Source: Strigamia acuminata
Lineage: Eukaryota; Arthropoda; Chilopoda; Geophilomorpha; Linotaeniidae
DNA length: 64,000 bases
Assembly (NCBI GenBank): GCA_949358305.1
Contig: OX442321.1
Location: 5,481,605 to 5,545,604, forward strand
Reading direction: 5' to 3'
Positions 1 to 64,000 of this stretch are shown here, one piece after another. The position numbers and the translations under genes were made by a program. Position 1 is the stretch's first letter, and each line of letters begins with the position of its first letter. The notes beneath the pieces were generated by a model. That model did not search any database. It worked only from the letters and a program-made list of their open reading frames with translations, and was not told the DNA's origin.

Positions 1-368
1 TTCCTTGTTTTAATTATTTTTTCCTTGTTTTAATTATTTTTTCCTTGTTTTAATTATTTTTTCATTATTTGTTATTATTTGTTACTATATTTTACTATTT
101 TTCTTACGATTTTCAACTATTTTTTACTATTTTAAACTATTTTTTCACTATTTTAAACTATTTTTTCACTATTTTTCACTATTTTTAACTAATTTTTACT
201 ATTTTTAACTATTTTTTCTCTATTTTCAACTATTTTTTCATTATTTTTCACTATTTTTTTTACAATTTTTCATTATTTTTTATTATATTTCAATATATTT
301 TGCCACATTTTACTATAATTTGCTATATTTTACTATATTTCAATATATTTATGTATATTTCACAACAG
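1..368. other. AT-rich intronic or upstream sequence with short tandem motifs
   Basis: This stretch precedes the first visible exon of the HADH gene and contains no gene. It opens with three copies of a 20-bp unit of the form ttccttgttttaattatttt and continues with dozens of variants of 'tttttcactatttt'. It ends in an intron acceptor (cacaacag) at 361-368, so it is best read as an intron of the gene that follows. Confidence 0.7.
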
Positions 369-1079
369 GAATGCTATTTTTGCAAGTAATACTTCGTCCA
401 TCCCAATTTGTGACATCGCCGCTGCTGTCACCACAAACCGCAAGGAACACTTTGCCGGTATTCATTTTTTTAATCCCGTTCCGATTATGAAATTAGTCGA
501 GGTAAACACAAATAAAAGATAAAACTATTAATCGAATTTAAACGCCAACTGTTTGCAGGTCATCCGAATCCCCGAAACGAACGAAGAAACCTACAATAAA
601 TTAGTTTCGTTTTCCCGTGCGTTGGGCAAAGAACCCGTCACGTGTAAAGACACTCCCGGCTTCATTGTAAATCGATTATTGGTTCCCTACATGGGCGAAG
701 CTGTTCGCATGTTGGATAGAGGCATAATTCTCACTTTATTCAATTTATTTCATTGAAATTATTATTATTTTATTAAAAAAAGGTGAAGCAACGGCGAAAG
801 ATATCGACACGGCCATGAAATTAGGTGCTGGCTACCCAATGGGACCGATTGAGTTATTAGATTACGTTGGATTGGACACGACAAAGTTTATTTTAGAGGG
901 TAAAAATGTTAATATTTGGTTTTTGTTTTGTTGTTTATATTGTTTTTGTTTTAGGTTGGGCGCGTCGTTTTCCAGACAATCCGCTCTTTAAATCGTCGCC
1001 ATCTTTGGATAAATTAGTGAAAGATGGGAAATTGGGGCGAAAAACTGGTGAAGGATTTTATAAATACGAGAAGAAATAG
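369..1079 (+). CDS. HADH: 3-hydroxyacyl-CoA dehydrogenase, mitochondrial, 3' part (partial)
   Basis: This is the NAD-dependent L-3-hydroxyacyl-CoA dehydrogenase of the mitochondrial beta-oxidation spiral, which oxidises 3-hydroxyacyl-CoA to 3-ketoacyl-CoA. Exons: 369-501, 559-721, 783-899 and 955-1079. The first visible exon encodes the family segment FASNTSSI and then [13 protein letters not shown], covering the catalytic histidine region. Next come [15 protein letters not shown] and the C-terminal domain with [16 protein letters not shown], ending [14 protein letters not shown] and TAG. The N-terminal Rossmann fold lies upstream of the window. The junction at 721/722 needs a GC donor (GAG|gcataa) to stay in frame with the exon at 783; the other junctions are GT-AG. 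A poly(A) signal, AATAAA, lies near 1246. The frame is open and the locus looks functional. Confidence 0.95.
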
Positions 1080-1603
1080 ATTTTTTGTTTTTATTTTACA
1101 TTTGTTTAAATTGTGACAAAAGATTGTTTCATTTACTCAGTCATCATTCAAACCAGGTTTTGGTTCGGTGCAGATATTCAGTTTTGATTATTTTATTAAT
1201 TTACAGAATTATATTTAGATTAATGTACTTTGCGAACAGATTATCAATAAAGGGTTAGTGATTATGAATAAGTTCTATTTTTGTTTATTAAACACACAAA
1301 TAAATAAATATAAATGATTTTGTTTACACGATTATCGTGAAGTTTACAAAAACCAACGGTAGGTGCCAGCAATAAAAGTTCATACAATGTCTTTTCTTTT
1401 GTTTTATTATCTAACATGTAATTACCCAGAAAATAAATCTTTGAAATAAACTATTTTTAATAACAATTATATATTTAATAACTATAATAAACGAGGCATT
1501 ACTCCGAGTTCCGTCGGAACCCGTCGGAACTTGACCCAGATCCGAGTGAAACGACACGTCAAGCGCCTGGTAGGCCGCTGTGGATCTTCAAAAGCATTAC
1601 AGC
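1080..1603. other. HADH 3' UTR and intergenic sequence before USO1
   Basis: AT-rich sequence with an AATAAA at about 1246 that probably serves HADH. A short GC-richer stretch (1500-1600) directly precedes the USO1 start codon and probably holds its 5' UTR and promoter. I see no other gene here. Confidence 0.6.
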
Positions 1604-4600
1604 ATGGAGTATTTTAAAAGTGGATTTAAGTCGGTGTTGGGAGCCCAACAAGGCGGAACTCAACCAACAGGAGCGGAAATCGTAAGCCACACTAGACAAA
1701 CAAATAAAAATAAAAATAAACCGATGATAATTGCAGGTTGAACGTCTGGTTGAGCGTGTTGAAGCGTCCACTTTACTCGACGACCGCAGAGATGCCGTCC
1801 GAGCTCTCAAAGCTCTTTCCAAGGTGCGCAATTAAATATATTCAATCGTCCACAAAATTCCACTTTTATCTTTATTCACAGAAATACAGACTCGAGGTCG
1901 GGGCTCAAGGTATGGATGCCTTGGTCAAAGTTTTGGAAACGGATAGGTAAGAAAAAAACACAAAATAAAAGCGGAATTTGACATTTTTAATGAAATTTAT
2001 TTTTATTATTGTAGAAATGAAACGGAAACTATTGGATACGTGTTGGATACATTGTGTAATGTGATGTCGGATCAACCTTTGGACGATGAAGGCGAAGATA
2101 TTCAAATAAAACAAGGATTAGGAGAACAATTTACGGAAATATTCATTAAAAAGACCGATAATGTCGCGTTGTTGCTTAGTTTTCTCGAAGTACGTGTCGG
2201 AAATCGACGAAAATTGAACAAAAATTACAAAAATCAAAATTTTATAAATTATTTTTTTTTAGGAATACGATTTTCACGTACGATGGCCAGCCGTGAAATT
2301 ATTGACGTGCCTTCTCATCAACAAGTGCCGTGACGTGCAGGAAATTGTACTCGTGAATCCCTTAGGAGTGTCGAAACTAATGGATCTATTGTGCGACAGC
2401 AGAGAAGTCATCCGAAACGACGTAAACACAAACTAAAAATTGCATTTATTAATTCAAATTTTGATTTTTCAAACGTTATTTCAACAGGCTCTGCTTCTCT
2501 TGACGCATCTGACACGAAACAACGCCAACATCCAAAAGATCGTCGCATTCGAGAACGCTTTCGACCGTCTTTTCGACATCGTAACCGAAGAAGGGCACAG
2601 CGACGGCGGGATAATAGTCGAGGATTGTCTCTTACTAATGTTGAACTTATTAAAAAACAACACGTCGAACCAGAGCTATTTCAAAGAAGGAAGTTTCATT
2701 CAAAGACTCACCTCGTTTTTCACGTTAAATCCCGAGGTGATCGAAGCCGGTTGGTCGGCGCAGAAAGTCGGCAACATTCACCACATGTTACAAGTATTCC
2801 AACCAAAAACAAAACGATTTATTAACATTTTTTTAAATAATAATCTCTTCCACAGATCGTCAGAACACTCGTATCGCCACAAAATCCATTTCAAGTGACA
2901 TCTTCGTGCCAGAGAGTGATGAATTCGTGCGGTAAACAATCATTTCGCGCCGAAATTCACGTTTTAAATTCGATTTTCACCCACAAAAGGTTTACTCGAG
3001 CAACTATGCAACATTCTGATGGCGAGCGGAGTCCCTGCCGACATTTTAACCGAAGCAATAAACACAGTTTCCGAAGTTATTCGTGGAAATCACGGAAACC
3101 AAGAATACTTCGCAACTGTCAACGCGCCCAGCAGCCCACCCAAGTGATTTACATCAACAAAACGATAAAAACTGAATTAATAATTAATTTTTCTGCTTCA
3201 GACCCGCAATAGTTGTTCTGCTGATGTCGATGGTCAACGAGAAACAACCTTTCGTGCTTCGTTGCGCGGTTCTTTATTGTTTCCAGTGTTTTCTGTACAA
3301 AAACGAGCTCGGTCAAGCGCAGATCGTGCAAACGTTGTTGCCGACTACGGCAGATGGTAAGCAGGTGGTTAATCGAATTGCACTCGAATTAATTCATCAA
3401 TAATGATGTTTGGGTTTGGTTTAGTCGCGACTTTCACTGCTGGTCAGCTGTTGTGCGGGGGTCTTTTCAATCAGGATTCGTTGTCGACGTGGTGCGCGGC
3501 CGTGGCGCTTTCGCACGCTTTGGTGGAGAACACGCCGCAGAAAGAACAACTGCTTCGAGTTCAGTTGGCGACGAGCATCGGCACGCCACCTGTGTCGTTG
3601 TTACAGCAATGCACGTCTATTTTACAAGAGGTTGTTTGTTTTGTTTATTTTTTAGGTTTTGTTTATTTATTTTTTTAAATTTGTTTACAGGGTGGCAAAG
3701 TTCAGACACGGTTAGGCTTATTGATGTTGTTATGCACTTGGTTAAGCAATTGCGCGTTGGCTGTCAGCCATTTTGTGAGCTTTCCCATCAATATTCCTTA
3801 CGTATCCTTGAAATATAAGTTATATTAATACTCCTACAAGTTTTAATTTAAACACAAAACGTTTTAGTTAAAAGAAACGAACGTTTTAACGTAAAAAGAA
3901 ATTTTTTAAAGAGAAAATAAATTCATTTTCAGGAGAAAATTTAGTTTATCGCATTTAAATCGTAGAAAAATGAAATTTTTAGATAAAATCAAGTGCTTTT
4001 TTTGTATAAAAATGCATTTTTAGACAAAATTAAGTGGTTTTTTTGTATAAAAATGCATTTTTAGACAAAATTAAGTGGTTTTTTTTGTATAAAAATGCAT
4101 TTTTTGGATAAAATAAAATTTTTTTGGTTTAAAAATGAATTTTGTAGGAAAAATTGACCATTTTTAGACCAAAAATCTAATTTTACGTACCCCACAACCC
4201 TTTTCCCCCTTAATAACCCCCCAAAAAACCCACTCTGACCCAATTTCTCGAGCAATTACTAATTTTTCTAGTCAATACTTCTTCTTAACTCACTCAGTTG
4301 ACATCTCAAGTCGCCCTAGCGGAAGGCGACGATCAAGAACGCATGGTGCAGGGTTTGTGCGCATTTCTGCTAGGAATTTGCGTGCAATTCAACGACGACT
4401 CCGTTACCACATTCAATAAGTATCAAGAACAATTTTTCAAACAACCAATTAAATCCTACAATCAATTTACAATCGATGTTACAGAGACAGTCTTTGCCAA
4501 CTGATCGTGAAAAGGATCGGAACGGAAACATTTCTCGACAAACTGAACGGGATTTGCAAACACGAACCCTACATTTTGGCAGCTCAGAAACCACAACTGA

Positions 4601-5824
4601 AATACAAACATCCGAGCGAAGCGCTGTTCGATTACGAGTTCTGCAGACTCTTTAAATCGCTAGAAGGTAATCAGAAATAATTCAACTCGAATCTAAAGTA
4701 CAAAATCGTTGTTCAAGGCCAGGTAATCAAAGCCATCACTACGAAACCCGGTGATAATTTATTGAACGGACCCGAGGAGAATTTATCGGAAGAACAACAC
4801 GGTTTACTGATGCAGTACAAAACTCTGATACGCGATCAGGTAAAAATGAAATTTTACTATTTTTTCGTCAAATTAACGTTTTAAAATTGTTTGGAATTGT
4901 TTTTAGGACCAACAATTGCACGAACAATCGCGGAAGTTGGAAGATTTGCAGGCGGAACACGCAAAAGCGCTTCAGCAGTTGGAAGAGATGAATTCGACCG
5001 TGCAACAGTTGAGAGATCAAACCGCGCTGCTCAAAGCGCACAAAGGCAACGAAAAAATTGGTTTTGTTTTGTTTTTGTTTTTAATTTTGTTGATTTTGTT
5101 AATTTTCTAGGTGTCCCGCAGAGTGATTTAACTAATAACAGCGAAATTGAGGATTTGAAGTTAGAAATTGAACATAAAACCAAAGAAATAGAAGATAAAG
5201 ATAGATCCATCCAACAAATGGTAAAAATCCCACAAAATTTAGTCAAAATGCTCAAAAAAAATAATTTAATTTAAAATTTTAATTTTTTTTTAGGTTTCGC
5301 AATTACAAAGTGAATCAGGGGACTCCGAAACGGGCGCATTTAACGTCCACGCGTTGCAAGACCAGATTCAAAGCCTAGAGATGCAAATTGCGGGTAAAGA
5401 TGAGAGAATCCAAGAATTGCAAGAAAATCAACAACAACTTCAACAAACTGCCACCGCACCTTCAGAAGTAGATAAAAGCCGATCGTTTTAAAATAATTCC
5501 ACTCGTTTTAAAATAATTCCACTCGTTTTAATTGAATTTCATCAATTCTAGGACACAACCAACGAGGTTAAACGTCTAGAAGTAGAAAACGTGAATCTGC
5601 AACTAGAACTCGACAACATCCGCAAAGAACAAGACGATCTATTAGTCCTCCTCTCCGAGCAGGACACGAAGATAAATTTATACAAAATCGAATTAAAAGC
5701 GCTAGGAAAACAAGTAATTAAATACAATAAAAAAAAAACCAATTAAATCAAATCCAATCAATTTTTCTTGCAGATCGAGACCGACGACGACGAAATCGAC
5801 GACGACGACGAAGCGATCGAATAA
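1604..5824 (+). CDS. USO1: General vesicular transport factor p115 (USO1), complete, 19 exons
   Basis: This is the p115/Uso1 long coiled-coil tether, which acts at ER-to-Golgi and intra-Golgi membranes with Rab1, golgins and SNAREs. Exons: 1604-1681, 1737-1823, 1882-1946, 2015-2189, 2263-2421, 2488-2793, 2856-2931, 2990-3143, 3202-3356, 3425-3630, 3691-3801, 4298-4419, 4485-4666, 4718-4839, 4907-5060, 5111-5220, 5294-5467, 5552-5713 and 5774-5824. All introns are GT-AG and all phases agree. The start MEYFKSGFKSVLG is the usual one for the family. An armadillo-like globular head follows (for example DRNETETIGYVLDTLCNVMS, LLLLTHLTRNNANIQKI). The head ends in the family signature FDYEFCRLFKSLEG at about 4633-4666 plus 4718. 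After that come heptad-rich coiled coil and a short acidic C-terminus (TDDDEIDDDDEAIE), where p115 orthologues bind golgins. The coiled coil is shorter than in vertebrates. Confidence 0.96.
3802..4297. repeat. Short repeat array in USO1 intron 11
   Basis: This 496-bp intron is about eight times longer than its neighbours. It contains at least three near-identical copies of a roughly 55-bp unit (about 3985-4120) built around 'aaaaatgcatttttagacaaaa'-type sequence. Similar 'aaaatgcattttt' words recur in the tetraspanin intron at 9.7-10.1 kb and inside the MULE element at 17.0 and 17.7 kb. Confidence 0.75.
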
Positions 5825-6189
5825 ATCTCGCTGATAAACTAATGTAAATGCTTGAAAGTAAAAGCTGAGTTATATTTGACCATGTTATTAATATATATAT
5901 GATTAATTCTTTATCATTTGTCTTTTTTGCTACAAATTTATTAACTGTATCGATTTATATTACAAGCACAAAGAAACCTTTCGTTCACTATCGTTTTCGT
6001 TTGTAATTACAACTATATTTACAGTTTCGCTAACTAATAATTCAAATATATTAACTATTACAGAGAACAATAACAATAATAATGCAAAAAGAAATTACAT
6101 TTATTTTTTTTTTCCAATTTTTTAATCCTTTCTTAAGATCCTAAACACTTAAAACACTTAATTTTTGTGTTATTTCCGTGCAAATTGTT
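5825..6189. other. Convergent 3' UTRs of USO1 and the minus-strand gene
   Basis: AT-rich spacer between two genes that end toward each other. I see no reading frame or structured RNA. It presumably holds both polyadenylation sites. Confidence 0.6.
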
Positions 6190-6869
6190 TCACTTTTTAA
6201 TAGCAGGAGGCATTTTGCTGTCGACATAATTCAGATATTCCCTTCCAATAAGTAACATGGCCAAACTCGCACTGACAGCGCACGATCCACGAACCCACGC
6301 GTTTTCGGGCAAAACGACCTTGCTCAAAGCCCATAGCAAAATCGAACCGAAATTAAAAATAACAGCTCCATAAACACTGTACATTAGGCGATAATGCGTC
6401 GGTGCCAAGGCCAAATGTCGACGATTGAACAAATAAAGACCTGAAAAGTAGAAAAAACGTTGAAAAAACATCAAAAACACGTCAAATTCACGTCAAATTT
6501 TGCATTACCGGCTCCCAAATGCGTGTTGAATAATAACATATTAGCAACCATGTGGTTTCCATTCGGGAAAAGACTGGAATGATAAAAGAGAAGGGTTTCA
6601 ATGAGTTATTTGCAGGTTATCTATTTATAGTGGTCGGGAATTGTCAACCAAACGTGGATTGTAGGCTTAACGTGTGCATACCTCGCCAATGATTTTGGAT
6701 TAAAAATGTGAATTGAAAATGCTGTGTAACTCGCACCGCCGGCTAATGGGATGTACCAATACAATATGCTGTCCTGGGACGGCCGAGGCGGGTTTAGACA
6801 TTGGGAAAACACGCTAACGGGGTAACACAAAGCTTTAGCTAAACACCCTTTCTTAGGCTCGGACGCCAT
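6190..6869 (-). CDS. Small multi-pass membrane protein, function unknown, 3 exons
   Basis: Exons on the minus strand are 6869-6682, 6573-6509 and 6440-6190, giving about 167 residues with matching phases and GT-AG borders. I chose the start MASEPKKG at 6869; an upstream in-frame ATG would add about 30 residues (MPAVRRTV...). The protein has a cysteine-containing N-terminus, then about three or four hydrophobic segments: ILYWYIPLAGGASYTAFSI, MVANMLLFNTHLGAGLYLF, YGAVIFNFGSILLWALSKV and CAVSASLAMLLIGREYL. It ends in a basic tail, PPAIKK. No signal peptide is evident. The exon structure and conserved-looking composition argue for a real gene. I do not recognise the family; small mitochondrial or ER membrane proteins look like this, but that is only an impression. 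Confidence 0.75.
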
Positions 6870-6959
6870 GTTTTTCAACGGATAGAGTTTGGAGTGTGAG
6901 TAGTTCGGCACAGGGGATACATTGGCACATCCAATCACGGTTCTTCTTACAGCTGGCAA

Positions 6960-7712
6960 ATCACATCGCTCCGTCTATCTTGGGCAACAAATGGCGCCAA
7001 ATTCGATTTTTATACTGTTTGAGCGATCAACATAGCTTTTGTCTTTTATTACTACGAAATCATTTTTAACTTGATGTTTTATCACGTTTTAGACATTTAC
7101 AAGACGAATTTTATGCCAAATATGTGTCATTAGATATTCAGCAACAAATCAGATGGAATGAATGGACTGAATCCTATGTAAGCTTAAGTAAATTCGACAT
7201 ATATATCTATTATTATTATTATTATTATTATCATTATTACTATTATTATTATGAATAAAGACACTGCTGTATTCATTTAGAATCGTTTTCATACTGTACA
7301 GGCCTCGAATCGATCAGATCAGATAATACAAAAATTGATTTTGGCGCTTGGTTTGGCGCCATCTGTTTTCCAAGATTAAAGCAATGTGATTGGCCAACTG
7401 TGAGAAGATCCGTGATTGGATGTTTCCCTTACGAGCATTACGAGAGTAAATGTAGAACATTTAATTTAATTTAATTTAACTTAATTTAGTTGATTAATTA
7501 ATATTTTCTGTTTATTAGCTTTATTAAATTTATCATACACATTTTTTAAGTTTTATAATTTATACTTCAGTGCTATTTTTATGGGTCTGAGAGTTTAACG
7601 ACGTCACGTAAACAAAGCGCGTAGTGAAGATGAAGGTTAGCCGATTATCTTTTTCCTGGCTGACGAGTATTTATTATTGCATTTAGGATAAGAGGAGTTA
7701 GTCCTTTTAAAA
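6960..7712. other. Divergent promoter region with (ATT)n microsatellite
   Basis: This lies between the minus-strand membrane-protein gene and the plus-strand tetraspanin gene, so both 5' ends face it. An (ATT)n tract occupies about 7205-7250. I see no coding exon. The stretch 7590-7712 (before MPVRKYRR) is less AT-rich and probably contains the tetraspanin 5' UTR. Confidence 0.55.
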
Positions 7713-10215
7713 ATGCCAGTACGCAAGTATCGGAGAGACAAGAGTGAAGTCAGTTGTTGCCTCAAATATTTAATATTCGGATTTAACGTGATATTTTGGG
7801 TGAGTAGAAGTTCAACAGTCTGGTGTTGGCACTATGACGAATCTTAGCGAAAATTTTCATGCCATTGACCTTTAGCCGAGTGAAAACAAGCCGAATTAAA
7901 AGTGATAGGCAAACTCTCACCACTTTCCCACATCCCCAACTTACCCCCGCATCGAAATTGAACGCAAAACGTGCGCAATTAAGCCTAAAAACGCGAAGCT
8001 GCTGCATAAATAAGTGGAAACAGCTGAAGGAAATTCGAGGCGTTTAATCTCGTGTTTTTGTGTTTTGTTGACGGATGCGATGTAAACAAATGCAAAGTTT
8101 TGTGTTTGTAATTCGCTACGTGTGTATTTTTAGATATTGGTTCGAGTTTATTGGGTTTTTGGTTTTTATATGTTTTTTTTTTTAATTTTTTTGCAGTTGG
8201 TGGGAGGCGCCATCCTGGCTGTTGGCGTTTGGGCCTGGGCCGAGAAGGATATTTTTAATAATTTGAGCAGACTGACAAATGTGGCGCTCGATCCGGCCTT
8301 TATTCTCATCATCTCTGGAAGTATCACCTTTATGATTGGTTTTGCTGGTTGCGTGGGAGCCCTCAGGGAAAATACTTGCTTATTGGCAGCAGTAAGAAAT
8401 CGGATTGAAATGTTGCATAAATAATTGGAAAAAATTCGAAAAATGGAAAATTATTCGGAAAAATGGCGATAAAATTGGAAAATACTCGAAAAATGGAAAA
8501 TAATTCGGAAAAATGGCGATAAAATTGGAAAATACTCGAAAAATGCAAAATAATTCGGAAAAATGGCGATAAAATTGGAAAATATTCGGAAAAAGTCGAT
8601 AAAATTCGAAAATATTATGAAAAAGACGATAAAATTCGAAAATATTATGAAAAAGATGATAAAATTGGAAAATATTATGAAAAAGACGATTAAATTCGAA
8701 AATATTATGAAAAAGATGATAAAATTCGAAAATATTATGAAAATGACGATAAAACTCCAGAAAATTCCATAAAGTCCCATAAAATTCGAAAAGATTCCAT
8801 AAAATCTGCAAAAATTCCATAAAATTGGGAAAAATTCTGAAATAATCGAAAGAAATTGGAAAAATTCGATTTATTTTTGGTATTTTTCGTTATTAATATC
8901 CCTTAACAAGTCCTGCCATTTAATCATTCGAATTTTCCAATTATTTCATCACGACAATTTTCCAGAAATCTAATTTCCAATCTTTTTTTTCCAGTACGCA
9001 ATTTTTTTAGCTGTTCTCCTATTATTAGAAATGACGGCAGGAATTTTAGGTTTTATATTTAAGGATTGGGTAAGATCTAATTGTGATTTATGCACGGCGA
9101 TTGTCATCAATGATGTAATATTACCAAATAGATTAAATCTCAAGCAACTAACGGCTTCCAAGCCTTTATCATTCATTACCGCGACGATCCAGATCAGCAG
9201 AACTTAATAGACTGGATCCAGGAACAATGGGTTTGCATTTAATCGAATAAAATCCACAAAATATATTTATTTATTTATTTATTTTTTATTTATTTAGCTC
9301 GAATGTTGTGGAATCGAAGGTCCTAAAGATTGGGACAGAAATATATATTTCAATTGTTCTTCGGCCGATGTTGGGAGCAGGGAAGCTTGTGGCGTTCCGT
9401 TCTCGTGTTGTAAACCAAAACCCAATGTAAATTTGTGGACGTTTGCAAAATGTCGACATTTAATTTTAAATTTATTTTATTTTTCTGATTTCTAGGAGAT
9501 TATAAAGAACAAACAATGTGGATATGACGTAAGGAAGCAGGATTATGTAAGTATAATTGCTGTAATTTGTTTTTTTGTCTATTCATGGCGATTAAATCTT
9601 GTGTTGCAGCCTGGAGATAGATCGGTCGTCATTTACGAACGCGGGTGTTTGCGAGCAGGCGAGGAATGGATCGAGTCTAATCTAGTTCCCGTGGCTGGGG
9701 TAGCTGTGGGTGTTGCAGTTTTGCAGGTGAAAGTTTGATGCAATTCCTGAAAAAATGCAATTTCCATGCAAATATTGAACATTTTAGACGAAAAAGTGCT
9801 TTTTGCATGCAAATACTGAACATTTTTGATAAAAAATGCATTTTTCATGCAAATATTGGACATTTTTGATGAAAAAATGCATTTTTCATGCAAATATTGG
9901 ACATTTTAGACGAAAAAATGCATTTTCCATGCATGTATTGAACATTTTAGACTAAAAAAATGCATTTTCTATGCAAATATTGAACATTTTAGACATAAAA
10001 GTGCTTTTTCCTTGCAAATATTGAACATTTTTGATAAAAATAGCATTTTCCATGCAAATATTGGACATTTAAGACGAAAAAATGCATATTTTCGAGCCAA
10101 AATGATCTTTTCCTTTGCCACATTTCATCTATTTGTTTGTTTGCAGATATTGGGAATTTGTTTTGCACAAAATTTGCGTGCTGATATATTTGCACAGAAG
10201 GCCCGATGGCACTGA
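7713..10215 (+). CDS. TspanC8-type tetraspanin (Tspan5/14/17/33-like), complete, 8 exons
   Basis: Exons: 7713-7799, 8197-8391, 8995-9069, 9132-9230, 9298-9426, 9496-9546, 9610-9726 and 10147-10215, all GT-AG and phase-consistent. The protein starts MPVRKYRRDKSEVSCCLKY, followed by TM1. TM2 ends in the family signature GCVGALRENTCLL, then TM3 ends in FIFKDW. The large extracellular loop has the CCG motif (ECCGIEGPKDW), FNCSS, CGVPFSCCKPKP, QCGYD and GC before TM4, making eight loop cysteines. Eight cysteines define the TspanC8 subgroup, whose members bind ADAM10, move it out of the ER and so tune Notch and other shedding. The tail is GICFAQNLRADIFAQKARWH. The whole frame is intact. The C8 assignment is firm; the exact orthologue is not. 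Confidence 0.95.
8392..8994. repeat. Minisatellite-rich intron 2 of the tetraspanin gene
   Basis: From about 8405 to 8830 the intron consists of degenerate tandem units of roughly 26-50 bp around 'aaaattcgaaaatattatgaaaaa' and 'ggaaaaatggcgataaaattgg' themes. The long open frames on both strands here are products of the low-complexity repeat, not genes. Confidence 0.85.
9727..10146. repeat. Tandem repeat in tetraspanin intron 7
   Basis: At least six degenerate copies of a roughly 60-bp unit combine 'catgcaaatattg' with 'gacatttt' and 'gaaaaaatgcattttt' words between about 9745 and 10095. The same words appear in the USO1 intron and inside the large DNA transposon. Confidence 0.8.
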
Positions 10216-12400
10216 CGATGGGTTTAGCCCAACTCGTTACGTCCAAATCTTCGCTCGAAGACCTTGATGTAAACAGTTGGGAAGATTCCATTACGGCAAT
10301 TATGCACGCACGAGTGCTCAAAATATGTGCCACTACTCTTCAACCTGCAACAACAAAGAGATCCCTAATACTTGCTCACCTGTCACTCAAAAAAATTTCC
10401 TAACATGTGAACGGGTTGTTAACAACAGAAAAAAAAGAGAAAAAAAATCCCAATTTTAGCTGCCATGGACGTGAACTCGGCTGCTGTGTTCATTTTATTA
10501 CAAGTACTTAAGGACCGAAGTTGACCTAGTCAACTCGTAATACAGTGCAACCAATGGCCATGGACAAACTATTACAAAAATCCTCTCAAAATATTATTAT
10601 TATTAATTATTATTATTATTATTATTTTATCTAATATCGCAGCCAATAGCCGTTCGGGCCGTTCAAAAGCTTCGCTTTTGAGTTTAGATATTTTCTTTCC
10701 GGTTAAGGAAGAGGCCGCTATTACGAGGGTCACGTGGTAATTTAAAATATTGATTAACTCCGTTACTGCCGTGGTGTGAAAAAATTGTGAAAACTATTTA
10801 AACGGAAATTTTTTTTGTTTATATTGAGAATTATGCATTTATTGAGATGTGTGCAGCGAGCTGAAAAACTGCCTTTCGATTTCATCGTGAGAATAATTAA
10901 TTAATTGGTTAGTTTTTGATTTTTCTTGATTTTTATTTTTGTTTTGGGAATTTTTATTTGTGTTGTTGAGGCGCCGACTGGTCTTTCTGAACGAAAAAAA
11001 AAATCAGAAGTCTTTAACTTCCAGCTCTAGTGCCTTTTCATCATTTCAACTTCGTACGTAGCTATGATCTCAGCGGAGTGAATTTAAGCGAAAGAAAAAT
11101 TGTAAAAAAAAGGGAACAGAAAGGCGAAAAATTGAGCTGAATTTCTATTGCGGTATACTTGAAGCCAGGGCCGGAAAGCAGGGAAAAAGTTATTAGTCGG
11201 GACCCGAAATCATCAAATTTTCTCAGACTAGGTCATGGTCGGGGTTGCACGCGTTACTGTTATGAATCTCCCAACCAATGAGAGTATTTCAAGTACTTTT
11301 TGGAATAGAGTTTAGTAACGATAACTTGTGCAACATTGATTATGATAGCAGTGCCCTGTGAATCGTATTAGGGCCATAACCGTGAGTAAAAATCAAATTT
11401 AGGATTTTGCGGAGTTTGCCCATCTGAGCCGGCCCTGCTTGAAACAAATGGTGTACTGTCGTTTTTGTTTAATTTTTTGATTTGTTTATTAATTATTCTT
11501 GGGTGTTGTTGGCTTCTTCCCTGCCTGTTTCTTGTGTGCGTGCTGAGTTAGTATTGCATGTTGAATAGCCATTCCAAATTCTGTGGATGTGTAGTGATTT
11601 TAAGAAGAGAAAATTTATAAATGAAAAAAAAAAAAGATTTGTTTTTATTTTCTCTGAACAAAATGAAAAAATATATATAATAATACTTTTAGTCATTTAT
11701 TTTTATCTGTTTTAATTTTATCTTTGTATGTGTTGTAACCACTTTAAGTGGCAGCTCATCATGTCAGCAATCCGAGCATTGTGTATAAATTTTTTTAAGG
11801 AAATAAGATGCTACTTTTTTTAAGTTTATTTTCTTTTCCGACTCATCTTTTTAATAACTGTCATAAAAAGTTTATTTGCTCATCAGAGTTGACTCGTTTT
11901 ATTATTGATTTTTTTTCTTCAAATTACATTGCGTCTAAAGACATGTCAATCGGACTTGAAATGGCCATTTTGTGATTTTTAAACAACGACTGTAGTAAAT
12001 GACAGGTTTTGTTTTTTTTGCCAATAGATGGCGCAACATGTATTGCGCATGCCCAGTAGCGTATCGCAGATATTTTTAAACCGACGTGAACCGTAGATTT
12101 AGAAAAGTGTTGCCAAAACTTTAAGAGCTAGGTTTGTAATTGTTTTTATGAATTATTTTTTATTTACAGTACTGGATATGATTTAAGTAGATTAATATAT
12201 TTTTTCTATTAGTTATTAAATCAAACGGCTGTTACGACGCCGTCAACTTACAGGATCAGCACCTACGATGCCCGACACTAGGACCCAGGCCATTTATTGA
12301 TACATTTTGGTATGTAAAAGCCATTTATTGATGCATTTTTTTATATACAAGCCCATTTTGGATGCATTTTGGTACGTGCAAGCCTTAGGGAATAGGATTT
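10216..12400. other. Tetraspanin 3' flank and decayed repeats, no gene seen
   Basis: An (ATT)n tract sits at about 10588-10625. Positions 11025-11270 resemble 42050-42270 and mark the beginning of a unit of the dispersed repeat family. Positions 11410-11500 resemble 53697-53787. The rest is AT-rich with no convincing exon. Confidence 0.55.
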
Positions 12401-13740
12401 TGAGCATAAACATCCATTTATCAGCTGAAACTTAACTAAAACTCTAACAATTCATCAAAAATTCATCACATTGTGTTTTTTATTTGTCATTTATTTATCA
12501 ATATAAAGATTCAAAATTTCCTGCCACGGACTGAGTTGCAGTGTCCCTCTGTTGGGAGCAAGTGTTATTAACTATATCTGAGGAGCTCCAACCAATAGTC
12601 ATGCTTTACTGTCGACATAGCAACAGTCACGTGTTTGTGTTCTTCGTTCCATTTCACAGGTCGTTCGTTTTCATCCTAAGCGCGTCGACGTTCACGTTAT
12701 TTAATTCGGGTTTGATTTCCAATAGGTTGATTTGTTTCATAAACACGGGATTAACATTTCCGAAAATTACTCAGGAGGTTTGAATTCTTTAAAAAATGAT
12801 CCATTTATTTTCTTACATATCTTATTGTTTGGCGTCATTTTAGGTTTACGATAGGCCTAGTTCAAAATGTAATTTCTTCTGTATTTCTTCAGTTATGTGG
12901 CGGTTGAGTATTTATTTGGCAAGAATATTATTTGATGTGCCTTTTGGAGCTGTTTGCTGGTTTTTGGTGCTTTTTCAAAGTTTCGTTTGAATTTTTCATT
13001 TGAAATTGAATTTGTCTTGTCATGATTGGTAATGGCATTCTAACCCCAGTTTGTTCCCTTTTATCTGTGCATTTACAATACACATTGAAATTAACTTTGT
13101 GTAGGAGTGCATATATTTGCAAATGTGTGGCATTGAGTGTACGCCTCTACCTCTTCCTCCCCATCAGTCTTGTGTTTCATTTTTCAGACTGAATTGAAAA
13201 TTGTTTGCGATCCATTATTTCAACAACTCTTGAACATCCTTTGTACTTGCTCCAGGTTTTGTGACCATTTTGTGCCAGTGTTACATTGAACCTATCCACA
13301 AGTGAATTTGGGCGCATTAATGCATTGTCTTGGTGCCATGTGCGGCTCTTGATTTTATTTTATTGTATCTAGTATGGACCCAGAAGTCTTTGCCACCACA
13401 AACATTCATTTATTGCTGCCTGTGGTTATTTATGCCATTACCTCCATTCTACATACCTTCTACTAGTTTGAACAGTTTATTGTAGCTTTGGTTGCATGTC
13501 TGACATGATATTTCTTTAATCAAACCAGCAATTTATTTTTTTGGTTATTTTAGAGTGGTTTTGGTAATTTCAAGTCATTTTGGATGTGCTTTGATGGCTT
13601 TCCATCTAAATGCAGCAAAAGGTGTAATGAATGCTGTTCTATCTTATCAGAAACTATCTTTAAATCTTTCTAGTCTATCCTATCTTGATCCAAATCTGAA
13701 TCTGGCTTCAACTTATTTATATTCAGTGTTGGTTTTTAAT
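12400..13740 (-). repeat. Repeat unit U1, proximal part (interrupted at 13740 by the MULE)
   Basis: This stretch is highly similar to 42365-43770, 47890-49290, 57700-58400 and 63300-63617. It shares landmarks such as 'tgttgggagcaa', 'ccatagcaacagtcacgtg' and 'acgggattaacatttcc'. On the minus strand 13180-13330 contains the conserved 3' exon of an unknown gene (see 48680-48904), here damaged by small deletions. The unit resumes at 37962 on the other side of the large transposon, because the break at 13740 falls inside 'ggtttttaattaatg', which is uninterrupted in the other copies. Confidence 0.85.
13732..13740. repeat. Left 9-bp target-site duplication of the large MULE (gtttttaat)
   Basis: The sequence gtttttaat directly precedes the left terminal inverted repeat and is found again at 37962-37970 directly after the right one. 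A 9-bp duplication is the usual size for Mutator-like elements. Confidence 0.9.
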
Positions 13741-13869
13741 GGGGTGCCGTTCCAACGGCGAATCGTCCAAGGGCGAATCTGGCCATTCGGACGAATGGCG
13801 AATTTCGACTTTATTCTGTCCAAAACAGTCCCAACGGCAAATTTCTCCCAATTCAGCATTGGGACTGCT

Positions 13870-15075
13870 TTTGGACCTTTCTAATGGCGAATTGGTAAAC
13901 GATTTGCCATTGGAAACGCAAAAACGTGACCAATGGCGAATATGTGTGTGCTGAATTTCGCCATTGGAAACGCAAAAACGTGACCAATGGCGAATATGTG
14001 TGTGCTGAATTTCGCCATTGGAAACGCAAAAACGTGACCAATGGCGAATATGTGTGTGCTGAATTTCGCTATTGGAAAGGGTTTTGCGTTTCCAATAGCG
14101 AATATGTGTGTGCTGAATTTCGCCATTGGAAACGCAAAAACGTGACCAATGGCGAATATGTGTGTGCTGAATTTCGCCATTGGAAACGCAAAAACGTGAC
14201 CAATGGCGAATATGTGTGTGCTGAATTTCGCCATTGGAAACGCAAAAACGTGACCAATGGCGAATATGTGTGTGCTGAATTTCGCCATTGGAAACGCAAA
14301 AACGTGACCAATGGCGAATATGTGTGTGCTGAATTTCGCCATTGGAAACGCAAAAACGTGACCAATGGCGAATATGTGTGTGCTGAATTTCGCTATTGGA
14401 AAGGGTTTTGCGTTTCCAATAGCGAATATGTGTGTGCTGAATTTCGCCATTGGAAACGCAAAAACGTGACCAATGGCGAATATGTGTGTGCTGAATTTCG
14501 CCATTGGAAACGCAAAAACGTGACCAATGGCGAATATGTGTGTGCTGAATTTCGCCATTGGAAACGCAAAAACGTGACCAATGGCGAATATGTGTGTGCT
14601 GAATTTCGCCATTGGAAACGCAAAAACGTGACCAATGGCGAATATGTGTGTGCTGAATTTCGCCATTGGAAACGCAAAAACGTGACCAATGGCGAATATG
14701 TGTGTGCTGAATTTCGCCATTGGAAACGCAAAAACGTGACCAATGGCGAATATGTGTGTGCTGAATTTCGCCATTGGAAACGCAAAAACGTGACCAATGG
14801 CGAATATGTGTGTGCTGAATTTCGCTATTGGAAAGGGTTTTGCGTTTCCAATAGCGAATATGTGTGTGCTGAATTTCGCCATTGGAAACGCAAAAACGTG
14901 ACCAATGGCGAATATGTGTGTGCTGAATTTCGCCATTGGAAACGCAAAATCGTGACCAATGGCGAATATGTGTGTGCTGAATTTCGCCATTGGAAACGCA
15001 AAAACGTGACCAATGGCGAATATGTGTGTGCTGAATTTCGCTATTGGAAAGGGTTTTGCGTTTCCAATGGCGAAT
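13870..15075. repeat. 54-bp tandem array, left arm (about 22 units)
   Basis: Each unit runs 'tttcgccattggaaacgcaa', 'aaacgtgaccaatggcgaat', 'atgtgtgtgctgaa'. Units are almost identical. Because 54 is divisible by three, frames without stops run through the array on both strands; these are not genes. Four units (near 14066, 14390, 14822 and 15040) are a variant in which 'ctattggaaagggttttgcg' is followed by 'tttccaatag', itself an inverted repeat. Variant units recur after blocks of 5, 7 and 3 standard units, suggesting expansion by unequal exchange or slippage. Confidence 0.95.
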
Positions 15076-15356
15076 TGAAATTGAACGAGCCGAGTGTGTA
15101 TTTAAAGTGCTTGTGAGTCACGAGCGAACGATTTGGTTTGTTTAAACTGGTCGACTGATTTATTTAGAAAGTTCTGCTGTTTAAATAAGACGAATTAAAC
15201 AGAACGTTGAGTGGACGTGATTCCCTAAAGCAAACGAACTGTGGACGTGATGCCAGGCGAGAGGTGACCGGATGTCACAGTGCTAAAGCCAATATTGGCC
15301 TAATATTGGTAGGCTACAAGAACGTATTGCTAGCTGATCGATTTTTACACATGCCG

Positions 15357-15545
15357 CATTTGCGCGATCGAATACAGCTAAACACCCGCCGTATTTGGGC
15401 GATCGAATACAGCCAAACACCCGCCGCATTTGCGCGATCGAATACAGCTAAACACCCGCCGTATTTGGGCGATCGAATACAGCCAAACACCGGCCGTATT
15501 TGGGCGATCGAATGCGGCGGATGTTTGGCTGCATTCGATCGCGCA
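15357..15545. repeat. 35-bp CGATCG-centred tandem array, left arm
   Basis: About five units of the form 'gcatttgcgcgatcgaatac' plus 'agctaaacacccgcc' alternate with 'gtatttgggcgatcgaatac' plus 'agccaaacacccgcc'. The last unit is followed by an inverted one (gcggatgtttggctgcattc), so the array folds back on itself at its inner end. Confidence 0.9.
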
Positions 15546-15600
15546 AATGCGGGCAGTGTTTGGTCGGTTCTCAGGTCTTAAAAAAATAAATAATAATTGA

Positions 15601-15760
15601 AATTGAACGAGCCGAGTGTGTATTTAAAGTATTTAAAGCAAACGAACTATGGACGTGATGCCAGACGGATGTCACAGCGCTAAAGCCAATATTGGCTATA
15701 ATTGGTAGGTTACAAAAACGTATTGCTAGCTGACTCCGACTGGTCCGCAACACACGCAAC
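15601..15760. repeat. Extra partial copy of the arm linker sequence
   Basis: Positions 15603-15735 repeat, with deletions, the linker found at 15076-15335 (gaacgagccgagtgtgtatt, ggacgtgatgccag, aatattggct). It is a duplicated, diverged piece of the left arm just inside the inverted repeat. Confidence 0.75.
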
Positions 15761-15988
15761 ACACGCTGCTGGTTTTAATTCAAAGTTATCTTTATTTGTA
15801 ATTCTAACTGGTTATGTAGTGCAATCGTCAGCTCCTATTGGCTGTTTAAAATAAAACGTTATTGAGACGTTCTCGTCTCCTTCCCATTCTCGTGTTCGTC
15901 TCGTCTCGTGTTCCTCAGGAACCCGAAAATTCTACAATTCATTAGTTCGAGACCAGCAGGACATGAACAGTGTTACACAACAATTTAG

Positions 15989-16413
15989 AACCCAAACGGA
16001 CTCAGCATCGAACGGAATCACATGTGCGAGGTCAAGTTAAACTTTCCATTCGATATCGATGCGAGTAACCTTGTATGTATATAAATATAACGCCTCACGC
16101 AGCACGTAAAACGTATTTACACGACATTTTTACTGAAATAAAAGTTTGAAATTAAACAAAAAGCAATTTGAGGCACAAAACTGTGCATTTAAGTGCAAAA
16201 ATTCATACTTTTGGCTTAAATTTTGAAACTTGTATAAACAATGCCGTGTGGGTCCAAAAAACGCTTAAATAAATGAAAAATGAATTTTAAAATGAATTTT
16301 TGTTACAGGCATCGAGTAACAGCACCGGACATTACGTTTACTTCACCAAACATAAAACGAAGATAGTACGACGGACAACGCACCCGAAATTTATGGAAGA
16401 TACATATTTTTAA
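15989..16413 (+). CDS. Two terminal exons of an unrecognised gene inside the MULE
   Basis: Exon 15989-16072 lies between an acceptor (aatttag) and a donor (gtatgt) and encodes NPNGLSIERNHMCEV then KLNFPFDIDASNL. Exon 16309-16413 follows an acceptor (tgttacag) and encodes ASSNSTGHYVYFTKH, KTKIVRRTTHPKFMEDTYF and TAA. Both are phase 0 at the shared junction. An AATAAA follows at about 16478. Upstream exons are not evident. Composition and splice signals look genuine, but I recognise no family. It could be an element gene, a captured host gene fragment or chance. Confidence 0.4.
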
Positions 16414-17123
16414 TATTGTGTAAATTATTATGTCTATACATTAATGCTTCTTTTTGGAAAGGAGATCGAAAAAACCGTTAATAAAACTTCTGTTATTCTA
16501 TATTATGGAATGGATTTTTTTGTGTTAATAAAATAAATTTTAGAAATTTTTCTAATATTTGAATTAATAATCATTTGGATTGAAATGAGCACGGTGCTTT
16601 TGTAGAAGCGCGCAAAGCATTGCGGAGTACCTGCTCTGCACGCAGGAGCAGCAAGCGGTACAGCCAATCTAGCTGCCTGATTTAACATTGTTGTCCCAAG
16701 AGCAGCAATCGGAAATGTAGAAAGCGGCGCCTAATCGCTTCAAACAACACGTTTTTGAAAAGTTTAATTCTTTTCATCACATATTGTCTATGTTATTATT
16801 CATTAAGCAGAGCCGGCTTGTGGGTCTTGCAAAAAATGTTTTTATTTTGGCAAAGTATTTTTTATCCCAAAAAGTTCATTTGTAAAGTAGATTGTCTCTA
16901 AAAAGAGTCTATTGCAGCACATGATAATGCATTTATTTGCCTAAAAATGTCTAAAAATGCATTTATTTTCGCCAGGTCGCTTACTACGACAAGACTGAAA
17001 CGTTGCAAATGAGATTGCACAAATTTTGACAATTTTGCATTAAAATGACCCAAAAAAAATGCATTTTTACACGCAGATTGCAATTTGTCTGTCGAAAGAA
17101 ACGTTTTCTAGTGGTTTCTGCAG

Positions 17124-17926
17124 ATGATGATGTTAATCTGAGCCAGCCATTTGATCTCTCTCGTTTACAATGCTACATGAAATACGGATTGCCGAAACGG
17201 GACTCAATTTTAAGATACAATCGGACTCTCCAACCCAGCTGGGTTTTGGAACACTAAAAAAACAAAAGCCGCATTGAACTTTACAAGTGTAGGGCCATCC
17301 ACGTATTTGAAATGTTTCGCAACACCAAAATATAGTAGGCACTTGATTCAAAATTTGATCGTGAAGATGGTGATGAGGAAACTGAAGTGTTTCATTATTG
17401 AACATTGCAATTATTGCACTAGAATGCAGAGAATTCTCCGCATTCATCGAGGTTTGATAACCGATCGAATGATTTGATTTTTTGACGTTTTTGATGGATT
17501 TAAATGTGAAAAAAAGTTATTTTTGGTTGGAAAATATCGATTTGAGCTCGAATTTTGATGAATTTGTTATGAAAATGTGAATTTTTGATGGTTTTTAACA
17601 CTTTTAACCGATTTACATTCTGATTAATGTGGATACGTTTAGGAATTGTTCCATTTATGGTTTGTTTTGGCCAATCATGCGCTGTTTAGTTTCGTACTGA
17701 CAATTTTGCATTAAAATAGCACGAAAAAATGCATTTTTACACGCAGATTTCAATTTGTAAGTTTGCTTACTGTTAAAACTATTTATAGGAAAAGGCAAAC
17801 TGTGTAAGATTTGTATTACTTTTCATTTTAATTTTTTTTTCTCAAATATACTTGTAGAAAGTACGATTGGGAGGACAGCAGTGCCTGCATATGGACATGA
17901 TCAAGATCTATTTTGAAAACGAATAA
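17124..17926 (+). pseudogene. Scattered exon-like segments of unknown origin inside the MULE
   Basis: Three open segments sit behind plausible acceptors. 17124-17257 encodes DDVNLSQPFDLSRLQCYMKY and a following 24-residue stretch to a stop. 17339-17401 encodes ALDSKFDREDGDEETEVFHY and a stop. 17858-17926 encodes KVRLGGQQCLHMDMIKIYFE, NE and a stop, with AATAAA at about 18003. They do not join into one obvious gene. A nearly 60-bp direct repeat flanks part of the region (17030-17095 and 17700-17760). Confidence 0.3.
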
Positions 17927-20338
17927 TTATACAAAAAATATTTAATATTTTTGAAAAATTGTACTTCCTTATTTTAAATTTGATGTATTTTTCTTTCAAT
18001 TGAATAAAAACATATATTTTAATTTTTTCATCGATTTTTTCATTCCAACATGATTGACGGCCGGAAAATGAAGGCAAAATTGTCTATTTTAATAAAAATA
18101 AAAACATGATCAAATGTTGAAGAAAGAACTAGCTGCTAAGCTGATTGAAAAAAAAAGAATTTGAAACAAACGTCGAAGAAGTAGACACGATAAGAGCATC
18201 GTCCGATTTCGTGGGAAATGAGACGCGGCATCGAAAAGTGATATCCTCGTAAGTTGCGAGGCAGGAAAGCCACGCGTAATGAACCTCGATTCAAGAAACG
18301 ACCTTAAAGCCGAGACAGCAAATTACGTGAATTAATTATAACCGTTGACTAAATGCAATTAAAAGTTTTATTCAACATATTGGAACGTATTGGAACACGT
18401 ATTGCAACCAGTATTAGACACTCTGGATAACTTTTTTAATGTTTTTGAGATGGCGGAAATGTAAAACCAAGATGAAACGATCATCGCTGTTCAAATATTC
18501 GTTCTAATGAACACGAACCAGATGTCGGAGACGGACATGCATTTGGTCATCATTGACACAATTAGAGAGTCTCGTTTTAAAGGTGAAACGCAATAAATTG
18601 GCGGAATTTGTCATACTTATACTGAATTGGGAAATAAGACACGTGGACGACGAGAAAACAACACGACTTGGGACCATAGCTTTTGGATGAGAACAAAAAA
18701 CCATTCGACTATTTTCCGACAGTTTCGAGCACAGGACACATGTTTTATTGCAGTTTATCCAGTAGGAGGAGGTTTACCGCTCCCGTGGGCGACACAGACT
18801 TGCACATGCAGTTCTATAAAAATGAAGAAACGACGATAATTTTTGATAACATCACAGAATAAAAATTCGTGTTTTTATTTCGAATTGAAAATGTAGCGGT
18901 CGGTTTATTTTGACGATCAAATTGAAGGCAGCAATTGCAGGCTTTTGCCAATCGGTGACAAGTATTTCTTCGACTTGGAAATCCACATGAAAATCTTGGA
19001 GAGTTGTATAAATGAGAGAGAAATTGCCGGGTAGTTGGCAAAATTAAAAATGTAAAAGTCAGTGCAGAAATTCGACGGAGAAATTAATATTTTCCCGAGA
19101 GTTGATAATTCCACTGATTTATGAATACATCAGCACATTTTTGAATTCGTGGAAGATAAATTAGAGATAAACAAAATATATCGATCTCGTTCAGTTTGTG
19201 ACGATTCTACTTTTGGTTGAATTATAAGCCATTAAACGAGATAAATCGGTCGGAACAAGACATTGCTAAACCTAACAATAACCTAACCGAGATAAGCTAC
19301 GAAATATGTGCAACGTGAATAAATAACCAGAATAGCAAATAACTTACGGTTTTCCATGTTTATTATCAATACAACTGGTTCTGGGTTCTGGGCATGTGTA
19401 AACATAACCGATCGTTTTTGACGTTGCAATCGAATTCTTTCGAAGGTCGCCATGTCGTTTTTTCACTGTTCGATTGAATCTACGTTGGAACGACGTATCG
19501 GGGCACCTTTCACCCACATTTTTTAATCAATTTTCACGTGATTTTTTTTTTATTTATTTATTTTTTTATAATATTTTTTTTTTTTTTTTTTTTTTTAAGG
19601 AATTTAAGTGAAGTCACATTATTCAGCAATAGTCATTCTGTCCAAAAGACTATTTATTTCTGTACTAAGCCGTGGAATAGTAGGAAGTTTTCATTAGAAG
19701 CAACTCGCGCATTTCAATTCTTTTTAAGGTAATGACTTTGTGACCACAATCTTTTGCTATGCATAAAATGTTTGATACGGTTTGATTGCGAGGCCGGCTT
19801 GGAACAAAAAAATATATTTTTAGACTTTAAAATATAACTTAGCTAAAATATTAGACGCTTTTTAAAAAAAAACTTAGTCTATATTTTGAAAACTTATATT
19901 TTAAAGTTGTTAGCAATGAGAGAGCGGCTGACAAGAGAATTGACAACTGTTCTGGTTGGAAAATGTGCACAAACTGATTTATTCGAGCTCTGTACAATTA
20001 AAAAGTAAACAAAACAATTCTCGAACTTAAAATGTTACGACTTCTTCAATTGGTTGGCTTGACGCGACGTCATCAAACGACACCGACAGGTGCGCTACGT
20101 GGCAGGTGTTCGCCCCAGGCGCAAGGTCATCGCACAGACGTGAGGTCATCCTATGGCCTCACAAAAGTCTAAAAATATATTTTTTTGTTTCATTTCTTCT
20201 GGTAGAACTTACTGCTGCTATTCTCTTGGTTATTTTCTACTTTAGTATAAAGAAATTCTTACAATTCATCCAGAATTGTATGTTAACTAAATTTCACGTC
20301 ATTATGACGTAATTGTAAACTCTGCCAACGGAATTTTT
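17927..20338. other. MULE interior, AT-rich, no convincing gene
   Basis: One exon-like piece is visible at 18941-19030 (acceptor attgcag, donor gtagtt), reading LLPIGDKYFFDLEIHMKILE then SCINEREIAG. A poly-T tract lies at about 19545-19600. Otherwise I see only AT-rich sequence and short fragments without consistent frame. Confidence 0.4.
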
Positions 20339-20389
20339 TCTTTAAAGATCATAGGAAAAGAAATAAAAAATTTCTCTCATAGCTTTGAA

Positions 20390-20500
20390 ATAACCATGTT
20401 AAATCAAAATAAATTAGGCGCATTCAATTCTAAATTACCAAATTCCGATTTCAAAAACTTGATTACAGAATCGGTTTTTAACTTTTAACGAGTTAAACAA
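20390..20500. repeat. Internal direct repeat shared with 36386-36495
   Basis: The roughly 105-bp stretch starting ataaccatgttaaatcaaaa is nearly identical to one at 36386, just inside the right inverted arm of the MULE. It probably marks a former subterminal position. Confidence 0.75.
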
Positions 20501-20923
20501 CTAAACATCTGTAATGCAGGGAAGCATTACATATTAGACTTCTAAATCCTGTCCCTCTGTCCCTAAATAAAACACCGAAATAAAAGAAGATACAGTAATT
20601 AAATAAAAAATAAAATTTTTGGCCAAAATAGAGCAACAACAAACCAAATCCCGCCAAAATTCGATCAAAAATGATCAAATTCGCGTAAGATAGCTCAACA
20701 ACAAAAATATAAAAATAAATAATACTGTAATTTGTATTAACGACAATCAAAAATCTAATAGTTTTGCATTTTCCGCTACAAAGCCGTCGCCGGTTGCTAG
20801 GAGACAGCGAGACGGCTGCACTGTAATGCGCGTTGATTCGTTCGTAAATTGGTTGTTTTTTTTTGTTTGATACATTTAATCGGAAAACTTTTTGATTTGA
20901 TTTGATTTATTGAAAAGAGGAGC

Positions 20924-21031
20924 CAGGGCCGTTTCTACCTATGAGGCGAAGAGGCGGCCGCCAGGTGGCCATGCCGTGGTAAGTAACTTTACCAAGGCCG
21001 CCTCTTTGCCTCATAGGTAGAAACGGCCCTG
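20924..21031. mobile_element. 108-bp hAT-type MITE with 8-bp target duplication
   Basis: Inverted arms of about 36 bp begin cagggccgtttctacctatg and end with the reverse complement at 21031, around a roughly 36-bp loop. The element is flanked by agaggagc at 20916-20923 and again at 21032-21039. CAGGG-type termini and an 8-bp duplication are typical of hAT elements. It has no coding capacity and lies just upstream of the transposase frame. Confidence 0.92.
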
Positions 21032-21448
21032 AGAGGAGCGAAAAGTGTATCTTAATTATGCGTTTTTAAGATTTTTCATTCGAAATTCGAAAGTTAGATT
21101 ACATTGCATCTGCCATGCGGCTAAAAGTTATTCATTTAAAATGGGTACATAACCTTTTTTAAGGTTATTTCAAAGCTATGAGAGAAATTTTTTATTGCTC
21201 TTCCTATGACCTTAAAGGATTTTGAAGAGATTTGAATTTTTTTCCATCGTTTTTTGAATAAAACTCATTTTTTTGCGGTTTTTTTTAAAAATAAAATTGA
21301 ATTTTTCATCAATTTTGAATTAAATTGAGTTTTTAAAAAAATGTTTTTGAATCAAATTGAATTCTCAAAAGATTTACATGAGGCTTTGTGATGTTATTTT
21401 GTAAATTTTTAATTTATTAATTCTTTATTAATTCTTTTAATTTTACAG

Positions 21449-22362
21449 CGGATATCAATATCAAATACAGACATGCAAGCCACTATCATCGAAGGATTCC
21501 GAAAGAATTCTAAGCTGTATTTAATAGATGGACTACTCTATAGGCGCGATTCCTCAAAGGACAATAAAGCATACCTGTCGTGCAATGACAGAGCTTGTAG
21601 TGGAAGGGCGATTTTGCAAACAATCACAAATGAATCACTAATTTCAAAAGAACATAATTTAGCACATCTGGATGCACACGTAGATGTAGCAAACAGGCAG
21701 TTTGCAGTTGTCGTTAAAACACGTGCTGAAGAAGAACCTTCAGTTAGCTTACGCACCATTTACCATGCCGCTGGTTTAGAGATCCCTGAAGCAACGACAT
21801 CATTCAGGTCTGCGGAGTCGGGAATGGCAAAGAGGCGGCGTCTGAATTTCCCAGTATTGCCTGACACTTCAGAGGAGTTAGCCCAGCTGTTACCCGAAAT
21901 AATGCATGGCCAAACGATTGGAGAAGAGATTTTTTTTCGAGAGCGACTGGTTGCGGGTGATGTAGAGATGTTAGTTTTCGCAGGGCCTCGAATGGTCACT
22001 GCCGCGACGAATGCTACGCTTTACCAGATGGATGGGACATTTACAGTTGTTCCGTTACCTTATTACCAACTGTTCACCATATTCGCCATTACGAACGGAT
22101 TTGCACTGCCTGTTCTGTTTGTGCTTATGACAGGCAAGACCCAGGCTGCGTACGAGACTTTGCTACGGTATGCAAAGAGCCTTAACTTAATGCGAGCTCA
22201 GGACCTAACCATTATCACCGACTTCGAGACAGGCTTGCTGCCAGCCATTCACCAACAGCTGCCTAATGCCCGGCACCACGGCTGCTACTTCCACTATTGC
22301 CAGGCTCTCTGGAGGAAAGTTCAAAGTCTGCGAATGATAAGAGAATACCGAACTGTGGTTGA
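21449..22362 (+). CDS. MULE transposase with N-terminal FLYWCH zinc finger (C-terminally truncated frame)
   Basis: The frame is open from a splice acceptor (ttttacag, 21441-21448); the first ATG is at 21473. The N-terminus is a FLYWCH-type zinc finger: LYLIDGLLYRRDS, then SCNDRACSGRAI (C-C pair), then EHNLAHLDAH (His region). FLYWCH fingers are common DNA-binding modules of animal MULE transposases. The MULE catalytic domain follows: first Asp in YQMDGTFTVVP, hydrophobic core YYQLFTIFAITNGFALPVLF, second Asp in LTIITDFETGLLPAI, and the C/H motif CYFHYCQALWRK. Soon after (about 22340) the recognisable domain stops, and the segment expected to hold the third acidic residue (Glu) is absent. The frame continues only into Cys-rich translation of an 18-bp repeat. 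This looks like an internal deletion plus frame change relative to the RING part downstream. Confidence 0.88.
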
Positions 22363-22657
22363 GATCAAAAGCATCGATTGTTGTACCCGCACCGATTGTT
22401 GTACCCGCACCGATTGTTGTACCCGCACCAATGCCTGTTGCTCGGCCACGCCCAAACACGCGCGCCCGTGTGCGAGATGCAAATGTAGTACCACCTGTAG
22501 TTGCGCCACGAGATGCAAATGTAGTACCACCTGTAGTTGCTCCACGAGATGCAGACGACATGAACTGCATAATATGTCTAACTGCCAGAAAGAATGCCAT
22601 TTTTCTGCCATGTGCACATGGCCACTGCTGCTTGCCTTGCAGTGAGCGGGTGATGCG
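22359..22657 (+). CDS. Proline-rich linker and RING finger, 5' half (interrupted by Gypsy LTR)
   Basis: This is in a different frame from the transposase. Three copies of an 18-bp unit encode IVVPAP repeats (about 22374-22427), and two copies of a 36-bp unit encode ANVVPPVVAPRD (about 22478-22550). Then CIICLTARKNAIFLPCAHGH is followed by CCLPCSERV. This is the first part of a C3HC4-like RING of the kind at the C-terminus of IAP-type E3 ligases. The Gypsy element inserts at 22657/22658. The final CPFC zinc pair lies beyond the far LTR at 35092-35103 in the same frame once the insertion is discounted. Confidence 0.82.
22654..22657. repeat. Left 4-bp target duplication of the Gypsy element (tgcg)
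   Basis: tgcg lies directly outside the LTR and recurs at 35029-35032 directly outside the other LTR. Confidence 0.88.
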
Positions 22658-23630
22658 TGCTGCGATCCGGGTTATTATCGCACTTATTTCTAATAAATAA
22701 GCACGAAACCGCAGGTGAATGCTAAAATAGACTTACAATCAGCGGCCTTAAACTTGTCTAGGGTTAAGTTTATTAAGTAGGAAAATAAAGACACAATTTT
22801 TATGATAAAAATCACACAAATTCTTTATTAAGTTAAATACAATGAAATATAAAATATATTGACTAGTTGAAATAGGAAGAGCGACAAGTCGCGTAACAAT
22901 TTGAGCGGAAAACAATGGAAGGGCTTGCAACGACTGTTGCAAGCTACAAAGCGCTAAAATGGCGCTTAAACAACACACAGTTGTTAGGCGAAGGCAAAGG
23001 TCTTCGTTTGCTGAACTCACGAACGATGGTCGAAGACGATGGTTCTCGTGGGCTCCTTCTACGGCTCGTGCGACGGCTCGGCGGCGGTGGTTGACGGCTG
23101 TAGGCGTCCGACTCTCGTACGATGGCGGTGGCTGGCGTTCGCGCGGCAGCGACGGCGATGGTTCACGATCGTCGGGAAACTTCTTCTTCTCGATTGCTGG
23201 AATTAGCTACGGCTAATTCAAGCAGAATTGCTGGCTTTGTGCTTTGGGTGGCACAAAGATAGCAGGTGAAACTGAGTTACAACGGTCCTCTATCAATACG
23301 TATTGTCGGAGCAGATATCGCAGTGATGTTGAGGTTGTTGTTGTATTTTTCAGAGTCCCGATTTGAGCCAAGACGCGAGCCCAGCACGCTTCAATATTGC
23401 GCAGAAAACCTGCGCACTTAGCTCAAATGGGTGCAACTAGTGGTTATTACACCATATTGCACCATAACGGCTAATAACCGTTTTCACCCCGGACAACCTG
23501 GGGTGATATGTGCCTAGAGAGGATTTCTCCCCTCGGTCACATGATCTGACTTGGCGTGTGCCACAGTCAAATTAATTAGAAGACAATTAATTTTATCTTC
23601 TAAGTTGGTGAATATTTTGAGATCACCACA
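22658..23630 (-). mobile_element. 3' LTR of the Gypsy element (973 bp)
   Basis: In element orientation it begins TGTGGTGATC and ends GATCGCAGCA (TG...CA). It is the same length as 34056-35028, and I see no difference between them on reading. Small open frames inside are identical in both LTRs and are not genes. Confidence 0.95.
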
Positions 23631-23642
23631 CATCCCCCCATT
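23631..23642 (-). promoter_or_regulatory. Polypurine tract of the Gypsy element
   Basis: The minus strand reads aaatggggggatg immediately before the 3' LTR terminus TGTGG. A G-rich purine run touching the 3' LTR is the expected plus-strand DNA primer. Confidence 0.8.
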
Positions 23643-23682
23643 TAAGACGAATCTTACATGGAGAGAAAATGAACGAACCAAT

Positions 23683-26481
23683 TTATGATTCGTCCATGTT
23701 CTGAGTTCGCTCAGGCGTCAACGGGCGCATCATGTCCGTGGCGTCGTCCCTCGGATTTGACCGCTCGTTAACCGTACACAGGTCGCGACCTGCGTTTGGT
23801 CCGGAGACCATTCCAGGGTTGACATGAAGCCAAACCTGGATGATTCTTGCCGAGTTCGCTCGGTTGAAAAATCCCAGCGCCGCAAACTCTATCGGATCCT
23901 CTGGCGCTAATCGGGCTCTCAGGAGTCGATCATGGAGCACCGATGGTGGGCTTAACACCCGAATGTGGTCTTCGAGCCACATGAACACCTGCCTCGACAA
24001 CTTGTGGTTGTTGCTAAGCAGTGTTCGCGTATCCGGCGTCAAATAGAAGTGCGGATACAGGCGCATCAGGGTCTTGAAAGCCGACTCCTTCTTCAGCGGC
24101 TTGACCTTCGTCTCCGGCTTGGCTGGCGGCGGCGGCGGTGGACGTGAGTCTTCCGCCGTGGCATCGTCGAAATGGCTCGGCGAGCCCAAGAAAACCAACG
24201 CGGGTGCGGAGGTTGACGAGGGTGTGACGCCTCGTCCCTGCGCTCGACCAACTCCGGTGAGCTTACGGGGTTCGACTGCCCGTTGAACTCCGGCTGGAGT
24301 TTGAGAACTTCCGGCGTTCTCCGGCCAAAACGAACATCCAGCGCCCTCTTGGGCCGACTGGAAAACAGCTAGTGACGCAGCCGCTGTGGCGCTCGTAACT
24401 GGAAGCGGTGTTCTTCCGGCCATTTGCGCCGTGGCCTTCGCAAAGGACCACTCGGTTCGCAACCGAACGGCGGCCTCTTCTTCGGTCTCGCCGTTTGCTA
24501 CGACTTGCTTAATTAGCTCGGCTAAGATCGTAGGCGGGTCGAGCCGGAGGTGGTACCACAGCTCGACTTTCTTCTCCGACAGGCCCATCGGAGCGGTCCA
24601 AAGGTACGTAATGGCCGCTAACGCCTGTCCTGGCGAAGGAAGAACACCAGGGTACAACACCCTAGTCATCCCCGGAATTAGCTGACGCTGAAAATCCATC
24701 AGGCGGGGATCATCAATGGTATTGATGTCGGAGACTTCTAGCCTTTCAGCTAGTCTCTGCCAGTCCTTCTGCGACTCGGCGATCTGGGCGCGTTGGTATG
24801 CGTCCAGCTTTTGGAGCACTTCTTGCTGCGCTCTAATGGGTTGCTGCTCGTAGCAGGTCCATTGTGGGCTGAATGACTCACTAAAAAATGGCCGGAGTTG
24901 CAGGTTGCTAACTCCAGCCGGCAAGCGGGAAACATATCCATGTTCGGGCAAGCGGCTAGCGTGTCCAGGTACTGGCACGCTACAGTCGGGAGAGATATCA
25001 CCGACGACACGTCTTATGGCGTATGGAGTAGCCGGGTTGTCAACTTTGAACGTGGAGACGGTTCGGCTACTTCGGGCGGACTGGATTGTGGAGTCCGATT
25101 CGAAACTCAGCGAGGACGACGAGCCAAACGTCTCTGGTGTCCGTCCTCGTTGCGACTGCGGGCGTGATGGCTGCGCGTCAGTCGAATATGGGCGTGATCG
25201 CCTCTGACGTTCCTCTCGATCGCGGCTTGATTCGCGGAACATCGGTCGGACTGGAACCGGCGGAGGGAGTTGCCCCACCCTCAAATCCTCGTCTTGCGGC
25301 GGAGGATTGATGGCCGCTGGGGCCGGAATTTCATCTTCTTGATAAAAAGGGAGAGCGCAACGCGCTTGCTCCTCTGCCTCGTGTTCTCGAGCCAGTTGTC
25401 GATTTTCGTCGACGCGAAGCTGCACCGCGGCAGCTCGGAGTGCTTTGGACGGGAAAAATCCCGGAAAATCGTTAAAACACCCGGCGAGCGCCAACTGGTG
25501 GAGCTCGGTTTGTGTGACGGGAAGTTGTGGGTTCCCGTCACGAACGGATTTGCGATACCGTTTAACGACTTCGCGTTGTGTCGTTTTGAGGTTCTTCCTC
25601 AATTGGGTGAGAGCACCGTAATTAATTCCGGTACTCTTTAGCGCTCTTCTGCGCTCGTGACGCTCTCGTGGCGTCACTGGCCACTGGTTGTGCAGCAACT
25701 CTGCTGCAAGCGGTCCTGGGGGGCTCTCGTCGAGCGTCCACTCGATTTCGTCGACACCGTCCACGTGAAGGCGCTCGATGAATCGACCTCTTGCTCCGAA
25801 TCCTTGTAGAGCCGATCTGCTGAAGTCGTGGCGCAGCTTCCACCACGTGTTGTTCGCCGTCTTCAGTCTTCTGATTTTTTCGGGCAATGCCGCTCGAAAA
25901 ATCAGCGGGTGCTGGGTCGGCACATGATCGGGGAGCGCAAACGGCGTCTCTCGATCCCTCTCGATCTATATTTGAAAAAATAAATAAATAAATTAGTTTA
26001 TTTAAAAATAAACAAATAATTTCTTATTTGAAATATTTTTTTAAGCTTAGCGCTTGTGGCCGTGAGCCACTAAGGGATGTTGGTTGTCATGGCAACTCCC
26101 TTCGCACATGCTTGAAGCACGTGACTTTTATAGCCGCCATTTTTATTTTTTAGCGGCTTGTGTTTGAAGTCAGGAAAAGTGAAATTACTCAATTTTTCTG
26201 ACTTAAACACTTGGTAAAAATTTATTCTAATAATTTACCCGTTGTTGAAGCGTCAATTGAACGTCTTCATTTGCCCCTTCCATGGGCATTTCTCCGTCCG
26301 CCTGGAGTTGGATCGCTTCCTCGTCCATTCTCTTTCGTTTTCCGGTAATTTCGGAAATTCTTTCGTCTTGAAAGAGAAATAATACATAAATCTTATGTTT
26401 TATCAAATTTTTCATACAGAAAAATTACTTACGATCAGGTTGTCGAACTATTCGGGTCGTAACGTAGGCGATGCGATGCAT
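23683..26481 (-). CDS. Third ORF of the Gypsy element, spliced, about 819 residues, unknown function
   Basis: Three exons join in frame: 26481-26433 (ATG start, MHRIAYVTTRIVRQPD), 26366-26239 (ERISEITGKRKRMDEEA...) and 25965-23683. Donors are gtaagt (26432) and gtaaat (26238); acceptors are ttcaag and atatag. The last exon lacks a needed ATG, since its frame runs straight back to the acceptor. Exon 2 contains a KRKR cluster that could be a nuclear signal. The long exon is Arg/Pro/Ser-rich and hydrophilic, with a compact-looking C-terminal part (MRLYPHFYLTPDTRTLLSNN..., WLEDHIRVLSPPSVLHDR). I see no signal peptide, transmembrane segment or fusion peptide, so it does not look like an envelope despite its place after pol. 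A further 5' leader exon nearer the LTR is possible. No family is recognised. Confidence 0.72.
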
Positions 26482-26670
26482 ACACTCTCGAAACTTTTGA
26501 AAAAGTGACTAAGTTCGTTGATTGCAAACACGAACTTGGATTAGAGACGCTTTGTGACGTCACTAATTATAACGTATGATTAACGTTGTCATTCGAGTGG
26601 GTACTACGAATGACGTCACGAGATTGCTTTCTCGGATCTTTTGGGTAAACCCAAAAGGTGAAAGACAACA

Positions 26671-29600
26671 CTATGTCTTGGCTCGCGGAACGCGAGATCT
26701 CAAGTTGTACTTTGACTTTCGCGAAGTACAATCCAACTTGTTTAGATTGTCATCAGCATCGTCTCCAATGTCAGATGAGTTATATACTTCATTGTTTGAA
26801 ATTTTCTCTTTTTCTAAAAACATTTCCTTTTCTAGATTTTCATCAAGAGAAACATTTTCAAGTCGCTGGTTTATTTCATCGACTTCGTTATTTTTGAGTT
26901 TCGATTTTTTACTCGATTCCGTGTTTTCGACAGGAATTTTGGATAATTTAACATCATCCAAGGTATTAACAATATTTTTTGTTTTTTGACCCACTTCCTC
27001 CCCTTCCAGCCAAATTTCTTGGTTGAAAACGGGAAAGTACGGCATTAATTCAGTGCCGTGAACAGCTGGATAAATTTTATTATCGCTCAGCCGTCGAAGT
27101 TGAAAGGCGCCTCCTTGTAACCTTTTGATAATTACATAAGGCCCATTCCTTTTCGGTGAAATGCCTGCTGCTATTCCTTTAGCGGCATTTGAGAGAATAT
27201 GAGACTCTCGCCAGACTAAATCATTTTGTCTGAAGTTGTCGAATTTCTTATCTGATTTTTCAGCTTCGACACGGCGTCTCAAATCTAAGACGTGAGACAT
27301 CATATGCTGATACGTCTCTGCAATTATTGTTTCTAATTTCTGAACATATAAATGCGGATTTTTTGGATCAATGACCAAAATTCCTTCCGGAATTCTTGGA
27401 TCCCAAGGAATTCTTAATTCTCGGAAAAAATTTAAGAAAGCTGGAGAATAATCTCTGCCTCTTGTTACAGTTGTTCTTAAACTGAATGCAAATTCGCGTA
27501 GATACTCGTCCCATTGGTCGTGAATATCTAAATAAATCGAAACTAAATATTTAATATCTCGATTGGTTCTCTCCACAGGATTGCTTTGTGGATGATAAAT
27601 CGATGTCGGTGTTCGCGACATGTCGAATTTTTTGCAAAATTCTTTATAGACCTGTGATCGAAATTGTGGTCCATTATCACTTATGATTTGTCTCGGAAAT
27701 CCGAAAGTCATTGATAAGTGATAAATTGTGTTGGCAACTTTTATTGCCGTTGGATTACACATTGGAAATAATTCGGGCCAATGTGTAGCGACATCTACGA
27801 TGACGCAAATGTGGGTATTGTTTTTTCTGGTTCTTGGTTTGGGACCAGACAAATCCACACTGAGGCAGTCAAATGGTCCAAATGGTCCAATTTGAGCGCC
27901 TTCAATTTCGGTCTTTGATCTCGGCTTACATGCCTGACATCCTTGACAATGTTGAATAAAACGTGTAATATCACGTTTCATACCTTTCCAGGTATAAACT
28001 CTTCGAGTTCGGTACATTGTCCTCGCAATGCCTGGGTGGCCGGACAGTGGGTGTCCGTGCATCAACCAAATGATTTTATAAATCAATTTTCTTGGCACAA
28101 CAACTTTAAGTGCCCTACCATCCTCTCCTAATTCATCGGTAGAGGTAGGATGATAATGGAGTAACATATCTTCTTCAATGAGATAAGTACTTGCGTGTCT
28201 TTCAAAATTTCTTCTTTGAAGACGAGTTACTATGTAACTTGGATATTGCTTGTTTAACAAGTAATTGCGAATATGTTGGCAAAATTGGTCTGCTTTTTGC
28301 GCCGCAATAATGTCATCTCTCGTTGGAGGATCACATTCTAATTGCTTAGCAATTTTAGCTGCAAATGCTTTAATTAAAACATTTGTTGTTGGCAGCTCGA
28401 ATTTTTTAGCCATCATAGCTCTTAATTCGACGTCAGGGGTTCCTGACGGATCATGCATGTTAATACAAAAATTGATTAATGCTTGATCGTCTTCATTAAC
28501 TATTATCGACTTGGGTAATTCATTCAATTTTCCCATTTGCCAACTTCGGCAAGGAGATGGACAATATGATAATAAATCATCATTATCGCCATCGTCTTCT
28601 GGTTCGTCAGGTGCGCTGACAGGTGCACGAGACAATGCGTCTGCTATTACATTTAGCGGACCTTTGACGTACTGTATTTCGAACGAATACGCCATCAGCT
28701 CCATTTGCCAACGAGCTAATCTGCCCGACGGGTCAGATAACGACATCAACCACTTAAGTGCTTGGTGATCCGTTTGTACAGTGAATGTAGTGTACTCTAA
28801 GTATGGGCGAAATTTGCGTAATCCCCATACTACTGCGAGACATTCTAATTCTGTCACAGTATAATTCTTTTCAGCGGGTTGCAAGCTTCTGCTTGCATAC
28901 ACGCATGGCATTTCGACTTCTTGGCCATCCACAATTTTCTTTTGTGTAAGGGCTGCACCCAACCCTTGTTTACTGGCGTCAGTATGAACAATAAATGGCA
29001 TGTACAAGTCAGGCATCTTCATTGTTTCAGCATTCGTAAGCAGGTCTTTTATTGCGTCGAATGCTGCTTGATGATGCAGTTCCCAATCGAACTCCGCATC
29101 TTTCTTCAAGAGTGGCCTTAGTGGTTCTGCCACTGTGGCCAAATTCTTGATTAGGCGGTGAAAGAAATTCACCATGCCTAGAAATCTTTGTAATTCCTTA
29201 AGATTGGTAGGAGCAGGAAATTGCGTAATTGCAGCGACTTTTTTAGGGTCTACTGCAAGTCCTTCTACTCCTACTTTGTAGCCTAGAAAAATTAATTCCT
29301 TTCTACAGAGATGCGTCTTGCCAGGGTGCGCATGTAAATTAGCTTCTGCCAATTTTTTAAACACTATATCTAAATGTTTAATGTGTTCTTCGAACGATTT
29401 GGATACAACAATTATGTCATCCAAATATGCCCATGCAAATTTTCTGTAAACGTCACCCAAAACTTTTTCCATTAATTCTTGGAAGGTAGTTGGTGCGTTT
29501 ACTAATCCGAAAGGCATGACTAAAAACATTAGTCTTCCCATTGGGCTCCAGAAGGCAGTTTTTTCTCTGTCTTCAGGTCGCAATTCTATCTGCCAATATC

Positions 29601-30926
29601 CCTTGGTCAGATCTATAGTACTGACCCATTCGAATTCTCCGATTTCTCGCAGAATTTCCTCAATTGTTGGCATTTGAGGTGGGTTGTACTTAGTATGTGT
29701 ATTGATGGGGCGAAAATCAATGCACAAGCGTGGGTCGTTTCCTGGTCGCATGACTAGGACTGGCCGCATTCCGTAATCGCCTTCAGCTTTGACGACTACG
29801 CCTTTGTCAATCATGTCTTGACAAAGTTGTCTGATTATTTCCCTTTTTTGAGGGTTTATGCTCTTAAAGGGGACACGGATGGGTTTCTCCGTGTCAAGCT
29901 CAATTTTGTGCTTAACCAGGTGTGTTTTACCTGGATCTTTAGAAATAATCCTTTTATGTTTGGATAACATCTTTTCTAATAATTTGGATTGCTCCAAATT
30001 TAAGTTAGCTTCTTCGACTAACTTTTGGATGAAATTCTCTTCATCAATTTTGCCTTGAGTTACACTTGCAGCGTAAGCTTTTGCAAAGGTCATAAATGAG
30101 GAATCGGGTTCCTCTATTTTCTCCAAATAACGATCCAGCAACGCTTGTGGAATGTAGGGTAAATCTGCATCCATAGGTTGCGTGAAATTCCAAGACATCG
30201 TCTGTGGATTAGGTTGGATTTTTAATTTATTCATAAAATCGCAACCCAATAGTACCATTGGATACTTATTTGGTATTACGATGAACGGATGACGTAACGT
30301 GCCATGTGTCCATCGAAATGAAAGATGGATGGTTCCATCTGGAGTGACTTCTTCACTTGCCGTCGTAACTCTGACACCAGGTCCGATAGGTCGTAGATAT
30401 TTTTCTAGACCTAATTGATTAATAACTGAAGTGGCTAGGAAGCTTTTATTTGCTCCTGAGTCCAACATTCCGGTTATTACACCTTTTAACGTTTCTAACT
30501 TTAACGTTGGAAGGTCTTGGCTGTTTGGTATTCCAGCCACTTTGCACTCAAACTTGCGCAATTTATGATGAACGGTAATTGGAGGCTCCAAAGGCAATTC
30601 ATCTAATAACTCATTGGTATCAAGAGTTGTAGCTGCAAATAACTTAATGCATTCCTCAATTCCAGGTGTCTCTGGAACTGAGCTTGGTCTATCGTCTTTA
30701 ACTTCGACTTTATCTTGAATATTGGAAGTGTCTTCTTCAGTCGGGGTTTCGCCGACAATCTCCTTTTTTACATCAAGAGATCCATTTTCTTTTAGTTCAG
30801 TTTGACGAATTAATTCATCAATAGCTTCTCCAACATCTTCCATTATCTTCAGATTTTCATTCTCTGATTCCGATTTCGGAGGTGACGCAGCGTCCACTAG
30901 ACCTGATGGATCTGCGTCTACAAGTT
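26671..30926 (-). CDS. pol: Pol polyprotein of the Gypsy element (protease, RT, RNase H, integrase)
   Basis: The frame is entered by -1 shifting at 30924-30930 rather than from its own ATG; the first GTG is at 30897. Counting from 30897, the aspartic protease has the DSGA motif at about residue 146. Reverse transcriptase follows with LCIDFRPINTHT and the catalytic YLDDIIV. RNase H has FIVHTDASKQGLGAAL. Integrase has a His-His-Cys-Cys zinc domain (HPLSGHPGIARTMYR..., CQGCQAC) and the D,D-35-E core (LSVDLSGP, ISDNGPQFRS, HPQSNPVERTNRD). A C-terminal chromodomain is not evident; the tail is Glu/Lys/Ser-rich. The frame is complete, with no stops, ending near a KYNLRSRVPRAKT tail. These enzymes carry out polyprotein processing, cDNA synthesis and insertion. 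Confidence 0.96.
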
Positions 30927-33900
30927 TTTTCGAAACATGTCAGTTATGATCTTGACTGCTTTTTCAAACTCAGCTGTTGACACTGGTTTGTCCTTTTTAG
31001 AGGAAGGGCAGTCTTTTTGCCAATGCCCTAATTTTTTGCATAAATTGCATGGATCAGTGGCAGGCGATTTCTTTTTCGTTGCTGCTGGCGAGGCAGAACG
31101 AGAACGAGCGTCAGACCGGCGCTCTGGCGACACCGCGGGTGATTTTGAATTCCTTTCGGTATTCACCTTTGATGCGTCAAATGAAACATTTTTTGGTTTC
31201 ATTTTTGGCTTCCATTTGCCTGCAACGGGGTTATTTTTTGCTAACAGCGCCGCTGCTTTGGCTAATAAAGCCATCGTCTCGTCTCCTGTTTCCTCCTCCT
31301 CTTCAGCTTCTTCAGCTTCAGACGACGGAGTTTCAGCTCCAGTTATATTTGCGTGTAACTTAGGGACTGAATGAGGATTTTTGACGTCCTTTTTGGAAGA
31401 TTCTTTTTTCGAACTCTTCTCATCCACTTCGTCTAGAAAGTCTTCGTAACTAGGTGGCTGCAACAATTTCAAACCATTAAAGGTTTCATTGTTTTGCTCA
31501 GCGAGTCTTTTCTCTCGCTTTAAGTACGCTGACCTTTCGGCTTCTGTAAGATAAGCTTTGTACTTTTCGTCAATGCGCAATTGATTGACTTCCATGAATT
31601 CGTTTAACTCGGAGAATTTCCCCGGGTCGGGAGCGTCCGACATCATCAGAATATTTTTACTATATTCTGTGAGGCCAGCTCTAAACTGATCATCTGCTGT
31701 TGCATCAGTAACAGCATGTGGCATTCTGCCAAGCAGATTCTCTGCTCTTAGCATGTACGAATGTAAGCTTTCGCCTTTTCGTTGCTTAAGACATCTCCAG
31801 AGCGTTTTGATGTCTTCGCTCGATTCACCAAATTTAAACATAAATTGTTTAACGAAGTCATCCCACTTCGTGAAGTCTTTCCTGCGAAACCACTCCTTGA
31901 CACCGCCAACTAGTATTCTTGGTACTAGATGGGCCAATGCACCTTCACAGCTAAAACTGTGAACTTTGCCTAGTTCGAATATTTCCAGCAAGAGGTTTGA
32001 CCCTGCTTGCCAATTTCCATTATAGGCATGTGGGATAACTCGATCCCATCTAATGAACTTTTCATCTGTTGTTTGATGAATCCATTTATCAGAAGTAAAT
32101 TCACTTATTTTTTGCAAAATAATTTTATCCCTTCTGCTTTTTCGCTGTTGTTGAGCATTTTGCCTCAACAACTGGTCAATCTCATCTTTCGTGTAGAAAT
32201 CGGGTCTTTGAGTTCTACTACGTGTTCTGTGACGAGATCGCCCTCTCACACTGGGACGTGAGGAATCTGTATCTGACGCAGATTCATGATTCGGATTTGG
32301 CGGCGGATCAGGGTCCGGAGGATCGTCGCCATCTGGCGGACGACGGTCTCCATTTGGTGGTCCCCTTCCATTTCGATTGCCATTCGAATTGTGGTCACGT
32401 GAGTGGCCACCTCCATGTCCATCTGAACTGTCTCCACCTGGTGGGTCACCACCCGGCGGATTTCCACGGTATCTCGGCCCATCACGGATGTCGTTGTGAC
32501 AATCTCGTTTTGGTGAGCCTTCTCGCGGATTATCGTGTGACCGTCCACGATCGTGTGGTTTCTCACGTTCTTTATTCTTTTTCGCCAGCAATCCAATTAA
32601 TTGGTCACTATTGCTAAAGAATCTATCCGAATTTTGCGGAACTTTTGGGGAATGATATTCGGTCGGGTCTGGTTGTCGCTTTCTCTTTTTGCGACTGTGA
32701 TGACTATTACGGCTTCCACGACTACTGCGTGAGTCATCGCTGTCAGTCCAACTTGATTGTCGACTGACTTTTGGTTTAGCTGATGTTAAATCAATCAACT
32801 CAGGTGATTTGGAAGCACCTTTTTGCAAAACTGGGGCTGGCTTTGCAAAATTATCTTCGCCACAAACGTCTTGTACTTTTTGTACGACTACTGCAAAGTT
32901 TTCTTGTACCGTCAATAGATCTGCGCGAAGAATTTCGTTTTCACGAGCTTGCGCAGCTAAGTCGGCACGTAATAACTGCTCTGCAGTGCTTAGACTTTTG
33001 GCGGCTTGACCAGCATCAATTACAGACTGCTGTCGAGCGAGAAATACTTCGTTTTCTCGTTGTGCTAATCTCTTAGCTCTTGCTGCTTGTTCTGCAGCAT
33101 AATTCTCGTAATTTCGAGAAGTGGAGGGAATTACTTCCCTCGCTCGAACTGGGGCGGTTAGTTCGGCAGTCATTAAATTTGTGTTGGCTTCTCGCAAATT
33201 TGCGTTGGCCAATCTCAAATTTTCATTAGCAATTTCTAAATCTTTTTGGGCTTGATTTAGTTGCTCGAGCCTTTGTTGTTGCTCTTCGTCAGTAATTAGC
33301 CAGGAAGCTTTTTCCTGTTCTAATTGTAACAACTTAACATGGTCATTCGCACGTTGTTGTTTTAGTTCGGCATTTTGCTGATGCATTTCTGCACGCATTC
33401 GCTCGAACTCTGCTTGCAAGCTTGTTCTGACGATTTCAACGTCTTTTTGGCTTTGTTTGCGAACCATAGCTTTGTGGATTTGTTCCACAGTCATTTCGCT
33501 AGTGACTTTTACTCCCTCGAGCCTAGCTCGCTCACGGAGTGCGTCCATCATGGTAACACGCACGGGAGAATGAGAAACTTCCATATTGGAGTTCTCAGAA
33601 TCTTGTTGTGCTGCACCTTGAACCGGTGATGAATTCAGCGAGTGCTCCGCACTTGATGATTGAATTCGTAAATTCAAATCATCGTTTTGCGACTTGGAAC
33701 GGCCACTTCCAGTTGGATTGTTTAAGTCCAACTGGCCGCTTGGCGGGGATGGCTGTTGTCGCTCCAACGCTTGCGTGAATTCATTCACGATTAACTGTGC
33801 CGAGTTACAGTTAGCTGTTTGATCCATAGTTTCAAACAGTTCTTGTGACTCAGTCACTTCTTGATCCACGACTGGTAGATCGATGGCCACTCGTCTCTTC

Positions 33901-33941
33901 GCCGGTCTGCCTCTCGGTCTCTTTTCACTTGGAGTCGCCAT
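30918..33941 (-). CDS. gag: Gag polyprotein of the Gypsy element, about 1007 residues
   Basis: I chose ATG 33941 (MATPSEKRPRGRPAKRR), because the upstream in-frame extension lacks a better start. The N-terminus has an AT-hook-like GRPAKRR. Residues of roughly 150-370 are strongly heptad-like coiled coil rich in Gln/Glu/Leu. A Ser/Arg- and Gly/Asp/Pro-rich disordered region follows (RGNPPGGDPPGGDSSDGHGG). The capsid-like retrotransposon gag domain comes next (WDDFVKQFMFKFGESSEDIK, GESLHSYMLRAENLLGRMP). Near the C-terminus is a single CCHC zinc knuckle, CNLCKKLGHWQKDC. It ends MFRKNL and TAG. About 1000 residues is unusually long for a Gypsy gag; the extra length is the N-terminal coiled coil and disordered part. 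Confidence 0.93.
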   Translation of the reverse strand: MATPSEKRPRGRPAKRRVAIDLPVVDQEVTESQELFETMDQTANCNSAQLIVNEFTQALERQQPSPPSGQLDLNNPTGSGRSKSQNDDLNLRIQSSSAEHSLNSSPVQGAAQQDSENSNMEVSHSPVRVTMMDALRERARLEGVKVTSEMTVEQIHKAMVRKQSQKDVEIVRTSLQAEFERMRAEMHQQNAELKQQRANDHVKLLQLEQEKASWLITDEEQQQRLEQLNQAQKDLEIANENLRLANANLREANTNLMTAELTAPVRAREVIPSTSRNYENYAAEQAARAKRLAQRENEVFLARQQSVIDAGQAAKSLSTAEQLLRADLAAQARENEILRADLLTVQENFAVVVQKVQDVCGEDNFAKPAPVLQKGASKSPELIDLTSAKPKVSRQSSWTDSDDSRSSRGSRNSHHSRKKRKRQPDPTEYHSPKVPQNSDRFFSNSDQLIGLLAKKNKEREKPHDRGRSHDNPREGSPKRDCHNDIRDGPRYRGNPPGGDPPGGDSSDGHGGGHSRDHNSNGNRNGRGPPNGDRRPPDGDDPPDPDPPPNPNHESASDTDSSRPSVRGRSRHRTRSRTQRPDFYTKDEIDQLLRQNAQQQRKSRRDKIILQKISEFTSDKWIHQTTDEKFIRWDRVIPHAYNGNWQAGSNLLLEIFELGKVHSFSCEGALAHLVPRILVGGVKEWFRRKDFTKWDDFVKQFMFKFGESSEDIKTLWRCLKQRKGESLHSYMLRAENLLGRMPHAVTDATADDQFRAGLTEYSKNILMMSDAPDPGKFSELNEFMEVNQLRIDEKYKAYLTEAERSAYLKREKRLAEQNNETFNGLKLLQPPSYEDFLDEVDEKSSKKESSKKDVKNPHSVPKLHANITGAETPSSEAEEAEEEEETGDETMALLAKAAALLAKNNPVAGKWKPKMKPKNVSFDASKVNTERNSKSPAVSPERRSDARSRSASPAATKKKSPATDPCNLCKKLGHWQKDCPSSKKDKPVSTAEFEKAVKIITDMFRKNL
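30924..30930 (-). promoter_or_regulatory. -1 ribosomal frameshift slippery site A AAA AAC between gag and pol
   Basis: In the gag frame the message reads CGA AAA AAC TTG TAG, so the heptamer A AAA AAC is correctly phased as X XXY YYZ, two codons before the gag stop. A -1 slip moves reading into CTT GTA GAC, which is exactly the open pol frame. A AAA AAC is one of the classic slippery sites of retroelements. I did not find an obvious strong hairpin by eye downstream. Confidence 0.88.
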
Positions 33942-34035
33942 TTTTCGAATGAAGACAAAGAAAGGATAGAGAAGAAAGATAAGCAAGATAAAAATGGCGG
34001 GTAAATTTTAAACTATCAAAATTTATACAATGACT

Positions 34036-34053
34036 ATCCCGGACGGGCCCCCA
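34036..34053 (-). promoter_or_regulatory. Primer-binding site, tRNA-Pro-like
   Basis: Two bases after the 5' LTR the minus strand reads TGGGGGCCCGTCCGGGAT. This differs by one base from the well-known tRNA-Pro primer site TGGGGGCTCGTCCGGGAT, so proline tRNA is the likely primer. Confidence 0.8.
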
Positions 34054-34055
34054 CG

Positions 34056-35028
34056 TGCTGCGATCCGGGTTATTATCGCACTTATTTCTAATAAATAAGC
34101 ACGAAACCGCAGGTGAATGCTAAAATAGACTTACAATCAGCGGCCTTAAACTTGTCTAGGGTTAAGTTTATTAAGTAGGAAAATAAAGACACAATTTTTA
34201 TGATAAAAATCACACAAATTCTTTATTAAGTTAAATACAATGAAATATAAAATATATTGACTAGTTGAAATAGGAAGAGCGACAAGTCGCGTAACAATTT
34301 GAGCGGAAAACAATGGAAGGGCTTGCAACGACTGTTGCAAGCTACAAAGCGCTAAAATGGCGCTTAAACAACACACAGTTGTTAGGCGAAGGCAAAGGTC
34401 TTCGTTTGCTGAACTCACGAACGATGGTCGAAGACGATGGTTCTCGTGGGCTCCTTCTACGGCTCGTGCGACGGCTCGGCGGCGGTGGTTGACGGCTGTA
34501 GGCGTCCGACTCTCGTACGATGGCGGTGGCTGGCGTTCGCGCGGCAGCGACGGCGATGGTTCACGATCGTCGGGAAACTTCTTCTTCTCGATTGCTGGAA
34601 TTAGCTACGGCTAATTCAAGCAGAATTGCTGGCTTTGTGCTTTGGGTGGCACAAAGATAGCAGGTGAAACTGAGTTACAACGGTCCTCTATCAATACGTA
34701 TTGTCGGAGCAGATATCGCAGTGATGTTGAGGTTGTTGTTGTATTTTTCAGAGTCCCGATTTGAGCCAAGACGCGAGCCCAGCACGCTTCAATATTGCGC
34801 AGAAAACCTGCGCACTTAGCTCAAATGGGTGCAACTAGTGGTTATTACACCATATTGCACCATAACGGCTAATAACCGTTTTCACCCCGGACAACCTGGG
34901 GTGATATGTGCCTAGAGAGGATTTCTCCCCTCGGTCACATGATCTGACTTGGCGTGTGCCACAGTCAAATTAATTAGAAGACAATTAATTTTATCTTCTA
35001 AGTTGGTGAATATTTTGAGATCACCACA
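34056..35028 (-). mobile_element. 5' LTR of the Gypsy element (973 bp)
   Basis: This is the partner of 22658-23630 with the same length and no difference noticed. It should hold the promoter in the orientation that reads toward lower coordinates. Confidence 0.95.
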
Positions 35029-35133
35029 TGCGTGGAGAATATACGGATGCCGCGGGAGTTCAGCGTGTGGGTAGAAGACCTCATTGCCCCTTCTGCCGTG
35101 GTCGCGTGGTTAGCGTGCTCAGAATTTTTCTCT
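35029..35133 (+). CDS. RING finger, 3' part, of the interrupted MULE gene
   Basis: After the second TGCG duplication the frame started at 22359 continues, reading about 11 residues, then VGRRPHCPFCRGRV and a TAA at 35131-35133. The CPFC pair supplies the last two zinc ligands missing on the left side. This shows the RING was one exon before the Gypsy insertion. Low-complexity DNA with AATAAA-like sequence follows. Confidence 0.82.
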
Positions 35134-36521
35134 AAGATGTCATTTTCTTTTTTTACATAATAAACATTATATTCCAATATTTTAAAACCGCAATAAACAA
35201 TTTAAAACTGCTAGAATTCATTCGAAATTGGAATAAAAACATGAAATTAGTGCATTATTTGCCTCTTTAACTTCCTTGACCGCAACACTCCGAAGTGCTT
35301 CAAATTTCCCACTCACTTTGTAAGCGTTTTAAATACACACTAGGCTCGTTTGAGAAAATGATTTGTCCGTGTCCTCGTTCACTTTTCGATCTGCGCGACG
35401 GTCGACAGTCGATGGCTGACGGCCGTCGGACGTCGTACGTCGACTGTCGACCGTCAACTGTCGAATGTCGTGGCCGTCAGCTGAAGACTGTCGCGTCCGT
35501 CGGATGACAACAGCTGACGGTCAATCATGCTTTATTAGTTCGTTAGTTCATTTTTAACTTTGCTAAATGTTTTTTCATTCTTGTACAGTCACATCTTATT
35601 ATTTCATTCGGTTTTGTTCCAATCAATAAATAAATAAATACTCTTAATTTAAGAAAAAAAATTCAATATTATATTTATTCGCATTAAATTACAATTTGTA
35701 TGCAAATTAAACAATTTTGCTAGATGAGCAAAAAGACACTCAGATGTGCGATCACATACTATTTGCTATGGCGTATTGGCGAAGGAAATGCTTTTAACGA
35801 CGATGGATTTAATTAAGCGTTGTTCAACAGCAAAAACAATTTTACAATGCTGGCATATGTGGATCTGTGTGGATGTTAAAGCAAATATCGTGTGTTATGT
35901 GAAAAATAGAAAATTACAGCAAATAATCCAAAATACCAGCATCCAAAAATTTTAAAAAATTAAAAAAAAAATAGCCGAAAATTATCAAAATAACCTGAAG
36001 TAACACCAAATAACAACAAAAAAATTACCGAAAATAACAGAAAATAACAGAGAATCATCAAAAATTACCAAAAAAATAGAAAAAAAATTGACGGTTTTAG
36101 GATTTAGTGTATTATTTTGGTGGTGATAAGTTGGCAGTAAAAACCTTAGCGGTTTGGAATGGGTGGTGGTGTTGTGCTATGCTATGCAGCTAAAACAGCT
36201 TTACATGACACTTTACAATAATTAAATGCACATATTTAAAATATTTAAAAAAAATTATAAGTACCGGTATACATTATAAATACACCATAATTTGTGATAA
36301 AAGATGTTGTAGATGTGTATGTTTTGTGATGTTAAACGACTTTTGAATGCAGCTATTGTGTACTTTTTAAAAATCTTCATAATAACCATGTTAAATCAAA
36401 ATAAATTAGGCGCATTCAATTCTAAATTACAAAAATCCGATTTCAAAAACTTGATTACAGAATTGGTTTTTAACTTTGAACGAGTTAAAAACCGATAATC
36501 AAGTTTTTGATTATCTATTTA
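35134..36521. other. MULE interior right of the Gypsy insertion, no gene seen
   Basis: 35390-35530 is a GC-rich, self-complementary stretch of 'gtcgac', 'ctgacggc' and 'cgtcagctg' words that could fold into an extended hairpin. 35960-36080 is 'aaaataacagaaaat'-type low complexity. 36386-36495 is the direct repeat shared with 20390. No coding exon is convincing. Confidence 0.5.
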
Positions 36522-37961
36522 AATTATTATTTATTTTTTAAAGACCTGAGAACCGACCAAACACTGCCCGCATTTGCGCGATCGAATGCAGCCAAACATC
36601 CGCCGCATTCGATCGCCCAAATACGGCCGGTGTTTGGCTGTATTCGATCGCCCAAATACGGCGGGTGTTTAGCTGTATTCGATCGCGCAAATGCGGCGGG
36701 TGTTTGGCTGTATTCGATCGCCCAAATACGGCGGGTGTTTAGCTGTATTCGATCGCGCAAATGCGGCGGGTGTTTGGCTGTATTCGATCGCCCAAATACG
36801 GCGGGTGTTTAGCTGTATTCGATCGCGCAAATGCGGCATGTGTAAAAATCGATTGGTACTGTTGCGGATCAGCTAGCAATACGTTCTTGTAGCCTACCAA
36901 TATTAGGCCAATATTGGCTTTAGCACTGTGACATCCGGTCACTTCTCGCCTGGCATCACGTCCACAGTTCGTTTGCTTTAGGGAATCACGTCCACTCAAC
37001 GTTCTGTTTAATTCGTCTTATTTAAACAGCAGAACTTCCTAAATAAATCAGTCGACCAGTTTAAACAAACCAAGCAAACCAAGCACTTTAAATACACACT
37101 CGGCTCGTTCAATTTCAATTCGCCATTGGAAACGCAAAACCCTTTTCAATGGCGAAATTCAGCACACACATATTCGCCATTGGTCACGTTTTTGCGTTTC
37201 CAATGGCGAAATTCAGCACACACATATTCGCCATTGGTCACGTTTTTGCGTTTCCAATGGCGAAATTCAGCACACACATATTCGCCATTGGTCACGTTTT
37301 TGCGTTTCCAATGGCGAAATTCAGCACACACATATTCGCCATTGGTCACGTTTTTGCGTTTCCAATGGCGAAATTCAGCACACACATATTCGCCATTGGT
37401 CACGTTTTTGCGTTTCCAACGGCGAAATTCAGCACACACATATTCGCCATTGGTCACGTTTTTGCGTTTCCAACGGCGAAATTCAGCACACACATATTCG
37501 CCATTGGTCACGTTTTTGCGTTTCCAATGGCGAAATTCAGCACACACATATTCGCCATTGGTCACGTTTTTGCGTTTCCAATGGCGAAATTCAGCACACA
37601 CATATTCGCCATTGGTCACGTTTTTGCGTTTCCAATGGCGAAATTCAGCACACACATATTCGCCATTGGTCACGTTTTTGCGTTTCCAATGGCGAATTTC
37701 AACATGCACATATTCGCCATTGGAAGCGTAAAAACGTTCCCAATGGCGAATTTTACATTAAAAACAAATCTCCCACATTCGCCCTTGGAAACAGAAAATA
37801 TCTTTCCAATGGCGAATGTGGGAAATAAAACATTCCTGCACTCAAAAAACGTTTCCAATGGCGAATTTAATAAAATTTGCCATTGGAAACGTCAAAATAG
37901 GTTTCTAAAGGCGAATTTCCAAAATTCGCCCTTAGACGATTCGCCGTTGGAACAGGTACCC
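36522..37961. repeat. Right long terminal inverted repeat of the MULE
   Basis: Reverse complement of 13741-15600, with the same order of modules. It has about eight 35-bp units (36570-36838), the linker, about eleven 54-bp units (37118-37720), diverged 'aatggcgaat' words and the terminus ending ggtaccc at 37961. The arms differ in array length, so they are not equalised by gene conversion. Confidence 0.88.
37118..37720. repeat. 54-bp tandem array, right arm (about 11 units)
   Basis: Same unit as the left array in opposite orientation. Two adjacent units carry 'ccaacggcgaa' instead of 'ccaatggcgaa'. The 'ctattgg...ccaatag' variant of the left arm is absent here. Confidence 0.95.
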
Positions 37962-37970
37962 GTTTTTAAT
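37962..37970. repeat. Right 9-bp target-site duplication of the MULE (gtttttaat)
   Basis: It matches 13732-13740. Directly after it the interrupted repeat unit resumes with taatgtttctacc, as in uninterrupted sister copies. Confidence 0.9.
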
Positions 37971-38580
37971 TAATGTTTCTACCTAAAAAGTCCAATAACA
38001 AACTTGTTTTGTATATACACACAAAGACAGTGCTTTAGATAAACACTTTATTCTTATTTGATGATTTGTATATACATAGAAACTGATCGCAAATCCAAAG
38101 TACACGGTACACTCGGCGTGTCCGTACATTTTGTCGTGACCTTAGACGAACTGTGAAGCAAGAACAAAAAGACAAAAAATTAAGAACTAAAGTTTCATGT
38201 TTTTTTTAATCACATGGCATTCTGTGGCTACAGAACCTTGATATTTATCGATTTTTAAATATCGATTCGATATTTTAACAATAATAATAGATATTCTCTA
38301 CTCTTTACTAGCTGCATACTGTATCGATGTGTCTTACGATATTGCGGATCGAATCCTTTAAACCTCTATAGTCTGTCCTATCCTGTGAGGTTTTTTATTT
38401 CTTAAGTGAATTATGTGACTGATCCAAATCTGAATCTGGCTTCAACTTATTTATATTCAGTTTTGGTTTTTAATTAATATTTCTATCTTTTATAAATGTC
38501 TTCTATTTTCTCTTTGCATTATTGCATTTACTAATTTCACGGCTGAATCTGAATTTGCGCTATTTTATATATTATATTAT
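37971..38580 (-). repeat. Repeat unit U1, distal part, with AT palindrome
   Basis: Continuation of the unit broken at 13740; near-identical stretches lie at 43785-44390, 51800-52430 and 59435-59920. It includes 'acacacaaagacagtgcttt', 'gtacacggtacactcggcgt' and a conserved AT palindrome (tatttatcgatttttaaata, tcgattcgatatt) at about 38240-38275. Confidence 0.85.
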
Positions 38581-38598
38581 AAACAAAATTTACACCAA

Positions 38599-38949
38599 TT
38601 AAACCCTAAAAATAACGAGTAGAAATAACAACATGATAATGATAACAAAACTAGCTGTGCTTATCCAAAACAACTTGTCATTTTGGTCCTGAGCCTACTG
38701 ATAGGCAAGCCGAGCCTCATTTCTTTGTGTTTCTACTAGCTTAAGCCGAGTCTGAACATCATCTCTTTCCTTTTCTAGTTCTCTAATTCGGTCTAAAAGC
38801 TGCTGTTGTCTTCTATTTTTCTTCTCTAGGATTGCATTGACTAATTGCATGCAATTCTCTGAATGTAACATTGCAATCGTCAATCTCCTAATTTTGGTGT
38901 TTAAACCCGCCTCTGTCAGTTCTTCATTAGGAAGTGCGTTTTTTGGCAT
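38599..38949 (-). pseudogene. Coiled-coil, C-terminal-anchor family member, copy A (one in-frame TAG)
   Basis: ATG at 38949 (MPKNALPNEELTEAGLNTKI), then a strongly heptad-like region (LVNAILEKKNRRQQQLLDRI, RELEKERDDVQTRLKLVETQ). An in-frame TAG falls at 38695-38697. After it comes AQDQNDKLFWISTASFVIII followed by MLLFLLVIFRV and TAA at 38599, a classic C-terminal membrane anchor. A 5' UTR intron is conserved (donor gatc|gtaagta near 39012, acceptor tttatag before acaaacaATG). In family terms this is a roughly 116-residue tail-anchored protein. Its biochemical role is unknown and this copy is broken. Confidence 0.7.
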
Positions 38950-39133
38950 TGTTTGTCTATAAATTAATTGAAAATTTTGTGTATTGGAATATTTTGATTT
39001 AAAAAATTACTTACGATCTTGGAAAAATAAAAGAATAACTGCAAATAATTAAGAGCAGTATGTAACCACGTGGTTGAATTGAAAAAATAAATGTGATTGG
39101 TCAGCTAGAATCACGTCATTTCATAAATCTATT

Positions 39134-39450
39134 TTACTCAAAACTGTCGAAGCTGTTATACGGAATAAACACAAAAACGTGAAAAACACGTTGATATCTA
39201 GGCTGCCGAACATTTTGAAGGAAAATGGCCGACAGCTGAGCCTGAGTTCTCTCTGCTTGCACTCTCAGAAGCTGAGCCTCGAAATCATCTCTTTGAGTTT
39301 CTACTTCCTCAATTAGTTGCAAATTCCTTTGACGTCTTCTGTTATCTCTCTCTGTAATTGCGTCGACTAGTTTCTTAGCTACATCGCAAGTTACCCTTTC
39401 TTTTAATCGCTTAATTTTGGTGGCTAAACCGGAATTGGTCAGGCGACAGT
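39134..39450 (-). pseudogene. Coiled-coil family member, copy B (start codon lost, altered C-terminus)
   Basis: The frame encodes NCRLTNSGLATKIKRLKERV, CDVAKKLVDAITERDNRRRQ and RNLQLIEEVETQRDDFEAQL, clearly paralogous to copy A. The position of the family ATG (after agacaaaca) reads AAA, and no other start lies before the stop upstream. Instead of a membrane anchor it ends IFLQNVRQPRYQRVFHVFVF, IPYNSFDSFE. The same alternative end is present at 50740-50830, so it arose before those copies separated. Confidence 0.6.
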
Positions 39451-39459
39451 TTTTAACTT

Positions 39460-40135
39460 TTGTTTGTCTTTATTTACAATTTCAAGTCTGAAATAAGCTT
39501 ACCGGTAATAAAATTCAATCTTGACTTGTCTTGTCCAGTCTACAACTAGAATGCGAAGGCAACACTACGCTGTATGAAATCCCAACAGGCCTAACCCTAA
39601 GCCAAGCCTCTGAAAATATAGAGAAAAACACAAGACAGTTGATTAAGACAGTTGATTAACAGATCTAATCAAACTTACAAAGCAACCCTTTTTGATAAAA
39701 GTAAAATTCTCCTCCTGGATGTAAAGGCCAATGTTGCTGGTTTTCCCTCCATGCTCTCGAATATTGTCTCTTCAATGACTGAATTCGTCTTATTCTTGGG
39801 AACTAAAGATTATTTAAGTTATTTAATTATAAAAAAAAATGTTTAACTCACTTCGTCATGTTGGAGCTGCTGCCATTGACCAGCTGCAATCTTTTCACCA
39901 CCTGATCTCTCAAAAACAAAGTTTAGCAATACTGTATTATCGGTCCACGTATACTGGTGGTAGTAATCATGGAAGATGTCACTAAAACTACCAAGCTAGA
40001 TAAATATAATTAATTAAATATGAACAAAGATGATATAAACGCTTACTTTTGGCACAGCTTGAGAAACAGAAAAACAAATGCAGCTCCTGCTAAAATTCAA
40101 GGTAATGCTGTAGCCCAGGGGTCGGCAATTAATTT
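39460..40135. other. Decayed unit sequence, no gene seen
   Basis: AT-rich sequence between coiled-coil fragments. A few short open frames lack paralogues or splice context. A 'caggggtcggca' hAT-like terminus lies at 40116. Confidence 0.4.
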
Positions 40136-40147
40136 TAAGTGGGGTCG

Positions 40148-40450
40148 GGATACTATTGAAAATTTTTATCGAGCTCCAGAACTCGTTCTAAGAACTTCCT
40201 CTCCATTCTCTCTAATTCTTTGCATCTTCGGTCTTTAATGAGCTTGTGCCTACGATCACTGCTCATCGTAAAATCTAAAGACGAAAGAGTAGGTGTTTAA
40301 ATTGACTTTGCAAAATCCATGATTTTTCTCAGTTAAGCTTTAACACGCCGGTTTTCCTCAGCTTTGAGTTTTATCTCATCCAAGGTTTCTTTCTTCATTT
40401 CTTTCTTTACAATTTTCCGGAGAACTTTCAAAAGTTCGACGTTTTTCATT
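40148..40450 (-). CDS. Two small Lys/Glu-rich coiled-coil ORFs
   Basis: On the minus strand 40450-40335 reads MKNVELLKVLRKIVKKEMKK, ETLDEIKLKAEENRRVKA and a stop. About 40252-40148 reads MSSDRRHKLIKDRRCKELER, MERKFLERVLELDKNFQ and a stop, behind a possible acceptor (gtctttag). They may be separate tiny ORFs or two exons (donor cggcgt|gttaaa is weak). Composition resembles the coiled-coil family nearby, but no copy exists elsewhere in the window to confirm it. Confidence 0.35.
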
Positions 40451-40817
40451 GCTGGTTTTCTGGCATCAGGCACCAGGCGAACCTAGCGTTTATGGTATTA
40501 AACACCTCGTGCGAATGTGCATTGCGACCGAAAGCAGACTAAATGACACTTTAAATGCAGCCACTTCAAAGTGTAATGTGTAATCCAATATAAACTTTAT
40601 TTATTAAATAATCAAAACGCTAAAAATGAAAGCGCTGGCAAAAAAAAAATACATATTACAAAAACGCTGAAACTTAACGCTGGCAATGCTGTGCACCTAA
40701 AAATATGTATAAAAAATAAACAGAAATAGGATTTTGAGTGTAAAAATCCATTTACTACCGGAAGGAGGGCCACTCGTCTTTTGGTATAGTAAATGCTACG
40801 CCAACCGACCACATCAT

Positions 40818-40985
40818 GTCATGAACAAGCACGCTGAGCGTCAAGCTGAGCCTCATTTCTCTCTGTTTGTGCTTGTTGAAGTTGAACCTGCGCTTGAAGT
40901 CGAACTTCTTCAGCTTGCTGTATTTGGATTAGATCCTGTTGATGACGCCTGTGTTCGCGTTGCCTTTTTAACGGATTCGCTTTTT
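40818..40985 (-). pseudogene. Coiled-coil family member, copy C (fragment)
   Basis: The minus strand encodes LKRQREHRRHQQDLIQIQQA, EEVRLQAQVQLQQAQTERNE and AQLDAQRACS before a stop. The NRRHQQDL-like and TQRNEAQL-like motifs match the family's coil, but both the N-terminus and the membrane anchor are missing. Confidence 0.5.
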
Positions 40986-41634
40986 TTCTCCGTTTTCAGT
41001 TTTTTTGGTCTAAAAAAATAATTGAAACTTAAATTATTGTCACATGAACTTTTCGTCACAGATTTTTTCCTTTTCTGTTTCGGAATTCAGAATATGAGTT
41101 TCTTTAAGGGGCTAGCCTACCCGCCATCTTGCCTGTTTTCTGATGCTATATGGCGGTCTTAGTTAGGTCATTTTTTAAAAATTTAATGCACTGTTAGTTG
41201 AAGTGGGGCGCGGAAGATCACCTTGCTTAAAAATGGGTCGCGATGCTAAAAAGTTTGGGAACCCCTGTTCTAGAGCAATCCGAGGTTGGACTGCTTGGCA
41301 ATTCAGACCAACATGGCGCTCATCCAAGAGTGCCTTTTTATTGGCTTAATCCTACTTAGGGGCCATAAGTTTCTTACACTCATTATACGCCCTAAAGAGT
41401 CGATAACTACAAAAGTAAATATTAAAACATTTGTTTTATTCTTACAAACCATCCTGTCTTCATTTTATAATTTTTATAACTATCCTATGCGCCAGATGGG
41501 TGTATGTCAAAATTAGCAAAAAAAAAACAAAAACACGATCCAAACGTAAACTCGCATTTCCTTTGAATTACACAACTAAAAAAATAATTATTATTATTTA
41601 AAAAAAAAAATTCAATAAAAAAAATCCTCTTTAG

Positions 41635-41910
41635 TAGCCCGAGCACGAGCTGGCATCAGTGTAAAGCTTCAACGGTCTTTTAGTTTGGTTATAGTTATAA
41701 TCCGTAATGTAAGGTTTCGTTTATATACTGCAAGGTTCTTTTGAGAGTCCTGAGGTGTATTTTGGTTGGTTTACTGCTGGTCGTTGATAATCTGCTTACA
41801 GTATAGGCAAGATTGGGCCTCGATCTGAGCATTAAATACATATTATCCAACATTTCCTCATATATTCTTGCGTCCACGTGGCGTGAATGTTTCTGAAGAG
41901 TCAAGATCTT
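41635..41910 (-). pseudogene. Ty1/Copia pol fragment (RT-RNase H junction)
   Basis: The minus-strand frame 41904-41695 reads MYLMLRSRPNLAYTVSRLST, then TSSKPTKIHLRTLKRTLQYI and NETLHYGL. This is the conserved Copia segment of 'tRPDla..vs.lsr....P...h....krvlrYlkgT..ygl'. A frameshift then leads to LKLYTDASSCSGY, resembling the RNase H start. It is a short, frameshifted relic with no flanking LTRs seen. Confidence 0.75.
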
Positions 41911-42049
41911 GGTAGATTACTATTGGTGCTTTCTTTTTCTTACATATTCTTTCAAGATCTTCTTGGCTGAGATTAATTCCACCTTTTCCTACTCTTATTC
42001 TCTCTTGGTTTACCTGTATAGTTTGAAAACTCCGGTATTAGATTGAATC

Positions 42050-43780
42050 GTGCAATCGCCTTTTCATCATTTCAACTTCGTGCGTAGAAGCGATGATCTC
42101 AGTGGAGTGAATTTAAGCGATAGAAAAATTGTAACAAAAAAAAAGGGAACAGAAAGGCGAAAAATTGATCTGAATTTCTATTGGGCAGGGAAAAAGTTAT
42201 TAGTCGGGACCCGAAATCATCAAATTTTCTTAGACTGGGTCATGGTCAGGGTTGCACGCGTTACTGTAATTTGGTAACTAGTTACCAACCGTTACCCTTA
42301 CTACTTACTTGTTAGTGAGTCTAGTTACCACTATTGGAAAAATGCAAATTTAGGTCCGAAAACACATTGTTTGAGCGTAAAAATCCATTTTATTAGCCGA
42401 AACTTAACTAAAACTCTAACAATTCATCAAAAATTCATCAGTTTGAAATTTTTATCTGTCATTTGTTTATCAATACAAAAATTCAAAATTCCCTGCCACT
42501 GACTGTGAGTTGCAGTGTCACTCTGTTGGGAGCAACTGTTATTAACTATTTCTGAGGAGCTAAAAACCAATAATGCTTTACTGTCGCCATAGCAACAGTC
42601 ACGTGTTTGTGTTCTTCGTTCCATTTCACAGGTCGTTTTCATCCTATGCGCGTCGATGCGTGTCCGTTGTTCACGTTAATTCGGGTTTGATTTCCAAAAG
42701 GTTGATTGGTTTCATAAACACGGGATTAACATTTCCACGAATTTCTCAGCAAGTTTTTATTTCTGTGAAAAATGATTCATTTATTTTCTTACAGACCGGT
42801 ATGTTCTTTTGCTATTGTTTGGCGTCATTTTAGGCTTACGATAGGCCTCGTTCGAAATGTATTTTCTTCCGTATTTCTTCAGTTATGTGGCGGTTGAGTA
42901 TTTATTTGGCAAGAATATTATTTGATGTGTCTTTTGGAGCTGTTTGCTGGTTTTTGATGCTTTTTCAAAGTTTGGTTTGAATTTTACATTTGAAATTGAA
43001 TTTGTCTCGTCAAGATTGGTAATGGCATTCTAACTCCAGTTTGTTTCATTTTTTCTGTGCATTTACAATACACATTGAAATTAACTTTTTGTGTAGGAGT
43101 GCATATATTTGCAAAACCTCTTTCTCCTCATCAGTCTTGTGTTTCATTTTTCAGACTGAATTGAAAATTGTTGGCCATCTATTATTTCAACAACTCTTGA
43201 ACATCCTTTGTACTTGCTCCAGGTTTTGTGACCATTTTGTGCCAGTGTTACATTGAACATATCCACAAGTGAATTTGGACGCATTAATGGGTCCCATTCG
43301 TCTTGGTGCCCTGTGCAGCTCTTGATTCTACCATTGTATTGTATCTAAAATGGACCCAGAAGTCTTGCCACCATAAATCATTCATTTATTGCTGCCTGTG
43401 CTTATTTATGCCATTACCTCCATTCTACATACCTTCTACTAGTTTGAACAGTTTAGTGGAGCTTTTGGTTGCATGTCTGACATGATTTTTCTTTAATCAA
43501 ACCAGCAATTCATTTTTTTGTGGATATTTTGGAGTGGTTTTGGTTATTTTTTAGTGGTTGTAGTAATTTCAAGTCGTTTTGGATGTGTTTTGATGGCTTC
43601 CCATCTAAATGCAGCGAATGGTGTAATGAATGCTGTTCTATCCCCATCTTTTTGTCTCTTTGCTTATCAGAAACTATCTTCAAACCTCTATAGTCTATCC
43701 TATCTTGATCCAAATCTGGCTTATTGATAAGCAGTCTTCAACTTATTTATATTCAGTGTTGGTTTTTAATTAATGTTTTT
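42050..43780 (-). repeat. Repeat unit U2, proximal part
   Basis: An intact-looking copy of the segment split at 13740, matching 12400-13740, 47890-49290 and 57700-58400. On the minus strand about 43345-43155 contains the conserved 3' exon also seen at 48904-48680: DEWDPLMRPNSLVD, NVTLAQNGHKTWSKYKGCSR and a stop after QFSIQSEK. The sequence ggtttttaattaatg near 43758 is the empty-site equivalent of the MULE insertion. Confidence 0.85.
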
Positions 43781-43784
43781 ACCT

Positions 43785-44395
43785 TCTATAAAAGTCCAAT
43801 AACAAACTTGTTGTGTATATACACACAAAGACAGTGCTTTAGATAAACACTTTATTCTTATTTGATGATTTATATATACATAGAAACTGATCGCAAATCC
43901 AAAGTACACGGTACACTCGGCGTGTCCGTACATTCTGTCGTGACCTTAGGCGAACTGTGAAGCAAAAACAAAAAGACAAAAAACTAAGAACTAAAGTTTA
44001 ATGTTTTTTTTAATCATATGGCATTCTGTGGCTACAGAACCTTGATATTTATCGATTTTTAAATATCGATTCGATATTTTAACAATAATAATAGATATTC
44101 TCTACTCTTTACTAGCTGCATACTGTATCGATATGTCTTACGGATATTGCGGATCGAATCCTTTAAACCTCTATAGTCTATCCTATCCTGTGAGGTTTTT
44201 TATTTCTTAAGTGAATTAAGTGACTGATCCAAATCTGAATCTGGCTTCAACTTATTTATATTCAGTTTTGGTTTTTAATTAATATTTCTATCATTTATAA
44301 GTGTCTTCTATTTTCTCTTTCCATTATTGCATTTACAAATTTCACGGCTGAATCTGAATTTGCGCTATCTTATATATTATATTATAAACAAAAAT
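43785..44395 (-). repeat. Repeat unit U2, distal part with AT palindrome
   Basis: Near-identical to 37971-38580, including the same short-motif order and the tatttatcgatttttaaata palindrome, ending at the 3' end of coiled-coil copy D. Confidence 0.85.
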
Positions 44396-44403
44396 TACAC
44401 CAA

Positions 44404-44710
44404 TTAAACCCTAAAAATAACGAGTATAAATAACATGATAATGATAACAAAAGCAGATGTGTTTATCCAAGACAACTGCTAATTTTGGTCCTGAGCCCGC
44501 TGACAGGCAAGCCGAGCCTCATTTCTTTGTGTTTCTACTAGCTTAAGCCGAGTCTGAACATCCCTTTGCTTTTCTAGTTCTCTGATTCTTTTTAAAAGCT
44601 GGTCTTGCCTTCGATTTTCCTTCTCTAGGATTGCATTGACTAATTTCATGCCTTGCTCTGAATGTAACATTGCAATCGTTAGCCTCCTAATTTTGGTGTT
44701 TAAACCTGAC
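44404..44710 (-). pseudogene. Coiled-coil, C-terminal-anchor family member, copy D (5' truncated, one TAG)
   Basis: It begins SGLNTKIRRLTIAMLHSEQG directly after a remnant of the 5' intron donor, so the first coding bases are deleted. The coil follows (LVNAILEKENRRQDQLLKRI). An in-frame TAG at 44479-44481 precedes QLSWINTSAFVIIIMLFILV, IFRV and TAA. A stop just before the membrane anchor is thus seen in copies A (after LAYQ), D and E (after AQDQN). Confidence 0.65.
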
Positions 44711-44744
44711 TTACGATCTTGGAAAAATAAAAGAATAACTGCAA

Positions 44745-44845
44745 ATAATTACACTATGTACAATAAAAACATTATTATTATAAAAACCGCCAGGATAATC
44801 ATCCGGGCCTCGTCTCTGTGTGCGTTTGCCATGCTTGCCATTTGT
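44745..44845 (-). pseudogene. Orphan C-terminal membrane-anchor exon fragment
   Basis: The minus strand reads MASMANAHRDEARMIILAVF, IIIMFLLYIV then stop, a hydrophobic tail of the same type as at 61700-61600 (RDEAPLIILAVIAIILFLLY). It has no coil upstream in frame. Confidence 0.45.
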
Positions 44846-44949
44846 CAGACAGACAAATAATTAAGTTTTGACAACTCTCAACCACGTGATTGAATTGAAA
44901 AAATAAATGTGATTGGTCAGCTAGAATCACACTTTGTGAGCAGCAACTT

Positions 44950-45100
44950 GGTGCTCAAAAAAATAAAACTAATACTTACTGTTTGGCTCGCACGTGCCCA
45001 AATCTTCTTTTTCTTTGCTGGGTCTGCCAGGTAGGCACTTGAACGAGCATTCAATAGAATCCCGTTATCCTCGGGTGTAAAAAGAAAATATGTAACAAAA
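44950..45100 (-). pseudogene. Fragment of second small-gene family (TPEDNG motif)
   Basis: The minus strand reads FTPEDNGILLNARSSAYLAD then PAKKKKIWARASQT, closely matching 61175-61075 (YTPEDNGVILNARQESRARK, SEIWAQTS). Conservation of reading frame between two diverged copies argues that this was protein-coding. Function unknown. Confidence 0.5.
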
Positions 45101-45159
45101 TATATAAAAAATAAATATATAAAAAATATGTTTATAATGTATAACAATATACCTACCGC

Positions 45160-45350
45160 CTTCGAATTGTAGCCGCCCTAGAATAAGAGCCGCGACTGAG
45201 AGAGGCGATTTGATTTAAAAGCCGCCCTCGAATAAGAGCCGCGGCTACAGCATACATTATCAACGTTCAATGAACAACATTGAAAAACTGGCCACTATTC
45301 AAAATAAGAGTCGCCCTCAATTAAGAGCCGCATTCTAGTAGGTTAAGTCC
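45160..45350. repeat. 'ATAAGAGCCGC' repeat cluster
   Basis: At least four copies of a gccgccct(a/c)gaataagagccgc-like word lie in about 190 bp. The same word occurs singly at about 56417 inside the foldback element. It may be the end of a small DNA element. Confidence 0.5.
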
Positions 45351-45459
45351 GAAAACAATTAAAAACACGGCAAACCCCCATAACCTTCCAAGCCACCATT
45401 GCTTTGTCAAGTAGGCTTCCATCTTAAAGAAAGAAAATTATAAAAAAAAATTATAAAAA

Positions 45460-45575
45460 TTATGGTAATTCTAACTGATAATTTTGGTCCTGAGCCTGTA
45501 AATCATCCCTTTGATTTTCTGTTTCCTTGATTTGTTGTAAATCTTGTTCGTGTCTTCTATTTTCTAAAAAAAAGT
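45460..45575 (-). pseudogene. Coiled-coil family fragment, copy I
   Basis: The minus strand reads NRRHEQDLQQIKETENQRDD then LQAQDQNYQLELP and a stop. The family NRRHEQD and AQDQN.QL motifs are fused by a deletion that removes most of the coil. Confidence 0.45.
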
Positions 45576-45956
45576 GCCAAAATAAAGGCTGTGCTACTAA
45601 GGCTTCAGTAGAAACACAGGATTGAGAGAAATAAAAGCCTAATTCACAGAAAGGGCCAAGTAAAAGAAAAAGCAATGGCCCAACAACCATTAGCCTTAAA
45701 ACAGACCTTAACAATTTTACGAATCATTTGAAGTACCAATTACAGAGAACAAAAAACAGATTATTAAAACATTATATTTAAAAAAAAGCTCGCTACAATA
45801 AACCTTACTTTCGCTTTATCCGTAATAAATAAACCCTAACCCAAGACATTTATTATAAGAACGAAGAATAAACTACAAAACTTGAAACCTAACTCCCCAT
45901 AACAGCGAAGTAGTCGGCGTCTATTAACGCTCATCATATTGATAAAAACACTTGAA

Positions 45957-46127
45957 TTAACCAAACCTAAACTCGGAATTAACGCTTTTAATAACAATAA
46001 TCTTTTTGAAATATAAATAAGCCAAGCCCAGGACAATAAAAGTCGCTGCGATTGCCCAGATCGCAGATATGAATATACGCGGGTCTATTGTGGTTTCGGT
46101 TCTCTCCGAGGTTGTTGTGCGGTTCAT
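45957..46127 (-). CDS. Small one-pass membrane protein, 56 residues (MNRT family, copy 1)
   Basis: ATG at 46127: MNRTTTSERTETTIDP, then a hydrophobic span IFISAIWAIAATFIVLGLAY, then LYFKKIIVIKSVNSEFRFG and TAA at 45957. A second copy at 49615-49484 shares the start MNRT-TSE-TETTIDP and the membrane span but diverges at the C-terminus. A third locus at about 51030-50980 keeps only the tail KIIVIKGVNSEFRFG. The Thr-rich short N-terminus and basic KK after the span suggest an N-out one-pass protein. It has no recognised relative. Confidence 0.6.
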   Translation of the reverse strand: MNRTTTSERTETTIDPRIFISAIWAIAATFIVLGLAYLYFKKIIVIKSVNSEFRFG

Positions 46128-46789
46128 AAATTTAGAATTTTGAATTTTTAAAATTTTTTTTATAACATTTGAATTTTCAAATTTTTTTTATCAACAATGT
46201 GATCTGCGGGACACGCCTATTTGTTAGAAGTAAAGCAAAAACGGCGCTCCGACTATTTTATTACGGTTCATTCAACAAATCTGCATTTTATCTTAATCTT
46301 GCAATCTTGCAATTTGAATGCGCCAACTATGTAAACCTAATGTCTGCTCTTGCAAACAAATTGATTTTATAAACACCTGTCTTTCAATTAGTTCGAATAA
46401 CTGGTGTTCTACCTCTTTTAATACATTTCTTAAAGGTAACAAAATAAATGAATAATTCCTTACTTTAGGACATAATTCTACGATTACTTAGCTAGAATTA
46501 AGTAAAAACAGAAATGAAAAATATTGATTCAAATTTGAGTAATTCAGATTTCAAAAATGACCCAAAAAATGGAATATTCAATGTACACCTTCACTGCCAC
46601 TCGCATTAATAAATTATCTTATCTACAAAACCCACTCGATTAAACGAACAAACAAAAAAACAAATATTTAAAATAAACAAAAGAAAAAAAAATGAATTTG
46701 AAAAAAATTTGAAAAAAAATTCAGATTTTCAGTTATTACCTCTGTTACCGGAAGGCCATTTTTTAAACATAATATATAACAAAAAAAGG

Positions 46790-47130
46790 ATGATTAACCG
46801 GGCCTCGTCTCTCTGTTTGCCGAACTTGCAATTCTAGCCTGCACAATCCTTTGTGTTGGCGATGGCGACAATGACTCTGGCAGCTTCTATAATAAAAATA
46901 AATAAATAAATGTTATAACTGTCAAGAATATACAGCATCTTCAAAACTTTTAGCGTATTTGATTACTTTCTGTACATTGGAATATTTCTTCCACCATTGC
47001 AGCCGGTATATCGATATGTTTAACCTTCGCAAGTTTCATAAAAGCCATTTGAAGGAAAAAATTGAGTTGATCAAAACCATCCACTTTGCCTCGGTTGGAA
47101 GCAGAGTACACATTCATTGCTGTTATCTAA
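46790..47130 (-). pseudogene. Second small-gene family, 5' exons (copy 1, deleted)
   Basis: The minus strand about 47090-46985 parallels 62030-61925 (FDQLNFFLQMAFMKL...). About 46895-46800 parallels 61825-61670 (EAARVIVAIANTKDC), but the copy here lacks the following roughly 50 bp and passes directly into the anchor segment. It is a broken paralogue. Confidence 0.5.
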
Positions 47131-47159
47131 ATAATACGGAGTACCTTATAAACTCCTGA

Positions 47160-47880
47160 CAAAAAAACGTTTTATCCACAAATCTGATCGAGATAGAGCA
47201 AAATTTCCAATTGCAAAGTAGTAGAGCACCATCAAATTAGTACTATCCAACATACCTCAGTCACCTTAAGTTAACTGTTTTTTTTAAAAAGAAAAGAAAA
47301 CAAATCAACAAATTGAAATGTTTTCTTCTTGTGGTAGATTGTCTTTTTTTTCTTTTAGCCCTGATATGATATCAGTTTTTGCCTAAATCTGTGCCGCCTT
47401 CTCTATTTGCTTAAAATCTAGAATAGACATGTTTCAAATTTAATTGATGTAAGCTTATATTTGCATTTTATATTTTAAATTTGATTTTTGGTAAATGTTT
47501 GCATTGCATTTTAAGCCTTATCTCAATGGACTCTGGTGTTTTATTTTTCATCAATTATTCAACAAACTCTTATACATTCTTTGCAAATGCTTCTGTAAAG
47601 CACACAGCCCTTGTTGGGATTTTTGAAACTTTGTGGACCTAAAATGTGCTTGCTATTCTTTCTATTGGGACTCCCACTAGTCCCACTGCCACTGGTTTGA
47701 GCAGTTGGAGTGTAGCTTTTTATTGCAAGCCATTGATGAACCGCGACGCACAGCAGACGTTCTTGTCTTAAGAGTGGGCGATGACGGCTAAGCACTCTCA
47801 CGATATGACGTTCGAAGAACGTTCTATTTGTGAAATGTCCGAAGTTTACCACTCCTTGATGCATTTTCGTACGTGAAAGG
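47160..47880. other. Decayed unit sequence before U3
   Basis: AT-rich. A minus-strand frame (47864-47559) reads SYTPTAQTSGSGTSGSPNRK then NSKHILGPQSFKNPNKGC. Its end resembles the end of the conserved 3' exon only loosely, and I cannot support a gene. Confidence 0.35.
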
Positions 47881-47884
47881 TCAT

Positions 47885-49290
47885 AGGAAATAGGATTTTG
47901 AGCTTAAAAATCCATTTATTAGCCAAAACTTAACTAAAACTCTAACAATTCCTCAAAATTTCATCAGTTTGAAATTTTTATTTGTCATTTATTTATCAAT
48001 ACAAAAATTCAAAATTCCCTGCCACTGACTGTGAGTTGCAGTGTCACTCTGTTGGGAACAAGTGTTATTAACTATGTCTGAGGAGCTCAAACCAATGGTG
48101 ATGCTTTACTGTCGCCATAGCAACAGTCACGTGTTTGTGTTCTTCGTTCCATTTCGCACATCGTTTTCACCCTACGCATATCGATGTTTTCATCCGCCGT
48201 TGTTCACGTTAATTCAGGTTCGATTTCCAAAAGGTTGATTGGTTTCATAAACACGGGATTAACATTTCCGCGAATTTCTCAGCAAGTTTGTATTTCTTTG
48301 AAAAATGATCCATTTATTTTCTTGCTGTTGTTTGACGACACTTTAGGCTTACGATAGGCCTAGTTCGAAATGTATTTTCTTCTGTATTCTTTCAGTTATG
48401 TGGCGGTTAAGTATTTATTTGGCAAGAATATTATTTGATGTGCCTTTTGGAGCTGTTTGCTGGTTTTTGGTGCTTTTTAAAAGTTTGGTTTTAATTTTTC
48501 ATTTGAAATTGAATTTGTCTTGTCATGTTTGGTAATGACATTCTAACCCCAGTTTGTTCCATTTTTTCTGTGCATTTACAATACACATTGAAATTAACTC
48601 TTTGTGTAGGAGTGCATATATCTGCAAATGTATGGCATTGAGTTTACGGCTCTACCTCTGCTTCCTCATCAGTCTTGTTTCATTTTTTCATTTGAATTGA
48701 AAATTGTTTGCCATCCTTGTATGAACATCCTTTGTACTTGCTCCAGGTTTTGTGACCATTTTGTGCCAGTGTTACATTGAACCTATCCACAAGTGAATTT
48801 GGGCGCATTAATGGGTCCCATTCGTCTTGGTGCCCCTGCAGCTCTTGATCCCACCATTGTATTGTATCTAATATGGACCCAGAAGTCTTTGCCACCACAA
48901 ACATTCATTTATTACTGCCTGTGGTTATTTATGCCATTACCTCCATTCTACATACCTTCTACTAGTTTGAACAGTTTATTGGAGCTTTGGTTGCATGTCT
49001 GACATGATATTTCTTTAATCAAACCAGCAATTCTATTTTTTGGTTATTTTCGAGTGGTTGTACTAATTTCAAGTCGTTTTGGATGTGTTCTGATGGTTTT
49101 CCATTTAAATGCAGCAAAAGGTGTAATAAATGCTGTTTTATCCCTATCTTTGTCTCTCTTTGCTTATCAGAAACTATCTTCAAACCTCTATAGTCTATCC
49201 TATCTTGATCCAAATCTGAATCTGGCTTAATGATAAGCAGGTTTCAACTTTTTTATATTCAGTTTTGGTTTTTAATTAATGTTTCCTTTT
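47885..49290 (-). repeat. Repeat unit U3, proximal part
   Basis: Copy of the 42050-43780 segment with the same landmarks. It carries the least damaged version of the conserved 3' exon (48904-48680). The sequence ggtttttaattaatg near 49270 is another empty-site equivalent of the MULE insertion. Confidence 0.85.
48680..48904 (-). CDS. Conserved 3' exon of an unknown repeated gene
   Basis: The frame reads VAKTSGSILDTIQWWDQELQ, GHQDEWDPLMRPNSLVDRFN, VTLAQNGHKTWSKYKGCS and then a copy-specific end. In the other copies (about 13330, 43345 and 58270 downward) the continuation is RVVEIMDGKQFSIQSEK and a stop. The same frame is kept in several copies that differ at many sites, which argues for past coding function. 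Tryptophan-rich spacing looks like a folded domain. I do not recognise it. Confidence 0.5.
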   Translation of the reverse strand: MFVVAKTSGSILDTIQWWDQELQGHQDEWDPLMRPNSLVDRFNVTLAQNGHKTWSKYKGCSYKDGKQFSIQMKK

Positions 49291-49483
49291 TATAAAAGTC
49301 CAATAGCAAACTTGTTGTATATATACACACAAAAGACAGTGCTGTTCTATCCTTATCTTTGTCTCTCTGCTACTTTATCTCTAATCTGCTGAAATGTGTA
49401 ATGACGTTGTGTAATGAGTTGACCCAGGATCCTCAACCCTGTTGTGAGTGAGGCCCAACATCAGTCCTGCTTAAAAAAAATAA

Positions 49484-49615
49484 TTACCTTTTTTTGAAAC
49501 ATAAATAAGACAAGCCCAGTACGATAAAAACCACTGCCACTGCCACGATCGCAGCTATGCCTAAACTAGGGTCGATTGTTGTTTCTGTTGTCTCTGAAGT
49601 TCTAGTACGGTTCAT
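49484..49615 (-). CDS. Small one-pass membrane protein, 43 residues (MNRT family, copy 2)
   Basis: ATG at 49615: MNRTRTSETTETTIDP, then the span LGIAAIVAVAVVFIVLGLSY, then LCFKKR and TAA. Alternatively AAAAAAG|gtaatt could be a donor that leads to a longer tail. Paralogue of 46127-45957. The N-terminal block is better conserved than the membrane span residues. Confidence 0.55.
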   Translation of the reverse strand: MNRTRTSETTETTIDPSLGIAAIVAVAVVFIVLGLSYLCFKKR

Positions 49616-50075
49616 AGAAATTTTGAATTTTTAGTAAGGTACGTGTTCAATTTTTTTTGTATGTTTCTACCTTTTATAAATGTTCAAAAACCAACTTATT
49701 GCATATGCACACACTAAGGCAGTGCTATAGATAAAAAATGTAACGATATTGTTCCATGACATATTTAAGAGCTTGTAAGAACGCTAATCTTAATTTATTC
49801 TAAACATAACGGTCTACGTGCGTTCGGTATAAGGTACTCGCAGTCCTGTTGTTGGAATTAATAAATTCATCGGGCTCAGGGAATAATCTTAAAAAAGATT
49901 CGACCTCTGGATTCCTGCAATACACAGAAATGTTTAAAAAAAAAAGAAGTTTATTAAGTTTTTAAGAAAAGAAAACCTGTATGTTATTGGTCGTTTAATG
50001 GCCACTTTTTTAACTGCATTTGTCTTCTGGTAATTAGCATTGTCTATTCAGTCCAAATCCAAATCTGAATCTGGC

Positions 50076-50165
50076 TTATTGATAAGCAGGCTTCAGCTTA
50101 TTTATATCCTGTTCGTGTCTTCTGTTATCTCTCTCTTTGATTGCATCGACTAATTCCATTCCATG
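50076..50165 (-). pseudogene. Coiled-coil family fragment, copy G (3' side of the minisatellite)
   Basis: The minus strand reads MELVDAIKERDNRRHEQDIN then KLKPAYQ, a clear piece of the family's coil, directly downstream of the 20-bp repeat array that has expanded within the gene copy. Confidence 0.5.
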
Positions 50166-50740
50166 GCTGAATTCGGTTGATTCTGGCTGAATTTGGTTGA
50201 TTCTGGCTGAATTTGGTTGATTCTGGCTGAATTTGGAATGATTATGGCTGAATTCGGTTGATTCTGGCTGAATTTGGTTGATTCTGGCTGAATTTGGTTG
50301 ATTCTGGCTGAATTTGGTTGATTCTGGCTGAATTTGGTTGATTCTGGCTGAATTTGGTTGATTCTGGCTGAATTTGGTTGATTCTGGCTGAATTTGGTTG
50401 ATTCTGGCTGAATTTGGTTGATTCTGGCTGAATTCGGTTGATTCTGGCTGAATTCGGTTGATTCTGGCTGAATTTGGTTGATTCTGGCTGAATTTGGTTG
50501 ATTCTGGCTGAATTTGGTTGATTCTGGCTGAATTCGGTTGATTCTGGCTGAATTCGGTTGATTCTGGCTGAATTTGGTTGATTCTGGTTGATTCTGGCTG
50601 AATTCGGTTGATTCTGGCTGAATTCGGTTGATTCTGGCTGAATTCGGTTGATTCTGGCTGAATTCGGTTGATTCTGGCTGAATTTGGTTGATTCTGGCTG
50701 AATTTGGTTGATTCTGGCTGAATTTGGTTGATTCTGACTG
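50163..50740. repeat. 20-bp minisatellite inside a coiled-coil gene copy (about 29 units)
   Basis: The unit is ggctgaatttggttgattct, with a recurrent t/c variant (aattcggtt) and one 10-bp deletion near 50585. Because 20 is not a multiple of three, all three frames of the minus strand stay open and encode NQPNSARI/NRIQPEST repeats. These frames are products of the repeat. Confidence 0.95.
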
Positions 50741-50935
50741 TTATACGGAATAAACACGAAAACGTGAAAAACACGTTGATTTCTAGGCTGCCGAACATTT
50801 TGAAGGAAAATGGCCGACAGCACGTCGATTGTTGTTGTTGTTGTTGTCGCCAACGAGTACATCAGGCGGCATTGACGTATTAACGCCACACGATTGGTCA
50901 ACTACCAAGCACGTGATTGAGTTGAAAAAATATAG
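50740..50935 (-). pseudogene. Coiled-coil family fragment, alternative C-terminus and promoter-like flank
   Basis: About 50830-50740 encodes LSAIFLQNVRQPRNQRVFHV then FVFIPYNS as in copy B. Positions 50890-50935 match the conserved flank upstream of other copies (tgattggtca..., cacgtgattga.ttgaaaaaat). A (ttg)n-like stretch lies at about 50828-50850. Confidence 0.5.
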
Positions 50936-50979
50936 CAGTCGCGTCTATTAGGCTCATCATATTGATAAAAACACTTGAA

Positions 50980-51200
50980 TTAACCAAACCTAAACTCTGA
51001 ATTAACGCCTTTAATAACAATAATCTTCCTCCAGTAAACCCCGAGATTGCGAGGGCAGCGGAGTAGCCCTCCACCAAAGATACTCTTAGTTATGTTCAAA
51101 CAAAGTATCGCCTCTTCAGTTCTAATAATGGGGGAAGATATTTTAGCCAGTAGCATACAAACGATGCCAAACTTGTGGCCAGCCAATCTATCACTTACCC
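50980..51200 (-). pseudogene. MNRT-family tail fragment
   Basis: The minus strand contains WRKIIVIKGVNSEFRFG and a stop at 50980, matching the end of the 56-residue protein at 45957. Its own N-terminal and membrane segments are replaced by unrelated sequence. Confidence 0.4.
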
Positions 51201-51275
51201 GCTTTTAAATGTTAAAAATTTAAAAAATTTAGAAAAAATTTTCAATTTTCAATTATTACCTCAATTAGAACTCTG

Positions 51276-51585
51276 CTAAAACTTGATATTACCGGAAGGC
51301 ATTTTGTTATATGGTATAAGCAACAACATGATAATGATGATATAACCAGCAAAGCTTATCCAGAACAATTGCTGATTTTGCTCTTGAGCCTGGTGCGAGG
51401 TAAGTTCAGCTTGCTCGCTCTCATCCTGCGTTCTCTCTGCTAGCACTCTCAGAAGCTGAGCTTTGAAATCATTCCTTTGAGTTTCTATTTCCACAATTAG
51501 TTGCAAATTCTTTTGATTTCTTCTGTTGTCTCTCTCTTCAATTGCGTCGACTAAGTTCTTAGCTACATCGCAAGTTACCTTTTCT
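51276..51585 (-). CDS. Coiled-coil, C-terminal-anchor family member, copy F (anchor intact, 5' truncated)
   Basis: The frame is open from a repeat junction at about 51585: KVTCDVAKNLVDAIEERDNR, RNQKNLQLIVEIETQRNDFK, then AQLLRVLAERTQDESEQAEL. It then runs uninterrupted through AQEQNQQLFWISFAGYIIII and MLLLIPYNKMPSGNIKF to TAG. This copy shows that coil and anchor can be one continuous frame. It lacks the N-terminal MP-NALPNEEL block because of recombination with another repeat segment. Topology inferred: cytosolic coil, C-terminal membrane anchor, short lumenal tail. Confidence 0.6.
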
Positions 51586-52440
51586 TGTCGTTTTGGATGT
51601 GTTTTGATGGCTTTCCATCTAAATGCAGCAAAAGGTGTAATGAATGCTGTTCTATCCCTATCTTTGTCTCTCTTTGCTTATCAGAAACTATCTTCAAACC
51701 TCTATAGTCTATCCTATCTTGATCCAAATCTGAATCTGGCTTATTGATAAGCAGGCTTCAACTTATTTATATTCAGTTTTGGTCTTTAATTAATGTTTCT
51801 ACCTAAAAAGTCCAATAACACACTTGTTGTGTATACACACACAAAGACAGTCCTTTAGATAAACACTTTATTCTTATTTGATGATTTGTATATACATAGA
51901 AACTGATCGCAAATCCAAAGTACACGGTACACTCGGCGTGGTCGTGGCGTGGCGTGTCGTGTCTGTCGTGTCTGTCGTGTCGTGTCGTGTCGTGACCTTA
52001 GAAGAACTGTGAAGCAAAAACAAAAGACAAAAGCTAAGAACTAAAGTTCCATGTTTTTTTAATCATATGGCATTCTGTGGCTACAGAACCTTGATATTTA
52101 TCGATTTTTAAATATCGATTTGATTTTTTAACAATAATAATAGATATTCTCTACTCTTTACTAGCTGCATACTGTATTGATATGTCTTATCTTACGATAT
52201 TGCGTATCGAATCCTTTAAACCTCTATAGTCTATCCTATCCTGTGAGGTTTTTTATTTCTTAAGTGAATTGTGACTGATCCAAATCTGAATCTGGCTACA
52301 ACTTATTTATATTCAGTTTTGGTCTTTAATTAATATTTCTATCGTTTATAAGTGTCTTCTATTTTCTCTTTCCATTATTGCATTTACTAATTTCACGGCT
52401 GAATCTGAATTTGCGCTATCTTATATATTACTTGTATATT
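51586..52440 (-). repeat. Repeat unit fragment with AT palindrome (U3 internal copy)
   Basis: 51586-51790 matches the distal end of the proximal segment (atggctttccatctaaatgc, tgataagcaggcttcaactt). 51800-52430 matches 37971-38580. A (gtgtc)n-like tract at about 51941-51993 is local to this copy. Confidence 0.8.
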
Positions 52441-52451
52441 ATAAACAAAAA

Positions 52452-52803
52452 TTACACAAATTAAACCTTAAAAATAACGAGTATAAATAACAACATGATA
52501 ATGATGACAAAACCAGCAATGTTTATCCAAGACAACTGCTAATTTTGGTCCTGAGCCCGCTGATAGGGAAGCCGAGCCTCATTTCTTTGTGTTTCTACTA
52601 AGTTAGCTTAAGCCGAGTCTTTCCTTTTCTAGTTCTCTGATTCGGTCTAAAAGCTGCTCTTGCCTTTGATTTTCCTTCTCTAGGATTGCATTGACTAATT
52701 TCATACCTTGCTCTGAATCTTCCACAGCAATCGTCAATCTCCTAATTTTGGTGTTTAAACCAGACTCAGACAGTTCTTCATTAGGAATTGCGTTTGTTGG
52801 CAT
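52452..52803 (-). pseudogene. Coiled-coil, C-terminal-anchor family member, copy E (frameshifted)
   Basis: ATG at 52803: MPTNAIPNEELSESGLNTKI, RRLTIAVEDSEQGMKLVNAI, then LEKENQRQEQLLDRIRELEK and a frameshift. Further on the family sequence resumes (QRAQDQN, stop, QLSWINIAGFVIIIMLLFIL, VIFK). It has the best-preserved N-terminus of the family. Confidence 0.65.
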
Positions 52804-53018
52804 TGTTTGTCTATAAATTAATAGAAAAATTTGTGTATTGGAATATTTTGTTTCTACCTTTTATAAATGTCCAAAAACAAACTTATTGTATATGCACAGA
52901 TCTTGTAAGAACGCTAATCTTAATTTATTCAAAACATACCAGTTTACGTGCATTCGGTATAAGGTACTCGCAGTCCTGTTGTTGGAATTAATAAATTCAT
53001 CGGGCTCAGGGAATAATC

Positions 53019-53545
53019 TTAAGATCGATACCATATCAAATCTCCCTTTTCAAATATTCTGAAACGAGACATGCGCGCGCCGCCAAAGGTGCCCACCCTC
53101 GGTCTAACCAAATCCAAATGCGTGAATAACTGCCTGCCGAGAAATAACATTGCGGGGGTCTGATTATCCCTGCCTTTAAAAGCTGTATGTTGGAATAAAA
53201 TTAATCTAAGCAATCTCAACTCTAAATCACCTTTTGTAAATTTCAGCAATTTTTCTTTCACCCAGCGCACAGCCTTTTCCGCCGCACCGTTGCTTTGGGG
53301 GTGCCACGGGGGGGGGGGGGGAGAATATGTGGTCAATGCCATTTTTATTCAAGAAATTGGCAAATTCCCGCGAGCTAAACTGCGGTCCATTATCGCTAAC
53401 CAGCAAGTGCGGGATTCCGAAAGTACGCAATACTCTAGCTTCGACCCAACCTGAAAGGCGTCGACCAACACTAGCACCATGTGGATGTTTCCTTCTTGGA
53501 TGTTTCCTTCCTTTCCAATTTCCGTCTGTCACGACCGCAATTAGT
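53019..53545 (-). pseudogene. Gypsy-type integrase fragment split at a G-run
   Basis: The upstream part reads VLRTFGIPHLLVSDNGPQFS and SREFANFLNKNGIDHIFSPP. After a run of 12 G/C (53310-53322) the other frame continues HPQSNGAAEKAVRWVKEKLL and GRDNQTPAMLFLGRQLFTHL. This is the D,D-35-E core and C-terminal region of a Gypsy integrase from a different family than the element at 22.6-35 kb. No LTR or other pol part was seen nearby. Confidence 0.85.
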
Positions 53546-53689
53546 GCATCTGATGGGATATAACGTACGTTTTCTCCAGACTGGATACGTGCAAAGAGTA
53601 ATGTAAACTAGAGGCATGATCTATTGAAGTCAATTGAGTGTCGAAAGTTGTGGAATAAAACGTTAATTTCTGTGAAAGTATAAGAATTA

Positions 53690-53880
53690 ATTTGTTGCGG
53701 AGTTTACCCATCTGAGCCGACGCTGCTTGAAACAAATGGTGTACTGTCTTTTTGTTTAATTTTTTGATTTGTTTAATTAATTATTCTTCAACTTATTTAT
53801 ATTCAGTCCAAAAACAAACTTGTTGTATATACACACAAAGACAGTGCTTTAGATAAACACTTTTCTTATTTGATGACAAA
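53690..53880. repeat. Copy of tetraspanin-downstream repeat and unit fragment
   Basis: 53697-53787 closely matches 11410-11500. 53810-53870 matches the 'acacacaaagacagtgcttt' part of the repeat units. Confidence 0.7.
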
Positions 53881-54095
53881 TTTGGTTCAATTCTTTTCCC
53901 AGAATAGCCAGAGCCAACTAATGTCAGTTTCTTTGCTAAATTGAATCTCAATCTAACACAAAAAGGAAACTTACTGTTTAATCTCGTTAAGATTTATTAA
54001 AGGAACAAACTTGAGAGAAGTGCTAATTATGTTTTACAAAGCAATTTTGAACAGAAAAAATAAATGAAACAAAATTTCCAAGCCATTTTCAATTT

Positions 54096-54718
54096 TTAAT
54101 TTTCTTCGTCTTTTTTTACTGTTGGAAAATTGTAAGAAGAATAATTCACAACTCCTAACACCAGTGGGCCAAAAACACAAAAGCTAATGTACTGTGGCAT
54201 AGTTGCTAATGTGTAGCAATTTTGAACAGAAAAAAAAATGAAACAATATTTTTTTTTGTTTTTTAAATTGGTGTATCTGTAGCTGTCTCTTGTTGTTTCG
54301 TGAGTCGTTAGAATTTGTTTGAACTTCTTATAATCCAATAGCGCATCTGTCAAACAGAAATTCCTAAAGTCCATTGAAAATCAATCTTGACTCTGTCTCG
54401 CGTCATACCCTAACAACAGTATTAAAAGATAAACCATGCAAATATTAATAGATAAACTTAAAACAGCTAAACTAAAGGGAAGTTTTTTTTGTCTAGGACT
54501 GTACTTACAAGTTAGTTACGGGTAAAAGTGCGTGAGGTAGCGGGCAAATATTCCTCCTCGCATGTCTGGTGGAGGCAATTTATTACACAGTTGTCTTCGG
54601 CACTCAGCCCATTCGCATGGCGCCGAATGCACTCGTGGCAAGCCGAATGGCCTTTCCTACACTTAAGCATGTCCTCATCTAACATTTTGTCTTTTTTACA
54701 AAACTTGCTACTCGACAA
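54096..54718 (-). pseudogene. RBR-type RING-finger fragment (RNF216-like), probably a broken gene
   Basis: The frame 54718-54512 contains KCRKGHSACHECIRRHA then NCLHQTCEEEYLP, the Cys/His spacing of a RING1 from RBR E3 ligases such as RNF216. A further minus-strand frame (54374-54096, DFRNFCLTDALLDYKKFKQI) may belong to the same locus. On the other side of the solo LTR, 55735-55676 encodes KERERKIELAEQEKQT, which would lie directly upstream, but in a frame that does not agree with the RING. So the gene seems disrupted by both the LTR and a shift. Confidence 0.5.
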
Positions 54719-54720
54719 GT
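54717..54720. repeat. Target duplication aagt of the solo LTR
   Basis: aagt at 54717-54720 recurs at 55672-55675 on the other side of the LTR. Confidence 0.75.
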
Positions 54721-55671
54721 TGTAATGAGCCCGAATTACTCCTTAAATTAATAAAGAATAATTCCAACACTCATTGATGCTTTAACAAGACTTATCATAA
54801 AATTATTACTACTCATATAAAAACTCACAAATTATTTATTCTGACTTCGAATAAAGATGAATTACAATGATAAAATAAGATTAAGGAAATTAGGAAATGA
54901 AATGTTAAAAATGACTTTAAAACACGGCGAAAACGTTGTCTCGACGTTTCCGACGTTTTGGCGACGATTCCTGCTCGTAATCGTCGCGTTTCTTCAACTC
55001 TTCACTCACGACTCTCGTCCCGTCTCTCGATGCTGGTTTTCGATGAAAACGGACTTATTCCGTGACTCAAACTTCTCTCTGTTGAAATTGCCTAGTACAA
55101 TTCGACGCCCCGTCGAATTGCTGGATCTACCGGACTCTTTCCGACTCGTCTACTATACGTTCTCCGCAACTCCGTCGTCTTGGCGGCGAAACTGCGACTC
55201 TTTCGCACAACGTCTAGCCGGATTTCCTCCACGGCAAGGCGAAATCTCAAGTCAACAATTGAGTTGACTCAAGACTGAATAAAATCCCACCGCACGTGAA
55301 TTATGCGGCAAGACCGTGATATCCCACTGTTGTAACTGTACAACAGCAAGAAATGAGTTTCAATGTGTTTCCAATTGTCACAAATCTAATGAAGAATTCT
55401 GATATTTCTGGAGTAGATTTGGTGTGACTTGACTTGGTGAACATGAACATAAAACTGAAGAGTTCTCACTCTTCACAGGACTTATTTCCTGTTTGGAGGC
55501 TTGTGGGCTGGTTACCCTGGCAACCACCCACATTTCCTCCCGCTCTACTTAACTTCTTGCCTGTAGACAGGAAGCATAAAAAATACAAAACTTCAACTAA
55601 AATATAATAAACTACATATTATTTTTCAGACTTTTTCTGACACTTCGCTAGTGACCACTAGGGTCACTACA
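54721..55671 (+). mobile_element. Solo LTR, 951 bp
   Basis: It begins tgtaatgagccc and ends gggtcactaca, giving short inverted ends TGTA(A/G)TGA...TCACTACA, flanked by aagt. The terminus starting tgtagtgaaccgg at 63618 belongs to the same or a related family. The open plus-strand frame at 54857-55267 inside it has no retroelement motif and I take it as chance. The strand is arbitrary. Confidence 0.8.
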
Positions 55672-55828
55672 AAGTTTGTTTTTCTTGCTCTGCCAATTCA
55701 ATTTTTCTTTCTCTTTCTTTTTATTTATCCTTTAGAAATTCTGAAAGACAAATGAAATTAAAAGTCATCGTATATAATTTATATTTTGTTTAAAAATGAA
55801 CTGACTGTCTATCCTTTTATAAATTAAA

Positions 55829-55838
55829 CCTTACAAAG
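55829..55838. repeat. Target duplication ccttacaaag of foldback element 2
   Basis: It recurs exactly at 57167-57176. Confidence 0.85.
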
Positions 55839-57166
55839 GGGATTCATAACTGGCGCGAAATGAATTGGCGCGGAATTATTTTTTTTCACAGAACCCGTTT
55901 TCAGTAAATTGAACTGGCGCGAATTGAATCAGCGCGGAATTTTGAATTCAATTGTTGAATTAGCGCGGAATGCCAACATTGTCAACTGAATAAGCGCGGA
56001 ATTTGTTAAAATTTGGAACTGAATTAGCGCGGAATTTGGACAAAGTTTGGAACTGAATTAGCGCGGAATTTGGACAAAAGTTGGAACTGAATAAGCGCGG
56101 AATACGAAAAGCAATACAAGTTTTTAATTTGTTGTTTTCCAATCGAATTTACTTATTTTCGTGGTTTTTAGGCTTTTAAAGTCAATTTTGGACGTTTTTT
56201 CAACCAAAATTCTCACACTTGAAAAATGTTCGTTTAACGACACGATTCGTCCAATTAGTGACCTTCGTTAAGTTGGCCCCCCTATGTCCAATCCAAAAGA
56301 TTTATTGGACTAGATAGCCCTTTCAATGGACATAATTGGACTTCGTTTGTTACATTAAACAAATATAACAAACGAAAAACCGAAATTGTAATTGCTGACA
56401 AAAATTGCAGTTTTGAATAAGAGCCGCAGCTCTTAATTGATAAAATACGGTAGTCATTTTTTCTTTAAAAAATCGGTGATTTATGTCATGTTCACCATTT
56501 TATTTCAAATTTCTAATTTTAAAATGCATGTCTTCGTAATTAAACTTGGGTATTTTTTTGAAAAACCGATTAACTTTCATGTTCACCATTTTCATTTTGA
56601 ATTTCGATTGACCACGAATTGTAAACAAACTAGAGCTTTATCTGGCGGAAGCCGTGACCAAAATAAAATTTAATTTTGAAATTTAAAAAAAAGACTAATT
56701 TTCAAAATTGACCTTTAGGAATATTTAACACATGAATCCTATGTGTAATCTGCCGCTGAAAACGTTGGCGTCCTTATATTTCTCATTAAATTTAGTTAAA
56801 AAGAAGAAATCAGCAAATTACGACAAAAATTGAACAAACGCTCATTGCAGTAAAGCCCCCTTCCGTCTCCTAGCGGAATTCTCTACAGCACACCATTCCG
56901 CGCTCAGGCAATTCAAGAACTGAATAAGCGCGGAATTCTCTACAGCACACCATTCCGCGCTCAGGCAATTCAAGAACTGAATAAGCGCGGAATGGTGTTC
57001 AGTAAATAATTCCGCGCTTAGTCAGTTCTGGAATTGCCTGAGCGCGGAATTCTCATTACCACAACTGAACGGGCGCGGAATGATCAGCCGAGAACTGAAT
57101 AAGCGCGAATGAATAAGCGCGGAATTTCTTTCCGCGCTCATTCATTCCGCGCCAGTTATTGTAACC
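55839..57166. mobile_element. Non-autonomous foldback-like DNA element, 1.33 kb
   Basis: The ends are inverted: left gggattcataactggcgcga, and the reverse complement of the right reads ggttacaataactggcgcgg. Both continue into arrays of 'gaattagcgcggaat'-type units (left 55855-56105, right 56870-57140). The centre (56110-56860) is AT-rich with no gene. The 10-bp duplication and subterminal GCGCGGAAT repeats fit a Mutator-like or foldback MITE. The terminal layout (G-run, then aactggcgcgaa) recalls the large MULE's ends (G-run, then ccaacggcgaa), but they are not the same family. Confidence 0.82.
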
Positions 57167-57420
57167 CCTTACAAAGTAGATGAAAAAGGGACAAAACTGC
57201 GTTTGGAGGCAGAAAAATGTAATTTTATACGTGAAATTCGACTATTTTTGAATAAAAATGACCAAAATCATCAAAATTAGATCCTCAAATTGATGTAAAT
57301 AGCCCAAAAAAATAATTATTTCTTTTGTTTAACTTAATTTTAAGTATGTTAGCGATTCACTGTGAGATCAAATTGAATACAACGTATTTAAACTGATCAT
57401 GAAAATTCCCTACCTAGGTA

Positions 57421-57478
57421 ATGGACGATGAAAACGAACGTGATGACATTTTAAAGTTCAGCAAGAAGCAAACCCAAC
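57421..57478 (+). CDS. Orphan first-exon-like ORF
   Basis: ATG at 57421 opens MDDENERDDILKFSKKQTQ and runs into a donor, caac|gtgagt, at 57479. An acceptor-like ctacctag lies just upstream. I found no matching downstream exon. It may be an exon remnant or chance. Confidence 0.25.
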
Positions 57479-57689
57479 GTGAGTTTTAAATTTTAAAAAT
57501 TTATCCTAATCGTAGACAGTGATGCAGGAAAAAGACAGATGGCCCCAACAAATCTCCATAGACGTCGGATTGTTTTCTTTTCTGCGCATGGGCAGACGCT
57601 AAACAATAATCAGTCACGTAATTTCGTCTCGATCAGCACGAGGCGAGATGTACAGCAAGATTTTGCTGTTCGACATGCTGTGTTCGTTC

Positions 57690-58400
57690 GTTTTTCACTG
57701 AATTTAACTCGGGTTTGATTTCAAAAAGGTTGGTTGGTTTCATAAGCATGGGATTTACATTTCTGCAAATTTCTCAGCAAGTTTGTATTTCTTTGAAAAA
57801 TGATCCATTTATTTTCTTGCTGTTGTTTGGCGTCACTTTAGGCTTACGATAGGCCTAGTTCGAAATGTATTTTCTTCTGTATTTATTCAGTTATGTGGCG
57901 GTTGAGTATTTATTTGGCAAGAATATTATTTGATGGTCCTTTTGGAGCTGTTTGCTGGTTTTTAATGCTTTTTCAAAGTTTGGTTTGAATTTTTCATTTG
58001 AAATTGAATTTGTCTTGTCATGATTGGTAATGGCATTCTAACCCCAGTTTGTTCCTTTTTTCTGTGCATTTACGCCTCTACCTCTTCCTCTTCATCAGTC
58101 TTGTTTCATTTTTCAGACTGAATTGAAAATTGTTTGCCATCCATTATTTCAACAACTCTTGAACATCCTTTGTACTTGCTCTAGGATTTTGACCATTTTG
58201 TGCCAGTGTTGCATTGAAACTATCCACAAGTGAATTTGGGCGCATTAATGGGTCTCATTCGTCTTGGTGCAGGGCACCTCTTGATTTTATTGTATTGTAT
58301 CTAATACGGACTCAGAAGTCTTTGCCACCACAAACATTCATTAATTGCTGCCTGTGGTTATTTATGCCATTACCTCCATTCTACATACCTTCTACTAAAA
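57690..58400 (-). repeat. Repeat unit U4, proximal part (broken at 58400)
   Basis: Matches 42660-43440. It contains a version of the conserved minus-strand 3' exon near 58270-58130. It ends abruptly at cataccttctacta, where the sister copies continue agtttgaacag, and resumes near 59245. Confidence 0.82.
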
Positions 58401-58440
58401 ATACAAAAAAATACAAAAAAAATCAAAAAAAAAGTTCACA

Positions 58441-58755
58441 TTAAACTCCAAACTTTCTTATTATTACTTTCAGACTTAGAATTGCATCAGTGGCTAGTAT
58501 TATGATCCATAAGAACTTAAACCACACAAAATTCTTTAGACAGTAGTAATGCTGTCGCAAGGCAAATCCGGCTACATTGCCCCCAAACTAAAAGACAGAT
58601 TTTTGTAAAATATTATAAAAATTATAATCAGTCTTTTTACCTCGTCGGCACTGAAAGTGTTCCAGTCGTGAATCGTCCGTTGGCCAGTAATTCCGAACCA
58701 AAAGATTTTCCAATTTTCATTGAACGAGTAATAATGCCTTATTTCATTGGTTCCG
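58441..58755 (-). CDS. Last two exons of an unrecognised membrane protein
   Basis: Exon 58755-58641 (acceptor atgccag, donor gtaaaaag) encodes GTNEIRHYYSFNENWKIFWF and GITGQRTIHDWNTFSADE. Exon 58587-58441 (acceptor cttttag) encodes FGGNVAGFALRQHYYCLKNF, then the hydrophobic VWFKFLWIIILATDAIL and SLKVIIRKFGV before TAA. The phases agree and the signals are good, so this is probably the 3' end of a real or recently real gene with a C-terminal membrane span. Upstream exons are not visible in the 58.8-59.2 kb flank. It lies in the roughly 850-bp block that interrupts repeat unit U4. Confidence 0.55.
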
Positions 58756-59244
58756 CTGGCATCACAAAAAAAAATATATAGGTTACACAAAATAAAAATA
58801 AGGGTATCCAGTTAATAGAGAGTTTGCGGCAGGTACTTTTTCCTTATAAAAGCTCCCGTTAAATCTATAAGTATAGTGGAACAGTTATAACTCGACCAGA
58901 GCGTACGCTATAAATAGCGCAGCCAATCCGGGAGTTTTCCACTATTTACGTTGTTGAATCCAAACTTCCTTTTGTATAATCTTAAGTCTCTGGCTTCTTT
59001 GAAAGTATGTTTGCAAGTTGGAAATAAAAAGACGTGCTGCCACTATGAGATTTGTACACTCACTGGGTTAAAGTTTATTGTCTTTAAAATATATGTACAC
59101 AAAAACGCTCCTATTGGAGCAACGCTAATCTTATAATTGGCTTCAGCTGCATTCCTGGAAGGAGAGCTGAAGGCGGGTCAAGTGACAACAAATCTAACCC
59201 TATTTGAATGAAAAGGTTAATGACACTGAACATAAAAGGATAAA

Positions 59245-59925
59245 ACATATTAAATGCAGCAAAAGGTGTAATGAATGCTGTTCTATCCCTATCTTTGTCT
59301 CTTTGCTTCTCAGAAACTATCTTTAAACCTCTGTAGTCTATCCTATCTTGATCCAAATCTGAATCTGGCTTATTGATAAGCAGGCTTCAACTTATTTATA
59401 TTCAGTTTTGGTTTTTAATTAATGTTTCTACCTTTTATAAAAGTCCATTAACAAACTTGTCGTATATATACACACAAAGACAGTGCTTTAGATAAACACT
59501 TTATTCTTATTTGATGTCCGGTGTGGAAATATTCACGACCTTAGACGAACTGTGAAGCAAGAACAAAAAGACAAAAAACTAAGAACAAAAGTTCCATGTT
59601 TTTTTAATCATGGCATTCTGTGGCTATAGAACCTTGATATTTATCGATTTTTAAATATCGATTCGATATTTTAACAATAATAATCGATATTCCCTACTCT
59701 TTACTAGCTGTCCCTTAAAACTCTATAGTCTATCCTATCCTGTGAGGTTTTTTATTTCTTAAGTGAATTATGTGACTGATCCAAATCTGAATCTGGCTTC
59801 AACTTATTTATATTCAGTTTTGGTTTTTAATTAATATTTCTATCTTTTATAAATGTCTTCTATTTTCTCTTTCCATTATTGCATTTACTAATTTCACGGC
59901 TGAATATGAATTTGCGATATCTTTT
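59245..59925 (-). repeat. Repeat unit U4, distal part with AT palindrome
   Basis: Resumes the unit broken at 58400 (taaatgcagcaaaaggtgta...) and matches 43600-44360, with one deletion near 59515 and the conserved tatttatcgatttttaaata palindrome at about 59638. Confidence 0.82.
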
Positions 59926-60190
59926 ATCAATCTTCTAATTTTGGTGTTTAAATCCGCTTCTGACAATTTTTCATTCGGAAGTGTGTTGTTTGGCATTGTT
60001 TGTCTATAAATTAATTGAAAAATTTGTGTATTGGAACATTTTGATTTAAAAAATTACTTACGATCTTGGAAAAATAAAAGAATAATTAAGAGCAGTATGT
60101 AACCACGTGATTGAATTGAAAAAATAAATGTGATTGGTCAGCTAGAATCACGTGATTTCATAAATCTATTTTACTCAAAACTGTGCGCTG
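59925..60190 (-). pseudogene. Coiled-coil family member, copy H (5' end only)
   Basis: The minus strand at about 59996 reads MPNNTLPNEKLSEADLNTKI then RRLIKDI and stops matching at 59925. Upstream are the conserved 5' intron (acceptor tttatag, donor gatc|gtaagta near 60062) and the promoter-side flank containing gattggtcagctagaatcac at about 60130. Coil and anchor are deleted. Confidence 0.55.
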
Positions 60191-60446
60191 TTGCGCTGCA
60201 AGGCAAGCCCATTCATAATTAAATGTAAGGGCAATCTGTGTTGCAATATACCTCCTATTACTGCATTACAATGTAAACAATAATAAATATGATTCCATTG
60301 TAGTAAGTGACAGAAAACCCAAAATAAGAACAAAAGTTCCATGTTTTTTTGAATCGTATTGTTGTGACCCAGGACTTACTACTTCTAAATAAGGAGTCAG
60401 TCACAACTAGTTGTTATTGTCGCGATCAGAACTAAATCTGCTGACG

Positions 60447-60641
60447 TTATTGACCCCCAAAGAAACGCATGCACCCAAATCCACCTCTCCTTATTTCTCC
60501 GACGGTAACAGGGCTTTCGTAAAGCTGCTCCGGGTGGATGGCAAAGTTGCAAGTGCGTGAGAAAGCAACTGTATTCTTAAAAAGAAAACTTAACAAAAGA
60601 ATAAACAACCCAAGAGAGATCCATAGTGGAAAAACCCCCAA
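60447..60641 (-). CDS. Small ORF with N-terminal hydrophobic segment
   Basis: ATG at 60641: MGVFPLWISLGLFILLLSFL then FKNTVAFSRTCNFAIHPEQL, YESPVTVGEIRRGGFGCMRF and FGGQ with a stop. The first 20 residues could be a signal peptide or signal anchor. No second copy is in the window, so support is limited to composition and placement among other small membrane ORFs. Confidence 0.4.
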   Translation of the reverse strand: MGVFPLWISLGLFILLLSFLFKNTVAFSRTCNFAIHPEQLYESPVTVGEIRRGGFGCMRFFGGQ

Positions 60642-60779
60642 CTGATAACTAAGGCGTCAGTAGAAACACAGGATTGAGAGAAATAAAAACCTAATTCACT
60701 GAAAGGGCCAAGTAAAAGAAAAAGCAATGGCCCAACAACAATTAGCCTTAAAACAGACCTTAACAATTTTACGAATCAT

Positions 60780-61015
60780 TTGAAGTACGCTATTTCTTGT
60801 GCCATTCTTTGTGAGCAGCAAGTTGCTGCTCACAATATTGTTGCTCACAATTGTTGCTCACAATTGTTGCTCAAGAATATCGAGTCTACGAGCAGCAAGT
60901 TGCTGCTCGTAGACTCGATATTCTTGAGCCTCAGGCGTCAATCCAGTTGCTGGGACGTCATTTCGCGACAGGAAAGTCGAACGTTTTCTTGCCACTTCCT
61001 CTTAAACACTAACCT
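60780..61015 (-). pseudogene. Exon of second small-gene family containing a perfect 30-bp hairpin
   Basis: The minus strand reads EVARKRSTFLSRNDVPATGL, TPEAQEYRVYEQQLAARRLD, ILEQQL and a stop. The second half is produced by an inverted repeat: 60869-60898 and 60900-60929 are perfect 30-bp arms around a single base. A smaller palindrome of 11-bp arms and several 'ttgctcacaa' repeats follow at 60808-60862. The palindrome sits in the open frame, so it may be a recent foldback duplication. Confidence 0.5.
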
Positions 61016-61074
61016 AAAATAACATTTTATTATTATTTTTTGTTCAAAAAAATAAAACTAATGCATGCTTCTTG

Positions 61075-61200
61075 GCTTGTTTGGGCCCAAATCTCGCTTT
61101 TCCTGGCTCGACTTTCCTGACGAGCGTTTAAAATAACACCGTTGTCCTCCGGTGTGTACGAGTGATACTCGGCCTTAGCACTCGTCGGTGGATTTCTAAA
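61075..61200 (-). pseudogene. Second small-gene family, TPEDNG exon (copy 2)
   Basis: The minus strand reads NPPTSAKAEYHSYTPEDNGV, ILNARQESRARKSEIWAQTS. It is paralogous to 45100-44950. An acceptor-like tttag lies at its 5' side (about 61203). Confidence 0.5.
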
Positions 61201-61589
61201 AAAAATTTAAAAATTAAAAAAATAAGAAATTACGGGCAGTGGTTAATGTCTGATCTTACAAACAAATTGATTTGATAAACGCCTGTCTTTCAATTAGTTC
61301 GGATAACTGGTGTTCTATCTCTTTTAATACATATCTTAAAGGTAACAAAATAAATGAATAAATCCCTAAGAGGTGCAAATTTACAACCAACCACTTGCAC
61401 AAATACTAAAATAAATCTCTCAAGGTCTAATTACATTCACAAGATGTACACCTTCACTGCCACTCGCATTAATAAATTATCTTATCTACAAAACCCACTC
61501 GATTAAACGACCAAACAAAAAAAATTAAAAAATTTGAAAAAAATTTCAAATTTTCAGTTATTACCTCTGTTACGTCGCTAAAATGTGAA

Positions 61590-62056
61590 ACTACCGGAAG
61601 GCCACTTTTTGAACATAATATACAACAAAAACAGGATAATTGCAATAACCGCTAGGATGATTAACGGGGCCTCGTCTCTCTGTTTGCCGAGCTTGCAATT
61701 CTAGTCTGCAATTCATCTCTCGTCAGACAGACAAATAAGAATCCTCTTTTTTTTAGCAGAACCGCACAATCCTTTGTGTTGGCGATGGCGACAATGACTC
61801 TGGTAGCTTCTATAATAAAAATAAATAAGTAAATGTTATAACCGTCAAGAATATACAACATCTTCAAAACTATTAGCGTACGGTATTTGATTACTTTCTG
61901 TACACTAGATGTATATTGGAATATTTCTTCCACCATTGCAGCAGCTACATCGATATGTTTAACCTTGACAAGTTTCATAAAAGCCATTTGAAGGAAAAAT
62001 TTGAGTTGATCAAAATCATCCATTTTGCCTCGGTTGGAGGCAGAGTGGACATTCAT
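61590..62056 (-). CDS. Second small-gene family: two exons with C-terminal membrane anchor (copy 2)
   Basis: ATG at 62056. The first exon reads MNVHSASNRGKMDDFDQLKF, FLQMAFMKLVKVKHIDVAAA and MVEEIFQYTS, with a donor-like gtgtac at about 61913. The second exon (acceptor attatag, about 61816) reads EATRVIVAIANTKDCAVLLK. Shifting by one base near 61690 gives RDEAPLIILAVIAIILFLLY and IMFKKWPSGSF, a tail anchor; the unshifted frame ends RETRPR. So this copy has either a further splice or a frameshift. The parallel copy at 47130-46790 is deleted. Function unknown. Confidence 0.5.
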
Positions 62057-62210
62057 TGCTATTATCTAAATAATGCGGAGTACCTTATAAACTTCTGACA
62101 AAAAACGTGTTATCCACAAATCTGTGTTGTTTAATTGGTGGAAATACGGAACAGCTGTTTGGTCAACAGCAACAACAACAACTAATATTACGTTCACTAG
62201 TTGGCATGAC

Positions 62211-62618
62211 TTAAATATAACAAAAGAAAAAATATATAAATAAATAAGTTAAATTTGTCTTCTGCAAGTAATTTGTGGTGAAGGGGCTCAACGCCAACAC
62301 CCCTGACCTGAGCTGCTCAACTTCAACTGTAGTGGCGCCGCACTGCGCTGCCATCCCGTAAAGAGTAGCAATGTAAGCGGGAATTGTCTCACCTTCCTTG
62401 TGGAGCTGAGAAGCCAACTTGTAGCACTGGACGATTGGACTTGGTGCAATTCCTTGGAACGTCTGGTCCCTAACCTTTGCTCGATAAAACAGGTTGTGCA
62501 TTGAGAGGAGTGAAATTTGATTCAGTGTGACCAATTCCTCGAACTGCTCATGATAGAGATCCCACATCCCACTCCTCTGCTGACGAACCCATGAAATAAG
62601 CGGGAATAGGCTTAACAT
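62211..62618 (-). pseudogene. Retrotransposon gag fragment
   Basis: ATG at 62618. FEELVTLNQISLLSMHNLFY is followed by GIAPSPIVQCYKLASQLHKE and GETIPAYIATLYGMAAQCGA. The 'FY..rq..gEti..Yia.L..la..C.f' pattern is that of retrotransposon gag proteins. The frame ends in low-complexity sequence without a zinc knuckle, so it is a truncated relic. Confidence 0.65.
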
Positions 62619-62619
62619 T

Positions 62620-63290
62620 CAAACTATGGAGAAACCATGCAACAAATCCACAATCCTGCGTATGAAAGTATTCAATCTAAACTCCTATGTTTACGACGTC
62701 AGCGTTAAATGTCCTCGATGTAAGAATGCATAACTTCCAGGCCTAGTTTTAGACCTCTAGGCATTTTGTATTACTTAGAAATGAAACAGTTGTGACGATG
62801 ACGGCTCGAGATAGAATATGTCAAATTGAATTGAGTGAACTGTGTGACATGAAGTGAAATAAGCGGTTGAAAATATGTTTTATCCAAACATATAACAATT
62901 TAATCGCCGTTGGGAATTATACAAAAATTAAACCACTAAATGGCCACTTTGCTGCAAATTAAACTATACAATAGTTTTGGCTCGTAGCCCTAAAATAATA
63001 TCAGGTTGATCGCGGAGTGTTCAGCCTAGAAATAAGATTGTTTGACATTCTTGTTTCCTGACGTAAAAGATGTCATCAAATTCGGTCTGATTGGTTCCAA
63101 ATGGTTCTGCAAGTGTAATGGTTAGCTAGCAATATCATCCGAGATATGCGGTTGTCTTTCCTGCATCGCAACAACTTTGGGCGGTCATTGGTTAAAATAA
63201 CTGTAAAACAGATAGTTACCAATTGACCTCCTTGTAATTATGAAAATAATTAGAGGATCTGGTTCCAGAAAAAATTTGTAATTTTTATCA
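62620..63290. other. Intergenic sequence without recognised features
   Basis: Moderately AT-rich; I see no exon, repeat array or RNA gene in it. Confidence 0.5.
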
Positions 63291-63617
63291 GAAAAATGCA
63301 AATTTAGGTCCGAAAACACAGTTTGAGCGTAAAAATCCATTTATTAGCCGAAACTAAATAAAACGCTAACAATTCATAAAAAATCGATTAGTTTGAAATT
63401 TTTATTTGTCATTTATTTATCAATATAAAAATTTAAAATTCCCCGCCACTGACTGTGAGTTTCAGTTTCACTCTGTTGGGAGCAACTGTTATTAACTATT
63501 TTTGAGGAGCTCAAACCAATAATGCTTTAGTGTCGACATAGCAACAGTCACGTGATTGTGTTCTTCGTTCCATTTCACAGGTCGTTTTCATCCGTTGTTT
63601 TCGTCCGTTGTTCACGT
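63290..63617 (-). repeat. Repeat unit U5, first part (interrupted by an LTR)
   Basis: Matches 42345-42680 and 47890-48210. It is cut at 63617 where the sister copies continue aattcgggtttgatttcc, because an LTR begins at 63618. Confidence 0.82.
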
Positions 63618-64000
63618 TGTAGTGAACCGGAATCTTATTACTAAAACTGACTCACTAAGGATTGCCGTTTATAGGACTTACAAAACTCACTATCACTAAA
63701 ATTTATATTTAGTCTAATTGGCCTAAGTGAATTTAACTAACTAACTAATTTCAAAGAATACAAATGTTTTTCTCTTTTAAAAACTCCCAATAGAGATTTA
63801 TTCTTAGTCTTGAATAAATCACAAAACTACAAATAATAATCGAAATTACACAGCTTACTTAACTTTACGTTTTACCGTTAATATAATCAAAATACTAAAC
63901 AAAATACTTATCGAAATTAGGAAAATAGGAATAAAATAAAGAAGATGGCGGCGACGGCGCTGGTTTTCCGTCCTCGACGCTGTTTCGTTCCTCTCCAAAT
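63618..64000 (+). mobile_element. LTR (partial, runs off the window) related to the solo LTR at 54721
   Basis: It starts tgtagtgaaccgg, matching the terminus type tgtaatgagccc. Both have a similar AT-rich first part, an 'aggaaattagg'/'gaaattaggaaa' stretch and then a C/G-rich 'cgacg' region at a comparable distance. Whether this is a full element or a solo LTR cannot be seen. Confidence 0.65.

What the first reader, a model, noticed from the sequence alone, without database searches (positions are those of the whole stretch)
13741..37961. A 24-kb foldback-type MULE with tandem-repeat arms, caught with its empty-site relatives
Seen: inverted ends (ggggtgccgttccaacgg / gggtacctgttccaacgg), an exact 9-bp duplication (gtttttaat at 13732 and 37962), and sister repeats at about 43760, 49272 and 59415 that read straight through the target. 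Known: Mutator-like elements make about 9-bp duplications, and Drosophila Foldback elements have arms of tandem repeats. Inference: this joins both traits in one large element that carries its own MULE-type transposase and extra sequence.
Basis: partly seen in the sequence, partly recalled or inferred. Interest (0 to 1): 0.93.

Follow-up and report, generated by a model that had tools for sequence, protein, structure and literature searches.

The report
Foldback Mutator-like transposon with nested retrotransposon
This is a recently mobile jumping gene of the Mutator kind whose two ends are long stacks of one short paired motif; the copy in this window is inflated to twice its size by a retrotransposon that landed inside it, and its transposase carries an unusual extra ubiquitin-ligase-like (RING) domain.

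Summary
13741-37961 has matching inverted tips, an exact 9-bp target duplication and four uninterrupted sister repeats. At least 10 genomic copies share both boundaries or the left one; eight of the nine others have 8-bp duplications, so the window's 9 bp is the exception.
The "24 kb" is misleading. About 11.85 kb is the transposon; 12.4 kb (22658-35028) is a nested gypsy-like LTR retrotransposon (identical LTRs, TGCG duplication). The window's transposase is broken twice: by this insertion and by a 572-bp frameshifting deletion shared with three other copies. So the deletion form spread on transposase made elsewhere (inferred). Four other copies keep an open 619-620-aa, single-exon protein: FLYWCH-like, MULE catalytic and C-terminal RING domains.
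The arms hold 48 and 30 copies of the 13-bp motif TTCCAAYGGCGAA, mostly alternating in orientation; it is also at both tips and almost absent elsewhere. I read these as transposase-binding sites (inferred). The interior carries decayed fragments of host C2-domain and BTB-BACK genes.
Foldback-type MULEs with 8/9-bp duplications are published (Tm1, Muta1), so the headline is not new. New details: the RING fusion, kept in one further, 45%-identical lineage here and not listed for 19 database relatives, and host-gene fragments in an autonomous animal MULE.

The parts
13732..13740 (.). left copy of the 9-bp target-site duplication gtttttaat
13741..13767 (+). left terminal inverted repeat tip; holds the first iteron (TTCCAACGGCGAA at 13750)
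   Evidence: exact 24-mer at 64 genomic places
13902..15075 (+). left array of 54-bp units, each an inverted iteron pair; 48 iterons (up to 2 mismatches) in the whole left arm
15076..15352 (+). left spacer, 93.6% identical to the right spacer; left type stays on the left in the family-A copies that keep it
15353..15513 (+). left inner array of 35/70-bp units
15772..15909 (.). stretch 94% identical to C1:5653242-5653379 elsewhere in the genome
15984..16588 (+). decayed fragment of a host C2-domain gene (exon match 16291-16398 plus intron sequence; compare C6:6831702-6833145)
17628..17885 (.). stretch 90% identical to C1:35284401-35284657
18324..19096 (+). decayed fragment of a host BTB-BACK gene (gene cluster C3:14.98-15.22 Mb; related fragment C13:2608353)
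19196..19403 (.). copy of a dispersed genomic repeat (13 other places on 7 contigs among those scored, 81-87%)
21473..22375 (+). transposase residues 1-301 (FLYWCH-like, MULE catalytic core with D187 and D250)
22376..22657 (+). transposase from about residue 491 into the RING; the 572-bp frameshifting deletion lies just before it
22654..22657 (.). left 4-bp duplication TGCG of the nested LTR element
22658..35028 (-). nested gypsy-like LTR retrotransposon, LTRs 22658-23630 and 34056-35028 identical; gag-like ORF 30921-34007(-), pol 26674-30939(-), unassigned 759-aa ORF 23686-25962(-)
35029..35135 (+). right duplication TGCG and the remaining RING codons with the stop (end reckoned from the intact copy)
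36607..36837 (-). right inner array of 35/70-bp units
36841..37117 (-). right spacer
37118..37753 (-). right array of 54-bp units; 30 iterons in the whole right arm
37935..37961 (-). right terminal inverted repeat tip with iteron at 37940
37962..37970 (.). right copy of the 9-bp target-site duplication

Best explanation
The window holds a recent insertion of a DNA transposon of the Mutator-like (MULE) superfamily with foldback-type arms, later enlarged by a nested gypsy-like LTR retrotransposon. SHOWN: tips, target duplications, empty-site paralogs, at least 10 copies with the same left tip (nine with both) and nearly identical bodies, an open transposase frame in four other copies, one deletion shared by four copies including this one, the nested LTR element, and iterons concentrated in the arms and tips. 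INFERRED: transposase made by open copies binds the 13-bp iteron (at both tips and stacked in inverted pairs in the arms), pairs the ends, excises the element and inserts it with an 8-bp, occasionally 9-bp, staggered cut. The stacked sites raise binding specificity and let deletion derivatives, family-B elements and 0.43-0.47-kb miniatures be moved in trans. The 54-bp arrays grow and shrink by unequal exchange or slippage, helped by their hairpin-forming units. The interior picked up host gene fragments as DNA, introns included. Most tentative: the C-terminal RING works as a ubiquitin ligase or dimerisation module of the transposase.
For: Copies and boundaries. Duplications: family A 8 bp in 8 of 10, 9 bp in 1 (window), none in 1 (right tip lost); family B 8 bp in 9 of 12 (8 distinct sites, two rows share flanks), none in 3; miniatures 8 bp in 2 of 3, 7 bp in 1. 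Empty sites. Transposase in the 10 family-A copies: four open frames of 619 (three) or 620 (one) residues without stops, four copies with the same loss of residues 302-490 (same junction by alignment), two copies without the region. MULE domain E 7.9e-12 and RING E 6.8e-9, both over their cutoffs; D187 and D250 invariant in 12 and in 17 aligned proteins, E374 at least 90% in the 12. Iterons: 78 of 81 window matches lie in the arms, Markov trials give 0-3 for the arms; three miniatures without 54-bp arrays keep the tips and 7-9 iterons. Unit consensus is identical between left and right arm in 7 of 7 family-A copies scanned but differs from family B. Nested LTR.
Against: FLYWCH scores 19.0 bits, below the Pfam cutoff of 23.6. 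E374 drops out of the 90% list when five more, partly fragmentary proteins are added. No expression, binding or excision data. The iteron-as-binding-site step rests on position, repetition and conservation only. The left and right spacers do not exchange, so arms are not homogenised as a whole. dN/dS for the RING in the young pair L050/L051 is 1.7 on only 7 changes, which gives no support for constraint. 3 of 12 family-B copies and 1 of 10 family-A copies lack a duplication.
Confidence: 0.9

Rival explanations
1. A segmental duplication or assembly artefact that brings inverted repeats and an LTR element together, not a transposon.
For: One pair of family-B copies (C32 and C1:5.4 Mb) shares flanks, so assembly duplicates probably occur in this genome.
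Against: Ten family-A copies with the same left boundary, nine with both, in different flanks and with private 8/9-bp duplications at nine; paralogous empty sites in the window.
Confidence: 0.02
2. The arm arrays are passive satellite-like expansions with no role in transposition; only the outer 20-30 bp are recognised.
For: Array size varies from 12 to 48 iterons per arm among 19 copies counted, and copies over most of this range have duplications. Miniatures with 7-9 iterons have duplications too.
Against: The same motif sits at both tips and is kept in miniatures and in family B while the sequence between motifs changed. Galileo THAP domains bind such repeats (abstract of PMC3688188).
Confidence: 0.3
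3. It is one giant composite transposon in which the LTR element and host fragments travel as functional cargo.
For: Two other long copies also hold LTR-type sequence: C1:348 (24.9 kb, same LTR family) and C4 (22 kb, stretches 66% like the window's pol); C1:566 (20.5 kb) has about 6.1 kb that matches nothing in the window element. Host fragments are in all ten copies at least in part.
Against: The LTR elements sit at different places: C1:348 has one at 16596-16600 with its own duplication GCTT, the window has one at 22658 with TGCG. The 22658 site is empty in the seven other copies that retain it. Host fragments carry stops.
Confidence: 0.05

Closest known systems
Muta1 of Aedes aegypti (PMC5225508; passages read)
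   Same: MULE transposase; 8 or 9 bp target duplications; TIR with terminal motif plus 9 subterminal tandem copies; classed there as type 2 Foldback; nearly identical copies
   Different: 3.2 kb, TIR 145 bp, two exons, 504 aa; here 7.5-12.4 kb without large inserts, arms to about 1.9 kb, single exon, 619 aa with C-terminal RING, host gene fragments
Tm1 of root-knot nematodes (PMC3169594; abstract, passages, sections 6 and 9 read)
   Same: Mutator/Foldback family; FLYWCH-MULE transposase; TIRs with variable numbers of a 14-bp motif differing between ends; asymmetric 7-bp outer tips; non-autonomous and miniature members; the two TIRs of an element 93.15% identical on average
   Different: 2.6 kb, 7 predicted exons, 496 aa, 9-bp duplications, 1-9 motif units; here 12-48 iterons per arm in 19 copies counted, arranged as inverted pairs
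Phantom group of MULEs (PMC6446971; passages read)
   Same: 8-10 bp duplications, TIR 18-613 bp, FLYWCH or SWIM, animal hosts; minisatellite noted in aphid members
   Different: No RING listed for Phantom in the table passage seen; no tree was built here, so membership is open
Ghost MULE of aphids (PMC6446971; passages read)
   Same: RING zinc finger associated with a MULE transposase
   Different: There in a separate 420-bp ORF and no TIRs or TSDs found; here fused to the transposase C-terminus
Drosophila FB/NOF (recalled), Tetris (PMC4079207, passages) and Galileo (PMC3688188, abstract)
   Same: Foldback arms with internal tandem repeats; Galileo repeats hold transposase-domain binding sites
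   Different: Galileo is a P element; for Tetris no transposase was found; FB details are recalled, not read
Pack-MULE / Pack-TIR (PMC8277862; passages read)
   Same: TIR element carrying host gene fragments, multicopy with distinct duplications
   Different: Here the family also keeps its transposase, and the nearest other genomic relatives of the fragments are only 69-94% identical; that survey reports no Pack-MULE in 100 animal reference genomes

Membership tests
MULE (Mutator-like) superfamily | MULE DDE transposase domain (PF10551) | tested here: met
   45.9 bits against cutoff 27.6, residues 185-277; D187, D250 invariant in A1 and A2, E374 at least 90% in A1 only
MULE (Mutator-like) superfamily | target duplications of about 8-11 bp | tested here: met
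   8 bp in 8, 9 bp in 1 and none in 1 of 10 family-A copies
MULE (Mutator-like) superfamily | cut-and-paste movement | not testable with these tools
   no excision or expression data
Foldback-type element | long inverted arms built of tandem repeats, variable in length | tested here: met
Phantom family | FLYWCH zinc finger at the N-terminus | tested here: inconclusive
   19.0 bits, below the 23.6 cutoff; 8 of 18 homologs list PF04500
Phantom family | groups with Phantom reference transposases in a tree | not tested
   reference sequences not fetched
Drosophila FB/NOF | FB arm repeats and NOF coding region | not tested
   no FB sequence was compared
Pack-MULE | carries host gene fragments | tested here: met
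   C2 and BTB-BACK fragments
Pack-MULE | non-autonomous, no transposase of its own | tested here: not met
   four family-A copies have an open transposase frame, so family A is not filed as Pack-MULE
Gypsy-like LTR retrotransposon (nested part) | two LTRs, PR-RT-RH-IN order, short target duplication | tested here: met
   identical LTRs; RVT_1, RT_RNaseH, Integrase_H2C2 and rve above cutoff, protease families below cutoff; TGCG duplication

The most novel reading that the evidence does not exclude
A lineage of animal MULE transposases has permanently fused a RING ubiquitin-ligase module to its C-terminus. The RING is under selection and regulates transposition, for example by controlling transposase turnover or host repair at the break, much as RAG1 carries a RING (recalled). 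The stacked inverted iterons form a multimer platform that lets this enzyme move large elements carrying host gene fragments.
Probability: 0.27. Interest if true: 0.65.

Novelty: new variant of a known kind. Interest (0 to 1): 0.45.

Why it matters
It adds a very large, apparently recently active animal foldback MULE with open transposase copies, deletion derivatives, non-autonomous relatives and 0.43-0.47-kb miniatures sharing one iteron, in one genome. That makes two questions testable: whether stacked arm repeats serve as transposase-binding arrays, and whether a RING fused to a DDE transposase acts in transposition. The survey in PMC8277862 reports no Pack-MULE in 100 animal reference genomes, so host gene fragments in an animal MULE are worth following. 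It also warns that nested LTR insertions can make an ordinary-sized transposon look giant.

Tried and rejected
Arm swapping: the block alignments suggested that some right arms were copies of the left arm. The spacers show left type on the left and right type on the right in the copies that keep them, so this was dropped; only the 54-bp arrays look homogenised.

Retro-capture (cDNA) of the C2 gene fragment: the three separate blocks against C6 looked like joined exons. The alignment shows intron sequence and, by eye, a splice acceptor kept in the element, so DNA-level capture is more likely.

Host identification: a search for nematode SL1 RNA gave no match, but its control also rang nowhere. 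TTAGGC repeats gave one interstitial run (two overlapping matches, against 6 for the reversed-letter control). COX1 searches did not complete. Host left unnamed; animal-type genes only (Uso1/p115, tetraspanin).

RING elsewhere: a search with residues 541-619 had 13 candidates and no hit at E up to 1, so it neither shows nor excludes the fusion in other species. Solved structures: only a weak RING-region match to a TRIM2 chain, E 0.03. Rfam (gathering threshold) and tRNA scans of the window gave nothing. Structure prediction never ran.

The probability of the novel case was lowered from 0.30 to 0.27 for this.
Full report
1. What was checked. The window lies at C10:5481605-5545604 of an unnamed eukaryotic assembly of 237.5 Mb in 157 contigs. 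The tips, the 9-bp duplication and the empty-site paralogs are real. A fourth paralog, at about 51.78 kb, also reads through. The paralogs belong to a local cluster of repeated sequence in the window; a 103-aa ORF at 38698-39006 lies beside the insertion and has only weak, below-cutoff Pfam matches.

2. A family, not a singleton. A search with the outer 160 bases scored 40 of 132 candidates and found 10 places at 100%; the right end gave 9 at 100% over its full 202 bases and one cut at base 188. I fetched the nine other family-A copies and 12 of the more distant family-B copies. The exact left-tip 24-mer occurs at 64 places and the right-tip 24-mer at 58, with none for the reversed-letter control. 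Duplications, counted by script: family A, 10 copies: 8 bp in 8, 9 bp in 1 (the window), none in 1 whose right tip is lost. Family B, 12 copies: 8 bp in 9, none in 3; two of the nine share flanks and are probably one locus assembled twice. Miniatures, 3 copies: 8 bp in 2, 7 bp in 1. Muta1 of Aedes also makes 8 or 9 bp (PMC5225508, passages).

3. The nested LTR element. 22658-35028 is a gypsy-like retrotransposon on the minus strand. The LTRs are identical over the 975 aligned bases from 22656; with TG...CA ends they are 973 bp. Pol carries RT, RNase H and integrase domains over cutoff; a gag-like ORF with a below-cutoff zinc knuckle precedes it. Compared with an open copy, TGCG is duplicated at the insertion. 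The site is empty in the seven other family-A copies that retain it (C6, C4, C1:566, C1:434, C1:348, C1:334, C1:62); C1:269 and C1:235 lack the whole transposase region. C1:348 holds a related LTR element elsewhere (16596-16600) with its own duplication GCTT, so these are independent insertions. Without its LTR element the window's transposon is about 11.85 kb.

4. The transposase. Four copies (C1:566, C4, C6, C1:62) have one open frame without stops, 619 aa in three and one residue longer in C1:62. Pfam finds MULE (residues 185-277, above cutoff), RING C3HC4_3 (553-612, above cutoff) and FLYWCH (12-62, below cutoff). In 12 aligned proteins D187 and D250 are invariant and E374 is at least 90% conserved; with five more, partly fragmentary proteins D187 and D250 stay invariant and E374 leaves that list. 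Four copies, including the window, lack residues 302-490 through one deletion, 572 bp in the window, that shifts the frame. These four lie at different sites and three have their own 8/9-bp duplications (the fourth, C1:334, has lost its right tip), so the deletion form itself was mobilised, presumably by transposase from open copies (inference).

5. The RING. The eight zinc-ligand positions (C556, C559, C571, H573, C576, C580, C604, C607; ligand assignment mine from the C3HC4 pattern) are all identical in P0020, a second transposase in the same genome (C3) that is 45% identical overall. A third frame, on C12, also has the RING but is a close relative of P0020, so it is not an independent lineage. 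A 69%-identical match to residues 551-618 alone lies at C1:34227107 and was not fetched; another, 30%-identical lineage at C3:33923406 matches only residues 6-533. At saturated synonymous divergence, amino-acid identity between family A and P0020 is 28 of 55 in the RING, 141 of 286 in the MULE region, 32 of 70 in the FLYWCH region and 20 of 66 in the linker, so the RING is about as constrained as the catalytic region. Against this, the young pair L050/L051 shows a ratio of 1.7 on 7 changes, which is uninformative. Of 19 distinct database relatives found by two searches (18, 18, 17 shared), none has a RING among its listed Pfam domains; both searches scored only the best 8000 candidates, and some relatives are fragments. 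In print, a RING in a separate ORF is described for Ghost, and a C3HC4 ring finger for one Phytophthora MULE (PMC6446971, passages). My text searches for MULE, FLYWCH, RING finger and transposase together and for RING domain, ubiquitin ligase and DNA transposon with other terms listed no paper that names a FLYWCH-MULE-RING fusion in title or abstract start; this covers only the open-licence library.

6. The arms. The 13-mer TTCCAAYGGCGAA with up to 2 mismatches occurs 48 times in the left arm, 30 times in the right arm, once in the interior, never in the LTR element and twice in the 40 kb of flanks. It starts at base 10 of each end; within the arrays it alternates in orientation, while the first four on the left all point inward. 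Each 54-bp unit is an inverted pair that folds as a hairpin (z -5.3 for the A unit, -6.6 for the B unit). In 19 copies counted (7 of 10 A, 12 of 12 B) arms hold 12 to 48 iterons and mostly differ between the two ends. Of six further loci fetched, three had both tips and are miniatures of 428-465 bp; they lack the 54-bp arrays yet keep 7-9 iterons; the other three show 6-10 iterons in the part fetched. In each of seven family-A copies the left and right unit consensus is identical, and mean unit identity is 0.939 between arms against 0.934 and 0.955 within them. Of nine family-B copies scanned (of 12), seven also agree; in the two shortest, under 2 kb, the scanned stretch covers both arms, so their left consensus is not valid. 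The A and B consensus differ. The adjoining spacers differ by 6.4% between sides and keep their side. So the arrays evolve in concert within a family while the spacers do not. Galileo transposase domains bind repeats inside long TIRs (PMC3688188, abstract), which is the direct precedent for reading the iterons as binding sites. Here that step is inference.

7. Host fragments. The 3.8-kb non-coding interior is shared at 100% (rounded) over its whole length by 8 places including the window, by C1:348 in two pieces around its LTR insertion, and in part by C1:62. Inside it, 16193-16430 matches a C2-domain exon with intron sequence at C6, and 18324-19096 matches a BTB-BACK gene of a clustered family on C3 at 74-76% in the two main blocks, with stops and an internal deletion (BACK above and BTB below the Pfam cutoff in the stretch fetched). 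A related fragment on C13 is 91% identical and aligns through the deletion. Two more stretches match single places at 90% and 94%. The fragments are decayed. I did not read the wider flanks of the presumed parents, so some could be old element copies.

8. Known or new. What remains as variation is size and iteron number, the RING fusion, and host-gene fragments in an autonomous animal MULE; PMC8277862 states that no Pack-MULE was identified in its 100 animal reference genomes (passage).

Noticed in passing
window 23686-25962 (-): 759-aa ORF of no Pfam family downstream of pol in the nested LTR element, in a stretch of 51-58% G+C that stands out from the rest of the window.
   Followed up: partly
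window 38-60 kb: Local cluster of repeated sequence (for example 37962-39147, 43.6-44.7, 51.6-52.9, 59.2-60.2 kb) with small ORFs, which supplies the empty sites.
   Followed up: partly
window 50164-50740: 20-bp tandem repeat, 29 copies, 93% matches, with open frames on the minus strand.
   Followed up: no
L028, L035, L037: Three family-B elements carry a nested 1378-aa retrotransposon-like ORF (copia-like by eye); L042 carries a different 1034-aa pol-like ORF.
   Followed up: no
L028-L029 and L037-L038: The C32 copy and the C1:5.4 Mb copy share flanks and duplication; C32 (61.5 kb) is probably an alternative haplotype contig.
   Followed up: partly
G000:C3:33923406-33924998 and others: More divergent MULE transposase frames (23-31% identity), several open over 450-790 codons, suggest several MULE families in this genome.
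   Followed up: no
window 2437-3675 and 8134-8421: Pieces of a Uso1/p115 vesicle-tethering gene (head region above cutoff, armadillo part below) and of a tetraspanin gene near the left end.
   Followed up: partly
window 19196-19403: Copy of a dispersed repeat (81-87% copies at 13 other scored places on 7 contigs) inside the transposon interior.
   Followed up: no
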